64,000 bases of DNA. Source: Terriglobales bacterium. GTDB taxonomy: Bacteria > Acidobacteriota > Terriglobia > Terriglobales > Acidobacteriaceae. The position numbers and the translations under genes were made by a program. Below, one piece after another: positions 1 through 64,000 of this stretch. The first letter of the stretch is position 1. The number at the start of each line of letters is the position of its first letter. The stretch lies in contig JAICSO010000017.1 in NCBI GenBank assembly GCA_025936825.1, positions 1-64,000 of the forward strand, given 5' to 3'. The notes under the pieces were generated by a model that was not told the DNA's origin, did no database searches, and saw only the letters and a program-made list of their open reading frames with translations.

Positions 1-16
1 ATTATTCAGTAAAGCG

Positions 17-46
17 GCTGTTGGCTCTTGGTTGTTGGTTGTTGGC
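17..46 (+). repeat. Heptamer-repeat arm, TTGGTTG dialect
   Basis: Four degenerate 7-nt units (GCTGTTG, GCTCTTG, GTTGTTG, GTTGTTG) follow one another. They match the left-arm type of the hairpin at 9367-9475. No complementary right arm is visible nearby. Confidence 0.7.
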
Positions 47-80
47 AAAAGCAAAGAGCTAAGTAGCCTGATTTCTCATG

Positions 81-208
81 TAGCCCCGAAGGGGCGAACG
101 AGCTTAGCCCAGGACGGAAGTCCTGGGTAGAGGTAGCAAGAACGACCGAGTCCCGTAGGGACGGCAGAGAAGCAGGTTCCTCACCGCTAAAGCGGTTCGG
201 AATGACAT
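81..208 (+). repeat. Mosaic REP-like block, copy 1
   Basis: Four short hairpin units are joined in order: AGCCCCGAAGGGGC, an AGCCCAGGAC...GTCCTGGGT unit, AGTCCCGTAGGGACGGCAGA, then a unit running from GGTTCCTCACCGCT to CGGAATGACA. The last three recur in the same order at 711-871. Such blocks are typical intergenic repeats of acidobacterial genomes, as I recall them. Confidence 0.75.
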
Positions 209-276
209 CAACGTAGGGTAGGCGGTTCGACAGTAGCTGTTAGTGGGGCAGGGCCGCTAGACACCTCAAGATCTTT

Positions 277-297
277 CCTTCCGGATGAGCCGGAAGG
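277..297 (+). promoter_or_regulatory. GC-rich hairpin before the rpsJ start
   Basis: CCTTCCGG (277-284) and CCGGAAGG (290-297) form a perfect 8-bp stem with a 5-nt loop, ending 16 nt before the GTG start of rpsJ. No U-tract follows, so it is not an ordinary terminator. It could modulate rpsJ translation or early elongation; that role is inference. Confidence 0.5.
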
Positions 298-313
298 GGT
301 CAGGAAAGAAGAC

Positions 314-643
<330 letters not shown>

Positions 644-911
644 CCTTCAGCCATCAGCCATCAGTAAAACGGATCTTGGGGAAGCGGAAATGCTGAAAGC
701 TGATTTGAACCAGTCCCGCAGGGACGAAAGATAAATAGCCCAGGACGTAAGTCCTGGGTAGGTAAAGAAAAAAATCAGAGTCCCATTAGGGACGGCAGAA
801 AAGCAGGTCCCTCGACTGCGCTTCTGATTCGCAGGCGAATCAGAATGCTTGCTCGGAATGACAGGTTTCTGGATTTTGAGCTGAGGGCTAAAAGCTAATA
901 GCTGAGAGCTG
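644..911 (+). repeat. Heptamer-repeat arms flanking a REP block (rpsJ-rplC gap)
   Basis: The left arm (644-664) is built from CAGCCAT units and starts directly after the rpsJ stop. The right arm (878-911) is built from AGCTNNN units and ends 5 nt before rplC. The arms are only partly complementary because the dialects differ. A mosaic REP block sits between them. Confidence 0.75.
711..871 (+). repeat. Mosaic REP-like block, copy 2
   Basis: The order is AGTCCCGCAGGGAC, AGCCCAGGAC...GTCCTGGGT, AGTCCCATTAGGGACGGCAGA, then a GCAGGTCCCTCG...CGGAATGACA unit whose middle carries an extra hairpin (CTGATTCGC AGGC GAATCAG, near 823-844). The last three units match the order of the block at 81-208. Confidence 0.75.
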
Positions 912-916
912 AATTT

Positions 917-1648
917 ATGGCAAAAGTAGCAGGAATTCTGGGGAAAAAAGTCGGGATGACGCAACTCTTCGATTCGAAGGGCGACGTGCGTCCAGCGACG
1001 GTGCTGCAGGCGGGCCCATGTGTGGTCACGCAACACAAGTCGCAGACGAAAGACGGCTACGATGCCGCGCAGATCGGCCTAGTCGAGTTCGTGAAGGAGT
1101 CGCGCCTGACGCAGCCCATGAAGGGGCACCTGGGCAAGAACAATCTGCCTCCGGTGAAATTCATGCGCGAAGTTCCCATCGAGATTGAAGAAGGTTCAGA
1201 GGGCAACGGCGCGGTGAAGGCTGGAGACCGCGTGCTGGTCGATATCTTCGACGGCGAGAAGTTTGTGGACATCGTCGGCATCAGCAAGGGCAAAGGCTTC
1301 CAGGGTGTGGTGAAGCGCCATCATTTTGGCGGCGGCCCGAAGTCGCACGGCTCGATGTTTCAGATCACGGGTTCCATCGGTTCTTCCGCATTTCCGTCGC
1401 GCGTGTTCAAAGGCATGCGGATGTCCGGACACATGGGCAATGCTCGGGTGACCACGCGCAACCTACGCGTGCTGGGCGTCGATAAAGACGACAACCTCCT
1501 CGTGGTTGAAGGCAGCGTGCCCGGCCCTAACGGTGGATACCTGGTGATCACGAAAGCGAAGAAGCCGCCGAGAGAGCGGCGCGGATTCGCCGGTTCGGCA
1601 ACTGTCGATCCGTTGAAGGCTGCGAAGAGAGCGGCGAAGAAGGGCTAG
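917..1648 (+). CDS. rplC: 50S ribosomal protein L3
   Basis: L3 binds near the 3' end of 23S rRNA and nucleates 50S assembly. The 243-residue product begins [18 protein letters not shown] and carries the GGGPKSHGS and [20 protein letters not shown] signatures around residues 137-170. It is some 30 residues longer than E. coli L3, partly through a lysine/arginine-rich tail. The ATG has no strong Shine-Dalgarno; the last upstream heptamer (GAGCTGA) occupies that position. Confidence 0.97.
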
Positions 1649-1674
1649 TGGTTAGTGGCCAGTGGTTAGTGGCC
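1649..1674 (+). repeat. Heptamer-repeat arm, GTGGTTA dialect
   Basis: GTGGTTA, GTGGCCA, GTGGTTA and GTGGCC follow one another with an exact 7-nt period directly after the rplC stop. No partner arm is present in the 39-bp gap. Confidence 0.7.
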
Positions 1675-1687
1675 TGAGAAAACGAAC

Positions 1688-2413
1688 ATGGCAACTATCG
1701 ACATTCATGATTTGAGCGGCAAGGCGGTTGGCTCGCTGGAACTGGCCGACGAGGTCTTTGGCGCGATCAACGAAGCCCTGCTCTGGGAAGCGGTGAAGCA
1801 CTACCGCGCCGGGCAGCGCGCCGGCACGCACGCTACTAAGAACCGCTGGAAGGTTTCGGGATCGGGCAAGAAGCTATGGAAGCAGAAGGGCACTGGACGC
1901 GCGCGCATTGGTTCCATTCGTTCGCCACTGTGGCGTCATGGCGCGACCGTGCATGGACCGCAACCGCGCTCGTACGCGTATGACTTCCCGCGCAAGAAGC
2001 TCTTGGGTGCGTTGCGCTCGGCGCTGGCCGCAAAATTTTCTGATGGCAAGCTGATCGTTGTGAACGCATTCGACGTGAAGGAAGCGAAGACGAAGGCTTT
2101 CCGCGAGGCGCTCGACAACCTGAAGGTTGATAAGACCGCGTTGCTGGTTGAAGTTGCGAATCACGGCAACAACGACCTAGTCCTGAGTTCACGGAACTTG
2201 GATGGCGTGGAACTGATCGCGAGCAGCGAAGTACATCCGTATCACCTGCTGCGTTATGACCGCGCGATCTTCACGCAGCCCGCGATTGAGAAGCTGCAGG
2301 CGTCATTGAAGAAGTCGTCATCGAGCAAGTCGCGCCAGGCCAACGAAGCTGAGCAAAAGCCGGCGAAGAAGGCGACGCGCAGCCGCAGCAAGAAAACGGC
2401 GGAGGTGGCGTAA
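1688..2413 (+). CDS. rplD: 50S ribosomal protein L4
   Basis: L4 lines the polypeptide exit tunnel and in enterobacteria also represses its own operon. The 241-residue product contains the tunnel-loop signature THATKNRWKVSGSGKKLWKQKGTGRAR near residues 47-75 and RSPLWRHGATVHGPQPR after it. An Ala/Lys/Ser-rich basic tail of about 30 residues (from roughly residue 205) extends beyond the usual end. The stop codon abuts the rplW start, suggesting translational coupling. Confidence 0.97.
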   Translation: MATIDIHDLSGKAVGSLELADEVFGAINEALLWEAVKHYRAGQRAGTHATKNRWKVSGSGKKLWKQKGTGRARIGSIRSPLWRHGATVHGPQPRSYAYDFPRKKLLGALRSALAAKFSDGKLIVVNAFDVKEAKTKAFREALDNLKVDKTALLVEVANHGNNDLVLSSRNLDGVELIASSEVHPYHLLRYDRAIFTQPAIEKLQASLKKSSSSKSRQANEAEQKPAKKATRSRSKKTAEVA

Positions 2414-2707
2414 ATGAAGTCGGCATATCAGATCATCCGCCGGCCGGTGATTACCGAGAAGGGTCTCGGGATCAAGGAAAACCAGAACACGCTGGTGTTC
2501 CAGGTTGCGCCAAAGGCGACGAAGACCGAGATCAAAGAAGCTGTGCAGACAATCTTCAAAGTGAAGGTCAGTTCAGTGCGCACGGCAAATTATCCGGGAA
2601 AAGAGCGGCGGCGCGGCAAGTTTGCCGGCTACCGTGCGGACTGGAAGAAGGCATACGTAAAACTGCGCTCCGGCGAGAAGATGCCGGAATACGCGCAGAA
2701 TCTGTAG
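2414..2707 (+). CDS. rplW: 50S ribosomal protein L23
   Basis: L23 sits at the exit-tunnel rim, where trigger factor and SRP dock in other bacteria. The 97-residue product begins MKSAYQIIRRPVITEKG and has the VFQVAPKATKTEIKEAVQTIF core. Length is normal. Its ATG follows the rplD stop with no spacing, so expression is probably coupled. Confidence 0.97.
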   Translation: MKSAYQIIRRPVITEKGLGIKENQNTLVFQVAPKATKTEIKEAVQTIFKVKVSSVRTANYPGKERRRGKFAGYRADWKKAYVKLRSGEKMPEYAQNL

Positions 2708-2710
2708 TTG

Positions 2711-2785
2711 AGCGTCGTCCGTCGCACGTCGTGCGCAAAACCGTGCGACGCCTGACGTGGGACGTGCGACAGAAGCTAAGAGCTG
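2711..2785 (+). repeat. Heptamer-repeat hairpin, CGTCGCA dialect
   Basis: The left arm (2711-2736) has CGTCGTC and CGTCGCA-type units. The right arm (2741-2770) has the complementary GTGCGAC, GACGTGG and GACGTGC units. A short AGCTAAG/AGCTGAT tail of another dialect follows immediately before the rplB start. Confidence 0.7.
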
Positions 2786-2791
2786 ATTTTT

Positions 2792-3613
2792 ATGGCAATC
2801 AAGACTTACAGACCGACAACGCAGACGCTTCGCTATCGGACCACGCTGTCGAGCGCGGACCTGACTACGAATCGTCCGCATAAGCCGCTGGTGGAGCGGA
2901 AGTACAAGAGTGGCGGGCGCCGCAACTCGGGCGACCTTACCATGCGGTTCATCGGTGGCGGGCACAAGCAGAAGCTGCGCACCATAGATTTCAAGCGCGA
3001 GAAGCTGGGCATTCCCGCAACCGTGGTTTCGATCGAGTACGATCCCAACCGCTCGTCGCGTATCGCTCTGGTCGCGTACGCCGATGGCGAGAAGCGTTAC
3101 ATTATCCAGCCGGATGGATTGAAGGTTGGACAGAAGATTGTTAGCGGTCCCGACGCCGACATCCTGGTTGGAAACGCACTGCCCTTGAAGAACATTCCTC
3201 CAGGCACGACGATTCACAACCTGGAGCTGCGTCCTGGAAAAGGCGCCCAGATGGTTCGTTCCGCGGGTGGCGCTGCACAGTTGGTAGCGAAGGAAGGCGA
3301 GTACGCGCTGGTGAAATTGCCTTCCGGCGAGACCCGCAAAGTGTCGCAGGATTGCATGGCGACGATCGGGCAGGTCGGCAACATCGACCACGAAAACGTC
3401 ACCATCGGCAAGGCGGGACGTACGCGCTGGATGGGCAAGAAGCCGCACAACCGTGGTGTTTCGATGAACCCGGTTGACCATCCGCACGGCGGTGGTGAAG
3501 GCAAGACCTCAGGCGGGCGTCATCCGGTCACGCCGTGGGGCCAGCCAACGCGTGGTTACAAGACGCGCAACAACAAGCGGACGGATAAGTTCATTGTGAG
3601 TCGCGCGAAGTAG
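2792..3613 (+). CDS. rplB: 50S ribosomal protein L2
   Basis: L2 is needed for subunit joining and lies near the peptidyl-transferase centre. The 273-residue product has the normal family length. It begins [17 protein letters not shown] and carries the diagnostic signature [18 protein letters not shown] near residues 215-235, including the conserved histidine. The start is ATG, preceded by an AGCTGATTTTT heptamer tail instead of a purine-rich Shine-Dalgarno. Confidence 0.98.
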
Positions 3614-3730
3614 TCGCACGTCGTGAGTCGTACGTTGTGCGGAAAAGCAGGTTCCTCACCGCTGAAGCGGTTCGGAATAACAGAGTTTTGGTTTTTAAGC
3701 TAGAAGCTAGGAGCTAACAGCTAGAAGCTG
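3614..3730 (+). repeat. Heptamer arms of two dialects around a REP unit (rplB-rpsS gap)
   Basis: The left arm (3614-3642) uses GTCGCAC/GTCGTGA/GTCGTAC units. The right arm (3697-3730) uses AGCTAGA/AGCTAGG/AGCTAAC units and is not its complement. A GGTTCCTCACCGCT...CGGAATAACA REP unit (3645-3683) lies between them. Mismatched arms suggest past shuffling. Confidence 0.7.
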
Positions 3731-3737
3731 GTTTTTT

Positions 3738-4094
3738 ATGGCACGTTCAACAAAAAAAGGCCCGTTCATTGACGGATATCTGGCCACGCGAATCGAGCAG
3801 ATGAATTCGCGCAACGAGAAGAAGGTGTTGCGCACCTGGTCGCGCCGGTCGACCATTATCCCGGAGATGGTGGGACACACCATCGCGGTTCACAACGGAA
3901 AAAAGTTTATTCCGGTGTACGTCACCGAGAACATGGTGGGACACAAGCTGGGCGAGTTCAGCTTCACGCGCCAGTTCAAAGGCCACTCGATGAAGGCGGC
4001 GACCGAAGCGGCGGCGCGTCCGGCGGGCGTGCCTGGCGGTCCGGGAGCTCCGGCTCCGGCGGCGGGTGCGGCTCCGGCAGCACCGAAGGCATAA
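3738..4094 (+). CDS. rpsS: 30S ribosomal protein S19 with Ala/Pro/Gly-rich tail
   Basis: S19 contacts 16S rRNA in the 30S head with S13. The first 93 or so residues are a standard S19: [15 protein letters not shown], then [46 protein letters not shown], abbreviated here by its ends TWSRRS and HKLGEF. Beyond residue 93 runs an Ala/Pro/Gly-rich tail of about 25 residues, likely disordered. The rplV start lies 4 nt after its stop. Confidence 0.97.
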
Positions 4095-4098
4095 CGAC

Positions 4099-4575
4099 AT
4101 GGAATTTCGAGCACAAACCAAATTCGTTCGCGTCTCACCGCAGAAAGCGCGGCTGGTGCTGAACCTGATCAAGGGACGGCGCGTGGAAGATGCACTCAAC
4201 ACGCTGGCTTTCACGAAGAAGCGCATCGCCGGCAAAGTCGAGAAGCTGCTCCGGTCGGCGGTTGAGAACGCCAACTACATGAGCACAGAAAAGAATGTCG
4301 ATGTCGATCTCGACAACTTGTACGTGAAGCATGCGGTTGCGAACGACGGACCGCGTATGAAGCGCATTCGGCCGGCGCCAATGGGCCGTGCCTATCGCTA
4401 CGTTCGGCGCATTGCGCACATTGAAATCGCCCTGGCGGAGCGTGGCAAGAATGGGGCTGGAGATCTGGCGACGGTGGTCGGCGAAGAGAAAGCCGCAGCG
4501 CCAGCACCAGCGAAGAAAAAGCGCGCAGTTGCGAAGAAGAAATCGGTTGGGAAGAAGGCCGTAGCTAAGAAGTGA
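4099..4575 (+). CDS. rplV: 50S ribosomal protein L22 with lysine-rich tail
   Basis: L22 lines the exit tunnel with L4. The start at 4099 (MEFRAQTKFVRVSPQK) is preferred over the in-frame ATG at 4066, which would overlap rpsS. The 158-residue product has the L22 core to about residue 112 (GRAYRYVRRIAHIEI). An Ala/Lys-rich tail of about 45 residues follows, as seen in several bacterial phyla. It sits immediately behind rpsS. Confidence 0.96.
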   Translation: MEFRAQTKFVRVSPQKARLVLNLIKGRRVEDALNTLAFTKKRIAGKVEKLLRSAVENANYMSTEKNVDVDLDNLYVKHAVANDGPRMKRIRPAPMGRAYRYVRRIAHIEIALAERGKNGAGDLATVVGEEKAAAPAPAKKKRAVAKKKSVGKKAVAKK

Positions 4576-4590
4576 TTAGGTGTCTAGTAA

Positions 4591-4668
4591 AAGCAGGTTC
4601 CTCACCGCTGAAGCGGTTCGGAATGACAAGGGTTTAACTCACAACTAGCAACTAGCCACTAGCAACTG
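4591..4668 (+). repeat. REP unit plus heptamer arm (rplV-rpsC gap)
   Basis: A GCAGGTTCCTCACCGCT...CGGAATGACA REP unit (4591-4628) is followed by a heptamer arm ACTAGCA/ACTAGCC/ACTAGCA/ACTG (4645-4668). Only a remnant (GTCTAGT, 4581-4587) of a possible left arm is seen before the REP unit. Confidence 0.7.
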
Positions 4669-4683
4669 CAGTTCAGGAGCTTT

Positions 4684-5346
4684 ATGGGACAGAAGGTACA
4701 TCCTTACGGATTCCGGCTCGGATACACGAAGCCGTGGAAGTCGCGCTGGTTTGTCGAACGGGACTACGACAAGCTGCTGCTCGAAGACGTCAAGCTGAAG
4801 GCCGAGCTGAAGGATAAGCTCAAGTCGGCAGGCGTTAGCTCCATCGAGATTGAGCGTCCGGGCAACAAGCTGCGCGTCATCATCAAGACCGCGCGCCCCG
4901 GAATCATCATCGGCCGCAAAGGCGCCGAGATCGACAAGCTCAAGGGCGAAGTGCAGAAGCGCACGAACCGTGAGGTGTACATCGACATCCAGGAAGTGCA
5001 CAAGCCCGAGCTGGATGCACAGCTGGTGTCGGAGTCGATCGCGCTGCAACTTGAAAAGCGCGTAGGCTTCCGGCGCGCTATGCGCAAGGCTGTTGATTCG
5101 GCGCTGCGCTTCGGATGCAAGGGTATTAAGGTTCGCGTGAGCGGACGCCTGAACGGAAACGAAATCGCGCGGTCCGAGTGGTATCTGCAGGGACGTTTGC
5201 CGCTACACACTCTGCGTGCGGATATCGAGTACGGCTTCACTGAAGCGCGCACCACCTACGGCGTGATCGGCGTAAAGTGCTGGATTTATCGTGGCGAAAT
5301 CCTACCCACGAAGAAGCGCGAGTCGCAGGCGGTAGGAGCGTTTTAA
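4684..5346 (+). CDS. rpsC: 30S ribosomal protein S3
   Basis: S3 forms part of the mRNA entry channel. The 220-residue product begins [16 protein letters not shown]-type RNA-binding motif [15 protein letters not shown] lies around residues 70-84, and the C-terminal domain contains [20 protein letters not shown]. Length is normal. A TTCAGGAG-type Shine-Dalgarno (4673-4680) precedes the ATG, one of few clear ones in this operon. Confidence 0.98.
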
Positions 5347-5348
5347 TC

Positions 5349-5504
5349 GGGTGATTGGGCGATCGGGCGATCTGAAGAAAGTCGCACGTCGTGAGTCGCA
5401 GGTCGCACGCAAGAAATACGATGTGCAAATTTGGCGTGCGACGGACGACGTGAGACACACGACGAGGTTTTGACTAAGAGCTAAAGGCTAGAAGCTAAGA
5501 GCTG
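5349..5504 (+). repeat. Multi-dialect heptamer hairpin (rpsC-rplP gap)
   Basis: In order: GGCGATC-type units (5349-5372), a GTCGCAC-type left arm (5381-5409), its GTGCGAC/GACGACG-type right arm (5434-5465), and an AGCTAAA/AGCTAAG arm (5474-5504) ending 6 nt before the rplP start. All units share the 7-nt period. Confidence 0.75.
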
Positions 5505-5510
5505 AACTTT

Positions 5511-5927
5511 ATGTTGATGCCGAAAAAAGTTAAGTACCGCAAGCAGCAGCGCGGGCGCATGACCGGGAAGGCGTGGGCTGGCAGCACGCTGTCTTTCGGA
5601 GATTACGGGCTGAAGGTCCTCGAGCCAGGTTGGATCACCGACCGGCAAATCGAGGCCAGCCGCGTCGCGATGACCCGGTTCATCAAGCGCGGGGGAAAGA
5701 TTTGGATCCGTTTGTTTCCGGACAAGCCAGTGACCAAGAAGCCGGCCGAAACTCGTATGGGTAAAGGCAAAGGCGCGCCGGACCACTGGGTCGCAGTCGT
5801 GAAGCCGGGCAAGATTTTGTTCGAAATGGAAGGCGTGACGCCGCAGGACGCGGCAGAAGCAATGCGGCTGGCGTCGCACAAGCTGCCATTGCGCACGACG
5901 TTTGTGCAGCGCGAGACAGCGCACTAA
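5511..5927 (+). CDS. rplP: 50S ribosomal protein L16
   Basis: L16 helps position the A-site tRNA on the 50S subunit. The 138-residue product starts [17 protein letters not shown] and contains the WGRIGA-like region as [18 protein letters not shown] plus [17 protein letters not shown], both diagnostic. An alternative ATG lies two codons in at 5517. Length is normal. rpmC follows after 18 bp. Confidence 0.97.
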
Positions 5928-5945
5928 GAAGCTGAGAGCTTATTT

Positions 5946-6149
5946 ATGGAAGCAGAAAAAATCAGAAACCTGACCGACGAAGAACTTCGGCATCAGGAAC
6001 GCGAGATGAGCGACGAGCTGTTCAAGCTCAAGTTTCAGCTCAACATGGGCCAGACCGAGAGCCTGAAGAAGCTGCGCGGCCTGCGTAAGGACATCGCGCG
6101 GATCAAGACCATCGCCCGCGAGCGCGCGGCTGCAGGGGAGAAGAAGTAA
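5946..6149 (+). CDS. rpmC: 50S ribosomal protein L29
   Basis: L29 is a small helical protein next to L23 at the tunnel exit. The 67-residue product has the two-helix pattern [13 protein letters not shown] and [20 protein letters not shown]-like ends, matching the family in length and order. Its stop overlaps the rpsQ start by one base (TAATG), so the two are probably coupled. Confidence 0.96.
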
Positions 6150-6448
6150 TGGCGGAAACACAAGCTGCCGGACGCCGCAAAGAGCTGATCGGCCACGTAG
6201 TTTCGAACCGGATGAACAAGACGATTGTCGTCCAGGTGATTCGCAAAAGGGCCCACCCGCTCTACATCAGGGTGATTTCGAAGGCGAAGAAGTTCTATGC
6301 GCACGACGAGAAGAACGAGGCCCACATCGGTGATGTGGTGAAGCTCGAAGAGACGCGCCCGCTTTCGAAGCTGAAGCGATGGAAGCTGAAAGAGATTATT
6401 CGCAAGACGGCGCTGGTGCCGGAAGTGGCGGCAGAGCCGAAGGCATAG
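6149..6448 (+). CDS. rpsQ: 30S ribosomal protein S17
   Basis: S17 is an OB-fold primary 16S rRNA-binding protein. The 99-residue product shows [16 protein letters not shown] near residues 15-30, [10 protein letters not shown] and [18 protein letters not shown], all family hallmarks. A short C-terminal extension is present. It overlaps rpmC by one base. Confidence 0.97.
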
Positions 6449-6484
6449 CCGGCTCGCAGCAAATTGTTCCGCGAGGGATGACTT

Positions 6485-6856
6485 ATGACAGTGATGATGC
6501 GAAGCATGCTCGAGGTCGCTGACAACAGCGGCGCACGCAAGCTGCAGATGATTCTGCCGCTGGGCGGCGCAACGGGTCTGCGAGCAGGTCTGGGCGACGT
6601 AGTGACGGCCAGCGTGAAGGAAGCCGCGCCCGACGGTCAGGTCCAGAAGGGCAAAGTTGTGAAGGCGGTTATCGTGCGTACGCGCAAAGAGCATCGCCGC
6701 CGCGACGGTACTTATATTCGCTTTGATCAGAACGCGGCAGTGCTGATCAACGATGCTGGCGAGCCGGTTGGAACACGCGTCTTTGGCCCGGTTGCCCGCG
6801 AACTGCGCGAAAAGAAGTTTTTGAAGATTGTGAGCTTGGCACCGGAAGTTCTGTAG
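6485..6856 (+). CDS. rplN: 50S ribosomal protein L14
   Basis: L14 forms intersubunit bridges. The 123-residue product has the expected length. It reads [19 protein letters not shown] near the start and [25 protein letters not shown] near the end, both standard L14. An alternative ATG lies four codons in. A GAGGGATGA-type Shine-Dalgarno (6472-6480) precedes the start. Confidence 0.97.
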
Positions 6857-6873
6857 AGAAAAGGGATTTGGTA

Positions 6874-7218
6874 ATGGGAACAGCGACAACAACGGCACAC
6901 AAAACAGTCGATATTCGCCGCAACGACACTGTGAAAGTGATGAGCGGCAAAGACAAGGGCAAGCAGGGACGCGTGCTGCGCGTTTTCCCGGACACTGGTC
7001 GTGTCCTCGTCGAGCACGTGGCGGTGGTGAAGAAGCATCTCCGTCCGACACAGACTTCCAAGGGCGGTATTGCCGATCAGGAAAGCTCGATCTCGATTTC
7101 GAAAGTGCAGTTGGTTTGCCCGACCTGCGGTCCCGTTAGGATTGGCCATGCGATGCAGGGCGATCGCAAAGTGCGAGTTTGCAAGAAGTGCGGCGGTGAC
7201 ATCGCCGGCAAAAAGTAA
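6874..7218 (+). CDS. rplX: 50S ribosomal protein L24, zinc-type
   Basis: L24 initiates 50S assembly. The ATG at 6874 is chosen over an upstream in-frame TTG because AAGGG at 6861-6865 lies a normal distance ahead. The KOW motif NDTVKVMSGKDKGKQGRVLRV (abbreviated from its ends NDTVKV and GRVLRV) is near the N-terminus. Two CxxC pairs, CPTCG and CKKCG, near residues 84 and 106 suggest a zinc-binding C-terminal form. Confidence 0.96.
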   Translation: MGTATTTAHKTVDIRRNDTVKVMSGKDKGKQGRVLRVFPDTGRVLVEHVAVVKKHLRPTQTSKGGIADQESSISISKVQLVCPTCGPVRIGHAMQGDRKVRVCKKCGGDIAGKK

Positions 7219-7268
7219 TCGACTCACGAACCGGTAGCCACTCCGAAACCGTGAGAATGGATTGAGAA

Positions 7269-7892
7269 ATGGCAAAAGAGAAAAAAGAAAAAAAGGGCGG
7301 AGCGCAGCAGGAAGAGCGCGCACCAGAAGTAGCGCGGCATAGCGCCAAGGAAACGCCGCGACTCAAGGACCGGTTCCGCAAGGAAGTCGCGCCGGTACTG
7401 ATGAAGGAATTCGAACTGAAGAATCCGATGGCGGTTCCGCATCTGCACAAGATCGTGGTCAACATGGGCGTAGGCGAAGCGACGCAGAATGCGAAAGTTC
7501 TCGACCCTGCCGTCAACGAACTCGGCCAGATCACCGGGCAGAAACCGGTTGTGACTCGCGCAAAGAAGTCCATCGCGGCCTTCAAGGTTCGTGAAGGCAT
7601 GCCGATTGGCGCGATGGTGACCTTGCGTGGCGACCGTATGTACGAGTTCTTCGATCGCCTGGTCAATATTGTTCTGCCGCGTGTGCGCGACTTCCGCGGA
7701 GTTTCGACGAAGTCGTTTGATGGTCGCGGGAACTACACGATCGGCTTGCACGATCAGTTGATTTTTCCGGAGATCGATTACGCGAAGGTCGACAAGCTAA
7801 AGGGCATGAACGTCACAATTGTGACCACCGCGCGTGACGACAACCAGGCGCGCGCGCTGCTCAAGCATTTGGGAATGCCGTTTCGCGCATAG
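7269..7892 (+). CDS. rplE: 50S ribosomal protein L5 with charged N-terminal extension
   Basis: L5 binds 5S rRNA and contacts the P-site tRNA. The 207-residue product contains [33 protein letters not shown] and [15 protein letters not shown], all diagnostic. About 25 Lys/Glu/Gln-rich residues precede the usual start of the domain. The AGAAATGG context at the ATG supports the long form, but a shorter product is not excluded. Confidence 0.96.
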
Positions 7893-7897
7893 ATTTT

Positions 7898-7931
7898 GAG
7901 CTAAAAGCTAAGAGCTAAAGGCTAGGAGCTG
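7898..7931 (+). repeat. Heptamer-repeat arm, AGCTAAA dialect
   Basis: AGCTAAA, AGCTAAG, AGCTAAA, GGCTAGG and AGCTG follow one another in exact 7-nt phase, filling the whole gap between the rplE stop and the rpsZ TTG start. Only the right-arm (purine-rich) type is present. Confidence 0.75.
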
Positions 7932-7935
7932 ATTT

Positions 7936-8151
7936 TTGGCAACCACAGCAAAACGAGTGAAAGACGGTGCGGAGAGCAAGGTTAAACCGCAGAATGTGAA
8001 GAAGCCCAAGTTCTCCACGCGCAAGCACAACCGCTGCAAGATTTGCGGACGTCCGCGCGCGTACCTCCGCAAGTTCGGTCTCTGCCGCCTGTGTTTCCGC
8101 GGGTTGGCGCTGCGGGGAGAGATACCTGGGGTTTCGAAGTCGTCGTGGTAG
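7936..8151 (+). CDS. rpsZ: 30S ribosomal protein S14 type Z (zinc form)
   Basis: This is the zinc-containing short S14. The 71-residue product has [20 protein letters not shown], a CxxC...CxxC zinc site around residues 36-55, followed by the [18 protein letters not shown] end typical of type Z. The first about 20 residues are a basic extension. The start is TTG at 7936, directly after a heptamer arm; no nearby ATG in frame exists. Confidence 0.94.
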
Positions 8152-8154
8152 AAA

Positions 8155-8230
8155 CCGTCGTCGGTTGTTAGCTGTCGGTCGTCGGCCAAGCGCAAATCGC
8201 GAACGACGAACGACTAAGGACGAACGACGG
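8155..8230 (+). repeat. Heptamer-repeat hairpin, CGTCGGT dialect
   Basis: The left arm is 8155-8185 and the right arm 8200-8230. By eye 21 of 31 positions are complementary in the paired register, with mismatches falling mostly in adjacent pairs. The loop is 14 nt. Both arms show the 7-nt period. Confidence 0.8.
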
Positions 8231-8275
8231 AATGCATAGGTCCTTCGGCGGCTTAAGCCGCCTCAGGATGACAGA
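8231..8275 (+). repeat. REP-like unit, GGTCCTTCGGCGGC variant
   Basis: ATGCATAGGTCCTTCGGCGG, then CTTAAGCCGCC and TCAGGATGACAGA form a palindromic unit. GGCGGC and GCCGCC can pair across TTAA. It matches the unit at 25896-25937 at both ends. Confidence 0.75.
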
Positions 8276-8342
8276 GTGTGAGCAGCCATCGCTGGTTCTC
8301 CGCTGCGGCGGAGAGAACGGGTGGCCGAGGAGAAGCAAAACG

Positions 8343-8741
8343 ATGAAGTTGACCGATCCGGTCGCAGACATGCTGGCGCGAATTCGCAACGCGATCCGCG
8401 CGCGGCACCAAAAGGTGGATATACCCGCTTCCAACTTGAAGCTGGAGATTGCCCGCATTCTCAAGGAAGAGGGCTACGTCTCGAATTTCAAGCCGACGGA
8501 AGAGGAAGGCCACAAGGTCATCCGTGTCTACCTGAAGTACGACAACAATAACGAAGCCGCGATTTCGAATGTGGCGCGCATTTCTCGTCCTGGCTGCCGC
8601 GTGTACGTGCGCCGCAACGAGATTCCGCGTGTACTTGGCGGCCTCGGGATCAATATTCTTACGACGCCTCGCGGCGTCATGACTGGCCGCGCGGCCCGCA
8701 AAGCCGGTGTCGGAGGCGAAGTCCTCTGCGAAGTTTGGTAA
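8343..8741 (+). CDS. rpsH: 30S ribosomal protein S8
   Basis: S8 binds central-domain 16S rRNA and represses the spc operon in enterobacteria. The ATG at 8343 gives MKLTDPVADMLARIRNAI and a 132-residue product of normal length. The open frame runs further upstream only because it reads through a repeat. The C-terminal signature LTTPRGVMTGRAARKAGVGG is present. An AGGAG motif (8328-8332) lies upstream of the start. Confidence 0.97.
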   Translation: MKLTDPVADMLARIRNAIRARHQKVDIPASNLKLEIARILKEEGYVSNFKPTEEEGHKVIRVYLKYDNNNEAAISNVARISRPGCRVYVRRNEIPRVLGGLGINILTTPRGVMTGRAARKAGVGGEVLCEVW

Positions 8742-8743
8742 CT

Positions 8744-8823
8744 AGCCGTTAGCCGTCAGCCGTCAGCCATCAGGAAGAGCTGACGTGGTTTTGCTGAAGG
8801 CTAAGGGCTGAAGGCTGAAGGCT
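8744..8823 (+). repeat. Heptamer-repeat hairpin, AGCCGTC dialect
   Basis: The left arm (8744-8773) reads AGCCGTT/AGCCGTC/AGCCGTC/AGCCATC. The right arm (8794-8823) reads CTGAAGG/CTAAGGG/CTGAAGG/CTGAAGG. By eye 24 of 30 positions pair. The right arm ends 2 nt before the rplF ATG, so GAAGG within it is the only Shine-Dalgarno candidate. Confidence 0.85.
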
Positions 8824-8825
8824 CT

Positions 8826-9365
8826 ATGTCACGAATTGGAAAAAAGCCGATCGCATTGCCCAAGGGCGTGACGATCAAAGTGGAAGGAAATCTGGTTGCT
8901 GTCCAGGGGCCGAAGGGCAAACTGGACACGCGCATCCCTGCCGGCATCAAGGTCGAACAGCAGGACGGGCACATCGTTGCCTTGCGCCAGAACGACTCGC
9001 AGGCTGCGCTGCATGGGCTTACTCGCGCGCTGGTGAACAACGCAGTCGAAGGTGTCACCAGAGGCTGGACCCGCGAACTGGAAATCGTCGGAATCGGCTA
9101 CCGCGCCGAAATGAAGGGCAAAGGCACGGTGGTGTTCACGCTGGGCTACTCGCATCCGATCGAGTATCCGTTGCCGACCGGTATCGATGTTGCTGTCGAC
9201 CCGAAGCAGACGCGTTTGACTGTGACCGGAATCGATCGCCAGAAGGTGGGACAAGTTGCTGCGGAAATGCGCGCGCTGCGTCCACCGGATCCGTACAAGA
9301 ACAAAGGCGTGCGCTATGCAGGCGAGCGCCTGAAGAAGAAGGTTGGAAAGACAGGGGCGAAGTAA
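8826..9365 (+). CDS. rplF: 50S ribosomal protein L6
   Basis: L6 lies near the sarcin-ricin loop and GTPase-associated region. The 179-residue product begins [19 protein letters not shown] and ends with the signature [20 protein letters not shown]. Both duplicated L6 domains are present at normal length. The start codon abuts the right arm of a heptamer hairpin. Confidence 0.98.
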
Positions 9366-9366
9366 C

Positions 9367-9475
9367 GCTGTTGGTTCTTGGCTGTTGGTTGTTGGCCAAG
9401 ACCGTTGTTGCAAGCCGAATCCGTTGGCGAGGGATGTTGGTTTTGCCAACAACCAAGAGCCAACAACCAAGAGCT
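9367..9475 (+). repeat. Heptamer-repeat hairpin, GTTGTTG dialect
   Basis: The left arm (9367-9400) reads GCTGTTG/GTTCTTG/GCTGTTG/GTTGTTG. The right arm (9445-9475) reads CCAACAA/CCAAGAG/CCAACAA/CCAAGAG. Complementarity is near complete over about 29 nt, enclosing a 44-nt centre. It ends 5 nt before rplR. Confidence 0.85.
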
Positions 9476-9480
9476 GATTT

Positions 9481-9846
9481 ATGCTGACACAAATCTCTAA
9501 AAACGGAACGCGGCGCCGAGTGCACGATCGCATTCGCAAGAAGGTGCTGGGCACCTCAGAGCGGCCGCGGCTGAATGTTTATCGTTCGCTAAACCACATT
9601 TACGTTCAGGTCATTGACGATCTCAAGGGCCAGACTCTGGTTTCCGCGAGCACCGCGGAAGGCAAAAAAGAGTCGCGTACAAAGGGCGGAAACGTCGCTT
9701 CGGCCAAGGCAATCGGCAAAGCCATTGCCGAGAAGGCGAAAGCCAAGGGAATTGAAAAGGTTGTTTTTGACCGCGGCGGCTACATTTATCACGGGCGCGT
9801 GAAGGCGATTGCCGATGCCGCCCGCGAAGCGGGATTGCAGTTTTAA
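9481..9846 (+). CDS. rplR: 50S ribosomal protein L18
   Basis: L18 delivers and anchors 5S rRNA with L5. The 121-residue product carries [29 protein letters not shown] and [26 protein letters not shown] (ends VVFDRG and REAGL), the standard C-terminal signature. Length is normal. No purine-rich Shine-Dalgarno is present; CCAAGAGCTGATTT of the repeat precedes the ATG. Confidence 0.97.
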
Positions 9847-9848
9847 AG

Positions 9849-9920
9849 CAGTGAGCGGCGAGTAGTGAGCCGCGAGCGAACTTAAGATCGCTCACCGCTC
9901 ATAGCTCAAAGCTCGGAGCT
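9849..9920 (+). repeat. Heptamer-repeat hairpin, GTGAGCG dialect
   Basis: The left arm (9849-9879) reads GTGAGCG/GCGAGTA/GTGAGCC/GCGAGCG. The right arm (9888-9920) reads CGCTCAC/CGCTCAT/AGCTCAA/AGCTCGG. The arms pair imperfectly across an 8-nt loop, ending 8 nt before rpsE. Confidence 0.8.
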
Positions 9921-9928
9921 AGGAAATT

Positions 9929-10438
9929 ATGCCAACAGTTGTTAAGAAACTCGATGCGGGCGCGTTCCAACTGAAGGACCAGGTGGTCGCGATCAACCGC
10001 GTGACGAAAGTCGTGAAGGGCGGCAAGAACCTGTCATTTGCGGCGCTAGTGGTTGTCGGGGATCCGAGTGCTGCTGTCGTCGGCTACGGTTCCGGCAAGG
10101 CGAAAGAAGTGCCCCAAGCGATCCGCAAGGGAATTGAGTCCGCGAAGAAGAACCTGGTGAGGGTGAACCTGACGCAGACCAGCATTCCGCACACGGTGCT
10201 CGGGCGCTTCGGTTCCGGCATGGTTCTGCTAAAGCCGGCTCCTGAAGGAACTGGCGTGATCGCCGGCGGCGCAGTGCGAGCGGTCATGACTTCCGCGGGT
10301 GTGCAGAATGTGCTGACCAAGTCGATTGGCACAACCAATCCGCACAACGTGATTAAGGCCACCTTCGATGCGCTGAAAAAACTTAAAAACAAGGAACTCG
10401 TTGCCGGCGTGCGCGGCAAGGCGGCGGAGGAGTTGTAA
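9929..10438 (+). CDS. rpsE: 30S ribosomal protein S5
   Basis: S5 contributes to decoding accuracy and mRNA unwinding at the entry site. The 169-residue product has [27 protein letters not shown] (ends VVAINR and VVVGD), [17 protein letters not shown] and [20 protein letters not shown]. An AGGAAATT motif before the ATG resembles a Shine-Dalgarno. Its stop overlaps the rpmD start by one base (TAATG). Confidence 0.97.
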
Positions 10439-10641
10439 TGGCGGCAAAAAAGACAACTGCTAGCGGAGGCACTCTGCGCCTGAAGTATGTGCGCTCCAAG
10501 ATCTGCACTCCGGTGAAGCACAAGAAAGTCGTTCAGGGACTCGGGTTCACGCGGCTGAATCAGGTCATCGAGCGCCCGGATACCCCGTCCATTCGCGGCA
10601 TGGTTGCCAAGGTGCCGCATTTGGTGGAGATCGTTCAGTAG
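10438..10641 (+). CDS. rpmD: 50S ribosomal protein L30
   Basis: L30 is a small peripheral 50S protein. The 67-residue product has LKYVRSKICTPVKHKKVVQG then LGFTRLNQVIERPDTPSIRGM and KVPHLVEI, matching the family. The N-terminus carries about 12 extra residues. It overlaps rpsE by one base, suggesting coupled translation. Confidence 0.95.
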   Translation: MAAKKTTASGGTLRLKYVRSKICTPVKHKKVVQGLGFTRLNQVIERPDTPSIRGMVAKVPHLVEIVQ

Positions 10642-10645
10642 CTCT

Positions 10646-10715
10646 CAGCCATCAGCCATCAGCCATCAGGAAAACCTGAACAAGCTGACGGCTGAGGGCT
10701 GACGGCTGAAGGCTG
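10646..10715 (+). repeat. Heptamer-repeat hairpin, AGCCATC dialect
   Basis: The left arm (10646-10669) is three perfect AGCCATC-type units. The right arm (10684-10715) reads GCTGACG/GCTGAGG/GCTGACG/GCTGAAG. They enclose 14 nt, and the right arm ends 5 nt before the rplO ATG. Confidence 0.85.
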
Positions 10716-10720
10716 GTTTT

Positions 10721-11158
10721 ATGAATTTATCCAACATTCGTGCACCGCGGAAAGCGGCAGAAAACAAGAAGCGAGTCGGACGCGGTATGGGATCCGGCAT
10801 GGGCAAGACCTCGACCCGCGGACATAAGGGCCAGCGCTCGCGCAGCGGTTCGCGCCTGCTGCGCGGTTTTGAAGGCGGCCAGATGCCATTGCATCGCCGT
10901 CTGCCGAAGCGCGGCTTCACCAACATCTTTCGCGAAGAATTCAGTGTAGTGAACCTGGACAAGCTGGCTGGGCTCGGTGAGAAGACGATCAATCCTGAGG
11001 TGTTGCAGAAGGCGGGACTTGCCAGCGCTAAGCGCCGAGTCAAGATTCTGGGCGACGGCGAGTTGACGAGCGCGATTACGGTGCAGGCGCATAAGTTTTC
11101 CAAGTCCGCGCAGGAAAAGATTACCAAGGCGGGCGGCAAGGCAGAGGTACTGCAGTAA
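10721..11158 (+). CDS. rplO: 50S ribosomal protein L15
   Basis: L15 is a late-assembly 50S protein. The 145-residue product shows KRVGRGMGSGMGKTSTRGHKGQ near residues 17-38 and RGFEGGQMPLHRRLPKRGF, both diagnostic, then the globular C-terminal domain. It is followed by a heptamer gap and secY, the usual neighbour. Confidence 0.97.
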   Translation: MNLSNIRAPRKAAENKKRVGRGMGSGMGKTSTRGHKGQRSRSGSRLLRGFEGGQMPLHRRLPKRGFTNIFREEFSVVNLDKLAGLGEKTINPEVLQKAGLASAKRRVKILGDGELTSAITVQAHKFSKSAQEKITKAGGKAEVLQ

Positions 11159-11161
11159 TGA

Positions 11162-11240
11162 GCTGTGCGCAGCGAGCAATGAGCGGCGAGCGACATGCTG
11201 AGCTGATCGCTCAAAGCTCAGCGCTCGATGCTCGCTGCCG
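11162..11240 (+). repeat. Heptamer-repeat hairpin, GCGAGCA dialect
   Basis: CAGCGAG/CAATGAG/CGGCGAG units (from 11171) are followed by GCTCAAA/GCTCAGC/GCTCGAT/GCTCGCT units, the complementary type. The gap lies between rplO and secY. Confidence 0.75.
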
Positions 11241-11248
11241 AGGTTTTT

Positions 11249-12637
11249 ATGTTTGATAAGTTTGCAAACATTTTTCGCATTCCCGACCTGCGCAAGCGAA
11301 TCTTCTTCACGCTTGGGCTGCTTGCCGTTTACCGCATTGGCGGACACATTCCGATCCCGGGTGTGAATTCCGATCTCTTCGCGCAGTACATTCAGCAGAA
11401 CCGCGGTACCCTGCTGGGCTTCGTGGATCTGTTCTCCGGCGGGCAATTCCGGCGCATGACAATTTTTGCGCTCGGAATCATGCCGTACATTACCTCGTCC
11501 ATCATTCTGCAACTGCTCACGGTGGTTTATGAGCCGCTGGCAAAACTGCAGAAAGAAGGCGAACTCGGCCGGAAGAAGATCACGATGTGGACCCGCTACC
11601 TGACGCTCTTGCTCAGTGCGGTACAGTCCTTTGGAATTGGTTGGAGCCTGCAGCACTCGACGGGAGGTTTCGTAACCAACCCCGGCTACGCGTTCATGGC
11701 CATGACAGTTCTCACCTTGACCACGGGCAGCGTATTCATTATGTGGTTGGGCGAGCAGATCACCGAGCGCGGCGTCGGCAACGGAATGTCGCTGCTGATC
11801 TTCGCTGGGATCGTGGTCGGCCTGCCGCGCGGAATCATGGACCTCGCCGACAAGATTAAAAACATGACGTGGGGCCCCGCGACATTCCCGCTGATGATTG
11901 CTCTGCTCGTGCTCATGGTCGTGGTGGTCGCATTCATTGTGTACGTCGAACGCAGTGAGCGCCGAATTCCGGTGCAGTATGCGAAGCGAATCATCGGCCG
12001 CCGCATGATGGGTGGCCAATCGACTCACCTCCCGATGAAGGTCAATGCCGGCGGTGTGATGCCGGTCATTTTTGCCTCTTCCATCGTTACCATTCCGCAG
12101 ACCATGTTTTATGGCCTGCGAGATAACCGCTATTTGGGCGGTGTGATGGAGGCCCTGAAGTGGGGCGAACCGCTCTATACGGTGCTGTACGCACTTGGCA
12201 TCATCTTCTTCGCGTACTTTTACATTTCGATCATCTTCAACCCGAATGAAGTTGCGGACAACATGCGCAAGTACGGTGGGTTCATTCCCGGCATTCGTCC
12301 CGGAAAGCGCACTGCGGATCACATCAACGAGATCCTGACTCGCATCACGCTGGTGGGCGCTCTTTACCTGATCATCATCTCCTTTATTCCGGAATGGCTG
12401 ATGGTTGGTATTCACCTGAACCACCTGTTCCGGCCGCTCGGTCCGTTCTTCGAGCGACTGCCGAACTGGGTGTTGAACGGGTTGAATGTAAACTTTTACT
12501 TTGGCGGTACGTCGTTGCTGATCGTGGTGGGTGTCGCGATGGATACGATCAATCAGGTTGAGTCACAGTTGATCATGCGCCACTACGACGGATTCACGCC
12601 CAAGAGCGGAAGAGTGCGGGGAAGAAGGGGTTGGTAG
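11249..12637 (+). CDS. secY: Preprotein translocase subunit SecY
   Basis: SecY forms the protein-conducting channel in the inner membrane, with SecE and SecG. The ATG at 11249 (MFDKFANIFRIPDLRKRI) is chosen; the in-frame ATG at 11228 lies inside a repeat and has no Shine-Dalgarno. The 462-residue product has the GGHIPIPGVN plug-proximal region, the VVVAFIVYVERSERRIPVQYAKR cytoplasmic loop (ends VVVAFI and QYAKR) and many hydrophobic segments consistent with ten helices. Confidence 0.97.
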   Translation: MFDKFANIFRIPDLRKRIFFTLGLLAVYRIGGHIPIPGVNSDLFAQYIQQNRGTLLGFVDLFSGGQFRRMTIFALGIMPYITSSIILQLLTVVYEPLAKLQKEGELGRKKITMWTRYLTLLLSAVQSFGIGWSLQHSTGGFVTNPGYAFMAMTVLTLTTGSVFIMWLGEQITERGVGNGMSLLIFAGIVVGLPRGIMDLADKIKNMTWGPATFPLMIALLVLMVVVVAFIVYVERSERRIPVQYAKRIIGRRMMGGQSTHLPMKVNAGGVMPVIFASSIVTIPQTMFYGLRDNRYLGGVMEALKWGEPLYTVLYALGIIFFAYFYISIIFNPNEVADNMRKYGGFIPGIRPGKRTADHINEILTRITLVGALYLIIISFIPEWLMVGIHLNHLFRPLGPFFERLPNWVLNGLNVNFYFGGTSLLIVVGVAMDTINQVESQLIMRHYDGFTPKSGRVRGRRGW

Positions 12638-12643
12638 GAAGAT

Positions 12644-12702
12644 GTCAGTAGCTAGCTAAACCAGGTTTTGCTAACAACTGCCTACTAGCAACTGGCTACT
12701 GA
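12644..12702 (+). repeat. Degenerate heptamer arms (secY-adk gap)
   Basis: A left arm CAGTAGCTAGCTA (from 12646) and a right arm CTACTAGCAACTGGCTACTG (12682-12701) are partly complementary and keep a 7-nt period. This is one of the most eroded copies. Confidence 0.55.
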
Positions 12703-12734
12703 ATTGGGGAGCGGTCGGGAGACCGAAGTACGAT

Positions 12735-13493
12735 GTGTCAGTAATTTTGGGTCAGGAGCAGGTTGGGGCCAGGTCGGTGGAGCAGACACTGCGAAACATC
12801 GGACCCGTTGTGCTGCTCGGGCCTCCAGGCGCAGGCAAGGGCACGCAATCCAAGCGGATTACGCAGCACTACCGGATTCCGCAGGTTTCGACGGGCGACT
12901 TGCTCCGTGAGCACGTCAAGCAGGGAACGCCGCTGGGAGTGCAGGTTCGGGACCTGATCGCCAGGGGCGAGTTGGTTTCCGATCACCTGGTTTGTGACAT
13001 TGTCGCCTGGCGCCTTCGCGAAACGGATGCGCAGCGCGGGTTCATCCTCGATGGGTTTCCGCGCACGGCAAAGCAGGCAGTTTGGCTGGACTCGTTCCTG
13101 AAGTTCGAGTTTGGCGATACGGGTAAATGGGCGGCATGGCTGCCAATTGTGGTCTGTATCAAGGTGGATTATAATAAGTTGTTGCTCCGGATTACTGGAC
13201 GCAGGACTTGTCCCACCTGTGGGCGGATCTACAACGTCCATTCCCAGCCGCCGCTTGTTGATGAAATCTGTGATGTTGACGGCTCCAAGCTGGTCACCCG
13301 TGATGATGACCGCGAGGAAGTCATACGGGAGCGCCTTGACGCCTATGAGCGTCAGACCAAGCCGGTAGCAGAGCACTATGGCAGGCTAGGTCGCGTGGTG
13401 GAGGTCAATGGCGACCTTCCCGTGGATGAAGTGACGGCCAGCCTGATCGAAGCGATTGATCAAGGCGCCCACGGAGCAGCAGGGAGTAGTTAG
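12735..13493 (+). CDS. adk: Adenylate kinase
   Basis: The enzyme interconverts AMP plus ATP and two ADP. Walker A GPPGAGKGTQS is near residues 29-39, STGDLLREHV and GFPRTAKQA follow in family order. The LID carries a zinc-type CPTCG...CDVDG set. The listed GTG start gives 252 residues with an unusual 22-residue stretch before the nucleotide fold, so the true start could be further in. It sits between secY and map, the usual place. Confidence 0.94.
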   Translation: MSVILGQEQVGARSVEQTLRNIGPVVLLGPPGAGKGTQSKRITQHYRIPQVSTGDLLREHVKQGTPLGVQVRDLIARGELVSDHLVCDIVAWRLRETDAQRGFILDGFPRTAKQAVWLDSFLKFEFGDTGKWAAWLPIVVCIKVDYNKLLLRITGRRTCPTCGRIYNVHSQPPLVDEICDVDGSKLVTRDDDREEVIRERLDAYERQTKPVAEHYGRLGRVVEVNGDLPVDEVTASLIEAIDQGAHGAAGSS

Positions 13494-13496
13494 CGA

Positions 13497-14246
13497 ATGG
13501 TGGTCTGCAAGTCGCAGTCGGAACTCGACAAAATGCGGCGCAGTGGCCACATCGTGCGTCAGGTGCTCGATGAGCTTCGCGCGATGGTCGCGCCGGGCAT
13601 TAGCACGATGGACCTGGAAAAGCTGGCAGAGCGCCGGATCAAAGAATCCGGAGCGAAGCCAGCGTTCAAGGGATACTACGGTTATCCGTGTGTGCTGTGC
13701 ACGTCGATTAACGACGAGATCGTGCATGGGATTCCCTCTGCGAAGCGAGTTTTGAAGACGGGCGATATTGTTTCGATCGACTGCGGCGTGGTGCTTGATG
13801 GTTATTACGGAGACGCGGCGATCACAGTAGCAGTGGGCGATTTGGTTTCGCCCGAGCGCAAAAAGCTGATGGAAGTGACCGAGCAGTCGCTGTACAAGGC
13901 GATTGAGAAGGTCAAGATCGGAAACACGATCAGCGACATTGGCGGCGCCGTTCAAGAGTTTGTGGAAGCCGCCGGCTTCAGCGTGGTTCGCGAGTTTGTG
14001 GGTCACGGCATCGGGACCAAGCTGCACGAAGAGCCGCAGGTCCCGAATTTTCGTTCGCGCGGCGCTGATATGCGGTTGCGCGAAGGTATGGTGCTCGCGA
14101 TCGAGCCGATGGTGAACACCGGAGGCCCGGAAGCGCGAGTGCTGGAAGATAAGTGGACTGCGGTGACGTTGGACGGCAGTTCCAGCGCGCATTTCGAGCA
14201 TTGCGTGGCAGTGACGAGAAATGGGCCGTTGATTTTGACGCAGTAG
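13497..14246 (+). CDS. map: Methionine aminopeptidase type I
   Basis: This cytosolic dimetal enzyme removes the initiator methionine. The 249-residue product shows all five expected metal ligands: Asp in VSIDCGV, Asp in YYGDAA, His in GHGIGTKLHE, Glu in AIEPMV and Glu in FEHCVAV. Length is normal. The ATG lies 3 nt after the adk stop, so the pair is probably cotranscribed and coupled. Confidence 0.97.
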   Translation: MVVCKSQSELDKMRRSGHIVRQVLDELRAMVAPGISTMDLEKLAERRIKESGAKPAFKGYYGYPCVLCTSINDEIVHGIPSAKRVLKTGDIVSIDCGVVLDGYYGDAAITVAVGDLVSPERKKLMEVTEQSLYKAIEKVKIGNTISDIGGAVQEFVEAAGFSVVREFVGHGIGTKLHEEPQVPNFRSRGADMRLREGMVLAIEPMVNTGGPEARVLEDKWTAVTLDGSSSAHFEHCVAVTRNGPLILTQ

Positions 14247-14254
14247 AAGCTGCG

Positions 14255-14318
14255 AGCCTTTAGCTCTTAGCTTTTAGCCAAATCGTGACTTGGTTCAAGC
14301 TAAAGGCTAAGAGCTGAG
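14255..14318 (+). repeat. Heptamer-repeat hairpin, AGCTTTT dialect
   Basis: The left arm (14255-14279) reads AGCCTTT/AGCTCTT/AGCTTTT/AGCC. The right arm (14298-14318) reads AGCTAAA/GGCTAAG/AGCTGAG. They pair well over about 20 nt. The right arm ends 4 nt before the truncated infA copy. Confidence 0.8.
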
Positions 14319-14322
14319 GTGC

Positions 14323-14391
14323 ATGAGCAAAGAAGACGTGATTGAAGTTGAGGCGTCTAGCGGGCGTCTGAGACCGCTGCCGAAATCCTGA
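14323..14391 (+). pseudogene. Truncated duplicate of the infA 5' end
   Basis: A 22-codon frame reads MSKEDVIEVEASSGRLRPLPKS. It aligns with the start of the real infA about 110 bp downstream ([20 protein letters not shown]): the first nine residues differ at one position, and a shared PLP follows. The stop TGA lies inside TCCTGAGCGAAGCGAAGGATC, an inverted REP-like unit, which suggests the copy was cut by repeat insertion or recombination. A functional leader peptide is possible but less likely. Confidence 0.7.
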
Positions 14392-14407
14392 GCGAAGCGA
14401 AGGATCT
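14386..14407 (-). repeat. REP-like unit, inverted copy
   Basis: On the minus strand this reads GATCCTTCGCTTCGCTCAGG, the core of the GGTCCTTCG...AGGATGACA family seen at 8231 and 25896. It is the only inverted copy noticed. It terminates the infA-like fragment. Confidence 0.65.
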
Positions 14408-14430
14408 GTTGGACGGGTAAATAGGAGCTA

Positions 14431-14649
14431 ATGAGTAAGGAAGACGCGATCGAAGTGATGGCAACGGTCGTCGAACCGCTGCCCAACGCCATGTTCAAGG
14501 TGGAACTGGAAAACAAGCACCAGGTGCTGGCGCACGTTTCCGGGAAAATGCGCAAGAATTTCATTCGCATTCTTCCGGGAGACAAAGTCGCAGTCGAGCT
14601 CTCGCCGTACGATCTGAATCGCGGAAGAATTGTTTACCGCTACAAATGA
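14431..14649 (+). CDS. infA: Translation initiation factor IF-1
   Basis: IF-1 is an S1/OB-fold factor that occupies the 30S A site during initiation. The 72-residue product begins [19 protein letters not shown] and ends [15 protein letters not shown], full length for the family. TAGGAG (14421-14426) before the ATG is a good Shine-Dalgarno. It lies between map and rpmJ, the conserved position, and directly after a truncated duplicate of its own 5' end. Confidence 0.97.
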
Positions 14650-14655
14650 CGCCTC

Positions 14656-14705
14656 GCGTCAGCCAGGGCTTCCCTGATGGCTGACGGCTGATGGCTGAAG
14701 GCTGG
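14656..14705 (+). repeat. Heptamer-repeat hairpin before rpmJ
   Basis: A short left arm (GCGTCAGCCAGGGC, 14656-14669) is followed by GATGGCT/GACGGCT/GATGGCT/GAAGGCT units (14676-14703). The GAAGG of the last unit sits at Shine-Dalgarno distance from the rpmJ start. Confidence 0.7.
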
Positions 14706-14708
14706 GTT

Positions 14709-14822
14709 ATGAAGGTTCGAGCATCGGTTAAGAAAATTTGCGACAAGTGCAAGATCATCCATCGCAAGGGTGTGGTGCGCGTGATCTGCACAAATACGAA
14801 ACATAAACAGCGGCAAGGATAG
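14709..14822 (+). CDS. rpmJ: 50S ribosomal protein L36
   Basis: The 37-residue product reads [20 protein letters not shown] and continues with [10 protein letters not shown], then a basic end. The zinc ligands C11 and C14 and the later C27 and H32 are at the usual spacing. This is the zinc-containing (C+) form. The gene is too short for many ORF finders. It sits between infA and rpsM as in most bacteria. Confidence 0.95.
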
Positions 14823-14828
14823 CAGCAA

Positions 14829-14886
14829 GCCGTGAGCGGCGAGCTGCGAGCAAATACAAGTCGCTCGGAGCTCGAAGCTCACAGCT
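14829..14886 (+). repeat. Heptamer-repeat hairpin, GTGAGCG dialect (rpmJ-rpsM gap)
   Basis: A left arm CCGTGAGCGGCGAGCTGCGAGC (14830-14851, split as CGTGAGC/GGCGAGC/TGCGAGC) faces a right arm GCTCGGA/GCTCGAA/GCTCACA (14863-14883). Confidence 0.75.
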
Positions 14887-14902
14887 TTAGCAAGAACGGG
14901 AG

Positions 14903-14956
14903 GGCACGACTTCAGTCGTGCCTCTCGAGAAAAATCAACGAGCGGCTTTAGCCGCT
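14903..14956 (+). repeat. Two perfect short hairpins (REP-like)
   Basis: GGCACGAC TTCA GTCGTGCC (14903-14922) is a perfect 8-bp stem with a 4-nt loop. AGCGGC TTTA GCCGCT (14941-14956) is a perfect 6-bp stem. Neither is followed by a U-tract. They precede rpsM by 13 nt. Confidence 0.7.
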
Positions 14957-14969
14957 GAGGTCAGGATTT

Positions 14970-15356
14970 ATGGCACGTATCGCAGGCGTCGATCTTCCGC
15001 GGAACAAGCGGTCGTTTATCGCGCTCACTTACATTTACGGGATCGGCGTTTCGCGCGCGACCCGCATCCTCGAAGAAGCCAACGTGGATCCCATGAAGAA
15101 GATCCAGGATCTGGGCGAGGAAGAGGTCAACCGCATTCGCCAGGTTATCGAAGGCGAAGGCTTAGTTGAGGGCGACCTGCGCAAGGAAATTTCGATGAGC
15201 ATCAAGCGGCTCATCGAAATCGGCTCCTATCGCGGAAACCGCCATCGCCGCAACCTGCCGGTCCGAGGACAGCGCACTCATACGAACGCGCGCACCCGCA
15301 AAGGCCCGCGTAAAGGTACTGTCGCGAATAAGAAGAAGGCGGCGGCAAAGACATAA
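14970..15356 (+). CDS. rpsM: 30S ribosomal protein S13
   Basis: S13 forms head-to-50S bridges and contacts P-site tRNA. The 128-residue product begins [20 protein letters not shown], has [14 protein letters not shown], and ends with the basic [21 protein letters not shown]-type signature plus a lysine tail. It begins the alpha-operon part of the cluster. A GGTCAGGATTT stretch lies before the ATG. Confidence 0.97.
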
Positions 15357-15360
15357 CCAC

Positions 15361-15459
15361 GTCGCCGGTCGTTGGTCGTCGGTCGTTGGCCAACACCGGT
15401 GCTGCAAGAGCAAGTGGTGTTGCGAACGACGAACGACGAACGACCAACGACTAAGGACC
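15361..15459 (+). repeat. Heptamer-repeat hairpin, CGGTCGT dialect
   Basis: The left arm (15361-15391) reads CGGTCGT/TGGTCGT/CGGTCGT/TGGCC. The right arm (15424-15459) reads GAACGAC/GAACGAC/GAACGAC/CAACGAC/TAAGGAC. The enclosed centre is about 32 nt. The right arm ends 3 nt before the rpsK ATG. Confidence 0.85.
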
Positions 15460-15462
15460 AAA

Positions 15463-15900
15463 ATGGCTAAACCAGCAGCAGCAGCGGGCGGCGCAGCAGC
15501 CGCACCGGAGAAGAAGGGCAAGAAGAAAACCTTCAAGAAGAAGGAACGCAAGCACGTCTCGTTTGGCGTCGTGCACATTCAGGCGTCCTTCAACAACACG
15601 ATCGTCACGATCTCCGACCAGGCCGGAAACGTCCTGTCGTGGAAGAGTTCGGGGTCGCTTGGATTCCGCGGATCGCGTAAAGGTACGCCATTCGCCGCGC
15701 AGCAGGCGGCCAGCAACGCCGCCAACATGGCGCGCGATCACGGTGTGCGCAGCGTGGAAGTGCGCGTGAGCGGGCCGGGATCGGGCCGTGAGTCGGCAAT
15801 CCGTGCGCTGCAGGCCGCAGGCATCGAAGTTCGCGCCATCAAGGACGTCACGCCGATTCCGCACAACGGGTGCAGGCCGCCAAAGAGACGCAGAGTGTAG
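15463..15900 (+). CDS. rpsK: 30S ribosomal protein S11
   Basis: S11 contacts the E-site mRNA on the 30S platform. The 145-residue product has [39 protein letters not shown] and the C-terminal [18 protein letters not shown], all diagnostic. An Ala/Gly/Lys-rich N-terminal extension of about 25 residues precedes the domain. Confidence 0.97.
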
Positions 15901-15971
15901 TTTCCAGTTTCCAGTTTCGAGTTTCAACTTCGGTGGTTGCGCGAAACTTGAAACTATGAAACTCGAAACTG
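15901..15971 (+). repeat. Heptamer-repeat hairpin, AGTTTCC dialect
   Basis: The left arm (15901-15928) reads AGTTTCC/AGTTTCG/AGTTTCA. The right arm (15942-15971) reads GAAACTT/GAAACTA/TGAAACT/CGAAACT. Pairing is extensive. The same dialect is used in the next two gaps. Confidence 0.8.
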
Positions 15972-16031
15972 ATTTTCAACCGGGAAGAAGGGAAGCCAAT
16001 CCTGTAAACCGGTTTCAATAAGGAGAGAAAC

Positions 16032-16661
16032 TTGGCACGTTACAAAGATGCAGTTTGTCGTCTATGCCGCCGCGAGGGCATGAAGCTGTTCCTCAAGGGG
16101 CCAAAGTGTTTTACCGATAAGTGTCCCGTCGAGAAGCGCAACTTCGCGCCCGGCCAGCATGGAAAAGATCGCAAGGCCAAGGTTGTGGGTTACGGCCTGC
16201 AACTGCGCGAGAAGCAGAAAGCCAAGCGCATCTACTTCACCCAGGAAGGCCAGTTCCGCAACTATTTCGAGAAGGCCGCGCGCTCGAAAGGCGTGACCGG
16301 CGAAATCCTCTTGCAGCAGCTTGAGCGGCGCCTCGATACCGTGGTTTACCGCATTGGCTTGGGAGTGTCGCGCCGTCAGGCCCGCCAGTTGGTTCGTCAC
16401 GGGCATGTTGCCGTCAATGGACGCAAGGTGAATATCCCTTCGTTCCAGACCAGCGTTGGCGACGAGATCACGATCCGCGAAGCCAGCCGCAAGCTGCCGA
16501 TCCTCGAGCAGGCGAAGGAATTCGCTGCGCACGGAACGTCGCCCACGTGGCTGGAGATCGATCGCGACAACTATCGCGGGAAAGTGCTGGCATTGCCCAA
16601 GCGCGAAGACATTCAGCTGCCGGTGAATGAGCAGTTGATTGTGGAACTTTACAGCAAATAG
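16032..16661 (+). CDS. rpsD: 30S ribosomal protein S4, zinc-type
   Basis: S4 is a primary 16S rRNA binder and regulates the alpha operon in several bacteria. The start is TTG at 16032, supported by AAGGAGAG (16020-16027) at good spacing. The 209-residue product has [18 protein letters not shown] near residues 9-26 plus a later Cys, a zinc-type N-terminus, and the S4 RNA-binding domain [20 protein letters not shown] (about residues 98-117). Confidence 0.96.
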
Positions 16662-16750
16662 TTTCGAGTTTCAGGTTTCAAGTTTCGAGTGTGTCTTGCT
16701 GTTGTCACACCAGGAGCACTGGAAACTCTGAAACTGGAAACTTGAAACTG
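16661..16750 (+). repeat. Heptamer-repeat hairpin, GTTTCGA dialect
   Basis: The left arm (16661-16690) reads GTTTCGA/GTTTCAG/GTTTCAA/GTTTCGA. The right arm (16721-16750) reads GAAACTC/TGAAACT/GGAAACT/TGAAACT. A 30-nt centre containing TGTTGTCACA separates them. Confidence 0.8.
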
Positions 16751-16787
16751 ATTTTTCCGGTCCACTTTTCGTGCCAGATCAGCCTTT

Positions 16788-16826
16788 CGCGGCTGTGACC
16801 TGAGTCGGACCACTCAGAGAGCCGCG
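16788..16826 (+). promoter_or_regulatory. Nested stem-loop upstream of rpoA
   Basis: CGCGGCT (16788-16794) pairs with AGCCGCG (16820-16826). Inside it CTGAGT (16800-16805) pairs with ACTCAG (16812-16817) across a 6-nt loop. The element ends 29 nt before rpoA and has no U-tract. It is unlike the heptamer hairpins. It could be a protein-binding site, for example for S4; that is inference. Confidence 0.5.
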
Positions 16827-16855
16827 ATTGAGCCATATGGCCGAAGGAGAAACAA

Positions 16856-17890
16856 ATGCTTTGGAAGGGTTTTCAAAAACCAAAACGTCTCGCAGTTGAC
16901 ACCTCAACCCTCACCGACAAGTACGGAATTTTCTGGGCGCAGCCGTTTGAACGCGGCTTCGGCACCACCATCGGTAACGCGCTTCGCCGCGTACTACTGA
17001 GTTCCATCGAAGGCGCCGCGGTCACCGCAGTGAAGATTGATGGCGTGCTGCACGAGTTTCAGTCCATCCCTGGCGTGGTCGAGGACGCGACCGACATCAT
17101 CCTCAACCTGAAACAGATTCCATTCAAGCTCAGCGGCGACGCGCCGAAGGCCATTTACCTGCGCTCGGACCAGCCCGGTGTCGTCACCTCGGGCATGATC
17201 GAAGCCGACGCTGATGTCGAAGTGCTCGACAAGGACGTTTACATCGCGACCGTCAGCGAAGGTGGACGCCTCGACATGGAAATGCGTTTAAAACGCGGCC
17301 GTGGCTACGTTTCCGCGGACAAGAATTTCGACGAGGACCTCGGCATTGGATTCATTCCGATTGATTCGGTCCACTCGCCGGTTCGCAAGTGCAATTACAC
17401 GGTGGAAGCGGCGCGTCTGGGACAGATCACGGATTACGACAAGCTTACGCTGGAAGTCTGGACGAATGGCTCGATCATCCCCGCCGACGCCATCGGCCTC
17501 GCGGCGAAGTTGCTGAAGGACCACATGAACATCTTCATCAACTTCGAAGAGGACATCGAAACCGGCACCACGACGGAAGACCGCAAGCCCGAGATCAAGA
17601 ATGAGAACTTGAACCGGTCGGTCGAGGAGCTCGAGCTTTCGGTGCGCAGCTACAACTGCTTGAAGAACGCGAACATTCAGACCATCGGCGAGCTGGTGCA
17701 GAAGACTGAAGCCGAGATGCTGAAGACGAAGAATTTTGGCCGCAAGTCGCTGAACGAGATTAAAGAAATTCTGGGCACCATGGGTCTGAGCCTGGGCATG
17801 AAGATCGACGAGCACGGCAATGCCGTACCCGGCCCGACTTCGAACCAGGTGCTGCCCGCGTCAGCGTACGGCCCGGACGATAACTACTAG
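16856..17890 (+). CDS. rpoA: RNA polymerase alpha subunit
   Basis: The alpha dimer scaffolds RNA polymerase, and its C-terminal domain binds UP elements and activators. The 344-residue product has the N-terminal assembly domain ([20 protein letters not shown], then [21 protein letters not shown] by its ends RGFGTT and LSSIEG). The alpha-CTD lies at about residues 255-320 ([19 protein letters not shown], then [12 protein letters not shown]). GAAGGAG (16842-16848) is a strong Shine-Dalgarno. Confidence 0.98.
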
Positions 17891-17894
17891 AAAG

Positions 17895-17969
17895 CAGTTT
17901 CGGGTTTCGAGTTTCGAGCAATAACGTTGTAGCTCAGACTTGAAACTCGAAACTTGAAACTTGAAACTG
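17895..17969 (+). repeat. Heptamer-repeat hairpin, GTTTCGA dialect (rpoA-rplQ gap)
   Basis: The left arm (17895-17919) reads CAGTTTC/GGGTTTC/GAGTTTC/GAGC. The right arm (17938-17969) reads ACTTGAA/ACTCGAA/ACTTGAA/ACTTGAA/ACT. The right arm ends 8 nt before rplQ. Confidence 0.8.
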
Positions 17970-17977
17970 GGGTTCTT

Positions 17978-18487
17978 ATGCGTCACAAAGTTGCAGGATT
18001 CAAACTCGGACGTACCACATCGCATCGGCGCTCTCTGCTGCGCAACATGGTCACCTCTCTGATCATGGAAGAGCGCATTGAGACCACGGTGCCCAAGGCG
18101 AAGGCACTGCGTCCTTCCATCGAGAAGATGATCACCCTGGGCAAAAAGGGCGACCTCGCGGCACGCCGTAAGGCTGCTGCGTACGTCATGACCGACGAAG
18201 CGCTGGCCAAGCTGTTTGATACGCTCGGGCCGCGTTTTGGCGATCGCGAGGGGGGCTACACGCGTATTGTCCGAACGGGCTGGAACAAGGGCGATGGCGC
18301 CGACAAGGCATTCATCGAACTTCTCGGCAGCGAAAAGGTGCTCGACGAGAAGCGCCAAAAGCGCGCCGAAGTCCGCGCCAAAAAGGCCGAGGAAACTCGC
18401 AAGGCGATGGAAGAAGCCGAGGCCCAGCAGAAGGCCGAAGCCGAAGCGGCGGGCGCTGGCGAGGCTAAAGAAGAGAAATCGGAATAA
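17978..18487 (+). CDS. rplQ: 50S ribosomal protein L17 with acidic/basic tail
   Basis: L17 contacts several 23S domains near the tunnel exit. The ATG at 17978 ([18 protein letters not shown]) is the standard start; the frame extends upstream only through the repeat. The core runs to about residue 117 ([12 protein letters not shown]). A charged, helical-looking Lys/Glu/Ala tail of about 50 residues follows. It is the last gene of the cluster and precedes a terminator. Confidence 0.97.
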
Positions 18488-18560
18488 GCGCGAGCAGTGA
18501 GCTGCCAGGAAGATGTGTTGCTCACGCTTTAAGCTGACTTCTTACGATTAGAATCACGTG

Positions 18561-18590
18561 GCGCGGGCCCCTTGCCCGCGCTTTTGTTTT
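18561..18590 (+). terminator. Rho-independent terminator of the ribosomal cluster
   Basis: GCGCGGGC (18561-18568) and GCCCGCGC (18574-18581) form an 8-bp perfect stem with a 5-nt loop, followed by TTTTGTTTT. This is the classic intrinsic form, 73 nt after rplQ. Confidence 0.9.
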
Positions 18591-18746
18591 GCTTCGTCGG
18601 ATCAAGCTGTGCAACGGGCACAGTTTTGAGCGAAGGCAGTACCTAGATCGACGATCTGCATGAATGTGGGCCCTCCTTAGTTGCTGCTACCTGTCATACA
18701 CTGATGATCGAGTTCGTATGTGTGTAGTACCCGCGGCCCAAGCCAT

Positions 18747-20021
18747 ATGACGATCAGCAAAGCATTCACCAACCGATGCCTCGGCGATGTTGAAGTTCAT
18801 GACGTTGTGGACCAGGCAGTCGAGGTCATGCCGATCGCAGGCAAGCGCGTGCTAATCCTCATTCCTGACGGCACCCGCACCGCTCCCATCCCGCAGATGT
18901 TCCGGCTGTTTCAGGAACTGCTAAAACCGCGAGTGAAAGCGCTCGATTATCTGGTGGCGCTCGGGACGCATCCTCCCATGAACGATGCGCAGCTGAGCAA
19001 GTTGGTGGGCGCAACAGTTGTGAATGGCCGAGTCGGCGACACGCGTGTCTTCAATCACGAGTGGAGCGACCCGGCTACGTTTACGACGCTTGGCAGCATT
19101 CCTGCCGCGGAGATATCTGAACTCACAAATGGCTGGATGACTGCCGATGTGCCGGTCTCGCTGAACAAACTGATCTTTGAATACGATCACTTGATTGTCT
19201 GCGGTCCCGTATTTCCCCACGAGGTGGTTGGCTTTTCTGGTGGAAACAAATACTTCTTCCCCGGGATCGCGGGGCCGGAAATCATCAACTTCACCCACTG
19301 GCTCGGTGCGGTCATTACAAATTACGAAGTCATCGGCGCAGGATATACGCCAGTCCGCGCGGTGATCGACAAGGCTGCAGCGCTGATTCCCAAGCCAACA
19401 TGGTGCTTCGCCTTGGTGGTGGATCACGAAGGCATCAGCGGCTTGTATTTCGATACGCCACAGGAAGCCTGGAAAGCCGCCTCGGCGCTCTCGGCGCAGA
19501 AGCACATTGTGTACGTTGATAAGCCGTTTCGCCGCGTGCTGTCGGTGTTGCCAGAACTCTACGACGATCTATGGACGGGCGCGAAAGGGATGTACAAACT
19601 CGAGCCCGCCATCGCGGATGGCGGCGAAGTCGTTATCTACAGTCCGAGAATCAACGAGGTCAGCTACACCCATGGCAAGTTGATCGACCAAGTTGGATAT
19701 CACTGTCGCGACTACTTTCTGAAGCAGTGGGACCGGTTCAAGCACTATCCCGGCGGAGTGCTGGCGCACTCTACGCACGTGAAGGGGCTGGGGACCTACG
19801 ACGCTGCGAGAGGCGTTGAGCAGCCGCGCATCAATGTGACACTCGCGACTGGAATTCCCGAGGAGCGCTGCCGAAGAATCAACCTCGGATATCTCGATCC
19901 CGCCGGTGTGCGACTCGAAGATTGGAGCGGCCGTGAAGATGAAGGAATCGTGGTTATTCCAAGAGCGGGAGAACGCTTGTATCGAGTGCGAAGAATGCAA
20001 GCGGCCCAACCTGCCCGATAG
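18747..20021 (+). CDS. LarA-like nickel-pincer lactate racemase family protein
   Basis: LarA-family enzymes racemise or epimerise alpha-hydroxy acids with a nickel-pincer nucleotide cofactor. The product (about 424 residues from the ATG at 18747) shows the family pattern: IPDGTRTAP near residue 42, a GTHPPM histidine, FPHEVVGFSGGNK with the expected His and the cofactor-linked Lys, and FTHWL with another His. Specificity cannot be read from this. No larB, larC or larE cofactor genes are nearby. A GTG nine codons upstream is an alternative start. Confidence 0.8.
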   Translation: MTISKAFTNRCLGDVEVHDVVDQAVEVMPIAGKRVLILIPDGTRTAPIPQMFRLFQELLKPRVKALDYLVALGTHPPMNDAQLSKLVGATVVNGRVGDTRVFNHEWSDPATFTTLGSIPAAEISELTNGWMTADVPVSLNKLIFEYDHLIVCGPVFPHEVVGFSGGNKYFFPGIAGPEIINFTHWLGAVITNYEVIGAGYTPVRAVIDKAAALIPKPTWCFALVVDHEGISGLYFDTPQEAWKAASALSAQKHIVYVDKPFRRVLSVLPELYDDLWTGAKGMYKLEPAIADGGEVVIYSPRINEVSYTHGKLIDQVGYHCRDYFLKQWDRFKHYPGGVLAHSTHVKGLGTYDAARGVEQPRINVTLATGIPEERCRRINLGYLDPAGVRLEDWSGREDEGIVVIPRAGERLYRVRRMQAAQPAR

Positions 20022-20071
20022 TGGCGACGCAAATACTCAATCTGTGTGCTATCGAGTCGCACGCGTACATA

Positions 20072-20088
20072 TATAATTCGCGTCGATG
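20072..20088 (+). promoter_or_regulatory. Minus-10 element adjoining a start codon (possible leaderless mRNA)
   Basis: TATAAT at 20072-20077 is a perfect -10 hexamer 8 nt before the ATG at 20086, with no Shine-Dalgarno between. Transcription would start at or next to the ATG. No convincing -35 is seen. Confidence 0.45.
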
Positions 20089-21318
20089 AGCAATCCCGCT
20101 ACAGCGCAGTGGCCCAGAACCATTCCCCGGCTGGATTCTCAAGACCCATACCTGCGCATTCTCTTCATTACAATCTTCGTCCGAGACTTCGAGCGGAGCA
20201 TTCAGTTCTATGTAGGTCAACTTGGCTTCAATCTGCTCTTTGATAGCCGTGTCGGCACGGGAAGGTTTGTGGTCGTTGGTCCGCCAGACGGTAGCGCAAC
20301 GCTGTCGTTGGCCGAGGTAACACCGGGTGCAAAAGAGTACGAGTCGATTGGGCGAAGCCCGACCATTGTTTTCCTAAGTGAGAACGTCGTCGCAAAGTAT
20401 GAACAGTGGCGAGACCGAGGGGTGCATTTCAGCGAGCCACCCCATAAGCCGGTGTGGGGCGGGCTGTACGCTAGTCTGGAAGATCCGGACGGAAACTCAC
20501 TCAAATTGGTGGAATCCGATGACTTAAGCCGGAACCTCGATCGCGAACGCAAGTCGCTGGCCGAAAAGATCGCACAAGAACGGCGATCAGCTCAGGAACT
20601 GGAGTTCGCTAAACAGGTACAGGCGCGACTGTTCCCGCAAATACTTCCGCAATTGGAGTCCCTTGAATATGCCGGCGCCTGCATACAGGCTCGCGAAGTG
20701 GGAGGCGACTATTACGACTTCCTCAGTCTTGGCCCGCAACGACTCGGGCTTGTCTTGGGAGACATTTCGGGAAAGGGCATGCCGGCCGCGCTGCTAATGG
20801 CCAATCTGCAGGCGAATCTACGCAGCCAGTACGTGGGCGCATGGAAGGAACCGAAGCAGTTTCTGGAATCAGTGAACCGCCTTTTCTACCAGAACACTGT
20901 TGAGAGCGCCTACGCGACATTGTTTTTCGCGGAGTACGACGATAATGCACGTCGGGTGCGTTATGCCAATTGTGGGCATTATTCCGCCCTGTTGCTGAGG
21001 GCTGCTGGGCGTGTGGAGCGCCTCGACTCCACCAGCACAGTGCTGGGTCTATTTGACGAATGGAAGTGCGAAACCGACGAAAGGGACCTGGGGCCTGGTG
21101 ACACGCTGGTGCTGTATACCGACGGAGTCACAGAGTCGTTTGATGGTGACGGCCAGGAGTTTGGAGAAGGACGACTGATCGAAACCTTGCAGAGGAACCT
21201 TTCCTCGCGACCCCAAGAGGTGGTCTCAACGGTGGTGAACGAAGTGCGAACGTTCAGTCCACATGAGCAACACGACGATATCACGCTGATTGTCGCGAAA
21301 TGCACGGCAGGGTACTAG
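20086..21318 (+). CDS. VOC (glyoxalase-fold) domain fused to a SpoIIE-type PP2C phosphatase
   Basis: Residues about 22-148 look like a VOC/glyoxalase domain (ILFITIFVRDFERSIQFYVG, then ASLEDPDGNSLKLVE). A predicted coiled linker (residues 150-180, RERKSLAEKIAQERRSAQEL) leads to an RsbU/SpoIIE phosphatase domain at about 180-408, with REVGGDYYDF, LGDISGKGMPAAL, YANCGH, LVLYTDGVTE and HDDITLIV holding the metal-binding aspartates. Such phosphatases act on anti-sigma antagonists; here the VOC part probably senses a ligand. No partner genes are adjacent. Confidence 0.85.
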   Translation: MSNPATAQWPRTIPRLDSQDPYLRILFITIFVRDFERSIQFYVGQLGFNLLFDSRVGTGRFVVVGPPDGSATLSLAEVTPGAKEYESIGRSPTIVFLSENVVAKYEQWRDRGVHFSEPPHKPVWGGLYASLEDPDGNSLKLVESDDLSRNLDRERKSLAEKIAQERRSAQELEFAKQVQARLFPQILPQLESLEYAGACIQAREVGGDYYDFLSLGPQRLGLVLGDISGKGMPAALLMANLQANLRSQYVGAWKEPKQFLESVNRLFYQNTVESAYATLFFAEYDDNARRVRYANCGHYSALLLRAAGRVERLDSTSTVLGLFDEWKCETDERDLGPGDTLVLYTDGVTESFDGDGQEFGEGRLIETLQRNLSSRPQEVVSTVVNEVRTFSPHEQHDDITLIVAKCTAGY

Positions 21319-22091
21319 CGCACGCACCGGTTTAGAACAGCTAGACCTCCCCATTCGTGAAAAAGCACATCAGTAACAGCCGTTATCTCCTTGACGGTTC
21401 TGGGACTGCCATCTCCCGAGCCAGGATAGACGACATACGCAACTCCATGCTCAATGCCGCCGGTGCGTGGATTCGAGTTAATGCCTAGTGCGTTAGCCAA
21501 GGCGATCGATCCTTCGCCCATGGGCAAATCCGACGCGCTCTCATCGGCGACTATCGCGGCCGACATCTTGTGATTGCGAAGATTCACCACCATCGCAAAA
21601 TCCCCGAGCTTCGCGTGTTTGAATCCCTTGGGTGGAAGGACCACATAAGGGATGGTCGCGGCATCGACAAATCGACGTGGGTCATGCTCGTCTGCAATGT
21701 CCGGATCGAAAAGGGAAGTCATTGAGACGTAATAGCCCGGCGGGGGATCATCCTTGCCCTGGAGAACGGGGCGGCCGCTGGGTTTGCCTGTGGCGGTTGC
21801 TAACGCCCACCAATCACCTGGACGGCCTGCATGCTCGATCGAATCGAGTCCTAAGTGGTTGTCGGGGTGATAGGCCCTGAATGCACCGTCTGCATCGACT
21901 GCTAAACCGGACTCGAACAGAAACGCGTTCACATTGGCCGAACTGCATGACCATGCCGTAGTGCCGTGATGGCGGAAAAGACGTGTTCGGTGAGGGCTTT
22001 CCCGGCTGCTCGTCGTTTGTGAAGCAAGCGGGAGGACCATGATCAATGCCGCCGATCGAACGCAACAGCCTTCACGCGTGAAGATTAGCAC
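21315..22091 (-). CDS. Secreted GH75-like (chitosanase-type) protein
   Basis: The C-terminal 200 residues resemble family GH75 chitosanase-like proteins: FRAYHPDNHLGLDSIEHAG, PPPGYYVSMTSL, DPRRFVDAATIPYVVLP, MSAAIVADE and GEGSIALANALGI in that order. In GH75 an Asp and a Glu in the last two blocks are catalytic. I assign this from memory of the family, so it is tentative. The GTG start at 22091 yields an odd N-terminus; a short hydrophobic stretch (AALIMVLPLA) suggests export from an internal start. The 3' end overlaps the convergent phosphatase gene by 4 nt. Confidence 0.6.
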   Translation of the reverse strand: MLIFTREGCCVRSAALIMVLPLASQTTSSRESPHRTRLFRHHGTTAWSCSSANVNAFLFESGLAVDADGAFRAYHPDNHLGLDSIEHAGRPGDWWALATATGKPSGRPVLQGKDDPPPGYYVSMTSLFDPDIADEHDPRRFVDAATIPYVVLPPKGFKHAKLGDFAMVVNLRNHKMSAAIVADESASDLPMGEGSIALANALGINSNPRTGGIEHGVAYVVYPGSGDGSPRTVKEITAVTDVLFHEWGGLAVLNRCVR

Positions 22092-22167
22092 GCGGACGTC
22101 GCGGGTCGAATTCCTGAAAGAAAAAGGGCGACGCGAACGTCGCCCCAGAGACGTGCGATCGCGCTGA

Positions 22168-22653
22168 TTAGAACCGGTACACGAGACCCGTGTTCACGCG
22201 CATGTTGTTCTTGTCGGTAAAGCCGTTAAACTTCAAAACCATCCAGTCGAACTGGACCGCACGGAACACCAGACGGTGCTTTCCAAGGTCCAATCCGCCG
22301 CCGAACAACATCGCCATACCGCTGTCGCCAATGCCGGCAGCCGAAGCATGCGCGCCGCCGAACAGAGCGTGAACATAGGGCGAGAAGTTGCCCTTAGGAG
22401 CCGAGATCATCGGTCCAACGGTGTAGGTGTAGAGGCTAGTTCCAGACTTATATCCAGATCCTAGATCGCCGGTCACGCCGACGTTTTTCCAGATGTACAT
22501 ATTGGCGGCAGTGTTCCAGCCGCTGGCATGCCATCCGCCGTCGGTCGAAGTGAACTGATAACCGCCATAAACTTCAGGCAGTGGCTTTTCGCCCGCAAAC
22601 GCGAACATCGAACTCAAGCAAAGTAGCACGGCAACGCCGATTAGTTTTCGCAT
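22168..22653 (-). CDS. Small outer-membrane beta-barrel protein
   Basis: From the ATG at 22653 (preceded by AGGGGAG) the 161-residue product starts with a signal peptide (MRKLIGVAVLLCLSSMFAFA). Alternating hydrophobic strands and Gly/aromatic residues follow, ending in VNTGLVYRF, a terminal phenylalanine typical of barrel proteins. It resembles OmpW/OmpA-like small porins in general form only; no specific function can be named. It is transcribed alone, divergently from the SUF operon. Confidence 0.7.
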   Translation of the reverse strand: MRKLIGVAVLLCLSSMFAFAGEKPLPEVYGGYQFTSTDGGWHASGWNTAANMYIWKNVGVTGDLGSGYKSGTSLYTYTVGPMISAPKGNFSPYVHALFGGAHASAAGIGDSGMAMLFGGGLDLGKHRLVFRAVQFDWMVLKFNGFTDKNNMRVNTGLVYRF

Positions 22654-22907
22654 ATTCTCCCCTGTTTTCAATTCATTCGCACCCATCCCGTCCTCTTTTC
22701 GGCGTGGTCGTAAAGCCGGGGTCCGCCGTTGGTGCTCTGGCTGATCCCGAAGGTCAGGACTTTCTTTAGCAGGTGCTGGAGTCTATGTTCCGGTACGAAG
22801 CCCAAAACGGCAAGTCACCGAGGCGTGGTAACCAGCTTCAGTCTTTCGTAATAAGGCGATAGGCAACCAATTTATTTTCAGCTGCTTACAGGTTGCCGTC
22901 TGAGTGC

Positions 22908-22936
22908 TTGCGTCAGGGCGAGCACGGGGTTAAAAT
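22908..22936 (+). promoter_or_regulatory. Candidate sigma-70-type promoter of the SUF operon
   Basis: TTGCGT (22908-22913) and TAAAAT (22931-22936) are separated by exactly 17 bp. The predicted start of transcription is near 22943, just upstream of a direct repeat and 55 nt before the regulator gene. Confidence 0.55.
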
Positions 22937-22952
22937 GAATCTGTACTAAAAC

Positions 22953-22985
22953 GGTCCTATATATTAAGTACTGGACTGGTCCTAT
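22953..22985 (+). promoter_or_regulatory. Direct-repeat operator candidate of the Rrf2 regulator
   Basis: GGTCCTAT occurs at 22953-22960 and again at 22978-22985, 25 bp apart start to start, embedded in AT-rich sequence with AAGTACTGGAC between. Rrf2-type regulators often autoregulate from such sites. Position downstream of the promoter fits repression. Confidence 0.45.
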
Positions 22986-22997
22986 TTAGATCCTCGA

Positions 22998-23474
22998 ATG
23001 ATTCGACTCGGCAAATTGACGGATTATGGGCTCCTGCTGATGGCGGAGATTGCTCGGACTCCCGGCAAACTCCACACGGCTAGGGATCTCTCCGCAATCG
23101 CCAAGCTGCCGCTGCCGACGGTTAGCAAAGTTCTCAAGACACTTCTTCAGAGCAAGCTGCTGATTTCGCATCGGGGCACGCGAGGCGGATACAGCCTGGT
23201 GCGCGAGCCGCAGGCCATCTCCATCACCGAAATCATTTCGGCGCTCGAAGGTCCACTGGCGCTAACCGAATGCAGTATGACGGTTTCAGTCTGCGACCTG
23301 GAGCCGTCCTGCCCAATGAAAGACAACCAAAGAATCATCAACCAAGTTATTCACGGAGCGCTGGCGAAGGTGATGCTGTCTGACCTGATACGGCCGCTAC
23401 AAGTCACGGCAATGCGTGATGACAAGAGCGGGCTGGTCACGATCACTGGCCTGGCACCCGGGAGCATGCAATGA
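22998..23474 (+). CDS. Rrf2-family SUF system regulator
   Basis: The 158-residue product is an Rrf2/IscR-type winged-helix regulator. The helix-turn-helix spans about residues 10-60 ([13 protein letters not shown], then [17 protein letters not shown] and RGGYSL). Three cysteines in [17 protein letters not shown] (about 92-108) are placed like the Fe-S ligands of IscR relatives, so it likely senses cluster status. The gene overlaps sufB by 4 nt (ATGA), placing regulator and target in one operon. Confidence 0.9.
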
Positions 23475-24928
23475 GCACCAATACTGAAACCATCCAGAAA
23501 TTAGCCCAGCAGGATTACAAGTGGGGATTCGTCACCGATATTGAAGAGGAACGGATTCCGAAGGGGCTTAACGAAGACATCATTCGCGTAATTTCGGCGA
23601 AGAAGAACGAGCCGGAGTTCATGCTGGAGTGGCGGCTCAAGGCGTTTCGCCACTGGGCATCGCTGGAGCGCTCGGACGCGGAGCCCAAGTGGGCCAACAT
23701 CAAGTACGGCCCGATCGATTACCAGGGCATCACCTACTATTCCGCGCCGAAGCAGAAGAAGCAACTGAACAGCCTGGACGAGCTTGATCCCGAGATCCTG
23801 AGCACGTACGAGAAGCTGGGCATTCCTTTGGCAGAGCAGAAAATGCTCGCCGGAGTCGCGGTGGACGCGGTGTTCGACAGCGTCTCTGTGGCGACTACGT
23901 TTAAGGGCAAACTGGCCGAGGCGGGTGTGATCTTTTGTTCGTTCTCGGAAGCGGTGCAGAAGCATCCTGACCTGGTGAAGAAGTACTTGGGATCGGTGGT
24001 GCCGGTTACCGACAACTTTTTCGCAGCTTTGAATTCCGCCGTGTTTTCGGACGGTTCATTCGTCTATGTGCCGAAGGGTGTGCGGTGCCCGCTAGAGCTT
24101 TCAACGTACTTCCGAATCAATGCGGCGGAAACCGGGCAGTTCGAGCGTACGCTGATCATCGCCGACGAAGGTGCATACGTCAGTTATCTCGAGGGCTGCA
24201 CGGCGCCGATCCGTGATGAGAACCAGTTGCACGCAGCCGTGGTTGAGCTGATCGCGCTCGACAATGCGCAGATTAAGTACTCGACGGTGCAGAACTGGTA
24301 TCCCGGGGACAAGCAGGGCAAAGGCGGGATCTACAACTTCGTCACCAAACGGGGCGCGTGCCGCGGCGTGAATTCCAAGATCTCGTGGACGCAGGTGGAG
24401 ACAGGATCGGCGATCACGTGGAAATATCCCAGCTGCATTCTGCAGGGCGACAACTCGGTGGGCGAGTTCTACTCGGTGGCGCTGACCAACAACTATCAGC
24501 AGGCCGACACCGGCACGAAGATGATCCACCTCGGCAAGAACACCAGCAGTACGGTCGTGTCGAAGGGCATCTCCGCCGGGCACGGCCAGAACACGTATCG
24601 CGGGCAGGTGAAGATCTTGAAAGGCGCGCAGGGTGCGAGGAACTACACGCAGTGCGACTCGCTGCTGATCGGCGATAAGTGTGGCGCGCACACATTTCCA
24701 TACATCGAAGTAAAGAACTCAAGCGCTCGGATGGAGCACGAGGCCTCGACGTCGAAGATCGGCGAGGACCAGCTGTTTTATCTGCAGCAGCGCGGGTTGA
24801 AGACGGAAGATGCGGTGTCGATGATCGTGAACGGATTTTGTAAGCAAGTATTCCGCGAACTGCCAATGGAGTTCGCGGTGGAGGCGCAAAAGCTGCTGAG
24901 CGTGAGCTTGGAAGGAAGCGTGGGATAA
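23471..24928 (+). CDS. sufB: Fe-S cluster assembly protein SufB
   Basis: SufB is the scaffold subunit of the SufBC2D complex in the cytosol. The 485-residue product contains the SufB landmarks [61 protein letters not shown] and [20 protein letters not shown], and a late Cys/His-rich region. Length matches the family. It overlaps the regulator and is separated from sufC by a 151-bp heptamer-hairpin gap. Confidence 0.97.
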
Positions 24929-24931
24929 CCC

Positions 24932-25044
24932 CGTTGTTGGTCGTTGGCTGTTGGTTGTTGGCAAAAGCCAAGGCTCCACGCTTTGCCTGAGAGTGTAGTT
25001 CAAGCGGCGTTTTGGCCAACGACGAACGACCAACGACCAAGGAC
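24932..25044 (+). repeat. Heptamer-repeat hairpin (sufB-sufC gap)
   Basis: The left arm (24932-24962) reads GTTGGTC/GTTGGCT/GTTGGTT/GTTGGC. The right arm (25015-25044) reads CCAACGA/CGAACGA/CCAACGA/CCAAGGA. The arms enclose about 52 nt. Orientation relative to transcription is as in the ribosomal cluster. Confidence 0.8.
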
Positions 25045-25079
25045 GGCTTAGCAATTCTGGAGTAGGGAACAATCCAACC

Positions 25080-25841
25080 ATGAGTCTTCTCGAAATCAAG
25101 AACCTCCACGTGAACGTGGATGGACACGAAATTCTCAAAGGCATTGACCTGACCATCAACCCGGGCGAGGTGCACTCCATCATGGGGCCGAACGGCTCAG
25201 GCAAGAGCACCTTGGCTCAGGTGCTGGCACGGCGGGATGCCTATCACGTCATCAAAGGGTCGGTGAGCTTCAACGGGAAAGATTTGCTGGAGATGAAGCC
25301 AGAAGAAGCCGCCTGCGAAGGCGTGTTTCTGGCATTCCAGTATCCCGTCGAGATTCCTGGCATCAGCAACGCATATTTTCTGCGTTCTGCTCTGAACGCG
25401 CAGCGCAAGTTCCGCGGCGAAGAGGAGATGGATGCAATGGATTTCCTTCCATTCTTCCGCGACAAACTGAAGCTGCTCGAAATGGACGAGAAGCTCATGA
25501 ACCGCTCGTTGAACGAGGGATTCTCCGGCGGCGAAAAGAAACGCAACGAAGTTCTGCAGATGTCGATTTTGCAGCCGAGGCTTGCTGTTCTTGACGAGAC
25601 TGACTCCGGCCTCGACATCGACGCGCTGCGAATCGTCGCTAATGGGGTAAACGCGCTGCGTAGCCCGGAACGCGGTTTCCTGGTGGTCACGCATTATCAG
25701 CGGCTGCTGAATTACATCAAGCCCGACTTCGTTCACGTGCTCGTCGACGGACGTATTGTGCGATCCGGCGGTCCGGAGCTTGCGCTCGAACTCGAAGACA
25801 AGGGCTACGGGTGGATTGAGCAGGAAGCGGCGGCAGTTTAG
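25080..25841 (+). CDS. sufC: Fe-S cluster assembly ATPase SufC
   Basis: SufC is the ABC-type ATPase of the SufBC2D complex. The 253-residue product shows Walker A GPNGSGKS (about residues 38-45), a Q-loop FQYPVEIPG, the signature FSGGEKKRNE and Walker B LAVLDETDSGLD, the last being the SufC form. THYQRLLNYI holds the switch histidine. Length is typical. Confidence 0.98.
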   Translation: MSLLEIKNLHVNVDGHEILKGIDLTINPGEVHSIMGPNGSGKSTLAQVLARRDAYHVIKGSVSFNGKDLLEMKPEEAACEGVFLAFQYPVEIPGISNAYFLRSALNAQRKFRGEEEMDAMDFLPFFRDKLKLLEMDEKLMNRSLNEGFSGGEKKRNEVLQMSILQPRLAVLDETDSGLDIDALRIVANGVNALRSPERGFLVVTHYQRLLNYIKPDFVHVLVDGRIVRSGGPELALELEDKGYGWIEQEAAAV

Positions 25842-25895
25842 AAACGTCCCCACTTCTCGCAAAGGACGCGAGAACGCGGCACCGACTGCACATGA

Positions 25896-25937
25896 AATGC
25901 ATAGGTCCTTCGCGGCTGAAACCGCTCAGGATGACAG
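25896..25937 (+). repeat. REP-like unit (sufC-sufD gap)
   Basis: GCATAGGTCCTTCGCGGCTG, then AAACCGC and TCAGGATGACAGG match the unit at 8231-8275 at both ends, with a degenerate centre. It lies 9 nt before the sufD start. Confidence 0.7.
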
Positions 25938-25946
25938 GAATTAGGA

Positions 25947-27329
25947 ATGGTAACGACTTCAACCCAGGATTTAGGAATTCATCTCCAGAATTTCACCGAC
26001 TTTCAGCGGCGGGCCGCGGGAAGGAATGTCCCGTGGCTGCGAAAGCTGCGAGAAGATGCCTTCGCGCGCTTTGCGGAAGTCGGCTTCCCGACCACACGCG
26101 ATGAAGATTGGCGTTTCACTAACATCACGCCGATAGTCCGGACACAGTTCCGCCTCCCTGGCACCGCGCTCGTACAACTTCCACCGGCGGAGTTGAAGTC
26201 CTGGAACATCGAAGGCTCCGCGGCGCGGCTAGTCTTCGTGAACGGCCGCTACGCTCCTGAGTTGTCGCGGATCGCCGCACTTCCGAAGGGCATGGCTGTT
26301 AGCTCGTTGCGTGAGCAAATTGAAGGTAACTCCGATCAAATATCTAAGCAGCTTGGTCATTATGCCGACACGCAGCGCGATGCGTTCGTCGCCCTCAATA
26401 CGGCGTTCGTCGAAGACGGCGCGTACGTGCATGTGAAACGCGGCGTGGTGGCGGAAGCGCCCATTCACTTGCTTTTCGTTTCCTCGTCTGACCATACGGC
26501 CTTGCTGACGCATCCGCGGAATTTGGTCGTTTTTGAAGATCAAAGCCAAGGAACGGTGGTCGAAGAGTACGTCTCCCTGGGCGGCGGCATGATGTTCTCG
26601 AACGGTGTCACCGAACTGGTCGCAGGCGACGATGCGCATGTCTCGCACTACATGATCGAGCGCGAGCACAAAGAAGCTTTCAATGTTTCAACGTTGCGCA
26701 TTCAGCAGGGAAGAACGGCCAGCGTGGCGTCGCATTCGTTTTTGCTGGGCGGAGGGTTGGTGCGCAACAATGTGCATCCTGTCCTGGCAGGAGAAGGCGG
26801 CGAGTGCCTGATCAATGGACTCTTTGTTGGCAGCGGCAAGCAGCATCTCGATAACTACATGCACGTCGAGCACGCGAGCCCGCATTGCGCCAGCCGGCAG
26901 TTCTATAACGGCATTCTGGACGACAAAGCGCACGGCGTTTTTCACGGGCGAATTGTGGTCCACAAAGACGCGCAGAAAACTGACGCCAAGCAGACCAATC
27001 GCAACCTGCTGCTCTCCGATGATGCACAGATCGACACCAAGCCGCAGCTCGAAATTTATGCTGACGACGTAAAGTGTACCCATGGAGCGACGATCGGGCA
27101 GATCGACGAAAACGCGCTCTTCTATTTACGATCGCGGGGCATGAGCGAAGCCGAAGCGCGGCGACTATTGCTGCTGGCCTTTGCGAGCGAGTGCGTCGAG
27201 CGCATGCGGCCCGGCGCAGCACAGATCTATGTGGAGCAATTGATTCAGGAGCATCTGCTGCCGTTCCGCGAACACTCCAGGCATGCGGGCGTGGGCACAG
27301 GTGAGAGAAACGTGGAGGAGGTTGGGTGA
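25947..27329 (+). CDS. sufD: Fe-S cluster assembly protein SufD
   Basis: SufD is the SufB paralogue that pairs with it in SufBC2D. The 460-residue product has the SufD core: HASPHCASRQFYNGILDDKA, GVFHGRIVVHKDAQKTDAKQ, NLLLSDDAQIDTKPQLEIYA and DVKCTHGATIGQIDENALFYLRSRG (by its ends DVKCTHGAT and FYLRSRG). TTAGGA precedes the ATG. The stop overlaps the sufS start (TGATG). Confidence 0.97.
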   Translation: MVTTSTQDLGIHLQNFTDFQRRAAGRNVPWLRKLREDAFARFAEVGFPTTRDEDWRFTNITPIVRTQFRLPGTALVQLPPAELKSWNIEGSAARLVFVNGRYAPELSRIAALPKGMAVSSLREQIEGNSDQISKQLGHYADTQRDAFVALNTAFVEDGAYVHVKRGVVAEAPIHLLFVSSSDHTALLTHPRNLVVFEDQSQGTVVEEYVSLGGGMMFSNGVTELVAGDDAHVSHYMIEREHKEAFNVSTLRIQQGRTASVASHSFLLGGGLVRNNVHPVLAGEGGECLINGLFVGSGKQHLDNYMHVEHASPHCASRQFYNGILDDKAHGVFHGRIVVHKDAQKTDAKQTNRNLLLSDDAQIDTKPQLEIYADDVKCTHGATIGQIDENALFYLRSRGMSEAEARRLLLLAFASECVERMRPGAAQIYVEQLIQEHLLPFREHSRHAGVGTGERNVEEVG

Positions 27330-28591
27330 TGGCAGTCGCCAAGTTTCCAGATTTCGCCCAGCCTGAGGTGCACGACTACAACGTCGAACGAGTTCGCGCA
27401 GACTTTCCTATCCTTCATCAGAAGGTGCATGGGCATCCCCTGGTTTATTTGGATAATGCGGCCACTACGCAGAAGCCGCGCCAGGTAATCGACGCCATCA
27501 CGCACTACTACGAGCACGACAACGCCAATATTCATCGTGGGGTGCACACCCTTTCGCAGCGAGCGACGGATGAGTACGAACACGCCCGGCGGACCGCCCA
27601 GGAATTCCTTGGCGCGGAGGACTGTCGCGAAATCATATTTGTTCGCAGCACAACAGAGGCGATCAACCTCGTCGCTCAAACCTACGGACGCCAAAATCTG
27701 AAACCAGGCGACGAGGTACTCATCACCGCGATGGAGCACCACTCGGATATCGTTCCCTGGCAGATGATCTGCGAGGAGAAGCAGGCGAAGCTGCGAGTTG
27801 CACCAATCAATGAAGCAGGCGAATTGATCCTCGAAGACTTTGAGCGGCTGCTGACGTCGAAAACGAAGTTGGTTGCGATTGCGCATCTTTCGAATGCGCT
27901 GGGAACCGTCAACCCTGTGCGGCGCTTTGTCGAGATGGCGCACGCCAAGAACATTCCAGTCATGGTGGATGGCGCGCAGGCCGTGGCTCGCCTACCCGTC
28001 AATGTTCGCGAACTGGATTGCGACTTCTACGCGTTTTCCGGGCACAAGATCTACGGTCCAACTGGTATCGGCGTCCTCTACGGCAAGCTGGCACTGCTGG
28101 AAGCTATGCCTCCTTATCAAGGTGGAGGCGACATGATCAGTTCGGTGGCGTTTGAGCGCACCGTGTACAACAAAGTTCCGCACAAGTTCGAGGCGGGTAC
28201 GCCCGACATCTCCGGGCCAATCGGCCTCAAGGCGGCTTTGGATTACGTGACGCGGCTCGGGATCGAAAATATCGAGCGGCACGAGAACGAACTGCTGGAG
28301 TATGCGACCAAGCGGGTTTCTGCATTGCCCGGCATCAGGCTGATCGGAACCGCAAAGAACAAAGCCGGCGTGCTTTCCTTCGTAATGGAAGGCGTGCACC
28401 CGCACGACATCGGCACCATTCTCGATCAGGAAGGCATTGCCATTCGCACTGGGCATCACTGTGCGCAACCGGTAATGGAGCGCTATGGAATTCCGGCGAC
28501 TGCCCGCGCTTCTTTCGGTCTATACAACACAAGAGAAGAGATCGATGCGCTGGTCAGCGGCATCAAGAAGGTGCAGGAGGTCTTCGGCTGA
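27329..28591 (+). CDS. sufS: Cysteine desulfurase SufS
   Basis: SufS is a PLP-dependent class-II cysteine desulfurase that supplies sulfur to SufU. The ATG at 27329 is preferred over an adjacent GTG. The 420-residue product has LDNAATTQKPRQVIDA, the PLP-lysine motif FSGHKIYGPTGIGVLYG (about residues 232-248) and the active-site cysteine RTGHHCAQPVM near residue 375. It overlaps sufD and sufU by one base each, so expression is likely coupled. Confidence 0.97.
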   Translation: MAVAKFPDFAQPEVHDYNVERVRADFPILHQKVHGHPLVYLDNAATTQKPRQVIDAITHYYEHDNANIHRGVHTLSQRATDEYEHARRTAQEFLGAEDCREIIFVRSTTEAINLVAQTYGRQNLKPGDEVLITAMEHHSDIVPWQMICEEKQAKLRVAPINEAGELILEDFERLLTSKTKLVAIAHLSNALGTVNPVRRFVEMAHAKNIPVMVDGAQAVARLPVNVRELDCDFYAFSGHKIYGPTGIGVLYGKLALLEAMPPYQGGGDMISSVAFERTVYNKVPHKFEAGTPDISGPIGLKAALDYVTRLGIENIERHENELLEYATKRVSALPGIRLIGTAKNKAGVLSFVMEGVHPHDIGTILDQEGIAIRTGHHCAQPVMERYGIPATARASFGLYNTREEIDALVSGIKKVQEVFG

Positions 28592-29037
28592 TGGGCGGTT
28601 TGCGCGATCTGTACCAGGAAGTGATCCTCGAGCACAGCAAAGTTCCGCGAAACTACCGCGAGATCGCCGGGGCGGACCATAAGGCCGAAGGATTTAATCC
28701 TTTGTGCGGCGACCGCTTCACTGTGTATCTTCATCTGGATGGCGAGACCATCCGCGATATCAGCTTCCAAGGCTCGGGATGCGCAATTTCGAAGGCGTCG
28801 GCCTCGATGATGACGCAAACGCTCAAGGGAAAGACCCGCGATGAAGCGGAGAAGCTGTTTGGCAAGTTTCATGATCTCGTAACCGGGCAAGGTCATCCAT
28901 CTGAAAGTGAGATGGGAAAGCTGGCAGTATTCTCCGGCGTCTCGGAATTTCCGGCGCGAGTGAAGTGCGCGACGTTAGCGTGGCACACGCTGCAGGCCGC
29001 GCTCGAAGGCCAGCAGGACGCGGTGTCGACGGAATAG
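28591..29037 (+). CDS. sufU: SufU Fe-S assembly sulfurtransferase
   Basis: SufU is a zinc-containing IscU relative that accepts persulfide from SufS. The 148-residue product has NPLCGDRF (Cys and Asp ligands near residues 38-43), GSGCAISKASASMM and RVKCATLAWHTL, giving the three cysteines and aspartate of the family. No sufE is present, consistent with a SufU-type system. Confidence 0.95.
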   Translation: MGGLRDLYQEVILEHSKVPRNYREIAGADHKAEGFNPLCGDRFTVYLHLDGETIRDISFQGSGCAISKASASMMTQTLKGKTRDEAEKLFGKFHDLVTGQGHPSESEMGKLAVFSGVSEFPARVKCATLAWHTLQAALEGQQDAVSTE

Positions 29038-29149
29038 CCGCGCGACGAAACCGCCGAGAACGCCGAGACCGCCGAGAAGATCAGAAGGGCAGAATTGGAA
29101 TTTCTCGGCGTACTCTGCGATCTGTGCGGTGAAATGCCTTGGTGGTTTT
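29038..29149 (+). repeat. Degenerate CGCCGAGA-type repeat (sufU-sufT gap)
   Basis: CCGCCGAGA/ACGCCGAGA/CCGCCGAGA units (29050-29077), period 9, face TTCTCGGCG (29101-29109) and looser downstream copies, a weak inverted arrangement. The period differs from the 7-nt family. Confidence 0.5.
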
Positions 29150-29698
29150 ATGGCCATTGATCTAATTCCCCTCAAACGCGACACAGAAGCGATTGAAATT
29201 CCTGCCGGTGTGCGCCGTACGTTGCCTGCTGGAACTACCGTGCGCATCTCGCAATTTCTCGGCAACGCTTACACGGTGGTCACCGATCTCGGCTATCTCT
29301 GTCGTGTCGACGCCCGCGATGCGGATGCCCTGGGCATGACTCCTCCCGAGCAACCTGAGGCTGCGCCGGGCACTTTCAGCGAGCAGATGGTTTGGGATCA
29401 ACTGAAGACCGTTTTCGATCCGGAGATTCCCGTCAACATTGTTGACCTCGGGCTCATTTACGCCTGCGATATCGCTGACCTAGATGGCGGCAAGGAGATC
29501 GATATCAAGATGTCGATGACCGCTCCTGGCTGCGGCATGGGAAACGTGCTTAAGGCCGATGTCGAAGGCAAGGTTTCTCGTCTGCCGGATGTGAAGCAAG
29601 TGAATGTCGAAGTAGTGTTCGAGCCGCCATGGGGGCCGGCGCGCATGTCGGACGCCGCCAAACTGCAACTGGGATTCGATCTCGATTACGGGACATAG
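29150..29698 (+). CDS. sufT: SufT-type Fe-S maturation protein (MIP18/DUF59 domain)
   Basis: SufT proteins help Fe-S maturation. The ATG at 29150 gives MAIDLIPLKRDTEAIEIPAG and 182 residues; a GTG seven codons upstream is less likely. The C-terminal MIP18-like domain contains DPEIPVNIVDLGLIY, then MSMTAPGCGMGNVLKADVE with the conserved cysteine, and EVVFEPPWGPARMSD. It ends the SUF operon. Confidence 0.93.
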   Translation: MAIDLIPLKRDTEAIEIPAGVRRTLPAGTTVRISQFLGNAYTVVTDLGYLCRVDARDADALGMTPPEQPEAAPGTFSEQMVWDQLKTVFDPEIPVNIVDLGLIYACDIADLDGGKEIDIKMSMTAPGCGMGNVLKADVEGKVSRLPDVKQVNVEVVFEPPWGPARMSDAAKLQLGFDLDYGT

Positions 29699-30075
29699 CT
29701 CCCGGAAACAAAACCTCACCACAGAGGACACCCGTTCGACTCCTTCGCTGCACTCTGTCGCTCAGGGCAGGCTACGTCACGCAGGCAAACGCCACAGCGG
29801 AGTTCGCTGCGCGTCAAGTGGCAGTCTCTGAACAGGAAATAGCGCCTGATTTTCGTCCCGTTCTGTTCTTCGGTTTTCCCTCTGTGTCTTCCCTGAGAAA
29901 ATCTGTGTCCTTCTGTGGTAAAGGTTGGTGTTTTCCAGAGCGCCTTAGTGTGCGACCTGAAACGCGGGAACGGACCTGGATTTCTGCTTGTGACCTCCAT
30001 CACAAACAAACGTGAGTATCGGCACGACCTCAACTTACCGAAGCTGTAACAATCAGCGCGTTCAGAGGAGGGAGC
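29699..30075. other. Gap between the SUF and hydrogenase operons with a diffuse inverted repeat
   Basis: No gene is supported. CCACAGAGGACAC (29720-29732) faces GTGTCCTTCTGTGG (29907-29920), a 13-nt complementary pair (one mismatch or gap) some 175 nt apart. A CTCTGTGTCTTCCCTGAG copy (29880-29897) lies inside. The hydrogenase promoter should lie at 29930-30060, but I see no clear consensus. Confidence 0.5.
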
Positions 30076-31377
30076 ATGGCGACCCGTGCTCAGACGCCTC
30101 GTGCGCCTCGCAAAAAGCGGGAGCCCTCTCCAACGCGCAACTCTCCGCGCGCTGCCGCCGAGGCCACCTCCAAAGGCAATGGTTCCCAACCCAAGCCAAA
30201 TAGCGGCAAGCGAAATGCGAAAACCGCGTCAGCAATCGAGTTCGATCGTGCGAACCATCGGCCTGCGCTTATCACCCCCGAGCAACTGGAAAAGCTGATT
30301 GCAACCCTTATCAACGATGGATTCGAGGTCATTGGCCCCACGGTTCGTGATGAGGCAATCACCTACGACCCGGTGAAATGCGTCGCGGACCTTCCTGCTG
30401 GCTGGACGGACGAGCAGGAACCAGCGCGATATCGGCTCAAGAAGAGCGACAATCCTGCACTCTTCGGGTACTCACTCGGTGCGCAGAGTTGGAAGACTTT
30501 TCTACACCCCGCGGAAGCGCGCCTGTTTGCAGCGGAGAAGCAGAATGGCGCATTTCACATCCTGAACAATGACCCGATCCCCGCGGTGTCACGAGCTTTG
30601 CTGGGAGTACGCGCTTGCGAGTTAGCGGCTATCAGAGCTCAGGACCGTGTGCTGCTGGGCGATAAGTATCGCGATCCGATCTATGGTTCGCGGCGTGAGA
30701 GCGCTCTCATTATTGCGGTTCAGTGCTCCCATGCCGCCGCGACGTGCTTCTGCGTCTCAATCGGCTCTGGCCCGAAGGTGAGCGATGGGTTCGATCTCCT
30801 GCTGACGGAACTGGTCGACGCAAACGGGCACCGATTCGTTGTTGAGCCGGGCACGGATCGCGGAATTGGTCTTCTGGCTCGAGTTGATGCGAAACCTGCG
30901 CTGGAAGCCGATCTTGCTGCAGTCGAATCGGCACTTGCATCAGCCGCCCAGCAGCAACGCAAACTCGACACTGCAGGCCTGAAGGAGTTCCTCTACGAGA
31001 ACTTCGAGAATCCCCAGTGGGACAAGATCTCAGCCCGTTGCTTGAGTTGCGCGAACTGCACAATGTCGTGCCCGACCTGCTTCTGCACCACGGTTGACGA
31101 TGCGACGGACGTTACCGGCACCCACGCCGAGCGCTGTCGCCGGTGGGATTCGTGTTTCACACAGAGTTTTTCTTATATCCATGGCGGGAGCATTCGCACG
31201 TCCGCGAAGGCCCGCTATCGCCAATGGATGACGCACAAGCTGGCTGCGTGGACCGACCAATTTGGCAGTTTGGGTTGTGTGGGTTGTGGGCGCTGCATTA
31301 CGTGGTGCCCGGCGGCAATTGATATCACCGAGGAAGTCCGCGCAATGCGGGAAGGAGGTGTCCGTGCAGACGCTTGA
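30076..31377 (+). CDS. Group 3b [NiFe]-hydrogenase beta subunit (iron-sulfur)
   Basis: The product resembles the beta subunit of group 3b sulfhydrogenase-type [NiFe]-hydrogenases, which carries electrons between the catalytic dimer and the flavin subunit. Two 4Fe-4S motifs lie near the C-terminus: [16 protein letters not shown] (about residues 323-338) and [12 protein letters not shown] (about 395-406). The first 50 or so residues are an unusual Lys/Arg/Pro/Ser-rich, probably disordered tail. GAGGAGGGAG precedes the ATG. It starts a five-subunit overlapping operon. Confidence 0.88.
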
Positions 31378-31825
31378 AAGGATTATTGAGGAGCATCCGT
31401 TTTTTGAAGGGCTGGACCACGGATTCATGGACCTGGTTCTGGGCTGCGCCACCAACGTGCGCTTCGGAAAAGATACTTACATCTTTAAGGAAGGCGACAC
31501 AGCGAACACGTTTTATCTGATTCGCCAGGGCAATGTAGCGCTTGAGATTTTTGCACCACAACGCAAGCCGATCATCGTGGCAACGCTGGGGGAGGGCGAG
31601 ATCCTCGGCTGGTCATGGCTGTTGCCGCCGTACCACTGGAAATTCCACGCCCACGTGTTGCAGGACACGCGCGCAATTGCGCTGGACGGCAAATGCCTCC
31701 GCAAGAAATGCGAAGAGAATCATGACCTCGGCTACGAAGTATTGAAGCGCTTCGCCGGGATTGTCGCGCAACGCTTGGAATCGACGCGCTTCCAGCTCCT
31801 GGATGTTTTTTCGGCGCAAAAATGA
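31364..31825 (+). CDS. Cyclic-nucleotide-binding-domain protein of the hydrogenase operon
   Basis: The GTG at 31364 follows a strong AAGGAGG and gives about 153 residues; longer frames read back into the beta-subunit gene. A Crp-like sensor fold is seen ([19 protein letters not shown], then [20 protein letters not shown] and [17 protein letters not shown]). No helix-turn-helix follows the sensor, so DNA binding is doubtful. Overlap with both hydrogenase neighbours (14 nt upstream, 4 nt downstream) argues for a role in the enzyme complex or its control. Confidence 0.85.
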
Positions 31826-32667
31826 CGGCAGCGGCAGCCCAATTCGATGCCATGGTCCCCAGCGCCTGCGTCCTAAAGCAGGTGACTAAGGAAACACCAG
31901 ACACGTTCACGCTGGCCGTTGCCCGCGAAAACGGCAGCGGTGAAAACGCGTTTGCGCCGGGACAGTTCAGCATGTTGTGGGTGTTTGGCGTCGGCGAGTT
32001 GCCCATCTCGATCAGCGGTGATCCATCGAAGCACGACGAGTTGGTCTACACGGTGAGGTCGGTTGGCAAAGCCACACACGCGTTGGTGAGCCAGAAGCCC
32101 GGAACAGAGATCGGCGTGCGGGGGCCATTCGGCCACGGATGGCCCTTCCAGGCTGCCCGCGGGCACGACGTCATCATCGTGGCGGGCGGCATCGGGCTGG
32201 CACCTCTGCGTCCGATGATCTACGAGGTTTTTCAGAACCGTGCGGAATATGGACGCCTGGTAATCCTGTACGGCGCGCGCAGTCCCCGGGAATTGCTTTA
32301 TCGCAAGGAACTGGCGGCTTGGGCTCGGCAACCCGAAACGCAGGTGCTGGTAACGGTGGATTACGGTGGCATCGGATGGCACGGCCACGTGGGCGTGGTG
32401 ACGACGCTATTCAAATACGCGCGTCTGCATCCGGCACGTTCGGTCGCGATGATCTGCGGACCAGAAATCATGATGCGGTTCGTCACGCGGCAACTGCAGG
32501 AGCATGGACTGCAGGAGCAGAACATCTACCTGTCTATGGAACGCAACATGAAGTGTGCCGCCGGGTTCTGCGGCCATTGTCAGTACGGAAAGCACTTCAT
32601 CTGCAAAGACGGCCCGGTTTTTCCGTATGCCGAAATTGCGCAGTTGTTGGACAAATATGAGCTCTGA
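31822..32667 (+). CDS. Group 3b [NiFe]-hydrogenase gamma subunit (flavin/NAD(P))
   Basis: This is a ferredoxin-NADP-reductase-type subunit that exchanges electrons with NAD(P)H. The 281-residue product has an FAD-binding barrel ([20 protein letters not shown]), the nucleotide-binding [16 protein letters not shown] (about residues 115-130), MICGPEIMM, and a C-terminal 2Fe-2S motif [17 protein letters not shown] (about 249-265). It overlaps its upstream neighbour by 4 nt and the small subunit by 11 nt. Confidence 0.9.
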
Positions 32668-33493
32668 GAAAAAAGACGGAGCAAAGCGGAAGGGCGGTTC
32701 AAAGACCGGCGTCAAGGCCGCTGCAAAGCCAAAGATTGCCGTATTCAAGTTTGCTTCCTGTGACGGCTGCCAGTTGAGCCTGCTCGACGCCGAAGACGAA
32801 CTGTTGGCGATTACCGATGCAGTCGATATCGCGTATTTTCCCGAAGCCTCGCGCGCAATGCTGAAGGGGCCTTACGATATCGGGTTCGTCGAAGGTTCGA
32901 TTACTACCCATCACGATGCGCAGCGCATTCAGGAGGTCCGGCGCGAGTGCAAAACGCTGGTCACGCTTGGTGCGTGTGCGACAGCCGGCGGCATTCAGGC
33001 GCTTCGAAATTGGAAGGATGTCGACGAGTTCATTCGCGTGGTCTACGCCTCGCCCCAGTTCATCAGCACACTCAAGCTGTCTACGCCAATTGCCGAGCAC
33101 GTTCCCGTGGACTTCGAATTGCGTGGCTGCCCGATCAACAAGTATCAGCTGATCGAGTTGATCACAGCCACGCTTTGCGGCCGCAAGCCAAACATTCCAA
33201 CCAACAGTGTGTGCCTGGCCTGTAAGCGCAAAGGGAACGTGTGTATTGCGGTCGCACGTGGTATTCCGTGCTTGGGACCAGTCACCCACACAGGTTGTGG
33301 TGCGTTGTGCCCGAGCTTTGACCGCGGTTGCTACGGCTGCTTCGGTCCCATGGAGACACCGAACACCGCTTCGCTCACTGAGCGCTTGCGCATCTTGGGA
33401 CAGACGGATGACCAATTGATGCGCGGTTTCCGTGGGTTCAATGCCTGGGCATGGCAGTTCCGCCGTGCTAGCGAGGAGTGTGAACGAAAATGA
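32657..33493 (+). CDS. Group 3b [NiFe]-hydrogenase small (delta) subunit
   Basis: The small subunit carries three Fe-S clusters relaying electrons from the NiFe site. The ATG at 32657 gives 278 residues. After a 25-residue Lys-rich N-terminal tail come [13 protein letters not shown] (proximal cluster), [22 protein letters not shown], then [11 protein letters not shown] and [20 protein letters not shown], then RGCYGCFGP. No twin-arginine signal is present, so the enzyme is cytosolic. It overlaps the alpha gene by 4 nt. Confidence 0.92.
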
Positions 33494-34791
33494 GCCGCGC
33501 CGCGAGGACAATCCGCGTAGACACATTGGCACGCGTCGAAGGCGAAGGCGCCATGCACATCAACCTGGTCGGCGAGCGCGTGGCTGATGTGAAGTTGAGG
33601 ATCTACGAACCGCCACGCTTTTTTGAGGCATTCCTCCGCGGACGGCATTTCTCGGAAGTAGCGGACATCACTGCGCGGATCTGCGGCATTTGTCCAATCG
33701 CGTACCAGATGAGCGCGATCCACGCGGTCGAGCGGGCTCTCGGGTTGCGTATCGATCCCGCGGTTCGTTTGCTGCGACGGCTCTTCTATTGCGGCGAATG
33801 GATAGAGAGCCATGCGTTGCATGTTTACATGCTGCACGCGCCTGACTTCCTCGGCTATCAGGACGCGATCGCCATGGCGAAAGATCACCCCGAGGTTGCA
33901 CAGCGAGCTCTGCGGCTGAAGAAGATCGGCAATCATCTGGTTGCACTCATGGGTGGGCGCGAGATCCATCCGATTTCCGCTGCGGTGGGCGGGTTCTATA
34001 AGGTCCCCAGGCCTGAACAACTGCGCACACTCGTTGAAGACCTGAAATGGGCTGTGGACGCCTCGATTGAAACGGTGAAGTTTGCGGCCGGGCTTGAGTT
34101 CCCTGATTTCGAGCAGGACTACGAGTTTGTGGCGTTGCGGCATCCGGATGAGTATCCCTTCAATGAAGGCCGGCTGGTGTCGAATCGCGGCCTGGATATC
34201 GATGCGGCGGAATACGAGGACCACTTCACCGAGTTGCATGTGAAGCATGCCAACGCGTTGCACTCAGTTGTGCGCGGTCGAGGTTCGTACCTGGTCGGAC
34301 CGATGGCGCGTTTCAATCTCAATTCGGACAAGCTCACGCCGCAGGCGAAGCAAGTTGCCGCCGATGTGAAGCTGAATCCGCCAGTGCGGAATCCATTCCG
34401 AAGCATCATCGTGCGCGCGGTCGAGTTGGTGTTTGCCTGCGAAGAGGCGCTCCGGATTATCGAACAATATGAACCGCCATCCCAGCCGCGTGTCGACGCA
34501 CCGAACCGCGCAGGAGTAGGTCAGGCGATCACCGAGGCGCCACGCGGGATTCTGTACCACCGCTATGCCATCGACGAAAAGGGGCTCATCGTCACCGCTA
34601 AGATTGTTCCTCCAACCTCGCAGAACCAGAAGCGGATCGAAGACGACCTGCGCGAGTATGCCGCTCGATTAGTCGCGTGGCCCCTAGATGAGGCGACATG
34701 GAAATGCGAGCAGGCGATTCGCAACTACGATCCTTGCATTTCCTGCGCGACCCACTTTTTGAAATTGACCGTCAGTCGTGAAGAAAGATGA
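33490..34791 (+). CDS. Group 3b [NiFe]-hydrogenase large (alpha) subunit
   Basis: The large subunit holds the NiFe(CN)2CO active site. The 433-residue product has the N-terminal L1 motif [19 protein letters not shown] (about residues 63-81) and the C-terminal L2 motif DPCISCATH (near residue 414), giving the four nickel-binding cysteines. Eleven residues ([11 protein letters not shown]) follow the histidine and should be removed by the maturation protease encoded next. Lack of a membrane anchor gene fits a soluble NAD(P)-linked enzyme. Confidence 0.95.
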
Positions 34792-35258
34792 AGACTCGAA
34801 TTATCGGATGTGGCAATTTGCAACGCATGGACGACGGTGCTGGAGTTTTGGTTGCGCAGCGCTTGCGGGAGCTCGGAATCTTGGCGGAGGTTCAGAGTGG
34901 AGGTACGTTCGAACTGCTCGCGGGGTGGGATGATAACGAGCGCCTGATCCTCATTGATGCCGTTAGAACTGGTGCTCCCGCAGGCACGATACACGTCTGG
35001 GAAGGTAGTCCGCCACAACTGCCGCACGCTACACATTTTTCGAGTCATGGATTCGGTTTGGCGGAGGCTTTTCGTCTTGGCCAGATTCTGAATTGCCTGC
35101 CTGAGCGGATCACTGTGTTCGGAATTGAGGGCGATCAGTTCGGCATGGGCGAGCAGGTCTCCCCGGATGTTCTCACCGCTACCGAGCGCCTGGCACAACA
35201 AATTGCAAAAGAATTCGCCTCGGATCTTCAGCAAGAAGCCGTTCAACTCGCGGAGTAG
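34788..35258 (+). CDS. Hydrogenase maturation protease
   Basis: HyaD/HycI-family endopeptidases clip the large-subunit C-terminus after nickel insertion. The 156-residue product starts [22 protein letters not shown], with the GxGN...DDG motif that supplies a metal-binding acid; [10 protein letters not shown] gives the second Asp and [10 protein letters not shown] the His. It overlaps the alpha gene by 4 nt and ends the operon. No hypA-F genes are in the window. Confidence 0.92.
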
Positions 35259-35292
35259 CAGCCAAAGCGTGGGCAGCGATCGCTCAGTTTGA

Positions 35293-35898
35293 CTAGGCGC
35301 TCTGCTGAGCTCTGCTCCGTGGGAATCCGTCTGCTTTCGTCACCCGCTCTGCTTGCAAGAGGTGACGCCGGCCATGAGCAGCAAGGATCAGAAACCCGGT
35401 AGCTACTGTGAAACGGAGAACCGGGATAAACGGATTCCGAAAAGTAATGCGATTAAGATCCCGGTGCGCGGTTTCATCGAGGATTGCCTTCGTTTCGAGA
35501 AGACCTCGGCGTAACTCCTCGAATGACTTTTCAGGATCGCCCGAAAGCGGGCGAATTTTGCGCGGAGCTTTGAATTTACTAGTGACCTGCGGGCCGATGC
35601 GTCTAAGGAACGCGGCCGAGAACCAGCCGCCAGGACGAAACACATAGTCGTCTTCGGTTGGAGCGGGTGGGGCACCATTTGCGATCGCCATCCGGATAGG
35701 CACAAGGTATTGCAAGATCGATTGAGAAACATGCTCCATGCATTCAGCAATCGACCAAGTGCCGGCTGCAGGACGCCAAGCCAATTGATCTCGTGAGCAA
35801 CGGCTGTAAAGCGCCGAATAGAGTTGCTCCAGTTCGCTGAGATCGCCGCAAAGTTGCGTGCGGGTTCTAGTCAACCACTGCGGTGCAGAGTTATTCAT
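35293..35898 (-). CDS. DinB-like domain protein
   Basis: The 201-residue product fits the DinB/YfiT-like four-helix superfamily: TWSIAECMEHVSQSILQYL in the second helix and AAHGRRHLLQAERV near the C-terminus, supplying the usual metal-ligand histidines. Relatives are thiol S-transferases or of unknown role, so no reaction is assigned. It is transcribed on the minus strand after pckG. Confidence 0.8.
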   Translation of the reverse strand: MNNSAPQWLTRTRTQLCGDLSELEQLYSALYSRCSRDQLAWRPAAGTWSIAECMEHVSQSILQYLVPIRMAIANGAPPAPTEDDYVFRPGGWFSAAFLRRIGPQVTSKFKAPRKIRPLSGDPEKSFEELRRGLLETKAILDETAHRDLNRITFRNPFIPVLRFTVATGFLILAAHGRRHLLQAERVTKADGFPRSRAQQSA

Positions 35899-35938
35899 GG
35901 ATGTGGCATCGCCATCGGGACTTTGTCCTGAAGAATGA

Positions 35939-35960
35939 GAGACGGGCGGGAGCCCGTCTC
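35939..35960 (-). terminator. Hairpin downstream of pckG
   Basis: GAGACGGGC (35939-35947) and GCCCGTCTC (35952-35960) form a perfect 9-bp stem with a 4-nt loop, 4 nt after the pckG stop. The minus-strand sequence beyond it is only moderately T-rich (TCATTCTT), so it may be a weak terminator or a REP-like unit. Confidence 0.55.
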
Positions 35961-35964
35961 CCGT

Positions 35965-37794
35965 TCACAGTCTGCAGATCAGTAACTCGCGCTCGTAAAC
36001 CATTTCCGGTGGCAAATGGGCATGCAGTAGGATGAAGAGCTCTTCGTGATCGATGACCTCTTTCTTCCACGCGGCTCGATCGACGTTCTGCAGTTCATCG
36101 AACTTCTCAGGTGGAAAATTCAAGCCACTCCAATCCATATCCTTGTAGAACGGGGTCCAGCCGATCGGAGTTTCTTTACCGCGCGTGTGGCCGTGCACGC
36201 GGTCGACAATCCACTTCAGAATGCGGAAGTTGTCGCGGAATCCGGGCCAGAGGAACTTGCCTTCCGCGTCTTTACGGAACCAGTTCACATGGAAGATGCG
36301 CGGCGTCACGGTCAACGAGCGCTGCATCTTGATCCAATGGCGGAAATAATCGCCCATGTGATAGCCGCAGAACGGAAGCATAGCCATTGGATCACGACGC
36401 ACTTTGCCAACTTCTCCGGCCGCGGCAGCTGTTGTTTCTGACCCAATGGTCGCGCCCACGTATACTCCCGCGCTCCAATTGAAAGCCTGATAGATAAGCG
36501 GCATGGTGGTGGCCCGGCGTCCGCCAAAGATGAAGGCGCTGATGGGCACACCATTCGGGTTCTCCCAATCGGGATCGATGGTGGGGCACTGCTTGGCGGG
36601 CGCTGTAAATCGCGCATTGGGGTGCGCAGCTTTGGCGCCGGTCTTCTTAGCGATTTCAGGTGTCCACCTGTTGCCCTGCCAGTCAATGCACTCTGCGGGA
36701 GGCTCATCGGTCATGCCTTCCCACCACACGCCGCCCTCAGGAGTGAGAGCCACGTTGGTGAATATCGAATTCTTGGCGAGAGCAGCCATCGCATTCGGAT
36801 TCGTCTTTACTGAGGTTCCGGGTGCCACCCCAAAGAATCCGGCTTCCGGATTGATGGCGCGAAGCTGACCGTTCGGGTCAGGAATGATCCACGCGATATC
36901 GTCGCCTACTGTGGTGACCTTCCACCCTTTAAACGCGTCGGGCGGAATCATCATCGCGAAATTCGTTTTGCCGCAGGCGCTAGGGAAGGCAGCACAAACG
37001 TAGGTTTTCTGTCCCTTGGGATCCTCGACGCCAACGATGAGCATGTGCTCGGCCATCCAGCCTTCGTCGCGCGCCATGTTCGAGGCGATGCGGAGTGCAA
37101 AACACTTTTTCCCGAGCAGAGCATTCCCACCGTACCCGGAACCATAAGACCAAATTTCGCGCGCCTCGGGGAAATGCACGATGTACTTCTCGTTGTTGCA
37201 CGGCCAGGGAACATCTTTTTGTCCCGGTTCGAGCGGCATTCCGACCGAGTGCAGGCAGGGAACCACGCGCTTGTAGTCCTTATCGATTTCTTTGAAGACT
37301 GGCAAGCCGATGCGCGTCATGATGCGCATATTCGCGACGACGTATGGAGAATCCGTCAGTTGTACGCCGATTTGCGACACAGCTCCGCCCACCGGCCCCA
37401 TGCTGAACGGGAGCACATACATCGTGCGTCCGCGCATAGACCCGCGGAACAGTCCTCGCAGCTTGCGGCGCATCTCGTACGGGTTCTCCCAGTTGTTGGT
37501 GGGGCCGGCGGCATCTTTCGACAGGGAACAGATAAACGTTCTGTCTTCGACTCGGGCAACATCGCTTTTCTGGGAGCGCGCAAGAAAACACCCCGGCCAC
37601 AACTCCTGGTTGATCCGGATCAATGTCCCGTTTTCGACCATGTCCTCACAAAGCTGGTCGTATTCCTCCTGTGAACCATCGACCCAATGAATGTGCGTTG
37701 GTTGTGTAAGCTCGGCCATCTTGTCGACCCAGCGAAGCAGGTGTTCGTTGGTGGTGAGTGGAGTTGTCGGTTTGGACTGAGTAAGAGTGGCCAT
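35965..37794 (-). CDS. pckG: Phosphoenolpyruvate carboxykinase (GTP)
   Basis: The enzyme converts oxaloacetate and GTP to PEP, GDP and CO2, the entry step of gluconeogenesis. The 609-residue product has the GTP-PEPCK hallmarks: [35 protein letters not shown], the P-loop [15 protein letters not shown] with the mobile cysteine, TVGDDIAWI and [20 protein letters not shown]. Length is typical. CTAAGGAG lies before the ATG at good spacing. Confidence 0.97.
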
Positions 37795-38240
37795 GAATGC
37801 TCCTTAGTATGAGTGCAGCTCGGAGCCGGCTGCCCCTGACTAGCGGGAGCGACCGCCAAGGATGACCTTCCATGGTATCGCAGCTGGAGATAAGGAAGGA
37901 AACCAGTCGGTCGGTGCAAATGCAGCCTCGACGAGTGTTCACTCGAAGTTCATCGGCGGCTAATAAATCAACCTGCATACCCGCGCCTGCGTGCGGACGT
38001 CTCGCCGATAAAGGTATTTAGTTCCTGAATGTTAGTGACTGTTCCCGTGCCGCAGAAGTACATGGCCAAGAGGGACCTCATTTGCACACAGTTCTAAGGT
38101 CTTCAGCTTATAGGGGATCTACAGAAGACGCTGTACTTTGGCACTAAGCAAGTCCTCCCCCAGGTTGCTGAATATATGAACCGCACCCAGCACGACGCCG
38201 CAGTCGCGTAGCCGACTCGGCAGGAACACGGAGGATTTAA
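37795..38240. other. Divergent gap between pckG and the metallophosphoesterase
   Basis: No gene, repeat family member or RNA is recognised. Promoters for both flanking genes must lie here; I do not see strong consensus pairs. CACGGAGG (38229-38236) is the Shine-Dalgarno of the plus-strand gene. Confidence 0.6.
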
Positions 38241-39731
38241 ATGAGGTTTGCAGCGTTGGGGCTGCTGATCGCCAGCAGCATTTGTGTGCCCTTTTCTGGT
38301 AGCGCGTTTGGCGCTTCCATTCCTTCGACCGATCCGGATTTTTCTATCGTTCTTTTCCCAGACACGCAGTATTACCACGGCAATTATGCTTATGTTCTAC
38401 AGGACCAGGTGAATTGGGTTGCGGCCCACCGGAGCTCACTGAATATTCAGGCTGTAGTGGGACTTGGCGACATTGTGGACGGCGGTGGGTATCCCGTCGA
38501 TAGCGCCGGAAATGTTGTTGGCACCTGCAACAACGCGCCGCCTTCGGGTTGGCAGACGCAGTGGCAGCAATCGCAATCCGCGGTAAGCACGCTTACCTCG
38601 CACGGGATCTACTACCAGCCCACCATCGGGAACCACGATTACGATTGCGAAGCGGATCGCCCTCAGCCCCGGAGTGCGACCAATTACTTCCACTACTTCG
38701 GAAAGATGGGCATCAGCCCAACGGCCTACATCCTCGATCAGAATGGCAACCGAACGCCGAATTTTTACAAGACGATGAAAATCGGCTCGGTCAATTTTAT
38801 GATCCTGTCGCTCGAACTTTTTCCTCAGACTTGGGTGGTGAATGCTGCCAATACCCTGATCTCGAACTTCAATGGGCCAGTGATCGTTGCGACCCACGCA
38901 TACCTCTCCAATGATGGCTCGGGACCCAGCTTCGGCACGACATTTCCAGCGGGCTCAGCCTATCCATTGTGTTCAGGCTTTTCTAGCAGCATTTATGGGT
39001 GTTTGCCGGATTCGATCAATTCCTATAAGCCGGTCGGTGGCGGGACTGACGGAATCGGGCTCTGGCACAACCTCGTCAGCAAGCACTCCAATATCTTCAT
39101 GGCGCTGAGCGGACACGTGCGCAATCCGAATCCCGGGAACTATCCGAACGTGCCAAATTACAACGGCGTTGGATACGTGGACTGCAACGTTCAGTCCTGG
39201 ACAACGCTGTGCTCGAACCCGAACCGCCCCATCCAGATTTTGTCCGATTTCCAGGGCCAAGGAAATGGCGGGTACTTCGGGTACGGATATCTGCGTATTC
39301 TCACCGTGAGCCCCTCGCGAAAGACCGTCTCAGTGTTCACGTATTCACCCTCAATCGCGAACCGTCCGACAAATTTCCCTGCTGGAATTCCCGTATACAA
39401 GACGGATTCCCACGATCAATACACGCTGAAGTTTCCGCCTGCCTTCGGCGGACCGAATCCCGAGATCACGCAGATCACCGCGCCTCTTGATGGCAGCCAT
39501 GTTCCGTTGAGGTTTGGGATTTCTGCGTCGGCTAAGGGCCCCGACAACGCGGGCCACATGCAAGTTTATGTCAATGGCGTAAAGCAGGCGGACTACCTGA
39601 ACGTGAGTTCCTTGCCAGCTGGAACGACAGTGACCCTTCCGGGACGTGGCACGCATCGCATTGCAGTGCAAACATACGACAATGCGAAGGCTACCTGGGT
39701 AAAGTCGGTGATCTACGTAAGCAATCCGTAG
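38241..39731 (+). CDS. Secreted metallophosphoesterase with C-terminal Ig-like domain
   Basis: A signal peptide (MRFAALGLLIASSICVPFSG) is followed by a calcineurin-like domain: LFPDTQYY, VGLGDIVDGGG, TIGNHDYD, IVATHAYL and MALSGHVRN hold the expected Asp/His/Asn metal ligands in order (residues about 38-300). The last 90 residues (TQITAPLDGSHVPLRFGISA, then GTHRIAVQTYD) look like a bacterial Ig-like domain. The substrate is unknown. It stands alone. Confidence 0.85.
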   Translation: MRFAALGLLIASSICVPFSGSAFGASIPSTDPDFSIVLFPDTQYYHGNYAYVLQDQVNWVAAHRSSLNIQAVVGLGDIVDGGGYPVDSAGNVVGTCNNAPPSGWQTQWQQSQSAVSTLTSHGIYYQPTIGNHDYDCEADRPQPRSATNYFHYFGKMGISPTAYILDQNGNRTPNFYKTMKIGSVNFMILSLELFPQTWVVNAANTLISNFNGPVIVATHAYLSNDGSGPSFGTTFPAGSAYPLCSGFSSSIYGCLPDSINSYKPVGGGTDGIGLWHNLVSKHSNIFMALSGHVRNPNPGNYPNVPNYNGVGYVDCNVQSWTTLCSNPNRPIQILSDFQGQGNGGYFGYGYLRILTVSPSRKTVSVFTYSPSIANRPTNFPAGIPVYKTDSHDQYTLKFPPAFGGPNPEITQITAPLDGSHVPLRFGISASAKGPDNAGHMQVYVNGVKQADYLNVSSLPAGTTVTLPGRGTHRIAVQTYDNAKATWVKSVIYVSNP

Positions 39732-39742
39732 ACGGCACGCGG

Positions 39743-40984
39743 CTATGCTGTGACAGGGGCTTCGGATTTGGCTGCGTAGTGCGAATCAACGTAATCGTCG
39801 AGAATCTTCATGAACTCGGCGACGATCTTGTCACCTTTGAGAGTGGTGAGCAAGCGGCCATCGACATAGACCGGCGCCTTCGGTTCTTCGAACGTACCGG
39901 GGAGTGAAATCCCTAGATTCGCGTGCTTGGATTCGCCGGGGCCATTGACCACGCATCCCATCACCGCGACTTTCATCTCTTCGACGCCGGAATAGCTCTG
40001 CTTCCAGACCGGCATCTGGTCACGCAAGTAGGACTGGATCTGCTGCGCCATTTCCTGGAAGAAGGTGCTGGTGGTGCGTCCGCAGCCGGGGCATGCCGTG
40101 ACCTGAGGGGTAAAGCTGCGGATCCCCAGTGATTGCAAAATTTGCTGCGCCACGCGAACTTCTTCCGCGCGATCGCCCCCGGGAACGGGAGTCAGCGAAA
40201 CACGAATTGTGTCGCCAATGCCTTCCTGCAGAAGAATCGAGAGGCCCGCACTGGAAGCAACAATTCCTTTTGCGCCCATCCCGGCTTCGGTGAGTCCGAG
40301 GTGCAGCGGATAGTTACAACGGCTGGCGAGCGAGCGGTAGACGTCAACCAGATCCTGCACGCCGCTCACTTTTGCACTAAGAATAATTTGATCTGCACGA
40401 AGCCCGTATTTCTCGGCGAGCTTCGCGGAATTCAGTGCGCTTACAACCATCGCTTCCATGGTTACATCGCGAGCGTCCTTGGGATCCGAGGACTTCGAGT
40501 TTTCGTCCATCATGCGGGTGAGCAGCGACTGGTCGAGCGATCCCCAATTCACACCAATGCGCACAGGTTTTTGGTTCTCGACAGCAACCTCAATCATCGT
40601 CCGGAAGTTGTCGTCGTTCTTGCGGCCTACACTGACATTGCCCGGATTGATGCGGTATTTCGCTAGCGCCTTCGCGCAGGCAGGAAACTTCTTGAGCAGA
40701 ATATGGCCGTTGTAGTGGAAATCGCCAATGATCGGGACGCGAATGCCCCGCTGATCGAGTTCCTCAACGATGTGCGGCACACCAGCGGCTGCGTCTTCGT
40801 TATTTACGGTGACGCGTACTAATTCCGACCCAGCGCGGGCCAGCGAAGCAACCTGCTCGACAGTGGAGGCCACGTCGGCAGTGTCGGTGTTTGTCATGGA
40901 CTGCACCACAACTGGTGCATCGGAGCCCACGCGCACGTTGCCAATCGTGCAAGTCACGGTTTTGCGGCGTTGGATAGAAGCCAT
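39743..40984 (-). CDS. ispG: 4-hydroxy-3-methylbut-2-enyl diphosphate synthase (flavodoxin)
   Basis: IspG makes HMBPP from MEcPP in the MEP isoprenoid pathway, using a 4Fe-4S cluster. The 413-residue product has [14 protein letters not shown] near the N-terminus, [20 protein letters not shown], and the cluster region [14 protein letters not shown] (about residues 300-313) with [18 protein letters not shown] (about 344-361). Length suits the bacterial short form. Confidence 0.97.
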
Positions 40985-41086
40985 GGGAATCTCTAGTTTA
41001 GCAGAGCGGGTCGGGAACGCAGGGGAATTACTCGATGCCGAAATCTGTAATCCTCGTGTTTACAGCAGGTTGCAGCAACGAATGAA

Positions 41087-41107
41087 GGACCTGTAGTTAG
41101 CAGGTCC
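41087..41107 (-). terminator. Hairpin downstream of the exported DinB-like gene
   Basis: GGACCTG and CAGGTCC form a perfect 7-bp stem with a 7-nt loop, followed on the minus strand by TTCATTC. It may be a weak terminator or a REP-like unit. Confidence 0.45.
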
Positions 41108-41136
41108 CTCGGTCTTGGTGATTTCAAACGGCCCGC

Positions 41137-41709
41137 CTACTTCGACTGCGGTCGGCTTGCTGGCGGGATGATGCCGTTCATTCGCAGATATTCGACCATC
41201 TGCCCGTAGTGATCGAACGGGTGCGCAGTGGAGAATGTCCCGACGCTGCCGCGCGCCAATTTCATTCCGAAAAGATCGACCACTTGCAACTGATTCTGCT
41301 CGTTGATCGAGGCCACGGCTTTGTGCAGGTATGCGAAGGAGTCCTTCAGGAACTTCATAATGTCGGCCTTGCTCTTGACAGAGTCAGGACCCTTCTCTCC
41401 GCCGGTGTCGACGGGCGGCTTCTCATTCAAAATTGCCGCGCCGAAAATATAGTTTGTTGCGGCAACGTGTTTCACTTGCTCTGCGAAGGTACGCACCCCT
41501 TTGAATTCTCCGCTAGTGGGCGCGAAAGAATATTTGTCCTCCGGCATCGCGTCAGCAGCGCTGGTGAATTCACCTTCGGCGATGGTCAGGACTGCATTGA
41601 TCGAATCTCCGGGAGTTTTTGGCGGCGGTGGTGCTGCCATTTGAGCGGCAGCAGTGGCCATGGTCCCGAGTACAACGAGTGCGGCAAACAACAGGTTGAT
41701 TCTGCGCAT
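41137..41709 (-). CDS. Exported DinB-like protein
   Basis: A signal peptide (MRRINLLFAALVVLGTMATA, cleaved near AAAQM) precedes a DinB-type four-helix domain with TFAEQVKHVAATNYIF and STAHPFDHYGQMVEYLRMNG, whose histidines match the usual ligand positions. The function is unknown. It lies downstream of the transporter pair at 41751-44518 with a 41-bp gap and could share their transcript. Confidence 0.75.
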   Translation of the reverse strand: MRRINLLFAALVVLGTMATAAAQMAAPPPPKTPGDSINAVLTIAEGEFTSAADAMPEDKYSFAPTSGEFKGVRTFAEQVKHVAATNYIFGAAILNEKPPVDTGGEKGPDSVKSKADIMKFLKDSFAYLHKAVASINEQNQLQVVDLFGMKLARGSVGTFSTAHPFDHYGQMVEYLRMNGIIPPASRPQSK

Positions 41710-41750
41710 ATCTTCTCCTGATCAAAAAACTAATGATGCCCGAGTATGAA

Positions 41751-43037
41751 TCAGTCCCGAACCACAGATGGGGCGAGGTCGAGTTCGCTGGAACTCAACG
41801 GATATCTGCGAACGGTAGCCAGCCCCAAAATCAACGCGAGTGAGGAAAGAAGCATTGTAGTAGCGAGCCCGTATTTTGTCGCCAGCGCACCCCAGGCGGC
41901 GGAACCGAGCGCCATGCCGCCCTGCAGGATCAGCAAGTACATGGAGAGCGCACGCGCGCGCATCCACGGCGGAGACATGGTCTGCGCGGCAACATTGAGG
42001 CAGGCAAGAATGCCGATCCACGCGGCGCCGCTGACGAAAAGAATCAGAGCAAGCCAGGGGAATGCGTGTGCCCGACCGGCGGCGAAGGTCATAAGCGCGA
42101 AGATCACAATCGCGGCGGCAACCACGCGGTCAACGGAATAAAAAGCCTTCAGCCGAGGAAGCAGGCCCGCACCGGCGAGCGCGCCAAGCCCAAAAGATCC
42201 CAGCAAGAGTCCGTATCCGCTGGCGCCTTGTCCACAGTGGGTTGCGATCAGTGGTAGCAAGGCCAGCAGGGAACTCGCCGCAACGCTGAAAGCTCCGGTG
42301 CGAATCAGCACGCAATGCACCAGCGGCGTAGACCGCACATAGCGGAAACCTGCGCGCATCGAGTCGAGCACACGCTCGGTTCGGGCAGAGTCGGGCTCCA
42401 TGCGTTTCCAGCGGTACAGAATGAAGATCACACCGAAAAAGCTCACCGCGTTCATGAGGAAGGCAACGCCGGAGCTAGTTATGGCAATTACCAACCCCCC
42501 CAGTGCAGGACCGATGGCGCGAGCGACGTTGAAGCCTACTGAATTGAGCGCTACCGCCGGCGCATGATTTTCAGCGCAGACGATTTCCGGCGTGATCGCC
42601 TGCCATGCCGGGTCGTTCATGACCGCGCCAAGTCCCAGAATGAAGGTGAAGACGAGCAGAGTCCAAGGGCTCACAGAACCCAGCAGCGTGAAGATGCCGA
42701 GCAACCCGGCGGCAACGACCATCCACGCTTGCGTGATCAACAGCAGGCGCCGGCGGTCCACCATGTCGGCGAGCGCGCCTGCCGGAAGAATCACGAGAAA
42801 AACCGGCAGCGTGGTTGCTGCCTGGACGAGGCTGACCATCAGCGGAGCTTCCGGTCTTGACATGGTGAGTTGCGTCATCAGCCAGCCGGCGCCGACGTTC
42901 TGCATCCATGTGCCGATATACGAAATGATCGCTGCTACCCACAAGGACCGAAACAGCGGCTCGCGCAAAGGAGCGAGTGCCGATCCGCGAAGTTCAGGTG
43001 GAGGGCCGGGCAGAGGAGTTGGAACGGAGTCGGCCAT
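41751..43037 (-). CDS. MFS transporter, EntS-like
   Basis: From the ATG at 43037, which overlaps the stop of the upstream permease (TGATG), the product has about 428 residues and many hydrophobic helices. PLREPLFRSLWVAAIISYIG and GALADMVDRRRLLLITQ (the loop 2-3 motif) place it in the MFS_3/enterobactin-exporter-like group. The substrate is unknown. Coupled translation with an APC permease suggests related roles. Confidence 0.85.
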   Translation of the reverse strand: MADSVPTPLPGPPPELRGSALAPLREPLFRSLWVAAIISYIGTWMQNVGAGWLMTQLTMSRPEAPLMVSLVQAATTLPVFLVILPAGALADMVDRRRLLLITQAWMVVAAGLLGIFTLLGSVSPWTLLVFTFILGLGAVMNDPAWQAITPEIVCAENHAPAVALNSVGFNVARAIGPALGGLVIAITSSGVAFLMNAVSFFGVIFILYRWKRMEPDSARTERVLDSMRAGFRYVRSTPLVHCVLIRTGAFSVAASSLLALLPLIATHCGQGASGYGLLLGSFGLGALAGAGLLPRLKAFYSVDRVVAAAIVIFALMTFAAGRAHAFPWLALILFVSGAAWIGILACLNVAAQTMSPPWMRARALSMYLLILQGGMALGSAAWGALATKYGLATTMLLSSLALILGLATVRRYPLSSSELDLAPSVVRD

Positions 43038-44518
43038 CAGCTTGCGCGAACCTCGGCAGGAGCAGGGAGTGCTTCTGAGAACGGCCAATCACGATTGCGC
43101 CACGCGCGGACGAAGTAAAGGATCAGGCCCGCAATCAGAATCACCGCGGCGTAGCGAATTTCTTTCAGCGCGTCCGGACGTTTCGTGACGATGTAAGTGA
43201 AACCTACGATTGCGAGCAGCGAAGGAACAGGGTAAAGCCACATCTGGAACGGGCGCGGCATCTCCGGGCGGCGAATGCGAAGCACAATGACACCCACTGC
43301 CTGCAGCAGAAATTGCAGGAGAATACGAATCACAACCAGTGCCGAGATTACGTCGGCCAGGCGAAAGAAGCAAAACACCAGCGCCGTTGCTCCAAGAGCG
43401 AGAAGAGAGATGTGCGGAAACTGATAGACCTGATGAACGCGTGAGAACACTTTGAAGTAGTTGCCATCGAGCGCCGCGGCATACGGGACGCGCGAATATC
43501 CCAGCACCAGCGAAAACACCGATGCAAACGCTGTGATCATGATGAGAGCGGTTATCAGGTTTGCCGCCCACCCGCCGTAGATGCGCTGCATCAGCGTAGA
43601 AAACACGTAGAGCTTGTTGTTCGATTGCGCCGCCCCGATGACCTCGTGCCAATCCATTGCGCCCAGCACGCTCAGGTTCATCAACATATATAGACCCGCG
43701 ACGAGAACAATGGATAGCAGCACAGCACGTGGAATGGTCTTGCCGGGATCTTTCAACTCATCGCCGAGGAAGCAGACGTTGTAGGCGCCCCAGTAGTCGT
43801 AGGTCGCGATCAGCATGGCGGCGCCAAGCCCCAGCCAGAAGTTGCCGGTAAGGGAGAACGCGCCCGGAGGGAAACTAAATGCCCGCGCGGCATTGAAATG
43901 GGTCAGGCCGGCAAAGATGATCCATGCAATCGTCCCCATAACAATTACCCAGAGATAGCGAGAAATTCGTCCGATCTGAGTGATTCGCCTGTAAAGAAGC
44001 AGCATGGCGATCAGCACGATTCCAATCGCGAGAAACGTTGTGCCCGCGATGACCCATCCAAACTGAAGATTGCCGAGTAGCGGGACGTGAAGCGTCCATT
44101 CGCGAGAACCGAATTGAGTTTCCAACGAAGGGAAAAGGTACGCGCTATACTTCGCGAATCCAATGGCTCCGGATGCGATGGAGAGTGGTGCGCTGAACGA
44201 CAGTTGCCAGATGAACAGGAAAGAGACCAGCTTGCCCAGGCGGCGAGGTCCGTAAATTTCTCGCAGATAAACGTACGATCCGCCCGCGTGCGGCATGGCG
44301 GCGCCAAGCTCCGCCCATACCAGGCCGTCGCAAATGGCGAGCAGGGCGCCGAGAATCCAACCGAGCAAAGCTTGCGGACCTCCCATCGCCGCGACCACTA
44401 GAGACATGGTGATGAACGGCCCGACGCCGATCATGTCAATCATGTTCAGCGCGGTGGCGGTGCCGAGACCGATGCCGCGAATTAGTTTCGGAGAGTCGGG
44501 TTGCGGTGGACTAGCCAT
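43037..44518 (-). CDS. APC-family amino acid/polyamine permease
   Basis: The 493-residue product has about 12 hydrophobic segments. It starts with the APC signature GLGTATALNMIDMIGVGPFI (residues 16-35), followed by GGSYVYLREIYG and FLGDELKDPGKTIPRAVLLS, the consensus family loop. The substrate cannot be read. Its ATG abuts a heptamer-repeat right arm (reading on the minus strand). Confidence 0.88.
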   Translation of the reverse strand: MASPPQPDSPKLIRGIGLGTATALNMIDMIGVGPFITMSLVVAAMGGPQALLGWILGALLAICDGLVWAELGAAMPHAGGSYVYLREIYGPRRLGKLVSFLFIWQLSFSAPLSIASGAIGFAKYSAYLFPSLETQFGSREWTLHVPLLGNLQFGWVIAGTTFLAIGIVLIAMLLLYRRITQIGRISRYLWVIVMGTIAWIIFAGLTHFNAARAFSFPPGAFSLTGNFWLGLGAAMLIATYDYWGAYNVCFLGDELKDPGKTIPRAVLLSIVLVAGLYMLMNLSVLGAMDWHEVIGAAQSNNKLYVFSTLMQRIYGGWAANLITALIMITAFASVFSLVLGYSRVPYAAALDGNYFKVFSRVHQVYQFPHISLLALGATALVFCFFRLADVISALVVIRILLQFLLQAVGVIVLRIRRPEMPRPFQMWLYPVPSLLAIVGFTYIVTKRPDALKEIRYAAVILIAGLILYFVRAWRNRDWPFSEALPAPAEVRAS

Positions 44519-44715
44519 TAGCTCCTAGCTGCCAGCCATCAGCGGTGAGCAGCGAGCGACGAGCAGTGAGCAAACACAACCAACGGCTGGCTCCTGGCTG
44601 AAGGCTTCGGATTAACATCATGCTCAACAAAATTGGATGCCTAAAAATTTGCCAGATAAGGCGCCGACGCCGCCTCGGTTGCTCGCAGCTCACGGCTCAC
44701 CGCTCGCTGCTCTAT
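44519..44715 (-). repeat. Nested heptamer-repeat hairpin between PIG-L and APC genes
   Basis: On the minus strand GAGCAGCGAGCGGTGAGCCG-type left-arm units (44680-44715) and CAGCC-type units (44590-44605) precede their complements GCTCACTGCTCG and GATGGCTGGCAGC (44530-44575). The last arm ends at the permease ATG. This is the same left/right order relative to transcription as on the plus strand. The first arm overlaps the PIG-L 3' end. Confidence 0.7.
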
Positions 44716-47473
44716 CGTGTCCTGTACTGACCAGATTCACAAACAGCCGCACCGCGCCCGGAACGCCCGCCGGTAGCTGTCGGAAGAATGCGTATCCCGT
44801 AAAAATGTAAGTGCCCTTCCCGTACTTCGCTTCCAGCATGCCGCCTTTCTGGTCCGGTTCGCCGGGATCGTGACACGATAGCAACGGGGTGAACTTGCTG
44901 TCCCAGGAACTCATGAAATAGAGTCCACGCTCCTGCACCCAGTTGTCGAAATCTTTTTGCGTGATCTCGTTTGGATAATGAAAAACCGGATTCTCCGGCG
45001 CGAGGATCTGCACCGGCGCTTCTTCGACGGAAACTCGCGCGCGGCTCAGTTCGGCAGCATATGGCGTCAGGTGCTCACTGTTGAAGTCGCCGATGCTGTT
45101 GTTGTTCTGCACGATCAGCGTGCCGCCGTTGGAAACAAAATCCAGCAGCTTCTGGTTGTTCGTGACCAGATCTTTGTGCGTATCGTAGGCGCGCACGCCG
45201 AGAACGATCGTCCCGAACTGCGAGAGATTCGTGCTGAGGATTTTGTCTGCCGGCATAAGCGTCACGTTCATCCCGATCTGCTGCAGCACTGCAGGGATGT
45301 CGTCGCCCGCACCCATGATGTAGCCGACCTTCAGGTCCTTCGGCACTTTCACGTCGACGACGCTCTCATGCTGCGTGGCCGGTTCGAAGTAATAAAACGA
45401 GCCGAGGTCTTCGCGCGTGACAAGCGTGTAGCCCTCGGAATAACTTTTGCCATTGGACTGAAGCGCTGCATGCAGCTTCAGGTCACCTTGTTTCAGCGCT
45501 GATGTGGTTACTTGAAATTCGAAATTCTTTTCTTGTCCACGATTCAAACCCGAAACCTGCTGCTCGGCGAGAGAGACTTTCCATCCTTCTGGGGCCTGCA
45601 ACTTCAAGGTGCCGCTCGATCCATCAACGTTGGAACTGACCTTCACATCCACCTTGATCGGCGAGTGTGTGTCAACGGGGATAACTTGGTTGCCCGGATC
45701 GATGGCGACGGAGAAAGGTGGAACAATCGCGACCTCTTCTTTCCCGCCGAGCGATTTAGATTCGGGGACAGGGATCACCACAGGCGCCGTGGCTTGGGGA
45801 ATACTGGCAGCGCTCAGTGCGGCGGGACCCTTGTTGCCTGACAGTTCCGGGATGTCGTAGTGAAGCCGAGCGATCATCGGCGGGATTGCCGCGAATGGCA
45901 AAGTCCCGAGCTGCGGTTGGTCAACGGTGAAAACACTGTCGCGTTGGGGATCATTGCGATGAAACCCTGGTTTGGTGGAAGCGGATGTTGCTGGTAAGCG
46001 AAGTTCGAAACTGTGCGTATAGTCCTGACCGGCAGGAACCGCGGGTGCGTTGGCATGATAGTCCACGACGGCGCCGCGACTCGAGACCATGCCGTCGAGC
46101 ACAAGCGAATCTAATTTCAACCCATATGCAGAACCGTTGTGGAGTGTCACCTTCACCGAAAACTTCTGGCCGGGAGAGATCACAGGAATGGCCTCATTTT
46201 GTGCGCTTGGGGGTTCAGTCAGCTCTGCTTTCAACTCGACATCGAGTGCTAGATCGATGGCTTTACTGAGTTGCTTCTCTTTGTCGCGGACCTTGAGCTG
46301 TTCAGTTTGCTGATTGGGAGAGCTTTTGCCAAGTCCGGCTTCGCCATTCAGTGACCGGAGCGCCGCAAATAAGGACCTGGCGATCTGCGCATTGTCCGAT
46401 GCTTTTTCTGCCGCGTCGATCTGAGCGGCGGCTTGCTTGATCTTCGAGCCAGCGGGTTCGCTGAGCGAAGCGGCCAATCCGGCGACGCTGGTATTGATGC
46501 CGTCAAAGATATCCTTCTCGTGCCCTTTCTCGTCTGTGGTCTTCGGCAAAACGGAATCTTCCAGCTTGTAGAAAGCGTAGCGATCCCCGGCGGGGAACTT
46601 CAGATCTCCTAAGCCCTGCGACTCTTGGTGCCGCAGCCCTTCAATCGCGAATTGGAAATACGTCATGCCCAACACCGGGTCTTCTTCACCGGTGTTGATC
46701 TTGACGGTGTAGTTTTCATCCGCACAGGTTGACGCGCCGAAGCCACAGACGTTGCCGACATAGAGCTTCTTCGGTTGCCACGGTTGCAGACCCCCTTTGA
46801 TCTGCTCGGGGAATCGGTTCGGGTCGGCAGCGGCTCGAAATGCTTCTTTGGTGAGAATTGCGGAAGCCTGATGGTGGCCGTGACCATCGCGGTCCGTGCC
46901 GGAAAAGCGCGCGATCAGCACGTCGGGACGGAACTGCCGGATCACTCGCACAATATCCGCGAGCGGGACATCGTGGCCGCCCCATTTCTGAAATGTTTCT
47001 TCCGGAGTTTTTGAGTACCCGAAATCGGCAACGCGAGAAAAGCGCTGTTCAACTCCGTAGTACCGGTCAGCGGCCAGCAGTTCGAGTGTGCGCAGAATGC
47101 CGAGTTCGTCAGAAAACGTGTCGCCGGTTTTGTTTTGTCCGCCCTCACCGCGGGTGAGCGTCATCAGCAGGGTTTGGACGCCCTTGCCTCGAGCCTCTCG
47201 CGTCAAGAGGCCACCGTCCTCGTCGTCAGGATGGGCCACCACCATCATCAGGCGACCCGTGGTTTGCAGTTTGCGTAGTTCCAGTTTCAGGCCTGCCGTG
47301 CCCGTGTCCTGCGGCAGGGGATCAAGGAATCCGAGAGAATACGCGGTTGGAGTGTCAGGTGAAACCGCCGGTGCTTGCGCAAACGCGGTAGCGGCGAACA
47401 GCACCGCAAGAACAGTCAGTGAGGTTGTTAATTCCTTGCGGCGAGGCCAGACTTCCCGGTCTGTAATGGGCAT
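44690..47473 (-). CDS. Secreted PIG-L/LmbE deacetylase-like multidomain protein
   Basis: The 927-residue product has a signal peptide (about residues 15-33). A PIG-L deacetylase domain follows, with VVAHPDDEDGGLL (about 78-90) and DRDGHGHHQASA (about 193-204) as zinc-site motifs. Beta-rich NEW3-like segments lie at about 430-730. The final part (VGYIMGAGDDIPAVLQQIGM, LVTNNQKLLDFVSNGGTLIV) resembles a glutamine-amidotransferase-like fold. The sugar substrate is unknown. The last codons are formed by a heptamer repeat arm. Confidence 0.85.
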   Translation of the reverse strand: MPITDREVWPRRKELTTSLTVLAVLFAATAFAQAPAVSPDTPTAYSLGFLDPLPQDTGTAGLKLELRKLQTTGRLMMVVAHPDDEDGGLLTREARGKGVQTLLMTLTRGEGGQNKTGDTFSDELGILRTLELLAADRYYGVEQRFSRVADFGYSKTPEETFQKWGGHDVPLADIVRVIRQFRPDVLIARFSGTDRDGHGHHQASAILTKEAFRAAADPNRFPEQIKGGLQPWQPKKLYVGNVCGFGASTCADENYTVKINTGEEDPVLGMTYFQFAIEGLRHQESQGLGDLKFPAGDRYAFYKLEDSVLPKTTDEKGHEKDIFDGINTSVAGLAASLSEPAGSKIKQAAAQIDAAEKASDNAQIARSLFAALRSLNGEAGLGKSSPNQQTEQLKVRDKEKQLSKAIDLALDVELKAELTEPPSAQNEAIPVISPGQKFSVKVTLHNGSAYGLKLDSLVLDGMVSSRGAVVDYHANAPAVPAGQDYTHSFELRLPATSASTKPGFHRNDPQRDSVFTVDQPQLGTLPFAAIPPMIARLHYDIPELSGNKGPAALSAASIPQATAPVVIPVPESKSLGGKEEVAIVPPFSVAIDPGNQVIPVDTHSPIKVDVKVSSNVDGSSGTLKLQAPEGWKVSLAEQQVSGLNRGQEKNFEFQVTTSALKQGDLKLHAALQSNGKSYSEGYTLVTREDLGSFYYFEPATQHESVVDVKVPKDLKVGYIMGAGDDIPAVLQQIGMNVTLMPADKILSTNLSQFGTIVLGVRAYDTHKDLVTNNQKLLDFVSNGGTLIVQNNNSIGDFNSEHLTPYAAELSRARVSVEEAPVQILAPENPVFHYPNEITQKDFDNWVQERGLYFMSSWDSKFTPLLSCHDPGEPDQKGGMLEAKYGKGTYIFTGYAFFRQLPAGVPGAVRLFVNLVSTGHDRAASGEP

Positions 47474-47529
47474 GTGTTTATATGAGACGGATATTTGAAC
47501 TCGAAGGAATCAAAATTTCTGCTTAGGTT

Positions 47530-47625
47530 TCTCGTTTCGCCCCTAAAGGGGCTTTGGACCATGGGTGGCGTCATTCCCGGGGCTCACGCCCCGGGCTGTA
47601 TTATCCCGCCGCTTCGCGGCTGAAC
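47530..47625. repeat. Three joined REP-like hairpins at the mtaB 3' end
   Basis: GCCCC TAAA GGGGC (47535-47551), CCCGGGGC TCAC GCCCCGGG (47577-47596) and GCCGC TTCG CGGC-type stems follow one another. They resemble the AGCCCCGAAGGGGC unit at 81. They run into the coding end of mtaB. Confidence 0.65.
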
Positions 47626-49101
47626 TGGCGGTAACTCAACTCCTGGTTCTCTTTCAAACTCCCGCTCTGCTTTACCCGCAGCAATCCCCGATAGCTCGCC
47701 GTTCTCGACATCAATCACGTGCGCGGCCAGCCATTGATTCGCCTCAAGTGATCCTCGGACCCGCATCTTGAGATAGTTGTCGGTCAAAGCCTCGGTCCAG
47801 GGGCCGTCGTCATCTTCGCCCATGACGTTCAGCGTTATTGCTTGCAATTCCCGGCCGACAAAGCTGCGCATGAAGGCGAGTTTCTTTTCGGTCGCGAGCT
47901 CGCGCAGAATGCGATTGCGCTCACGAGCGATGTGAACCGGCACTTGATTCGGCATCGTAGCGGCGGGCGTGCCCGGGCGCGCCGAAAAAGTGAAGACATG
48001 CAGATAGGTGAACGGCAGGTCTCCAATCATGCGCCGCGTTTCTTCGAACTCCGCGTCGGTCTCGCCGGGGAAGCCGACCATCACATCGGCGCCAATAGCT
48101 GCGTCCGGCATAGCGGCGCGAATCTTTTCAATCTTCTCGCGGTAGTGCCAGGGGCGGTATTTGCGATGCATTCGGCGCAGAACAGAGTCGCTACCGGATT
48201 GCATAGGTACATGCGCGTGTTTCGCAATCCGTGGTGATTCGGCGACAAGTTGAATCAGGGAATCGGTCCAGTCCATCGGTTCGACGGAAGAAATGCGGAG
48301 TTTCTCGATGGAGGTATGAGAGAGGATGGCTCGAATAAGGTCCTTAAACGAATTTGTCCACTGTCGAGCTTCGCTCGGCCAGACGGGCCAGGGCGCTTGT
48401 CTCTCCACATTCAAGTCTTTTCCCCAGCGGCCCAGATTGATTCCGGACAAAACAATCTCACGATAGCCAGCCTCGACGAGTTGGCTCACCTCCCGCAGCA
48501 CATCTTTTATTGGCAGCGACCGGCTGCGGCCACGCAGAGACGGAATAATGCAGAACGAGCAACGATTGTTGCAGCCGTCCTGGATCTTTAGGTTCGGGCG
48601 GGTGCGCTCGTTGGCAGAATCGAAAACCGGCGCTGCCAGCAGTTGTGTGTGCGCAAAGATGTCGGAAACGAAGATTTCGGTATGCCCTTGCCGATTTGCG
48701 CCGCTCCGTTCCAAATCCGAAACAGGGATGAACTCCCGATTTTGTGAAATGTTTGTCTCTGACGTTCCCGCGAGCGCGATCTGTGCCAAAGTGTGTTTGT
48801 GGGAATTGCCAACCACCTGCGAAACGCCGTCCAGGGCGGCGAGTTCCGCCGGCGCCCGCTGGGCATAGCAGCCGGTGATAACGATTTTGCAGTCCGGATT
48901 TTGCCGCCGAGTGCGGCGAATGGCAGCCCGGGCGTCTTGCTCGGCGGCGGCGGTTACGGCGCACGTGTTCAGGACCACAAAGTCGGCTTCCGTCGGGGCG
49001 TCGGACCGCACCAGCCCCTGGTCCCGAAACTGTTGCTCTATAGCAGCGCCGTCCGCCTGAGTGGCCCTACAGCCGAAATTTTCTACGTAAAAGCTGGACA
49101 C
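47584..49101 (-). CDS. mtaB: tRNA t6A37 methylthiotransferase MtaB
   Basis: MtaB is a radical-SAM enzyme that converts t6A37 to ms2t6A37 in tRNA. The 505-residue product has the N-terminal cluster cysteines (NFGCRATQAD, LNTCAVT, ITGCYAQ), the radical-SAM motif CNNRCSFC near residue 176, HVPMQSGSDSVLRRMHRKYR and GADVMVGFPGETDAEFEET, plus a TRAM-like end. Its last 15 residues or so (PPVQPRSGGIIQPGA) are encoded by REP-like repeats and look non-homologous. An insert around residues 115-160 is also atypical. Confidence 0.9.
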   Translation of the reverse strand: MSSFYVENFGCRATQADGAAIEQQFRDQGLVRSDAPTEADFVVLNTCAVTAAAEQDARAAIRRTRRQNPDCKIVITGCYAQRAPAELAALDGVSQVVGNSHKHTLAQIALAGTSETNISQNREFIPVSDLERSGANRQGHTEIFVSDIFAHTQLLAAPVFDSANERTRPNLKIQDGCNNRCSFCIIPSLRGRSRSLPIKDVLREVSQLVEAGYREIVLSGINLGRWGKDLNVERQAPWPVWPSEARQWTNSFKDLIRAILSHTSIEKLRISSVEPMDWTDSLIQLVAESPRIAKHAHVPMQSGSDSVLRRMHRKYRPWHYREKIEKIRAAMPDAAIGADVMVGFPGETDAEFEETRRMIGDLPFTYLHVFTFSARPGTPAATMPNQVPVHIARERNRILRELATEKKLAFMRSFVGRELQAITLNVMGEDDDGPWTEALTDNYLKMRVRGSLEANQWLAAHVIDVENGELSGIAAGKAEREFEREPGVELPPVQPRSGGIIQPGA

Positions 49102-49181
49102 GCCCCTATACTAGCGTATATACATCTGCGATGCGGAAGCAGGGGAACGCACCGCCGATCTGTACAGAAGTTGAGGTTTGA

Positions 49182-49625
49182 ATGAAACGCAGGATCCTGC
49201 TGGTAGACGACGACGCTACCGTGCTGCTGACGCTCAAAGCCGTTCTTGAGCTGAACCACTTTGATGTTCAGACCGCCGGATCGGCCGCAGATGCCATTAA
49301 GAAATTGGCGACTGGGGTTTACGACATGGTGATCACCGACGCGCGCATGGAAACTGATGATGCCGGTTTTCATGTAATCCGCGCCGCTCGACAGCAAGCC
49401 TACAACCCCGCGACTGCGTTGCTGACAGCGTATCCACCGCGCAACGTGGACTGGCAAAGCAACGGCGCGCAATCGTTGCTGGTGAAACCAATTGGGACGC
49501 AGGATTTGTTGCGGCAGATCGAGGTGTTGCTCATCCGGCAGCAAGACGAGAAGATTCTTCGAGAGCGCTCGCGCTCAGCAACCACCGAAACTCTGGGTGA
49601 AGAAAAAGAGCGCAGGGCTAGCTAA
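49182..49625 (+). CDS. Single-domain response regulator (receiver)
   Basis: The 147-residue product is a CheY-like receiver: acidic pair in LLVDDD (residues 6-11), phospho-acceptor Asp in MVITDARM (near 53), a Thr in ALLTAY and the Lys in LLVKPIG. A charged C-terminal tail without a known output domain follows. No kinase gene is adjacent, so it is an orphan. It is read divergently from mtaB, 80 nt away. Confidence 0.9.
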   Translation: MKRRILLVDDDATVLLTLKAVLELNHFDVQTAGSAADAIKKLATGVYDMVITDARMETDDAGFHVIRAARQQAYNPATALLTAYPPRNVDWQSNGAQSLLVKPIGTQDLLRQIEVLLIRQQDEKILRERSRSATTETLGEEKERRAS

Positions 49626-49692
49626 GGCTGATCACAAGTAAGTCTGGACACACGTCTCCCGCGAATCAAAACCCACTTGCTAGTTAGCGTTT

Positions 49693-49998
49693 TTACGCGC
49701 TTGCGGCCTGCCGTTTCTCGCGAAAGCACTCACGACAGAGTATGGGGCGATTCTGCGTGGGGCGGAACGGGACCGTCGTTTGCTTGCCGCATTGCGAGCA
49801 GACGGCCGGTGTCTCGACGCGGGTATGTCCCTGGCGTTGAGGCGCACCTATAGTCGCAAGCCGCTTCGATTTGCAAGGTTTGCAGCGTTTGGGTTCGTTA
49901 CGAAACTGCTTGTCGTGAAAGAAAAGCTGTTCGCCCGCGGTGAACACAAAGTCTCCACCGCAATCCACGCACTTTAAAGTCCTATCCTGGAATTGCAT
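49693..49998 (-). CDS. Small zinc-ribbon protein
   Basis: From the ATG at 49998, preceded by AGGAG, the 101-residue product has two treble-CxxC units: CVDCG...CKPC near residues 10-43 and CSQCG...CREC near 67-90. The first, with LKCVDCGGDFVFTAGEQLFF and HDKQFRNEPKRCKPCK, is the 'probable zinc-ribbon' type found in many bacteria. No function is known. The frame extends 15 codons upstream without support. Confidence 0.8.
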   Translation of the reverse strand: MQFQDRTLKCVDCGGDFVFTAGEQLFFHDKQFRNEPKRCKPCKSKRLATIGAPQRQGHTRVETPAVCSQCGKQTTVPFRPTQNRPILCRECFREKRQAASA

Positions 49999-50159
49999 GC
50001 GAGCTCCTGGCTCCGGTGCTGCGCGGAAAACACGAATGCGCAAACACGTTTTCTCGCCCCCTGAATTGGACTGCTACCCTGGGTTCGGCCCGACCGCACG
50101 GGGAAGTGTGCGGAATTTTGCTTGGACGATGAGCGGCGCTCAGCTACTAGGTAAGGCTT

Positions 50160-50183
50160 GGGCCACAACCGTAGTTGTGGCCC
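50160..50183 (-). terminator. Strong hairpin downstream of rpsU
   Basis: GGGCCACAAC (50160-50169) and GTTGTGGCCC (50174-50183) form a perfect 10-bp stem with loop CGTA. It lies 6 nt after the rpsU stop on the minus strand; no strong T-run follows, so intrinsic termination would be weak. Confidence 0.6.
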
Positions 50184-50189
50184 GTTTGC

Positions 50190-50387
50190 TTATTCCTGTT
50201 CTTTTCGTGCTTTTTTGCGGCTGCGCTTGCGCGCCAGTGCTTCCTTCACCCGCTTCTTCTCACCGGGTTTCAGGTAAAAGGAGTGACGCTTCACTTCCTT
50301 GATGATGTCCTCTTGCTGCACCTTCCGCTTGAAGCGACGCAGGGCGTTTTCCAGCGATTCGCCTTCCTGCAATCTAACTTCAGCCAA
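50190..50387 (-). CDS. rpsU: 30S ribosomal protein S21
   Basis: S21 assists initiation near the anti-Shine-Dalgarno region of 16S rRNA. The 65-residue product begins MAEVRLQEGESLENALRRFK and ends in a Lys/Arg-rich helix, normal for the family. A promoter candidate and a downstream hairpin make it a single-gene unit. The presence of S21 implies that Shine-Dalgarno-based initiation is used despite the repeat-filled leaders elsewhere. Confidence 0.95.
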   Translation of the reverse strand: MAEVRLQEGESLENALRRFKRKVQQEDIIKEVKRHSFYLKPGEKKRVKEALARKRSRKKARKEQE

Positions 50388-50426
50388 CGAACTACACCCC
50401 CAAACCGGTCCTGTATGGACTTGTTA

Positions 50427-50455
50427 GTTATTGCAAGAAGGCCCGTTAAAGTCAA
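50427..50455 (-). promoter_or_regulatory. Candidate promoter of rpsU
   Basis: Read on the minus strand, TTGACT (50455-50450) and AATAAC (50432-50427) are separated by exactly 17 bp. The -35 matches the sigma-70 consensus in five of six positions. Confidence 0.6.
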
Positions 50456-50502
50456 GCACTATATCGTATTTCTAAGGCATTTTTGACATCTCTGTCCCAT
50501 TT

Positions 50503-53500
50503 TCAGAACCCTAAGCGCAGCGAAAACTGCACCTGTCTCGGTGCATAAGCGGTGGTTGTTTTCATGAAGTTATTCGGGACCTGATAATAAGCCGGGTAGA
50601 AGCGATTCCCGGCCTGTTTTGTGCCGTACTGGAACTGGGCGGCGTTGCTCAGGGCGCCGTCGTCTGTAAGTTGAAAGCGCCGATTCAGGCGATTGAACAA
50701 GTTGAAGGACTCGGCGGTAAATTCTAGTTTGAATCCGTTGTGGGTGTAGAGCCGGCGGCCGAGGCGCATGTCGGTGGTGGCGTAGTTTGGGCCGTACAGA
50801 GAATTCCGACGAAGGCCTGGTAATCGATCATTGGCTGAGTTGCTGTCCTGATTGGCGTCCCCGATCACCCGCGCATCAATTGGCCGGCCGCTGCCCACTG
50901 TAATCACGCTGGAACTCTTCCATCCTTTGCTGAGTTTGCCTAAGAACCCGTGTCCACCATTCAGAGCACGGGGTTCATAGATCCAGGAGAAGACAAACCG
51001 TTGCCGCTGGTCGGTGGCGCTGTTGCCACGTTGCAACGAGGGCGCGTAGGAGTTCTGTACCGTGGCCGGACGTCCGGCCACGAGTGCGTCCTGGCCATCA
51101 TCAATCGCATGGGCGTAAGTGTACGCCAGGCGGAAGTACAGCCCGTGGGTCATCTGCCGCTTAATTGAGAGGGTCCCACCGTGATAGATGCTGGAAGCTG
51201 CGCTCTCAAATACATTGATCGATCCGAGTTGCGGAATTGGTCGCGCGAGCGGGTTGATGCACGGCGGATAAGGGCAGGTGAAACTCTGGCTAACCTGCCA
51301 CGTCGAGAATGTTTCTACATCACCGTATCCCAGCACATTTAGACCAGAAGAATCGTAAATCGGATATTGCACACTCGTCGGTGTTGGTAGGTTCACATCG
51401 CGAGCGCGAATCAGGTTCTGACCGTGAACGTAAGAGTATGAGAATTGCGCGACCACGCGGTTAACCACTTCGCGTTCCATCGTCAGACTGGCTTGATGAA
51501 CTTCCGGCGTGCGGAAGTTATGAGCAAAGGATGAAACGTCGTTCTCCGCGTGCTGCATGAGACTTGCCGGAGGCGTGCATGTAACAGCCAGCGCCGCACA
51601 TTGCACCAACGCCGCCGGGTATTGCGGGAAAACCTGCTGGTCATAGTAGTTGGTCTGAGTGAGAAAAATAGAATTCGGGATCAGCCCATTTTCGGTTTCA
51701 ATACTCGAGTTGTAGATCTGCGGAATGCGCGTGTGAAACAGACCGTAGGCAACCCTCGCGACCAAGGGATGTTCATTGCCGAAAGCGTAAGAGATTCCCG
51801 CCCGGGGAGCGAAGTTGTTCAAGTCGAGCGGAACTTTTCCCGAGTCAGGCCACAGCGGGTTACTCTCCAGATATTTTCGCGAGAAGGTTTGTAAGTCGTA
51901 CCGTACGCCCAGGGTGATACCTAGGTGGTCTGTGAGTCGCATGGTGTCCTGCGCAAAGAGAGCATAGTCGTTGCTGTTGGGGTGGCTCGTGGATACTCCG
52001 AAGCGCTGCAAGTAGTAGTGCGGTAACTCGTGGGCGTAGGCGCGCAAGGGAGTAAGTTCCATTCCGCCAATCATCGGTTGGAACGTGAATGGGTCGACTT
52101 TGATGGGACTGAAAATGTACTCTCCACCAAAAAGCGAGGGGAAGTAATTATTGATGAATGTGAACATTGCATCGCCGCCGAACTTCCATGCGTGGTGATC
52201 GCCATCACGGCTCAGCGTTTCTGCGAAATGCAACCGGCGCTCGCGAGTTTGTCGCGGAAGGATCGTGGACCGGCCAATACCGTCGAGTATCCCAGGTATG
52301 CGCGTGAGTGATTGGTACGAATTGCTCTCGGACCACTGCAGGTCGCGAGAAAATTGCGCGCGAAAACTGCTGATGGTCCTGACGGAGATCATGCTAGTGA
52401 GCGCGGCGCTGAGCGTTTCTGTAGCGACTTGCTCGGTGCCGTTGTCGGATATGCCATAGGTTGTGATCGGGCTGGATGGATCGAGAAAAACATTGTTCGA
52501 TCCCGAGTAGCGGGAAGTGTTAAGTCGTAGCGCCAGCTGATTCCTAGAAGAGATTGCGACATCGAGTTTGGCGAAACCGGAGTTGCCCAGAAGTTCCGAA
52601 GGATAGTTACCGGCTTGATGCGATAGTTGTGCAGCGGCTGCGAAAATGAGGTCCTGATCGCTGGCTTCGTAATCGCCAGGGGTAACCGGGCCCGCCGCGG
52701 GCTGAGGCGTAACGACACTGCTCCCGTTGATGAAGCGTACGACCGTCGGTTCGTGAAAAATGTGCTGATCGAATCCGCCGAAGAAGAAAACACGGTTCCG
52801 CAGAATGGGGCCGCCAAAAGTAAATCCGAACTGATGCTGTTGGCTGGCGGGTTTGACATTCAGGCCCGCGGGTCGCGCATCGAAACTGCTGTTTCGCACG
52901 TAGTAAAACCCGGTGCCGTGAAACTTGTTGGAGCCGGATTTGGTTACAACATTCACCACCGCGCCTCCTGCCCTCCCGGTCTCAGCCGACCCGGCGTTCG
53001 TGGAAACTCGAAACTCCTTAATGACCTCGTTGGAAAATTGATAAGGCGCGCGATAGCGCCCTCGGGCCTGCGAAAAGAAGCCATTGTTATTGTCGGCCCC
53101 ATCAACTAGGTAGCTGGTCTGAAAACCGCGGAGGCCCCCGAAGGCCAAGTCGCCGTTGGAGGTAGAGTTTTGTCCGCGAGGATCTTGCGTTACCCCCGGC
53201 GTGAGCAGCGAGAGATCGGTGAAACGGCGCCCATTCAGCGGCAGATCGGCGATTGCCCTGTCATCCACGACCGAGGACAAACCGCGCGGTTCGGTTTCCA
53301 CCTGCTTGGGTTCGGCAGAAACGGTGACGCTTTCCTGCACGCCGGCCACAGTCATTTTGAACTCAATTTCCGTGACGGCACCCAGCGTGACGTGAACCCT
53401 GGGGCTAATCTGCGGCGACATGTGCTCCGCAGTCGCGCGCGCCGAGTAATCGCCGGGCGGCAGAAGATCGAAGGCGAAGCGTCCGGTGCTGTCGGACAGG

Positions 53501-53670
53501 TGCTCGTAGCGCACGCCCGTCGCCTCATTGACCAGTACAACGGATGCTTTGGCTATTCTGCCGCTCGAGGCATCCAGCACAATGCCGCGAATGGCACCGG
53601 TTGAGACATCCTGGGCAGAGCATGTAAAAGCGACGCAGGCGAATGTTAGGGCCAGAATGAGAGCGCGCAT
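50503..53670 (-). CDS. TonB-dependent receptor with carboxypeptidase-regulatory-like domain
   Basis: The 1055-residue product has a signal peptide (MRALILALTFACVAFTCSAQ), then a carboxypeptidase-regulatory-like beta domain (TGAIRGIVLDASSGRIAKAS, residues about 24-110), a plug domain (VDDRAIADLPLNGRRFTDLS and YLVDGADNNNGFFSQ) and a long beta-barrel ending in VQFSLRLGF. This Oar-like layout is greatly expanded in Acidobacteriota and is thought to import large substrates. The ligand is unknown. It is transcribed alone. Confidence 0.93.
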   Translation of the reverse strand: MRALILALTFACVAFTCSAQDVSTGAIRGIVLDASSGRIAKASVVLVNEATGVRYEHLSDSTGRFAFDLLPPGDYSARATAEHMSPQISPRVHVTLGAVTEIEFKMTVAGVQESVTVSAEPKQVETEPRGLSSVVDDRAIADLPLNGRRFTDLSLLTPGVTQDPRGQNSTSNGDLAFGGLRGFQTSYLVDGADNNNGFFSQARGRYRAPYQFSNEVIKEFRVSTNAGSAETGRAGGAVVNVVTKSGSNKFHGTGFYYVRNSSFDARPAGLNVKPASQQHQFGFTFGGPILRNRVFFFGGFDQHIFHEPTVVRFINGSSVVTPQPAAGPVTPGDYEASDQDLIFAAAAQLSHQAGNYPSELLGNSGFAKLDVAISSRNQLALRLNTSRYSGSNNVFLDPSSPITTYGISDNGTEQVATETLSAALTSMISVRTISSFRAQFSRDLQWSESNSYQSLTRIPGILDGIGRSTILPRQTRERRLHFAETLSRDGDHHAWKFGGDAMFTFINNYFPSLFGGEYIFSPIKVDPFTFQPMIGGMELTPLRAYAHELPHYYLQRFGVSTSHPNSNDYALFAQDTMRLTDHLGITLGVRYDLQTFSRKYLESNPLWPDSGKVPLDLNNFAPRAGISYAFGNEHPLVARVAYGLFHTRIPQIYNSSIETENGLIPNSIFLTQTNYYDQQVFPQYPAALVQCAALAVTCTPPASLMQHAENDVSSFAHNFRTPEVHQASLTMEREVVNRVVAQFSYSYVHGQNLIRARDVNLPTPTSVQYPIYDSSGLNVLGYGDVETFSTWQVSQSFTCPYPPCINPLARPIPQLGSINVFESAASSIYHGGTLSIKRQMTHGLYFRLAYTYAHAIDDGQDALVAGRPATVQNSYAPSLQRGNSATDQRQRFVFSWIYEPRALNGGHGFLGKLSKGWKSSSVITVGSGRPIDARVIGDANQDSNSANDRLPGLRRNSLYGPNYATTDMRLGRRLYTHNGFKLEFTAESFNLFNRLNRRFQLTDDGALSNAAQFQYGTKQAGNRFYPAYYQVPNNFMKTTTAYAPRQVQFSLRLGF

Positions 53671-53811
53671 GGCTGCACTCCGGATCTAGGGATGATCCAG
53701 CATGACGGGGAACAGCTTCCATATAGCACGAGCCTGGCGACTATAGCTGTGACGGTCGGAGGTTTTTTCGCAGAGCTTCCCGCATTGGGAAATTTGGTAG
53801 GATCGAACGTT

Positions 53812-53837
53812 AGCCGTTAGCCATCAGCCATCAGCAA
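53812..53837 (+). repeat. Heptamer-repeat arm, AGCCATC dialect
   Basis: TAGCCGT/TAGCCAT/CAGCCAT/CAGC follow one another with a 7-nt period upstream of the gamma-carbonic anhydrase gene. A right-arm-like AGCCAAG/AGCCAAG stretch (53907-53920) of another dialect adjoins the start codon. Confidence 0.65.
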
Positions 53838-53923
53838 ACCCAGTCCAGCGGGCTTCGACGCTTCCGCCTTGTACGAGGGTGCGTTCTGAATGGCGGATGG
53901 TGACAGCCAAGAGCCAAGACCTA

Positions 53924-54442
53924 ATGATCCGTTCCTTCAAAGGAATTTCGCCGACCATCCCAGCTTCATGCTACGTCGACGCCTCTGCCCAAATCATCGG
54001 CGACGTTGTCTTCGGAGAGCATGCGAGCGTGTGGATGAATGCGGTGGTTCGCGGGGATGTGCACGAAATTCGAATCGGCGCGCACTCGAATATTCAGGAT
54101 TGCAGCGTTCTGCATGGCATGAAGGAGCAGTATGGCGTTTATGTGGGCGAATACGTCACCGTAGGTCATAACGTGACGCTGCACGGCTGTCGCGTGGAGG
54201 ACCGTTGCCTGATCGGCATGGGTTCGATCATTCTGAATGGTGCCGTCATCGGGGCAGGATCGATTATTGGCGCGGGAACGTTGATTCCCGAGAAGACCAT
54301 TGTCGAGCCGGGATCATTGTGGGTGGGCGCACCGGGCAAGTTCCGTCGCAAACTGGACGAAAGAGATCAGGCGGCAATCATGCGCTATGCGAACAACTAC
54401 TTGGGGTATAAAGAGTCGTACTTAACGGAGGTTCGGCGCTAG
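53924..54442 (+). CDS. Gamma-carbonic anhydrase family protein
   Basis: The ATG at 53924 (MIRSFKGISPTIPASCYVDA) is favoured over a GTG 15 codons upstream. The 172-residue product is a left-handed beta-helix of hexapeptide repeats. Zinc-site histidines fall in RIGAHSNIQD and VTVGHNVTLHG (about residues 65-105). Relatives include true carbonic anhydrases and inactive homologues; activity cannot be decided here. It precedes hisS by 120 bp. Confidence 0.9.
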   Translation: MIRSFKGISPTIPASCYVDASAQIIGDVVFGEHASVWMNAVVRGDVHEIRIGAHSNIQDCSVLHGMKEQYGVYVGEYVTVGHNVTLHGCRVEDRCLIGMGSIILNGAVIGAGSIIGAGTLIPEKTIVEPGSLWVGAPGKFRRKLDERDQAAIMRYANNYLGYKESYLTEVRR

Positions 54443-54489
54443 AGATGGGAACTTCCCCACTTCTGAAAAAGAACGCGAGAAATGGGGCA

Positions 54490-54562
54490 CCCGCAATCAG
54501 CAGTCAGCCAACATACGCTGCTGGTGAGAACGACGGGCCCACAACCAACAACCAACGACCAA
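54490..54562 (+). repeat. Heptamer arms of two dialects before hisS
   Basis: A left-type GCAATCA/GCAGTCA/GCC stretch (54492-54510) and a right-type CCAACAA/CCAACGA/CCAA arm (54545-54562) flank a centre. The right arm directly abuts the hisS ATG. The arms are not complementary. Confidence 0.6.
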
Positions 54563-55843
54563 ATGATTAAAGCCATTCGAGGAACGCGCGATCTTCTGCC
54601 GCCGGATACGGCGCTGTGGAACTTCGTCGAGAAGACAGTGGGCGAAGTATTTGGCGCATATAACTTCCAGGAAATTCGCACGCCAATCTTCGAGGCCACA
54701 GAGTTGTTCGCGCGCGGCGTAGGCGAAGAGACAGATATTGTTTCGAAGGAAATGTTCACGTGGGAAGACCGAGGTCGTGCACAGAGCGAGAAGAATCAGT
54801 TGTTGACCTTGCGGCCTGAAAACACGGCTGGCGTTGTCCGTGCCTACATCGAACACAACCTTCAGCAGCGCGGGCTGAACAAGCTTTACTACATTGGGCC
54901 GCAGTTTCGAAGGGAGCGTCCGCAGAAGGGACGTTATCGCCAGTTCTACCAAATTGGCGCGGAAGTTATCGGGCCGGCGAGTTCGGGCAGCGAGTCTCCC
55001 ATGCGTGATGCCGAGTTGCTCGAAATGCTCGCTACGCTGCTCGATCGTCTCGGAGTTACCGGATGGACGCTTGAGCTGAACTCCATCGGCTGCGCTGCGG
55101 ATCGCGCGCGGTATAACGAAGCCCTGCGCCAAGCGCTCGACCCAGTCAAGGACAAGATGTGCGGCGACTGCCAACGCCGCGCCGTGACCAACCCGCTCCG
55201 CGTCTTCGACTGCAAAGTTCCCGAAGATCAGCCCATCATCGAGCAACTGCCGCGCATCAGCGAATATCTCGATGAACCTTGCCGTCAGCACTTCGGGCAG
55301 GTCAAGGAGATCCTCACCTCAGCCGGCGTTCCATTTACGTTGAACGATCGCCTGGTGCGCGGACTCGACTACTACACGCGCACGGCTTTTGAGTTCACCC
55401 ACGGAGCTTTGGGCGCTCAGAACGCGATCCTAGGTGGCGGACGTTATGACGGACTTTCCGAATCGCTCGGTGGGCCGCCTGTTCCCGGAATTGGCTTTGC
55501 CATCGGCGAAGACCGTCTCGTTATGTCACTTGGCAAGACTGCTGAGGAAGTCTCTCGCAAGCCCGACGTCTACATCGCGCCGCTCGGCGCCGGTATGAAC
55601 AAAGAAGCCATCCGCCTGGCGCGCGAGTTGCGTCGCCACAATATCGTGGCCGAACTCGGAGACGAAACCTTCCGCCTCAAGAAGTCTCTCGAGACCGGCA
55701 GCAAACTTGGCGCGAAATACGCGTTGATTGTCGGCGAGAATGAGGTCAGCACCGGTGTGTTTGCGTTGAAGAATCTTGCCACCGGCGAGCAGAAGAGCGT
55801 GGCGCGGAATGAACTCGCGGGTGCGATTCGCGCGTCACAATAG
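54563..55843 (+). CDS. hisS: Histidyl-tRNA synthetase
   Basis: The class II synthetase charges tRNA-His. The ATG at 54563 (MIKAIRGTRDLLPPDTALW) gives 426 residues; the frame upstream only reads repeat. Motif 2 is IGPQFRRERPQKGRYRQF and the histidine-specific motifs are LVRGLDYYTRTAFEF and GGGRYDGLSE, followed by motif 3 around PGIGFAIGEDRL. The anticodon-binding domain occupies the last 95 residues. Confidence 0.97.
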   Translation: MIKAIRGTRDLLPPDTALWNFVEKTVGEVFGAYNFQEIRTPIFEATELFARGVGEETDIVSKEMFTWEDRGRAQSEKNQLLTLRPENTAGVVRAYIEHNLQQRGLNKLYYIGPQFRRERPQKGRYRQFYQIGAEVIGPASSGSESPMRDAELLEMLATLLDRLGVTGWTLELNSIGCAADRARYNEALRQALDPVKDKMCGDCQRRAVTNPLRVFDCKVPEDQPIIEQLPRISEYLDEPCRQHFGQVKEILTSAGVPFTLNDRLVRGLDYYTRTAFEFTHGALGAQNAILGGGRYDGLSESLGGPPVPGIGFAIGEDRLVMSLGKTAEEVSRKPDVYIAPLGAGMNKEAIRLARELRRHNIVAELGDETFRLKKSLETGSKLGAKYALIVGENEVSTGVFALKNLATGEQKSVARNELAGAIRASQ

Positions 55844-55867
55844 CGTTATTGACCATGCGATTTTGAT

Positions 55868-56062
55868 CTACGGCTTGTGGAATTTTCGTACTTTCCACAA
55901 AGCACTCAACGCATTTGCGGCTTCTTTAATGGCCTGTTTTTCGGCGCTTTGTGGATTGCGCCGATAAATTGGTTTGTGCCGATCGCTGCCGGCCGCGCCG
56001 CTTTCGTCGCCAATTTTCCCCAATGCCACCGTGAACTTCCCTTGCAAATCTCTTGGACTCAA
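55868..56062 (-). CDS. Small ORF 2 of an overlapping pair, unknown
   Basis: A 64-residue basic product (MSPRDLQGKFTVALGKIGDE at the N-terminus; KEAANALSALWKVRKFHKP at the end) starts at TTG, overlapping the stop of the upstream small ORF (TTGA). GAAGGAG lies 10 nt before it, inside the first ORF. I recognise no family. Translational coupling to ORF 1 is plausible. Confidence 0.45.
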   Translation of the reverse strand: MSPRDLQGKFTVALGKIGDESGAAGSDRHKPIYRRNPQSAEKQAIKEAANALSALWKVRKFHKP

Positions 56063-56265
56063 GTTGTGATGTCTCCTTCAAACATTGTTGATTCAATTAA
56101 AGCCTCTACACGGCTGGCGGCCAATACCGCAGGCTGCGGAAGTGCTTGACGAAATCCATGTAGGTGGGCGAACAAAGGGGCGTAGTTGAGGCTGGTTCTG
56201 TATGATTCATTACGCATTTGGGGGCTTTTGTATTCGTCCTGTGTCACAGGTTGTTGGAAAACCAT
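56059..56265 (-). CDS. Small ORF 1 of an overlapping pair, unknown
   Basis: A 68-residue product (MVFQQPVTQDEYKSPQMRNE at the start) is preceded by GGAGGAG with 6-nt spacing, one of the best Shine-Dalgarno sites in the window. I recognise no family. It is transcribed divergently from the DUF1579-like pair; a 12-bp perfect palindrome lies between them. Confidence 0.5.
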   Translation of the reverse strand: MVFQQPVTQDEYKSPQMRNESYRTSLNYAPLFAHLHGFRQALPQPAVLAASRVEALIESTMFEGDITT

Positions 56266-56359
56266 TGACTTCTCCTCCGTTTACCGCCCGCCGCACCCGT
56301 GAAACAAAAAGGAGGGTCGCGGCTCATCCCAAGTGTGGTGTTATGGATCGCCCAAGTAT

Positions 56360-56371
56360 TGACAATTGTCA
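56360..56371. promoter_or_regulatory. Perfect 12-bp palindrome in a divergent gap
   Basis: TGACAATTGTCA is a perfect dyad. GTCAC...GTGAC (56368-56386) overlaps it as a second inverted pair. Position between divergent genes suggests an operator. Confidence 0.5.
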
Positions 56372-56458
56372 CTGCGGTCCGGTGACGATCCCCACTTTTC
56401 ACCTTCCTCGTTTTGCAGCATGATGTATCGCACAACGGCAGTCCTAAGGAGAATAGGC

Positions 56459-57004
56459 ATGAAGAAAACGGCTGTGATGACGGTGGGCCTGGTTGTTGTC
56501 CTGGCAGCAATAAGCGCGGCGGCGCAGATGACCCCGCCGACGCCCGCTCCGGAACTCAAGAAACTCGACTACTTCATCGGAACGTGGAACATCGATGCGA
56601 CCATCGGTCCCGGACCATGGGGTGGGGGAGGCAAGTTTACGGCAACTGGAAGCGACGAATGGCTGAAGGGCAACTTCTTCGTCGTGGGTCACGATGACTT
56701 CTCCCTGCCTGCCGAGATGGGCGGCGGCGGCACTGCTGTGACCATCATGAGCTACGATCCCGACAAAAAGGTCTATACCGAAGACCGCTACGACAGCAAC
56801 GGCCAGCACCAGAAAAGCTCTGGCACCGTGAATGGCGATACCTGGACGTGGACCTCCGAGAACAACTACGGAGGGATGACGATTCAGGGGCGCCTAACGA
56901 TCAAGGTGGTTTCGCCGACGTCGTACACGACCAAGTACGAAGTTTCGGCTGACGGCGGAGCGACCTGGATGCCCTTCTGGGACGGCAAAGCCACGAAGAA
57001 GTAA
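56459..57004 (+). CDS. Exported DUF1579-like protein, copy 1
   Basis: The ATG at 56459 follows AAGGAG. The 181-residue product has a signal peptide (MKKTAVMTVGLVVVLAAISA) and then PAPELKKLDYFIGTWNIDAT and GSDEWLKGNFFVVGHDD, the pattern of DUF1579-like lipocalin-fold proteins. The end reads WMPFWDGKATKK. It is paralogous to the next gene, with the same QMTPPTPAPELKKL after the signal. Function is unknown. Confidence 0.75.
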   Translation: MKKTAVMTVGLVVVLAAISAAAQMTPPTPAPELKKLDYFIGTWNIDATIGPGPWGGGGKFTATGSDEWLKGNFFVVGHDDFSLPAEMGGGGTAVTIMSYDPDKKVYTEDRYDSNGQHQKSSGTVNGDTWTWTSENNYGGMTIQGRLTIKVVSPTSYTTKYEVSADGGATWMPFWDGKATKK

Positions 57005-57017
57005 GACCCTTAATTGT

Positions 57018-57082
57018 GCGGGCGGAGCCTGCCCCGAGCGACCGACCCTCGGGAGCGAGTCGAATGGGCGCCCTCGCCCGCC
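57018..57082 (+). repeat. GC-rich inverted repeat between the DUF1579-like paralogues
   Basis: GCGGGCG (57018-57024) faces CGCCCGC (57075-57081); an inner CCGAG...CTCGG pair lies between. There is no U-run; it looks like a REP-type element rather than a terminator. Confidence 0.5.
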
Positions 57083-57195
57083 TTGTTCTGTCTATGGGCA
57101 ACTCTTCCAGTTTTTTACAATCTTTGCGATTGACAAGCCGCCAATATTCGCCTATTCTTCGCCCGTCGTGCAGATTGCTCGAACGGAGAAGGTCT

Positions 57196-57735
57196 ATGAA
57201 GGGTTGGTTAATCGGCACTGCCTTGTTAACCTTGGGCATCATCGCGGCGCATTCTGCGTACGCGCAGATGACGCCTCCCACACCCGCACCTGAACTCAAG
57301 AAACTCGAGATGTTTGCCGGTGACTGGACCGCGGAAGGAACTATGACGGCGGCTCCTGGAGCGCCCTCGGGCAAATGGACCATGACCACCCACGCCGAGT
57401 GGATGGAAGGGAGCTTCTTCCTGGTGGAACACGACACCATGGACTTGGGCGCGATGGGCAACGTAAAGGAACTCGCGGTAATGGGATACGATTCCGAGAA
57501 CAAGGTGTACACCTATCGAGCTTTTAGCAGCATGGGTGAGGCAGAGAACGCGACTGGGACGCTGGATGGCGACACATTGACATGGCTCAGCGATGAGCAC
57601 ATGAACGGCCAAATGATGAAGGGGCGCTTCACTATGAAGATCCTTTCACCGACCGCCTACAATATGACGTTCGAGCTGTCGCAGGATGGCAAGCAGTGGG
57701 TGACCGCAATGGAAGGGAAGGCGACGAAAAAGTAG
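57196..57735 (+). CDS. Exported DUF1579-like protein, copy 2
   Basis: The ATG at 57196 follows CGGAGAAGG. The 179-residue product has a signal peptide (MKGWLIGTALLTLGIIAAHS) and the same QMTPPTPAPELKKL start of the mature part as copy 1, then EMFAGDWTAEGTM, THAEWMEGSFFLVEHD and a matching EGKATKK end. The two copies have clearly diverged in the middle, so the duplication is not recent. Confidence 0.75.
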   Translation: MKGWLIGTALLTLGIIAAHSAYAQMTPPTPAPELKKLEMFAGDWTAEGTMTAAPGAPSGKWTMTTHAEWMEGSFFLVEHDTMDLGAMGNVKELAVMGYDSENKVYTYRAFSSMGEAENATGTLDGDTLTWLSDEHMNGQMMKGRFTMKILSPTAYNMTFELSQDGKQWVTAMEGKATKK

Positions 57736-57755
57736 GTATCAATCTCTGGCGCGAC

Positions 57756-57815
57756 CGCGACCCTGCCTCACCCTGTCCTGTTTCCCTGGGGTGGGGCAGT
57801 CGCGTTTATAATCTT
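57756..57815 (+). terminator. Terminator after the DUF1579-like pair
   Basis: CGCGA...CCTGCCTCACCC (57757-57772) can pair with GGGGTGGGGCAG...TCGCG (57789-57804), with a bulge and a 16-nt loop. TTTATAATCTTTTC follows directly. Confidence 0.6.
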
Positions 57816-57838
57816 TTCTTCGGCCCACCAGCACAATT

Positions 57839-57988
57839 GCCATCAGCCGTCAGCCATCAGTAGAAGGCGAACAAGCAAGCTGACGGATATCCCTCAGGGA
57901 TAAATAGATTCCTCACCGCTCAAGCGGTTCGGAATGACAAAGAATAGGTTTTCCTGATGGCTGACGGCTGATGGCTCATAGCTGATAG
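57839..57988 (+). repeat. Heptamer hairpin interrupted by a REP unit (upstream of aspS)
   Basis: The left arm (57839-57862) reads CATCAGC/CGTCAGC/CATCAG. The right arm (57955-57988) reads CTGATGG/CTGACGG/CTGATGG/CTCATAG/CTGATAG. A TTCCTCACCGCT...CGGAATGACA REP unit (57908-57939) sits in the loop, showing that REP units can insert into existing heptamer hairpins. Confidence 0.8.
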
Positions 57989-58008
57989 CTTCTTCCGAAA
58001 GGCAAACT

Positions 58009-59874
58009 TTGCTCGATTTTTTAGGCGACTTAAAACGCACGACAATGTGCGGCGCTCTCCGTGCATCTGACGCGGGGAAGAAGGCCGTGCTCATGGGATG
58101 GGTCAACCGCCGCCGTGACCTCGGCAGCATTATTTTTATTGACCTGCGCGACCGCACTGGTGTGACCCAGGTTGTTTTCAACCGCGAGAATTCCGCCGCT
58201 CACGATAAAGCCGAGCAACTGCGCAACGAGTTCGTCATCGCGGTCATTGGAACGGTGAAACTGCGCGACAAAGATACGGTCAACAAAAACATCGCTACTG
58301 GCGAAGTCGAACTCATCGTCGAAGAACTTCGCATTCTGAACGACTCGAAGCAACTACCGTTCCTGCCGGGCGACACCGTCCTTCCTAACGAAGAGATGCG
58401 GCTGAAGTATCGCTACATCGACCTGCGCCGCGACGCCATGCAGTTCAACATCGAAACGCGGCACAAGGTTTCTAAGGCGATTCGCGATTATCTGTCATCT
58501 CAAGGCTTCTTCGAAATTGAGACGCCATTCATGACGCGCTCGACGCCCGAGGGCGCTCGCGACTATCTCGTGCCAAGCCGCGTGCAGCCGGGGAGTTTTT
58601 ATGCCCTCCCGCAGTCGCCACAGATGTTCAAGCAAATCCTGATGATCTCGGGATTCGATAAGTATTTCCAGATCGTCCGCTGCTTCCGGGACGAGGACTT
58701 CCGCGCCGACCGCCAAGCCGAGTTCACGCAAATAGACCTGGAGATGACATATCCGCGGGTTGAAACGGTGTGGGGCGTTGTCGAGGGATTCTTGACTGCT
58801 GCCTTCAAGGCTGCAGGTGTGGACATCAAGACGCCGTTCCCGCGCATGAGCTACGACGAGGCCATCCGCAAATACGGAAACGACAAGCCCGACATGCGCC
58901 TGCCTGCGATGGTCGACATCCGCGAGGCATTGACACCGGAAGAACTTGAAGAACTGACGACTAAATTCCGCATGCGCAAGGAATTCCCCGTCCAGCTGAT
59001 TCGGATTCCGCACGCGGGAGATATTTCGGGAACCGAGCGCCGCACGATAGGAACGTACGGCGCGTATAACCACGTTCAGGGGCCGGCGTTCGTCCAGTTA
59101 ATGACTGATCCCAAGCGGTTTGCGAAGGATTACGCGGCCTTGTCGGAGAAGGTTGCGGCGTTTGCGAAAGTTGAGGCTGACGATCTGTGGCTATTGGCTG
59201 GCGCGGCTAACAAGCCGGAGAACGCCGCAGTCATGGATCAGGATGTGCAGCATTTCTGCGAGAAATGCGGGTTCTTGCGCCTCGATCTTGCGCAGAAATA
59301 CGCGTCCAAGCACAAGGCCTTTGAAAAAATCGGCGATGTTGCAAAGGATTACCGCTTTCTTTGGGTCTCGGATTTTCCCATGTTCGATTGGGAAAAGGAA
59401 GAAAAGGCGTGGATGCCGGCGCACCATCCGTTCACCACGCTGCATGAAGAAGATTTTGCCAAGCTGGAAGCAAATATTGATTCGGCTCGCGATCCGAAGT
59501 CACCGCTGGGCGAGATTCGCGCACTGGCGTATGACGTGGTGCTGAATGGAACGGAGCTGGGCTCAGGCTCAATCCGTATTCATCGCCAGGATGTACAGAG
59601 AAAAATTTTCCAGGCGCTTGGCATGAGCGACGAAGAAGCCAAAGCGCGCTTCGGGTTTTTCCTGGAGGCGCTGGAGTACGGTACGCCTCCCCATGGCGGC
59701 ATTGCGCTCGGACTCGATCGTATTGTGATGATCCTTACAGGCGCTGAAAGCCTGCGTGAGGTGATCCCATTCCCCAAGACCGCTCGCGCGGTGGACCTGA
59801 TGGTCGATGCCCCAAGTCCCGCGACGGAAAAACAGTTGAAGGAGTTGGGCCTTCTGATCAAGAAGGCTACATAG
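58009..59874 (+). CDS. aspS: Aspartyl-tRNA synthetase
   Basis: This class II synthetase charges tRNA-Asp. The TTG at 58009 gives MLDFLGDLKRTTMCGALRAS, the usual family N-terminus; the next ATG is well inside the fold. The OB-fold anticodon domain is followed by motif 2 FRDEDFRADRQAEFTQIDLE (about residues 222-241), a GAD insertion domain, and motif 3 GIALGLDRIVM near residue 565. The 621 residues suit the bacterial type. Whether it also charges tRNA-Asn is not decidable here. Confidence 0.96.
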   Translation: MLDFLGDLKRTTMCGALRASDAGKKAVLMGWVNRRRDLGSIIFIDLRDRTGVTQVVFNRENSAAHDKAEQLRNEFVIAVIGTVKLRDKDTVNKNIATGEVELIVEELRILNDSKQLPFLPGDTVLPNEEMRLKYRYIDLRRDAMQFNIETRHKVSKAIRDYLSSQGFFEIETPFMTRSTPEGARDYLVPSRVQPGSFYALPQSPQMFKQILMISGFDKYFQIVRCFRDEDFRADRQAEFTQIDLEMTYPRVETVWGVVEGFLTAAFKAAGVDIKTPFPRMSYDEAIRKYGNDKPDMRLPAMVDIREALTPEELEELTTKFRMRKEFPVQLIRIPHAGDISGTERRTIGTYGAYNHVQGPAFVQLMTDPKRFAKDYAALSEKVAAFAKVEADDLWLLAGAANKPENAAVMDQDVQHFCEKCGFLRLDLAQKYASKHKAFEKIGDVAKDYRFLWVSDFPMFDWEKEEKAWMPAHHPFTTLHEEDFAKLEANIDSARDPKSPLGEIRALAYDVVLNGTELGSGSIRIHRQDVQRKIFQALGMSDEEAKARFGFFLEALEYGTPPHGGIALGLDRIVMILTGAESLREVIPFPKTARAVDLMVDAPSPATEKQLKELGLLIKKAT

Positions 59875-59879
59875 TTGCA

Positions 59880-60641
59880 GTGACTTCTTCCTCTCAGGAC
59901 TGGGATTCCTCCCGGTACGCGCAGAACGCGCGCTTTGTATCTGATCTAGGCCAGTCGGTGCTGGAATTGCTCAATCCGCAACCCGGAGAGCGCATTCTGG
60001 ATCTTGGTTGCGGCGACGGGGCCTTGACCGAAAAGCTTGTCGCAGCCGGGGCAGAAGTAGTCGGCGTCGACGGTTCCGCGGACATGGTCAGTGCGTCACG
60101 CGAGCGCGGACTCGATGCTCGCGTGATGGATGCATACGACCTCACCTTCAGCAATGAGTTCGACGCGGTCTTCTCGAACGCCGCGCTGCACTGGATTAAA
60201 CGGGATCCTGACACGGTGATTCAGGGCGTTTACCGCGCCCTAAAGCCCAGCGGGCGTTTCGCGGCTGAAATGGGCGGCCATGGCTGCGTCGCCGCCATAG
60301 TAGTCGCGCTTTGTGCAACTCTAGAGACGCGTGGAATTTCGCAATCTGCGTCGTTCATCCCCTGGTACTTCCCGACTGTTGATGATTATCGTTTGCGTCT
60401 CGAACGTGTCGGGTTTCGAGTCGAGTACATCGCATTGATTCCTCGCCCGACACCTCTACCCACTGGCATGCGCGGCTGGTTGGAGACGTTTGCGATCCCA
60501 TTCACAAACATCTTGCCCGAGAGTGGGCGCGGAGCATTTCTGGATGAAGTCACGCAGCGTTTGGGCCCGGCGCTCTGCGACGAGCGGGGACGCTGGACGG
60601 CGGACTATGTGAGGCTGAGATTTCTGGTGGAGAAGAAATGA
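59880..60641 (+). CDS. SAM-dependent methyltransferase, class I
   Basis: The 253-residue product has a Rossmann-type methyltransferase core: ERILDLGCGDGALTEKLVAA (motif I, about residues 37-56), VVGVDGSADMVSASRERG (acidic end of strand 2), FDAVFSNAALHWI and LKPSGRFAAEM. It resembles the trans-aconitate methyltransferase group, but the substrate is unknown. The GTG start lies 5 nt after the aspS stop, suggesting cotranscription. Confidence 0.88.
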   Translation: MTSSSQDWDSSRYAQNARFVSDLGQSVLELLNPQPGERILDLGCGDGALTEKLVAAGAEVVGVDGSADMVSASRERGLDARVMDAYDLTFSNEFDAVFSNAALHWIKRDPDTVIQGVYRALKPSGRFAAEMGGHGCVAAIVVALCATLETRGISQSASFIPWYFPTVDDYRLRLERVGFRVEYIALIPRPTPLPTGMRGWLETFAIPFTNILPESGRGAFLDEVTQRLGPALCDERGRWTADYVRLRFLVEKK

Positions 60642-60749
60642 TCAGCCGTACTGGCTGGTTCTTAATTCACCTTACTCTCCGGCGTCTTCCCGAAGCCTCG
60701 CGTATTCACCAGCGGGGCGAGGGTCTTGCGTGGAGCGCAGATGCCCCAC

Positions 60750-60801
60750 GCAAGATCCTTCGCTCCGCCTGAAGAACGGATGCGCTCAGGATGACGCCTC
60801 G
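60750..60801 (+). repeat. REP-like unit (methyltransferase-ccmE gap)
   Basis: GCAAGATCCTTCGCTCCGCC, TGAAGAACGGATGCGC and TCAGGATGACGCC form a variant of the GGTCCTTCG...AGGATGACA family with an insert in the middle. It lies between convergent genes; the rest of the 227-bp gap shows nothing more. Confidence 0.6.
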
Positions 60802-60868
60802 AAATAGAAATTGATACGAATGAGTACTGACCGGTCGGCCAGCTTACGCTCGAGTAGCTGAGTCTTTC

Positions 60869-61309
60869 CTACATCCCTGAAGAATTCGGCGAATTGGACG
60901 CGCTGTTCGGCTGCTGGGGCGCGTATTTCGAAGCGCACTTGGCTTGAATCTGTTTGGCGTAGAAGACGTTGTCGCGGCCGAAACTTCCTTCAGCCAGGGC
61001 CTGAGCATTGTCTTTGAACGTATCCGGCGGGGGTTCCGTGCTGTTGTAAACCACGTTGAGTAGTTGATCGTTCTCAACCAGCACAAAACTCATGTTTGTG
61101 CCGCTGCGCTTTATAGATCCCGGCTGCACGTTGCCAGCGACCCGCAGGCGCTTGGTATAGGCGCCGTCGCCCATCCCATGCAGTTCTTTGATGGTGACGT
61201 AGTAGCTCTTGCTCTCCTGCACGCCGGTGTAAGCCAAGTAGCCCAAGGCGAGCAGAATCAGCACCATCGCGATCCCGAATTTCAGGAACTTACTGGATTG
61301 AGAAGACAT
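60869..61309 (-). CDS. ccmE: Cytochrome c maturation protein CcmE, cysteine type
   Basis: CcmE is the periplasmic heme chaperone of system I cytochrome c maturation. The 146-residue product has an N-terminal membrane anchor (FLKFGIAMVLILLALGYLAY), then RVAGNVQPGSIKR, MSFVLVENDQ, PPDTFKDNAQALAEG and QAKCASKYAPQ. Where classical CcmE has HxxxY, this has CxxxY (Cys near residue 125), the variant known from some archaea and deltaproteobacteria. No other ccm gene is adjacent. Confidence 0.88.
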   Translation of the reverse strand: MSSQSSKFLKFGIAMVLILLALGYLAYTGVQESKSYYVTIKELHGMGDGAYTKRLRVAGNVQPGSIKRSGTNMSFVLVENDQLLNVVYNSTEPPPDTFKDNAQALAEGSFGRDNVFYAKQIQAKCASKYAPQQPNSASNSPNSSGM

Positions 61310-61393
61310 GAAGGAACTCTACTCCTGACTCTACTCGCCGCAGAAACAGGGGTCAAGCCAGAGAGGTTTCGCTTATCAGCGCCGTTCCGGCGT

Positions 61394-62221
61394 TCAGAAC
61401 GGAAACCGCACCGAGAGAATCGCGTTGTGGTTGGTCGTATGAAAATGCGTGGTGGCAATCTGATATCCGACACCTACCACGAACCCAACTCTCCCCCAAA
61501 GCGGGAACCGCCCCAGCACCAGCCCCGGCGTCGCGAAATTTTGATGCTGGCCGGCGTTCTTGCCGCCCTGGAAAAACGTGGAGTTCATTTCCACTTCCGG
61601 CCACAGCTTGCGAAACAGCCTGTACTGGAAAGCGTTGTTCCAGCTGTAAGTGCGGCCTAATAAGTTCGTATCGGCGACGGGGAACGTTGCGCCGAACGTT
61701 CCCTGCAAATCGAAATCACGGAAGCCTTTGCCGTACGCGATCGTTGGCGTAATCGTGGCGTGGAGCGCGCCGTTCCTATGGTCACCGGTGGGCACAGTCC
61801 AGCCAAGAAAGGCGGTCAGAATGTATCCGCCGTGCTTCTCGTTCGCGGAAAGCAGGCGGTACTTCACTAGGAACGCAGTGTCGCCGAAGCCGTCGTGTAC
61901 GACAGGATCGTTGTGGGCCAAATATGGAGGCGCGTTGAAGATGACCTCAACCTTTTCGAAAGGAGTTAACTCCAGCCCTTTGCCGCCGTCGTAGTTGTTC
62001 GTGGTGATGCCCTGTCTGTTGTTTTGCCAAAGCTGGTCGTACCGGAACTCCTCTTCCAGGCGAGGCGTGGTGGTGGCAATCGGGGTGATCCAGTGGGGTT
62101 GCTCTTCCTTGGTTTTGTCCACGCGAGCGAACCAATCGCTGAAATATCCATCCTGGGCTGGCGAGAGGGAAGGAGCAAACACAGACAACACCGCAACCGC
62201 GAGCAAGCACGACCGACGCAT
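61394..62221 (-). CDS. Outer-membrane protein, phenol-degradation MetA-type
   Basis: A signal peptide (MRRSCLLAVAVLSVFAPSLS) precedes a beta-rich 275-residue product ending in AILSVRFPF, with the terminal phenylalanine of barrel proteins. The middle (GFGDTAFLVKYRLLSANEKH, TAFLGWTVPTGDH) resembles the 'MetA-pathway of phenol degradation' outer-membrane family. No substrate can be named. It is divergent from the HTH-TOBE regulator, 123 bp away. Confidence 0.7.
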   Translation of the reverse strand: MRRSCLLAVAVLSVFAPSLSPAQDGYFSDWFARVDKTKEEQPHWITPIATTTPRLEEEFRYDQLWQNNRQGITTNNYDGGKGLELTPFEKVEVIFNAPPYLAHNDPVVHDGFGDTAFLVKYRLLSANEKHGGYILTAFLGWTVPTGDHRNGALHATITPTIAYGKGFRDFDLQGTFGATFPVADTNLLGRTYSWNNAFQYRLFRKLWPEVEMNSTFFQGGKNAGQHQNFATPGLVLGRFPLWGRVGFVVGVGYQIATTHFHTTNHNAILSVRFPF

Positions 62222-62312
62222 TTCGAACGTTTCTCTCCTTTAGATCAGAAAAACCGTAAGTGTATCGGCACTGTTATTATTGTGGCAACTTTGATACGGT
62301 TTCATGCAGTTT

Positions 62313-62330
62313 TGTGACTGATCCGTCACA
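62313..62330. promoter_or_regulatory. Dyad operator candidate before the HTH-TOBE gene
   Basis: TGTGAC (62313-62318) and GTCACA (62325-62330) form an inverted pair with a 6-bp spacer, 14 nt before the regulator ATG. The spacing suits a dimeric regulator; autoregulation or control of both divergent genes is possible. Confidence 0.5.
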
Positions 62331-62344
62331 CTGCGAGGAAAAAG

Positions 62345-62782
62345 ATGAGACCAAGGAAGACTCAGAACCCAGCCGATGCCGATCCGCTCTTGCGCATCGG
62401 GGACGCGGCCCTCCATTTAGGGATCAGCGTCCCCACCATTAAGCAGTGGATCTATCGTAAGAAGATCCGCAGCATCCAGACCGCGGGCGGTCATCATCGG
62501 ATTCCCCAGAGCGAAGTCGATCGTTACCTGTATCGCACCCGTGGCAAGACCGAAGTGGAACGTATTGACCTGATTCGCCACGTGAGCGGACGTAACCAAC
62601 TGGTGGGCCGGATCGAGGAAGTGCGCATCAGCGGGTTGATGGCGGAAGTAAGCATGTCGATCGGGAACCAGAGAATAACCTCGATCATCACGGCCCGTTC
62701 GGCTCGCGAGATGCACCTGACAGCCGGCCAAACAGCCGCAGCTCTGATCAAAGCCACCGAGGTGATGATCCTCCGGGTCTAA
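62345..62782 (+). CDS. HTH-TOBE (molybdate-binding type) regulator
   Basis: The 145-residue product joins an excisionase/MerR-like helix-turn-helix (LRIGDAALHLGISVPTIKQW, then TAGGHHRIPQSEVDRYL, residues about 15-63) to a Mop/TOBE domain (SGRNQLVGRIEEVRISGLMA, then ITSIITARSAREMHLTAGQT and ALIKATEVMIL, about 80-144). Mop domains bind molybdate or tungstate, so it is a probable molybdate-sensing regulator. Targets may be the divergent outer-membrane gene or the downstream porin. Confidence 0.85.
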   Translation: MRPRKTQNPADADPLLRIGDAALHLGISVPTIKQWIYRKKIRSIQTAGGHHRIPQSEVDRYLYRTRGKTEVERIDLIRHVSGRNQLVGRIEEVRISGLMAEVSMSIGNQRITSIITARSAREMHLTAGQTAAALIKATEVMILRV

Positions 62783-63184
62783 AGCAGGGGCGCCGTTACT
62801 TTGGGCATCTCGGAGCTGGCGACTTCTTGCATTTACGATTGTGGTGACCGGAAGTCCAAGGTCGCGTCCTCTGTGCGGTTGCCACGCTGCTGCAGTGCTC
62901 GCCATCGGTTCAGGTGCTGAAAACGCCTGAATTCACGACGATTCACCAATCTGTGACCGTAGATTCATCGAATTTTAAACGGAGCCTCGCTAATCTAAGG
63001 CTTCGCGGAGAGTTCTAGAATCGTCGTTCAAGCTTCAGGAACGACGAGTGTCTTTGAAGCTGTGAATCGTTTTGGCGGGGCGCATCGCCGAAAGCCTTTC
63101 AGTTGGGGCTCTACAGCCATGCGGCGTCACTGATTTCAAGAAGTGCAGTAGTGTCCTATCTACCTTTTCGAGGAGATCACAAAG
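62783..63184 (+). other. Long structured leader upstream of the porin
   Basis: No gene is supported. A perfect 9-bp stem TCGTCGTTC/GAACGACGA (63021-63029 and 63039-63047) is followed by GGCG...CGCC (63078-63093) and further GC-rich pairs up to about 63130. GAGGAG (63169-63174) before the porin ATG is its Shine-Dalgarno. A regulatory 5' UTR is possible; no known riboswitch class was recognised. Confidence 0.5.
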
Positions 63185-64000
63185 ATGAAGCGAGTAACAG
63201 CTTTGGCGCTGGCCCTCACCCTGATGGGCGTGTTCCCGGCGGCGCAGGCTCAACAGGGTACAACGGCTACCAAGAGCACGCGAAAGAAGACGGCGCCGTC
63301 GACAAGCAATGCCGCCATCGCCGCGCAGTTGAGCGAATTGAAGCAAGCGCTGGATGCGCAGCAGCAACAAATCAAGCAGTTGAGCGATCAGTTGCAGAGC
63401 CGCGACCAGCAGATTCAGCAGTTACAGCAAAACCTTCAGCAGAGCCAGAGCGCTGCCTCGCAGGCTGAGAGCAAGGCTGATGCTGCGGCTTCCCAAAGCG
63501 CAAAGCAGGACGAGGCCGTCAACGCGCTACAGAGCGATGTCAAAGACTTGAAGCAGAACTCGACCAACACTGCTGTGGCGCTGCAGGAAACCCAGACTAA
63601 TGTGAAGAAGGAAGTGGAGAGCCCGACGGCAATTCACTACAAGGGAATTACCATCACGCCAGGCGGATTCGTGGCGGCTGAAACTGTGACCCGTCAGCGC
63701 GCCGCTGCTGCCGATATCAACACGCCCTTTACTGGAATTCCCTACACGGCGAATGCGCTTTCGCGAGTAGGCGAGACGAACCTGACCGCTCGCCAGAGTC
63801 GCTTAAGCCTCCTCGGCGAGAGCAAGATCGGCGACACCAAACTGACCGGCTACTGGGAAGCTGACTGGCTGGGCACTGGCGTCACCTCCAACAACCGCCA
63901 GAGCAATAGCTACGTTATGCGCCAGCGCGTCATCTTCGGCCAGATGGCATTTAAGAGCGGGCTGAGCGTAACGGCTGGCCAGATGTGGTCGCTGCTCACC
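63185..64000 (+). CDS. Coiled-coil outer-membrane porin-like protein (cut by window end)
   Basis: The frame is open from the ATG at 63185 to the end, 272 codons. A signal peptide (MKRVTALALALTLMGVFPAA) precedes a long Gln/Ala-rich coiled coil (residues about 45-135: QLSELKQALDAQQQQIKQLS and similar). From residue 150 a beta-rich porin-like part begins (YKGITITPGGFVAAETVTRQ, then TKLTGYWEADWLG, VIFGQMAFKSGLSVTAGQMW). Such coiled coils can span the periplasm. The substrate and C-terminus are unknown. Confidence 0.8.
   Translation, partial: MKRVTALALALTLMGVFPAAQAQQGTTATKSTRKKTAPSTSNAAIAAQLSELKQALDAQQQQIKQLSDQLQSRDQQIQQLQQNLQQSQSAASQAESKADAAASQSAKQDEAVNALQSDVKDLKQNSTNTAVALQETQTNVKKEVESPTAIHYKGITITPGGFVAAETVTRQRAAAADINTPFTGIPYTANALSRVGETNLTARQSRLSLLGESKIGDTKLTGYWEADWLGTGVTSNNRQSNSYVMRQRVIFGQMAFKSGLSVTAGQMWSLLT

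Follow-up and report, generated by a model that had tools for sequence, protein, structure and literature searches.

Paired heptamer arrays of changing sequence in the intergenic gaps of an acidobacterial ribosomal cluster

Heptamer repeats are known from scattered bacteria, and so far they have been explained only by a guess at polymerase slippage. The cyanobacterial STRR are intergenic heptamer arrays and are grouped with the repeats of the Xanthomonas/Nostoc type. Among the long simple repeats of bacteria, heptamers have been reported to be the most frequent, with slippage as the proposed cause (Mrazek 2007, via PMC4679880 and PMC4692102). Two described systems are precedents for the locus considered here. 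The P6b region of the trnL (tRNA-Leu UAA) group I intron of Nostoc and Calothrix contains 7-nt repeats of Class I (TDNGATT) and Class II (NNTGAGT), and 7-nt indels affect one side of its stem or both (PMC4476775), and the multicopy 'global regulator binding sites' of Geobacter metallireducens (classes 1-3) are built of tandem octamers GTTGCTYN or heptamers MTYCTGA (PMC2700814). Here the heptamers are dense, paired and word-switching, and they can be compared gap by gap in about a hundred related clusters, with the conserved flanking genes serving as a clock. How the 7-nt period arises, whether the hairpins move and what effect, if any, they have on operon expression thereby become directly testable.

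The window, that is, the whole analysed stretch of 64,000 nt, comes from a soil bacterium and contains a ribosomal cluster with 22 gaps of at least 25 bp below position 18,000 (3279 bp in total). The lag-7 identity of these gaps is 0.388 versus a mean of 0.253 in 500 dinucleotide shuffles (sd 0.008, maximum 0.273; z 17.0); that of coding DNA is 0.246. Lags 14 and 21 are raised too (0.362 and 0.301), and in the same comparison with dinucleotide shuffles lags 5, 6, 8 and 9 are not (z -3.5, -0.3, -0.1 and -2.7), so that lag 7 stands far above both lag 6 and lag 8. Heptamer tracts scoring at least 8 were found in 18 of the 22 gaps and those scoring at least 7 in 20, as against 0, 1 and 0 gaps with tracts of at least 8 at the control lags 6, 8 and 9, which bears out the sequence-only reading that nearly all cluster gaps of this size hold tandem heptamers; the two short gaps without a tract among the 22 scored are 6449-6484 and 7219-7268. 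The hairpin score is at least 12 (strong) in 12 gaps and at least 10 in 16, hence the claim that the heptamers mostly form two complementary arms is right, although several gaps have a single array. Two pairings that had been counted by eye were confirmed: 24 of 30 positions pair between 8744-8773 and 8794-8823, exactly as counted, and 29 of 34 between 9367-9400 and 9445-9475, for which nearly full pairing had been stated. Outside the ribosomal cluster, 5 of 27 window gaps qualify. The elements of the cluster are as follows.

646..913, + strand: S10-L3 gap, 5' arm of CAGCCATC type and 3' arm of AGCT type at the gap ends; hairpin score 11, tract score 12.8
1649..1672, + strand: single heptamer array AGTGGTT/AGTGGCC, L3-L4 gap; tract 8.2, hairpin 5
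2714..2770, + strand: GTCGCAC-type hairpin, then AGCT-type units by the start codon, L23-L2 gap; score 12, fold z -2.7
3697..3729, + strand: single AGCTAGA array close to the S19 start codon; tract 15.0, hairpin 8
4636..4667, + strand: single ACTAGCA array close to the S3 start codon; tract 16.2, hairpin 7
5347..5503, + strand: three strata, namely an orphan 5' GATCGGG array, a nested GTCGCAC hairpin (arms 5381-5404 and 5433-5456) and an orphan 3' AGCT array
7899..7924, + strand: single AGCTAAA array 3' of L5; tract 12.4, hairpin 5
8155..8230, + strand: GTCGTCG/ACGAACG hairpin ahead of S8; score 12
8744..8823, + strand: CAGCCGT/GCTGAAG hairpin, S8-L6 gap, matching the TCAGCTN-word model (E 1.1e-9); score 19, fold z -6.2
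9367..9474, + strand: GTTGGTT/CCAACAA hairpin, L6-L18 gap; score 25, fold z -9.1
9853..9914, + strand: GAGCNNN/GCTCANN hairpin, L18-S5 gap; score 11, fold z -4.5
10645..10709, + strand: CAGCCAT/GCTGACG hairpin, L30-L15 gap, matching the TCAGCTN-word model (E 1.8e-9); score 19, fold z -5.7
11173..11227, + strand: GAGC-type hairpin, L15-SecY gap; score 11, fold z -1.0 (weak)
14262..14315, + strand: TTAGCTN hairpin, MetAP-IF1 gap (genes by Pfam); score 15
14827..14887, + strand: GAGCNNN hairpin 5' of S13; score 17
15361..15451, + strand: GTCGTTG/AACGACG hairpin, S13-S11 gap; score 18, fold z -6.3
15912..15971, + strand: GTTTCNA hairpin, S11-S4 gap; score 15
16667..16749, + strand: GTTTCNA hairpin, S4-RpoA gap; score 16
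17895..17969, + strand: GTTTCNA hairpin, RpoA-L17 gap; score 18, fold z -5.7

Further repeats lie between the two end arms of the S10-L3 gap (646..913). Thirteen stretches were folded as RNA: the gaps at 8742, 9366, 9847, 10642, 15357 and 17891 reach z from -4.5 to -9.1; z is about -2.6 in the gaps at 2708 and 3614, -1.8 in 5386-5471, and -1.4, -1.0 and +0.2 in the gaps at 7219, 11159 and 6449; and z is +0.6 for the stretch 14661-14720, which is not positioned on the arms. The only Rfam family with matches above the gathering score in positions 1-20000 is RF01687 (82-127 and 712-758), off the arrays.

The survey of related clusters comprised 110 of them, including that of the window, with 1690 gaps, after removal of 7 of 117 loci as duplicates; 9 gaps longer than 300 bp did not enter the hairpin scoring, and the period count was made without 16 of the 381 elements, whose arms are short. 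A period-7 tract is present in 606 gaps and a period-8 tract in 135, other periods from 3 to 13 occurring in 4-20 gaps each; the statement that the period is always 7 was therefore wrong. The elements (median 79 bp, arm 29 nt) have stems whose arms are complementary tandem 7-mers, and as a whole they are inverted pairs of tandem 7- or 8-mers with variable arm spacing. Eight of 89 clusters, four of them outside the family, lack any element. Words recur in different gaps and genomes, and at the S13-S11 site alone orthologous gaps carry about nine different ones (by eye). The handedness of each word is fixed within the clusters: held-out scoring was correct for 380/381 and 379/381 arms, and CTGA sits in the 3' arm of cluster elements in 407 cases versus 6. 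The handedness is inverted in all 5 regions of G039, where CTGA lies in the 5' arm, and likewise in one of the two G101 regions, owing to which a universal, telomere-like inward T-rich polarity was dropped; the 5' arm is T-rich in 308/381 cluster elements, and no T skew was found among the few genome-wide elements of G013 (8 to 8). Gaps with two arrays have non-matching arms in 42 of 346 cases, 34 of the 42 in the usual 5'/3' order; unpaired arrays near a start codon are of the 3'-arm type (78 vs 5); and only 7/381 elements combine an intact hairpin with an extra outer array.

The sequence-only reading raised the question of whether both arms change together between close strains. Between species they do, and mostly by whole replacement: among 20 orthologous hairpin pairs with a flank identity of at least 0.92, 15 clearly differ and 4 are the same (pairs needed 300-nt flanks, each at least 0.6 identical, to be included). 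The similarities of arm 1 and arm 2 correlate at 0.81-0.91 over identity bins, and for same-gap hairpins at an L6 identity of 0.80-0.95 arm pairing is about 19 within a genome versus 8-9 across genomes. The loci L112 and L104, whose alignable flanks are 0.89-0.99 identical, have wholly different words in several gaps and one common word in the L30-L15 gap. The hairpin is often retained in a gap though its sequence turns over, and in conserved hairpins 30 matched double changes were seen versus 6.4 expected, of which 16 make a pair where a third would be expected (both counts are over overlapping pairs). Import by recombination was rejected, since near-60 flanks are as identical as far flanks wherever a bin holds over 3 switched pairs, which gives no sign of imported tracts; near flanks are slightly less identical only in the two highest bins, which hold 1 and 3 switched pairs. 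A seed model, in which the word is copied from the local ribosome-binding sequence, was rejected as well, outgroup genomes without an element scoring 4.46 for the same gap versus 4.42 for other gaps; in-family genomes without the element give 5.01 versus 4.70. Candidates for an empty site number no more than 6 pairs, and some of these are better read as deletions. In the L24-L5 gap of L113, L104 and G013 the arms lie 34-74 nt apart and split a conserved RNA-like hairpin, part of which precedes the 3' arm and the rest of which follows it; a single insertion does not account for this arrangement.

Loops of 12-45 nt were used in the motif test of the GCTGA word and those of 14-45 nt in the comparison of loop similarity. 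With the word defined by the arms only, the loop motif GCG[AG]C occurs in 19/53 GCTGA elements vs 7/130 elements of other words, and in 4.7% of shuffled loops; by gap, it is found in 9/9 at L23-L2, 4/12 at S8-L6, 3/4 at L16-L29 and 3/3 at L18-S5, and in 0/25 GCTGA-word loops of eight other gaps. The GCTGA word thus has the behaviour of a dispersed element. An apparent GCG.C invariant in the loops of 15 aligned elements was withdrawn, as the elements had been chosen by a pattern requiring it (15 of 17 picked were aligned). Same-word loops of different gaps and genomes score at least 8 in 7.8% of 1063 pairs (1.5% when shuffled), different-word loops do so in 2.5% of 438 sampled pairs, and within a genome same-word loops of different gaps are scarcely alike (4.89 vs 4.51 shuffled). 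As most same-word loops are unlike across gaps, copying can be claimed for a minority. A common period and placement without common sequence, as first proposed, held; the addition that the hairpins are not copies of one element is too strong, since words recur and the GCTGA word, recognised by its arms, has the same loop motif in four gaps, which copies of one element would show. Within a genome, gaps at most 20 genes apart share words at 0.12-0.19 vs 0.06-0.08 expected, and more distant ones at 0.03 vs 0.04 (67 pairs). Local spread along the operon was rejected: sharing is 1.8-2.6 times the expectation up to 20 genes with no decay, and 0.70 beyond (67 pairs).

We suppose, with a probability of about 0.5, that the hairpins belong to families of palindromic extragenic elements, only about 80 bp long, whose arms of about 29 nt are heptamer or octamer arrays and which are gained, lost and replaced as units, and, jointly with this, that each word, or 'dialect', is or derives from an element family. 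The unit period, the pairing of the arms, their joint replacement gap by gap, the arms and loop motif of one word in four gaps, and the presence elsewhere in the phylum are direct observations. The elements would arrive, leave and replace one another as units in tolerant gaps, their 7-nt unit may arise from replication slippage, and their arms could be kept matched by inter-arm copying at the DNA level (intrastrand template switching) and not by selection on RNA. If the elements influence translation or mRNA at all, this would be incidental or a use acquired later, with the exception of start-proximal units, which are perhaps ribosome-binding sequence. Besides the joint replacement and the loop motif, the non-matching arms in 42 of 346 two-array gaps, the handedness of each word, the lack of a G-U excess and the matched double changes favour this view. 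Against it stand the unlikeness of most same-word loops and the eight gaps without the motif, the lack of a target-site duplication and of a neighbouring transposase, the split hairpin of the L24-L5 gap, the few empty-site candidates and the rarity of outer arrays (7/381), as well as the small contigs of the window's genome (200 kb), in which arrays, with 10/99 gaps, hardly exceed the 7 at control periods.

The alternative that survives best, though we consider it rather doubtful, involves no mobile element: the hairpins would be made in place by slippage, given a polymerase preference for 7 nt, and by template switching at the fork, which would write the inverted arm, and would be repeatedly rebuilt. 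Slippage as proposed for bacterial heptamers (Mrazek 2007, via PMC4679880, PMC4692102), the largely gap-specific loops, the ability of the arms to enclose part of a host sequence and matched double changes without G-U bias all suit it; it leaves unexplained the loop motif common to four gaps, the fixed handedness of each word and the genome-wide word preference (which holds up to 20 genes but not beyond), and no local seed sequence is found in the outgroups (4.46 vs 4.42).

It is improbable that the hairpins are selected at the mRNA level, as intercistronic stems which tune translation, coupling or decay and for which any folding sequence serves. The strong predicted stems of some gaps, the persistence of a hairpin in its gap during sequence turnover and the 3'-arm type of unpaired start-codon arrays (78 to 5) agree with such selection, and so does the distribution of the elements: at matched gap lengths of 60-130 bp the cluster has them in 9/10 gaps versus 9/53 in 320 kb of other sequence from this genome, the nuo region in 6/12 gaps (five of them consecutive) and the atp region in 6/17. 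However, arm mismatches show nearly no G-U preference (602 G-U vs 560 A-C; 77 vs 69 in one-sided changes) and so lend no support to selection for RNA pairing; the tRNA positive control of this test (5 vs 3 in 98 pairs) had badly placed ends and was unusable. Convergent gaps are at least as rich in hairpins with arrays as co-directional ones (6/51 vs 17/169 in G013, 3/24 vs 8/110 in G000), RNA selection needs no 7- or 8-nt period, and the 8 element-free clusters do without any hairpin. Depletion of divergent gaps had p 0.008 with two stretches and 0.055 after small contigs were added.

Still less likely is that DNA-bending or global regulators bind the paired arrays, the proposal made for G. 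metallireducens, whose repeats have the same architecture (tandem hepta- or octamers in opposite-strand pairs at variable distance; PMC2700814). The fixed handedness of each word within these clusters would suit protein sites, but one orthologous site, S13-S11, carries about nine words by eye. We know of no regulator that follows such word changes.

A Y1 (RAYT-type) transposase mobilising these repeats as REP-like elements is very improbable. Flanking direct repeats are at chance level in the 381 elements, whose ends are fuzzy, so that the target-site duplication of a DDE-type MITE was not found; Y1 elements are not known to leave such a duplication, which fits. Besides, the number of Y1 genes correlates with that of CTGANNN arrays (Spearman 0.58, p 8e-5, 41 genomes, phylogeny uncorrected), and G005 and G006 have neither. 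On the other hand, only one of 23 inspected Y1 genes (7 loci of G000, 8 genes of G013 and 8 of the 12 matches in G004) has a period-7/8 tract of at least 8 within 220 bp, apparently in coding sequence, and in these surroundings no transposase was found beside the heptamer elements; G025 has no Y1 match, yet arrays are matched 88 times in it and the model scores 31 hits, and 17/25 array-poor genomes possess Y1. Many of the 23 Y1 genes adjoin other palindromes. The addition of repeats at breaks by telomerase-like reverse transcription is hardly credible: the 7-8-nt unit and T-rich 5' arm (308/381) would fit, and the DRT10 reverse transcriptase, which produces tandem-repeat DNA (PMC12632851), is a precedent, but the array-bearing G001, G004, G008, G011, G014, G015, G025 and G039 (some incomplete) have no RVT_1 match, handedness is reversed in G039 and one G101 region, and the T skew is missing in the few genome-wide elements of G013. 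Neither enzyme is thus a requirement.

Returning to palindromic element families, we put forward tentatively, as a possibility, a kind of genome rewriting by which a chosen intergenic slot retains its hairpin while both heptamer arms are swapped for another word, a process already saturated at 5-8% coding-flank difference. What defines this propagating class of DNA would be its palindromic architecture, with a 7/8-nt period and about 4 units per arm, and not its sequence; it would occur here and there in the phylum, and Geobacter, cyanobacteria and Beggiatoaceae perhaps have it too.

In open-licence PubMed Central we found no paper on this pattern in Acidobacteria or on the words CTCCGTG/CACAGAG. 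REP/RAYT sequences are likewise dispersed intergenic palindromes, but of 20-40 bp (PMC3733652), unlike the 79-bp median and heptamer-array arms found here, and they adjoin Y1 tyrosine transposase genes, which our elements do not (1/23). The GGGAATC-type heptamers of Xanthomonas and Nostoc form intergenic arrays, some inverted, that vary in length and sequence among close relatives; unlike ours they are mostly single-word and G-rich, and the account in PMC4692102, so far as it concerns them, describes no word switching. The TAACTGA direct repeats of Beggiatoaceae, cyanobacteria and Bacteroidetes are CTGANNN heptamers directly 5' of start codons, some in ribosomal operons, in the forward orientation of the 3' arms here; they differ in being one word in direct repeats with a single inverted case, and the author predicts no RNA structure for these repeats (PMC4679880).

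The initial statement that no named family has these properties needs to be narrowed, as two systems share them on a smaller scale (PMC4476775, PMC2700814). In G. metallireducens the repeats likewise form opposite-strand pairs at variable distance, but in few fixed classes of 8 to 24 pairs each, read as protein sites, and the part of the source devoted to them describes no turnover at orthologous sites (PMC2700814). In Nostoc P6b, as here, a hairpin at a fixed site has its stem built on one of two 7-nt motifs, and relatives repeatedly swap the whole region for the other class (PMC4476775). That system is one intron site with two classes; the hairpins described here are intergenic, not in a trnL group I intron; they occupy many gaps as well as other regions of the genome, use roughly a dozen words by eye, and have period 8 besides period 7. 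They look like a little-known kind of palindromic DNA element with fast turnover.

The window opens with the S10-spc-alpha ribosomal cluster, ten proteins of which (S10, SecY, Adk, peptidase M24, IF-1, S13, S11, S4, RpoA, and L17) were confirmed by Pfam; the peptidase M24 protein is taken as MetAP, and the remaining gene names (L3 to L15, S14) are those we assume from gene order. The S4 gene probably has its start at 16032, with TTG as the start codon; read in this way, the protein matches Pfam from residue 3 on. With genes called by codon usage, 22 gaps of at least 25 bp below position 18000 were measured. Their identity at lag 7 was 0.388 (z 17.0; mean of 0.253 over 500 shuffles that preserve dinucleotides), was likewise elevated at lags 14 and 21, and stayed at background level or lower at lags 5, 6, 8, and 9. 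A period-7 tract (score at least 8) occurs in 18 of these gaps and a hairpin (score at least 12) in 12; the numbers of paired arm positions counted in the sequence-only reading were correct, and RNA folding of 13 window stretches gave z from +0.6 to -9.1.

The cluster was also fetched from 36 relatives and from 80 named records titled as MAGs (e.g., Acidobacteriaceae bacteria, Candidatus Sulfotelmatobacter); merging of duplicates left 110 of the 117 clusters (that of the window among them), which provided 1690 orthologous co-directional gaps. Tracts scoring at least 8 numbered 606 at period 7 and 135 at period 8, while each of the other periods, 3-6 and 9-13, yielded 4 to 20 (12 at period 6, 20 at period 9); therefore period 7 dominates, period 8 forms a real minority, and all others lie near background. 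Hairpins scoring at least 12 were present in 505 of 1681 gaps, as against 6 per shuffle set, and in 441 of the 722 periodic gaps vs. only 64 of the 959 non-periodic ones. The trait comes and goes among clusters; within the family it is present in a median of 0.51 of the gaps, and it is missing altogether from 8 of the 89 clusters in which 8 or more gaps were scored, four of the eight lying outside the family. Two same-genus genomes, G005 and G006, lack it as well.

One and the same gap carries different words (tandemly repeated degenerate 7-mers, sometimes 8-mers) in different genomes, as in the gap between L18 and S5:

Window: GAGCNNN
Related genomes G001 and G003: TAATTGGG (8)
Related genome G002: CTAGCTN
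Related genomes G004 and G007: TTAGCTN
Related genome G013: TCAGCTN

The arms of same-gap hairpins pair with a score of about 19 within one genome, and arm 1 pairs with another genome's arm 2 with a score of 8-9 at L6 identity of 0.80-0.95 and of 6-7 below it; first-arm and second-arm similarities between genomes correlate (0.81-0.91). When pairs were sorted by the identity of the gap's own flanks, at identity of at least 0.92 the word was common to 4 of 20 pairs and clearly different in 15, and the shared fraction then was 0.16-0.28 in every bin with at least 15 pairs, down to 0.68 identity. Thus, word turnover is already saturated at 5-8% coding-flank difference. It is evident by eye between the fetched loci L112 and L104, some low flank identities between them being only an artefact of a differently set start codon. 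Different gaps of different genomes share words in only about 0.04-0.08 of cases, less than the same gap does, so each gap prefers some words. Within one genome, different gaps share words 1.8 to 2.6 times more often than expected, with no decay up to 20 genes apart, and 0.70 times as often as expected beyond 20 genes (67 pairs).

Both arms of an element (the hairpin with its arms and loop) consist of the same word, and this explains most of the pairing, because same-word elements from different places pair nearly as well across as within (17.0-18.3 vs. 19.8, the latter value inflated by hairpin selection). In closely matched orthologous hairpins 30 double changes were seen vs. 6.4 expected (the 122 hairpin pairs behind this count overlap), and 16 of the 30 gave a proper pair, the chance level being one third; the excess may be due in part to variable positions of the heptamer that stand opposite each other. 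Neither one-sided changes (G-U 77 vs. A-C 69) nor all arm mismatches (602 vs. 560 among 12418 positions) show any preference for G-U. Structural RNAs generally favor G-U, and by this general rule the missing preference speaks against selection on RNA pairing, although the tRNA control was unusable. The excess of double changes without G-U preference speaks for copying between the arms at the DNA level.

Some gaps hold more than one word. In 42 of 346 two-array gaps the words of the two arms differ, the usual order (5'-type, then 3'-type) being kept in 34 of the 42, and an additional array lies outside the intact hairpin in 7 of 381 elements, for example:

Window 5347-5510: GTCGCAC hairpin flanked by two orphan arrays, GATCGGG and AGCT

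Unpaired single arrays nearer the stop are of the 5'-type in the ratio 80 to 31, and those nearer the start are of the 3'-type, 78 to 5. We read mixed gaps, extra arrays, and unpaired arrays as remnants of older elements. Six candidate empty sites were found, some resembling deletions that leave the start-proximal unit. An awkward case is the L24-L5 gap of L113, L104, and G013, where the 3' arm lies inside a conserved RNA-like hairpin and the 5' arm ahead of it, with the arms 34-74 nt apart.

Within these clusters each word holds its side. Among 381 elements, a 5-mer model cross-tested between genome halves was correct for the 5' arm in 380 and for the 3' arm in 379, and CTGA stands in 3' arms 407 to 6. 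Such handedness is not a universal rule, since the CTGA core is in the 5' arm in all five regions of G039 and in one of two regions of G101. A fixed side for each word fits families of elements, because a palindromic element retains its handedness by itself when it is copied whole.

As to the copying of whole elements, most loops differ between gaps even where the elements have the same word. In a finer test 7.8% of 1063 same-word loop pairs scored at least 8, vs. 1.5% of shuffled ones and 2.5% of 438 sampled between-word pairs, and the best pairs all belong to one family, AGCTATC AGCTNTC AGCCGTC AGCTATC AG - AAARGCGRCGG - (GCTGANA)n. Seventeen of its elements (15 aligned) were chosen by the loop motif, and their shared loop is no proof by itself. 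When elements were defined by the GCTGA word in the 3' arm, the GCG[AG]C loop was found in 19 of 53, distributed as 9/9 in L23-L2, 4/12 in S8-L6, 3/4 in L16-L29, 3/3 in L18-S5, and 0/25 in eight other gaps; with other words it occurs in 7 of 130 loops, and in shuffled loops at 4.7% (at most 13.2%). So at least part of the GCTGA word represents a single element that sits in four gaps. A covariance model was built from the 15 aligned elements; it also matches elements with this word but a different loop, and had matches in 20 of 41 genomes, with 39 matches in the window's genome (the filters were stricter, the calibration was short, and a palindrome often counted twice, once per strand); window 8742-8822 and 10638-10713 are among the matching stretches.

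Beyond the ribosomal cluster, 400 kb of G013 have period-7/8 tracts in 53 of 277 gaps, as against 20 for four control periods combined; the corresponding figures are 24 of 165 (controls 17) for a 320-kb stretch of the window's genome and 10 of 99 (controls 7) for its small contigs; a tract plus a hairpin scoring 12 was found in 25, 12, and 5 gaps, respectively, so the trait is sparse there. At a matched gap length of 60-130 bp the ribosomal cluster is richer (9/10 vs. 9/53 elsewhere in the window's genome, 10/12 vs. 20/67 in G013). With the three sets pooled, tracts lie in 54 of 341 co-directional, 21 of 94 convergent, and 12 of 106 divergent gaps (convergent vs. divergent p 0.055; 0.008 with small contigs left out). 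Arrays occur in 6 of 12 gaps of the nuo region, five of them consecutive, and in 6 of 17 gaps of the atp region. In the phylum, CTGANNN x4 arrays were found in 62 of 199 genomes (maximum 1739 overlapping matches in one); the reversed pattern, used as the control, likewise has matches there, being a heptamer array too. Elsewhere in the phylum, G089 and G101 have more than 1000 overlapping matches apiece. Among 41 relatives the CTGA core has period 6 in 3, period 7 in 20, and period 8 in 4. Thirteen short regions of six other genomes, picked for nearby opposite-strand matches, folded into hairpins whose heptamer arms measure 29-58 nt. G025 (L222-L224), of a sister family, has many period-8 CTGANNNN arrays, often single.

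As for a responsible enzyme, no target duplication was found at the elements. The distribution of reverse transcriptases (RVT_1) does not follow the arrays, and G025 has no RVT_1 match. The number of Y1 (RAYT-type) tyrosine transposases correlates with that of arrays (0.58, genome counts, phylogeny ignored), but the 23 Y1 genes examined adjoin other palindromes rather than heptamer arrays, and arrays are present in G025, which had no Y1 match. The Rfam family RF01687 (Acido-Lenti-1 "sRNA") matches window 82-127 and 712-758 (-). Of 20 loci around Y1 genes (three genomes, 109 kb), 7 (L186, L188, L191, L194, L199, L200, L201) contain 14 matches in all, and in L186, L188, L191, and L200 these flank the gene on both sides; no match was found in a contig of the window's genome over 140 kb. 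RF01687 may be a REP-type repeat that the Y1 transposase moves, not an sRNA.

The gaps contain other features as well:

Window ~3648-3682, ~4597-4628, ~8239-8273: dispersed repeat GGTTCCTCACCGCTGAAGCGGTTCGGAATGACA and variants (by eye), shared with relatives and lying within several of these gaps
Window 7223-7255: hairpin TCACGAACCGGTAGCC..CCGAAACCGTGAG ahead of L5, conserved in many relatives
Window ~15977-16014, ~16770-16849: conserved blocks upstream of S4 and RpoA (by eye)

The hairpin before L5 had no Rfam match and is possibly a ribosomal protein autoregulation site. The blocks upstream of S4 and RpoA are kept while the neighboring heptamer hairpins change.

In the open-licence literature we found no description of such hairpins in Acidobacteria; the comparison also draws on PMC4679880, PMC4692102, PMC3733652, PMC12632851, and PMC2817692, and on Mrazek (2007) as cited in the first two. 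The pairs of G. metallireducens (PMC2700814) are the closest in anatomy, and Nostoc P6b (PMC4476775), with its two 7-nt classes and whole-region replacement over and over, is the closest in behavior.
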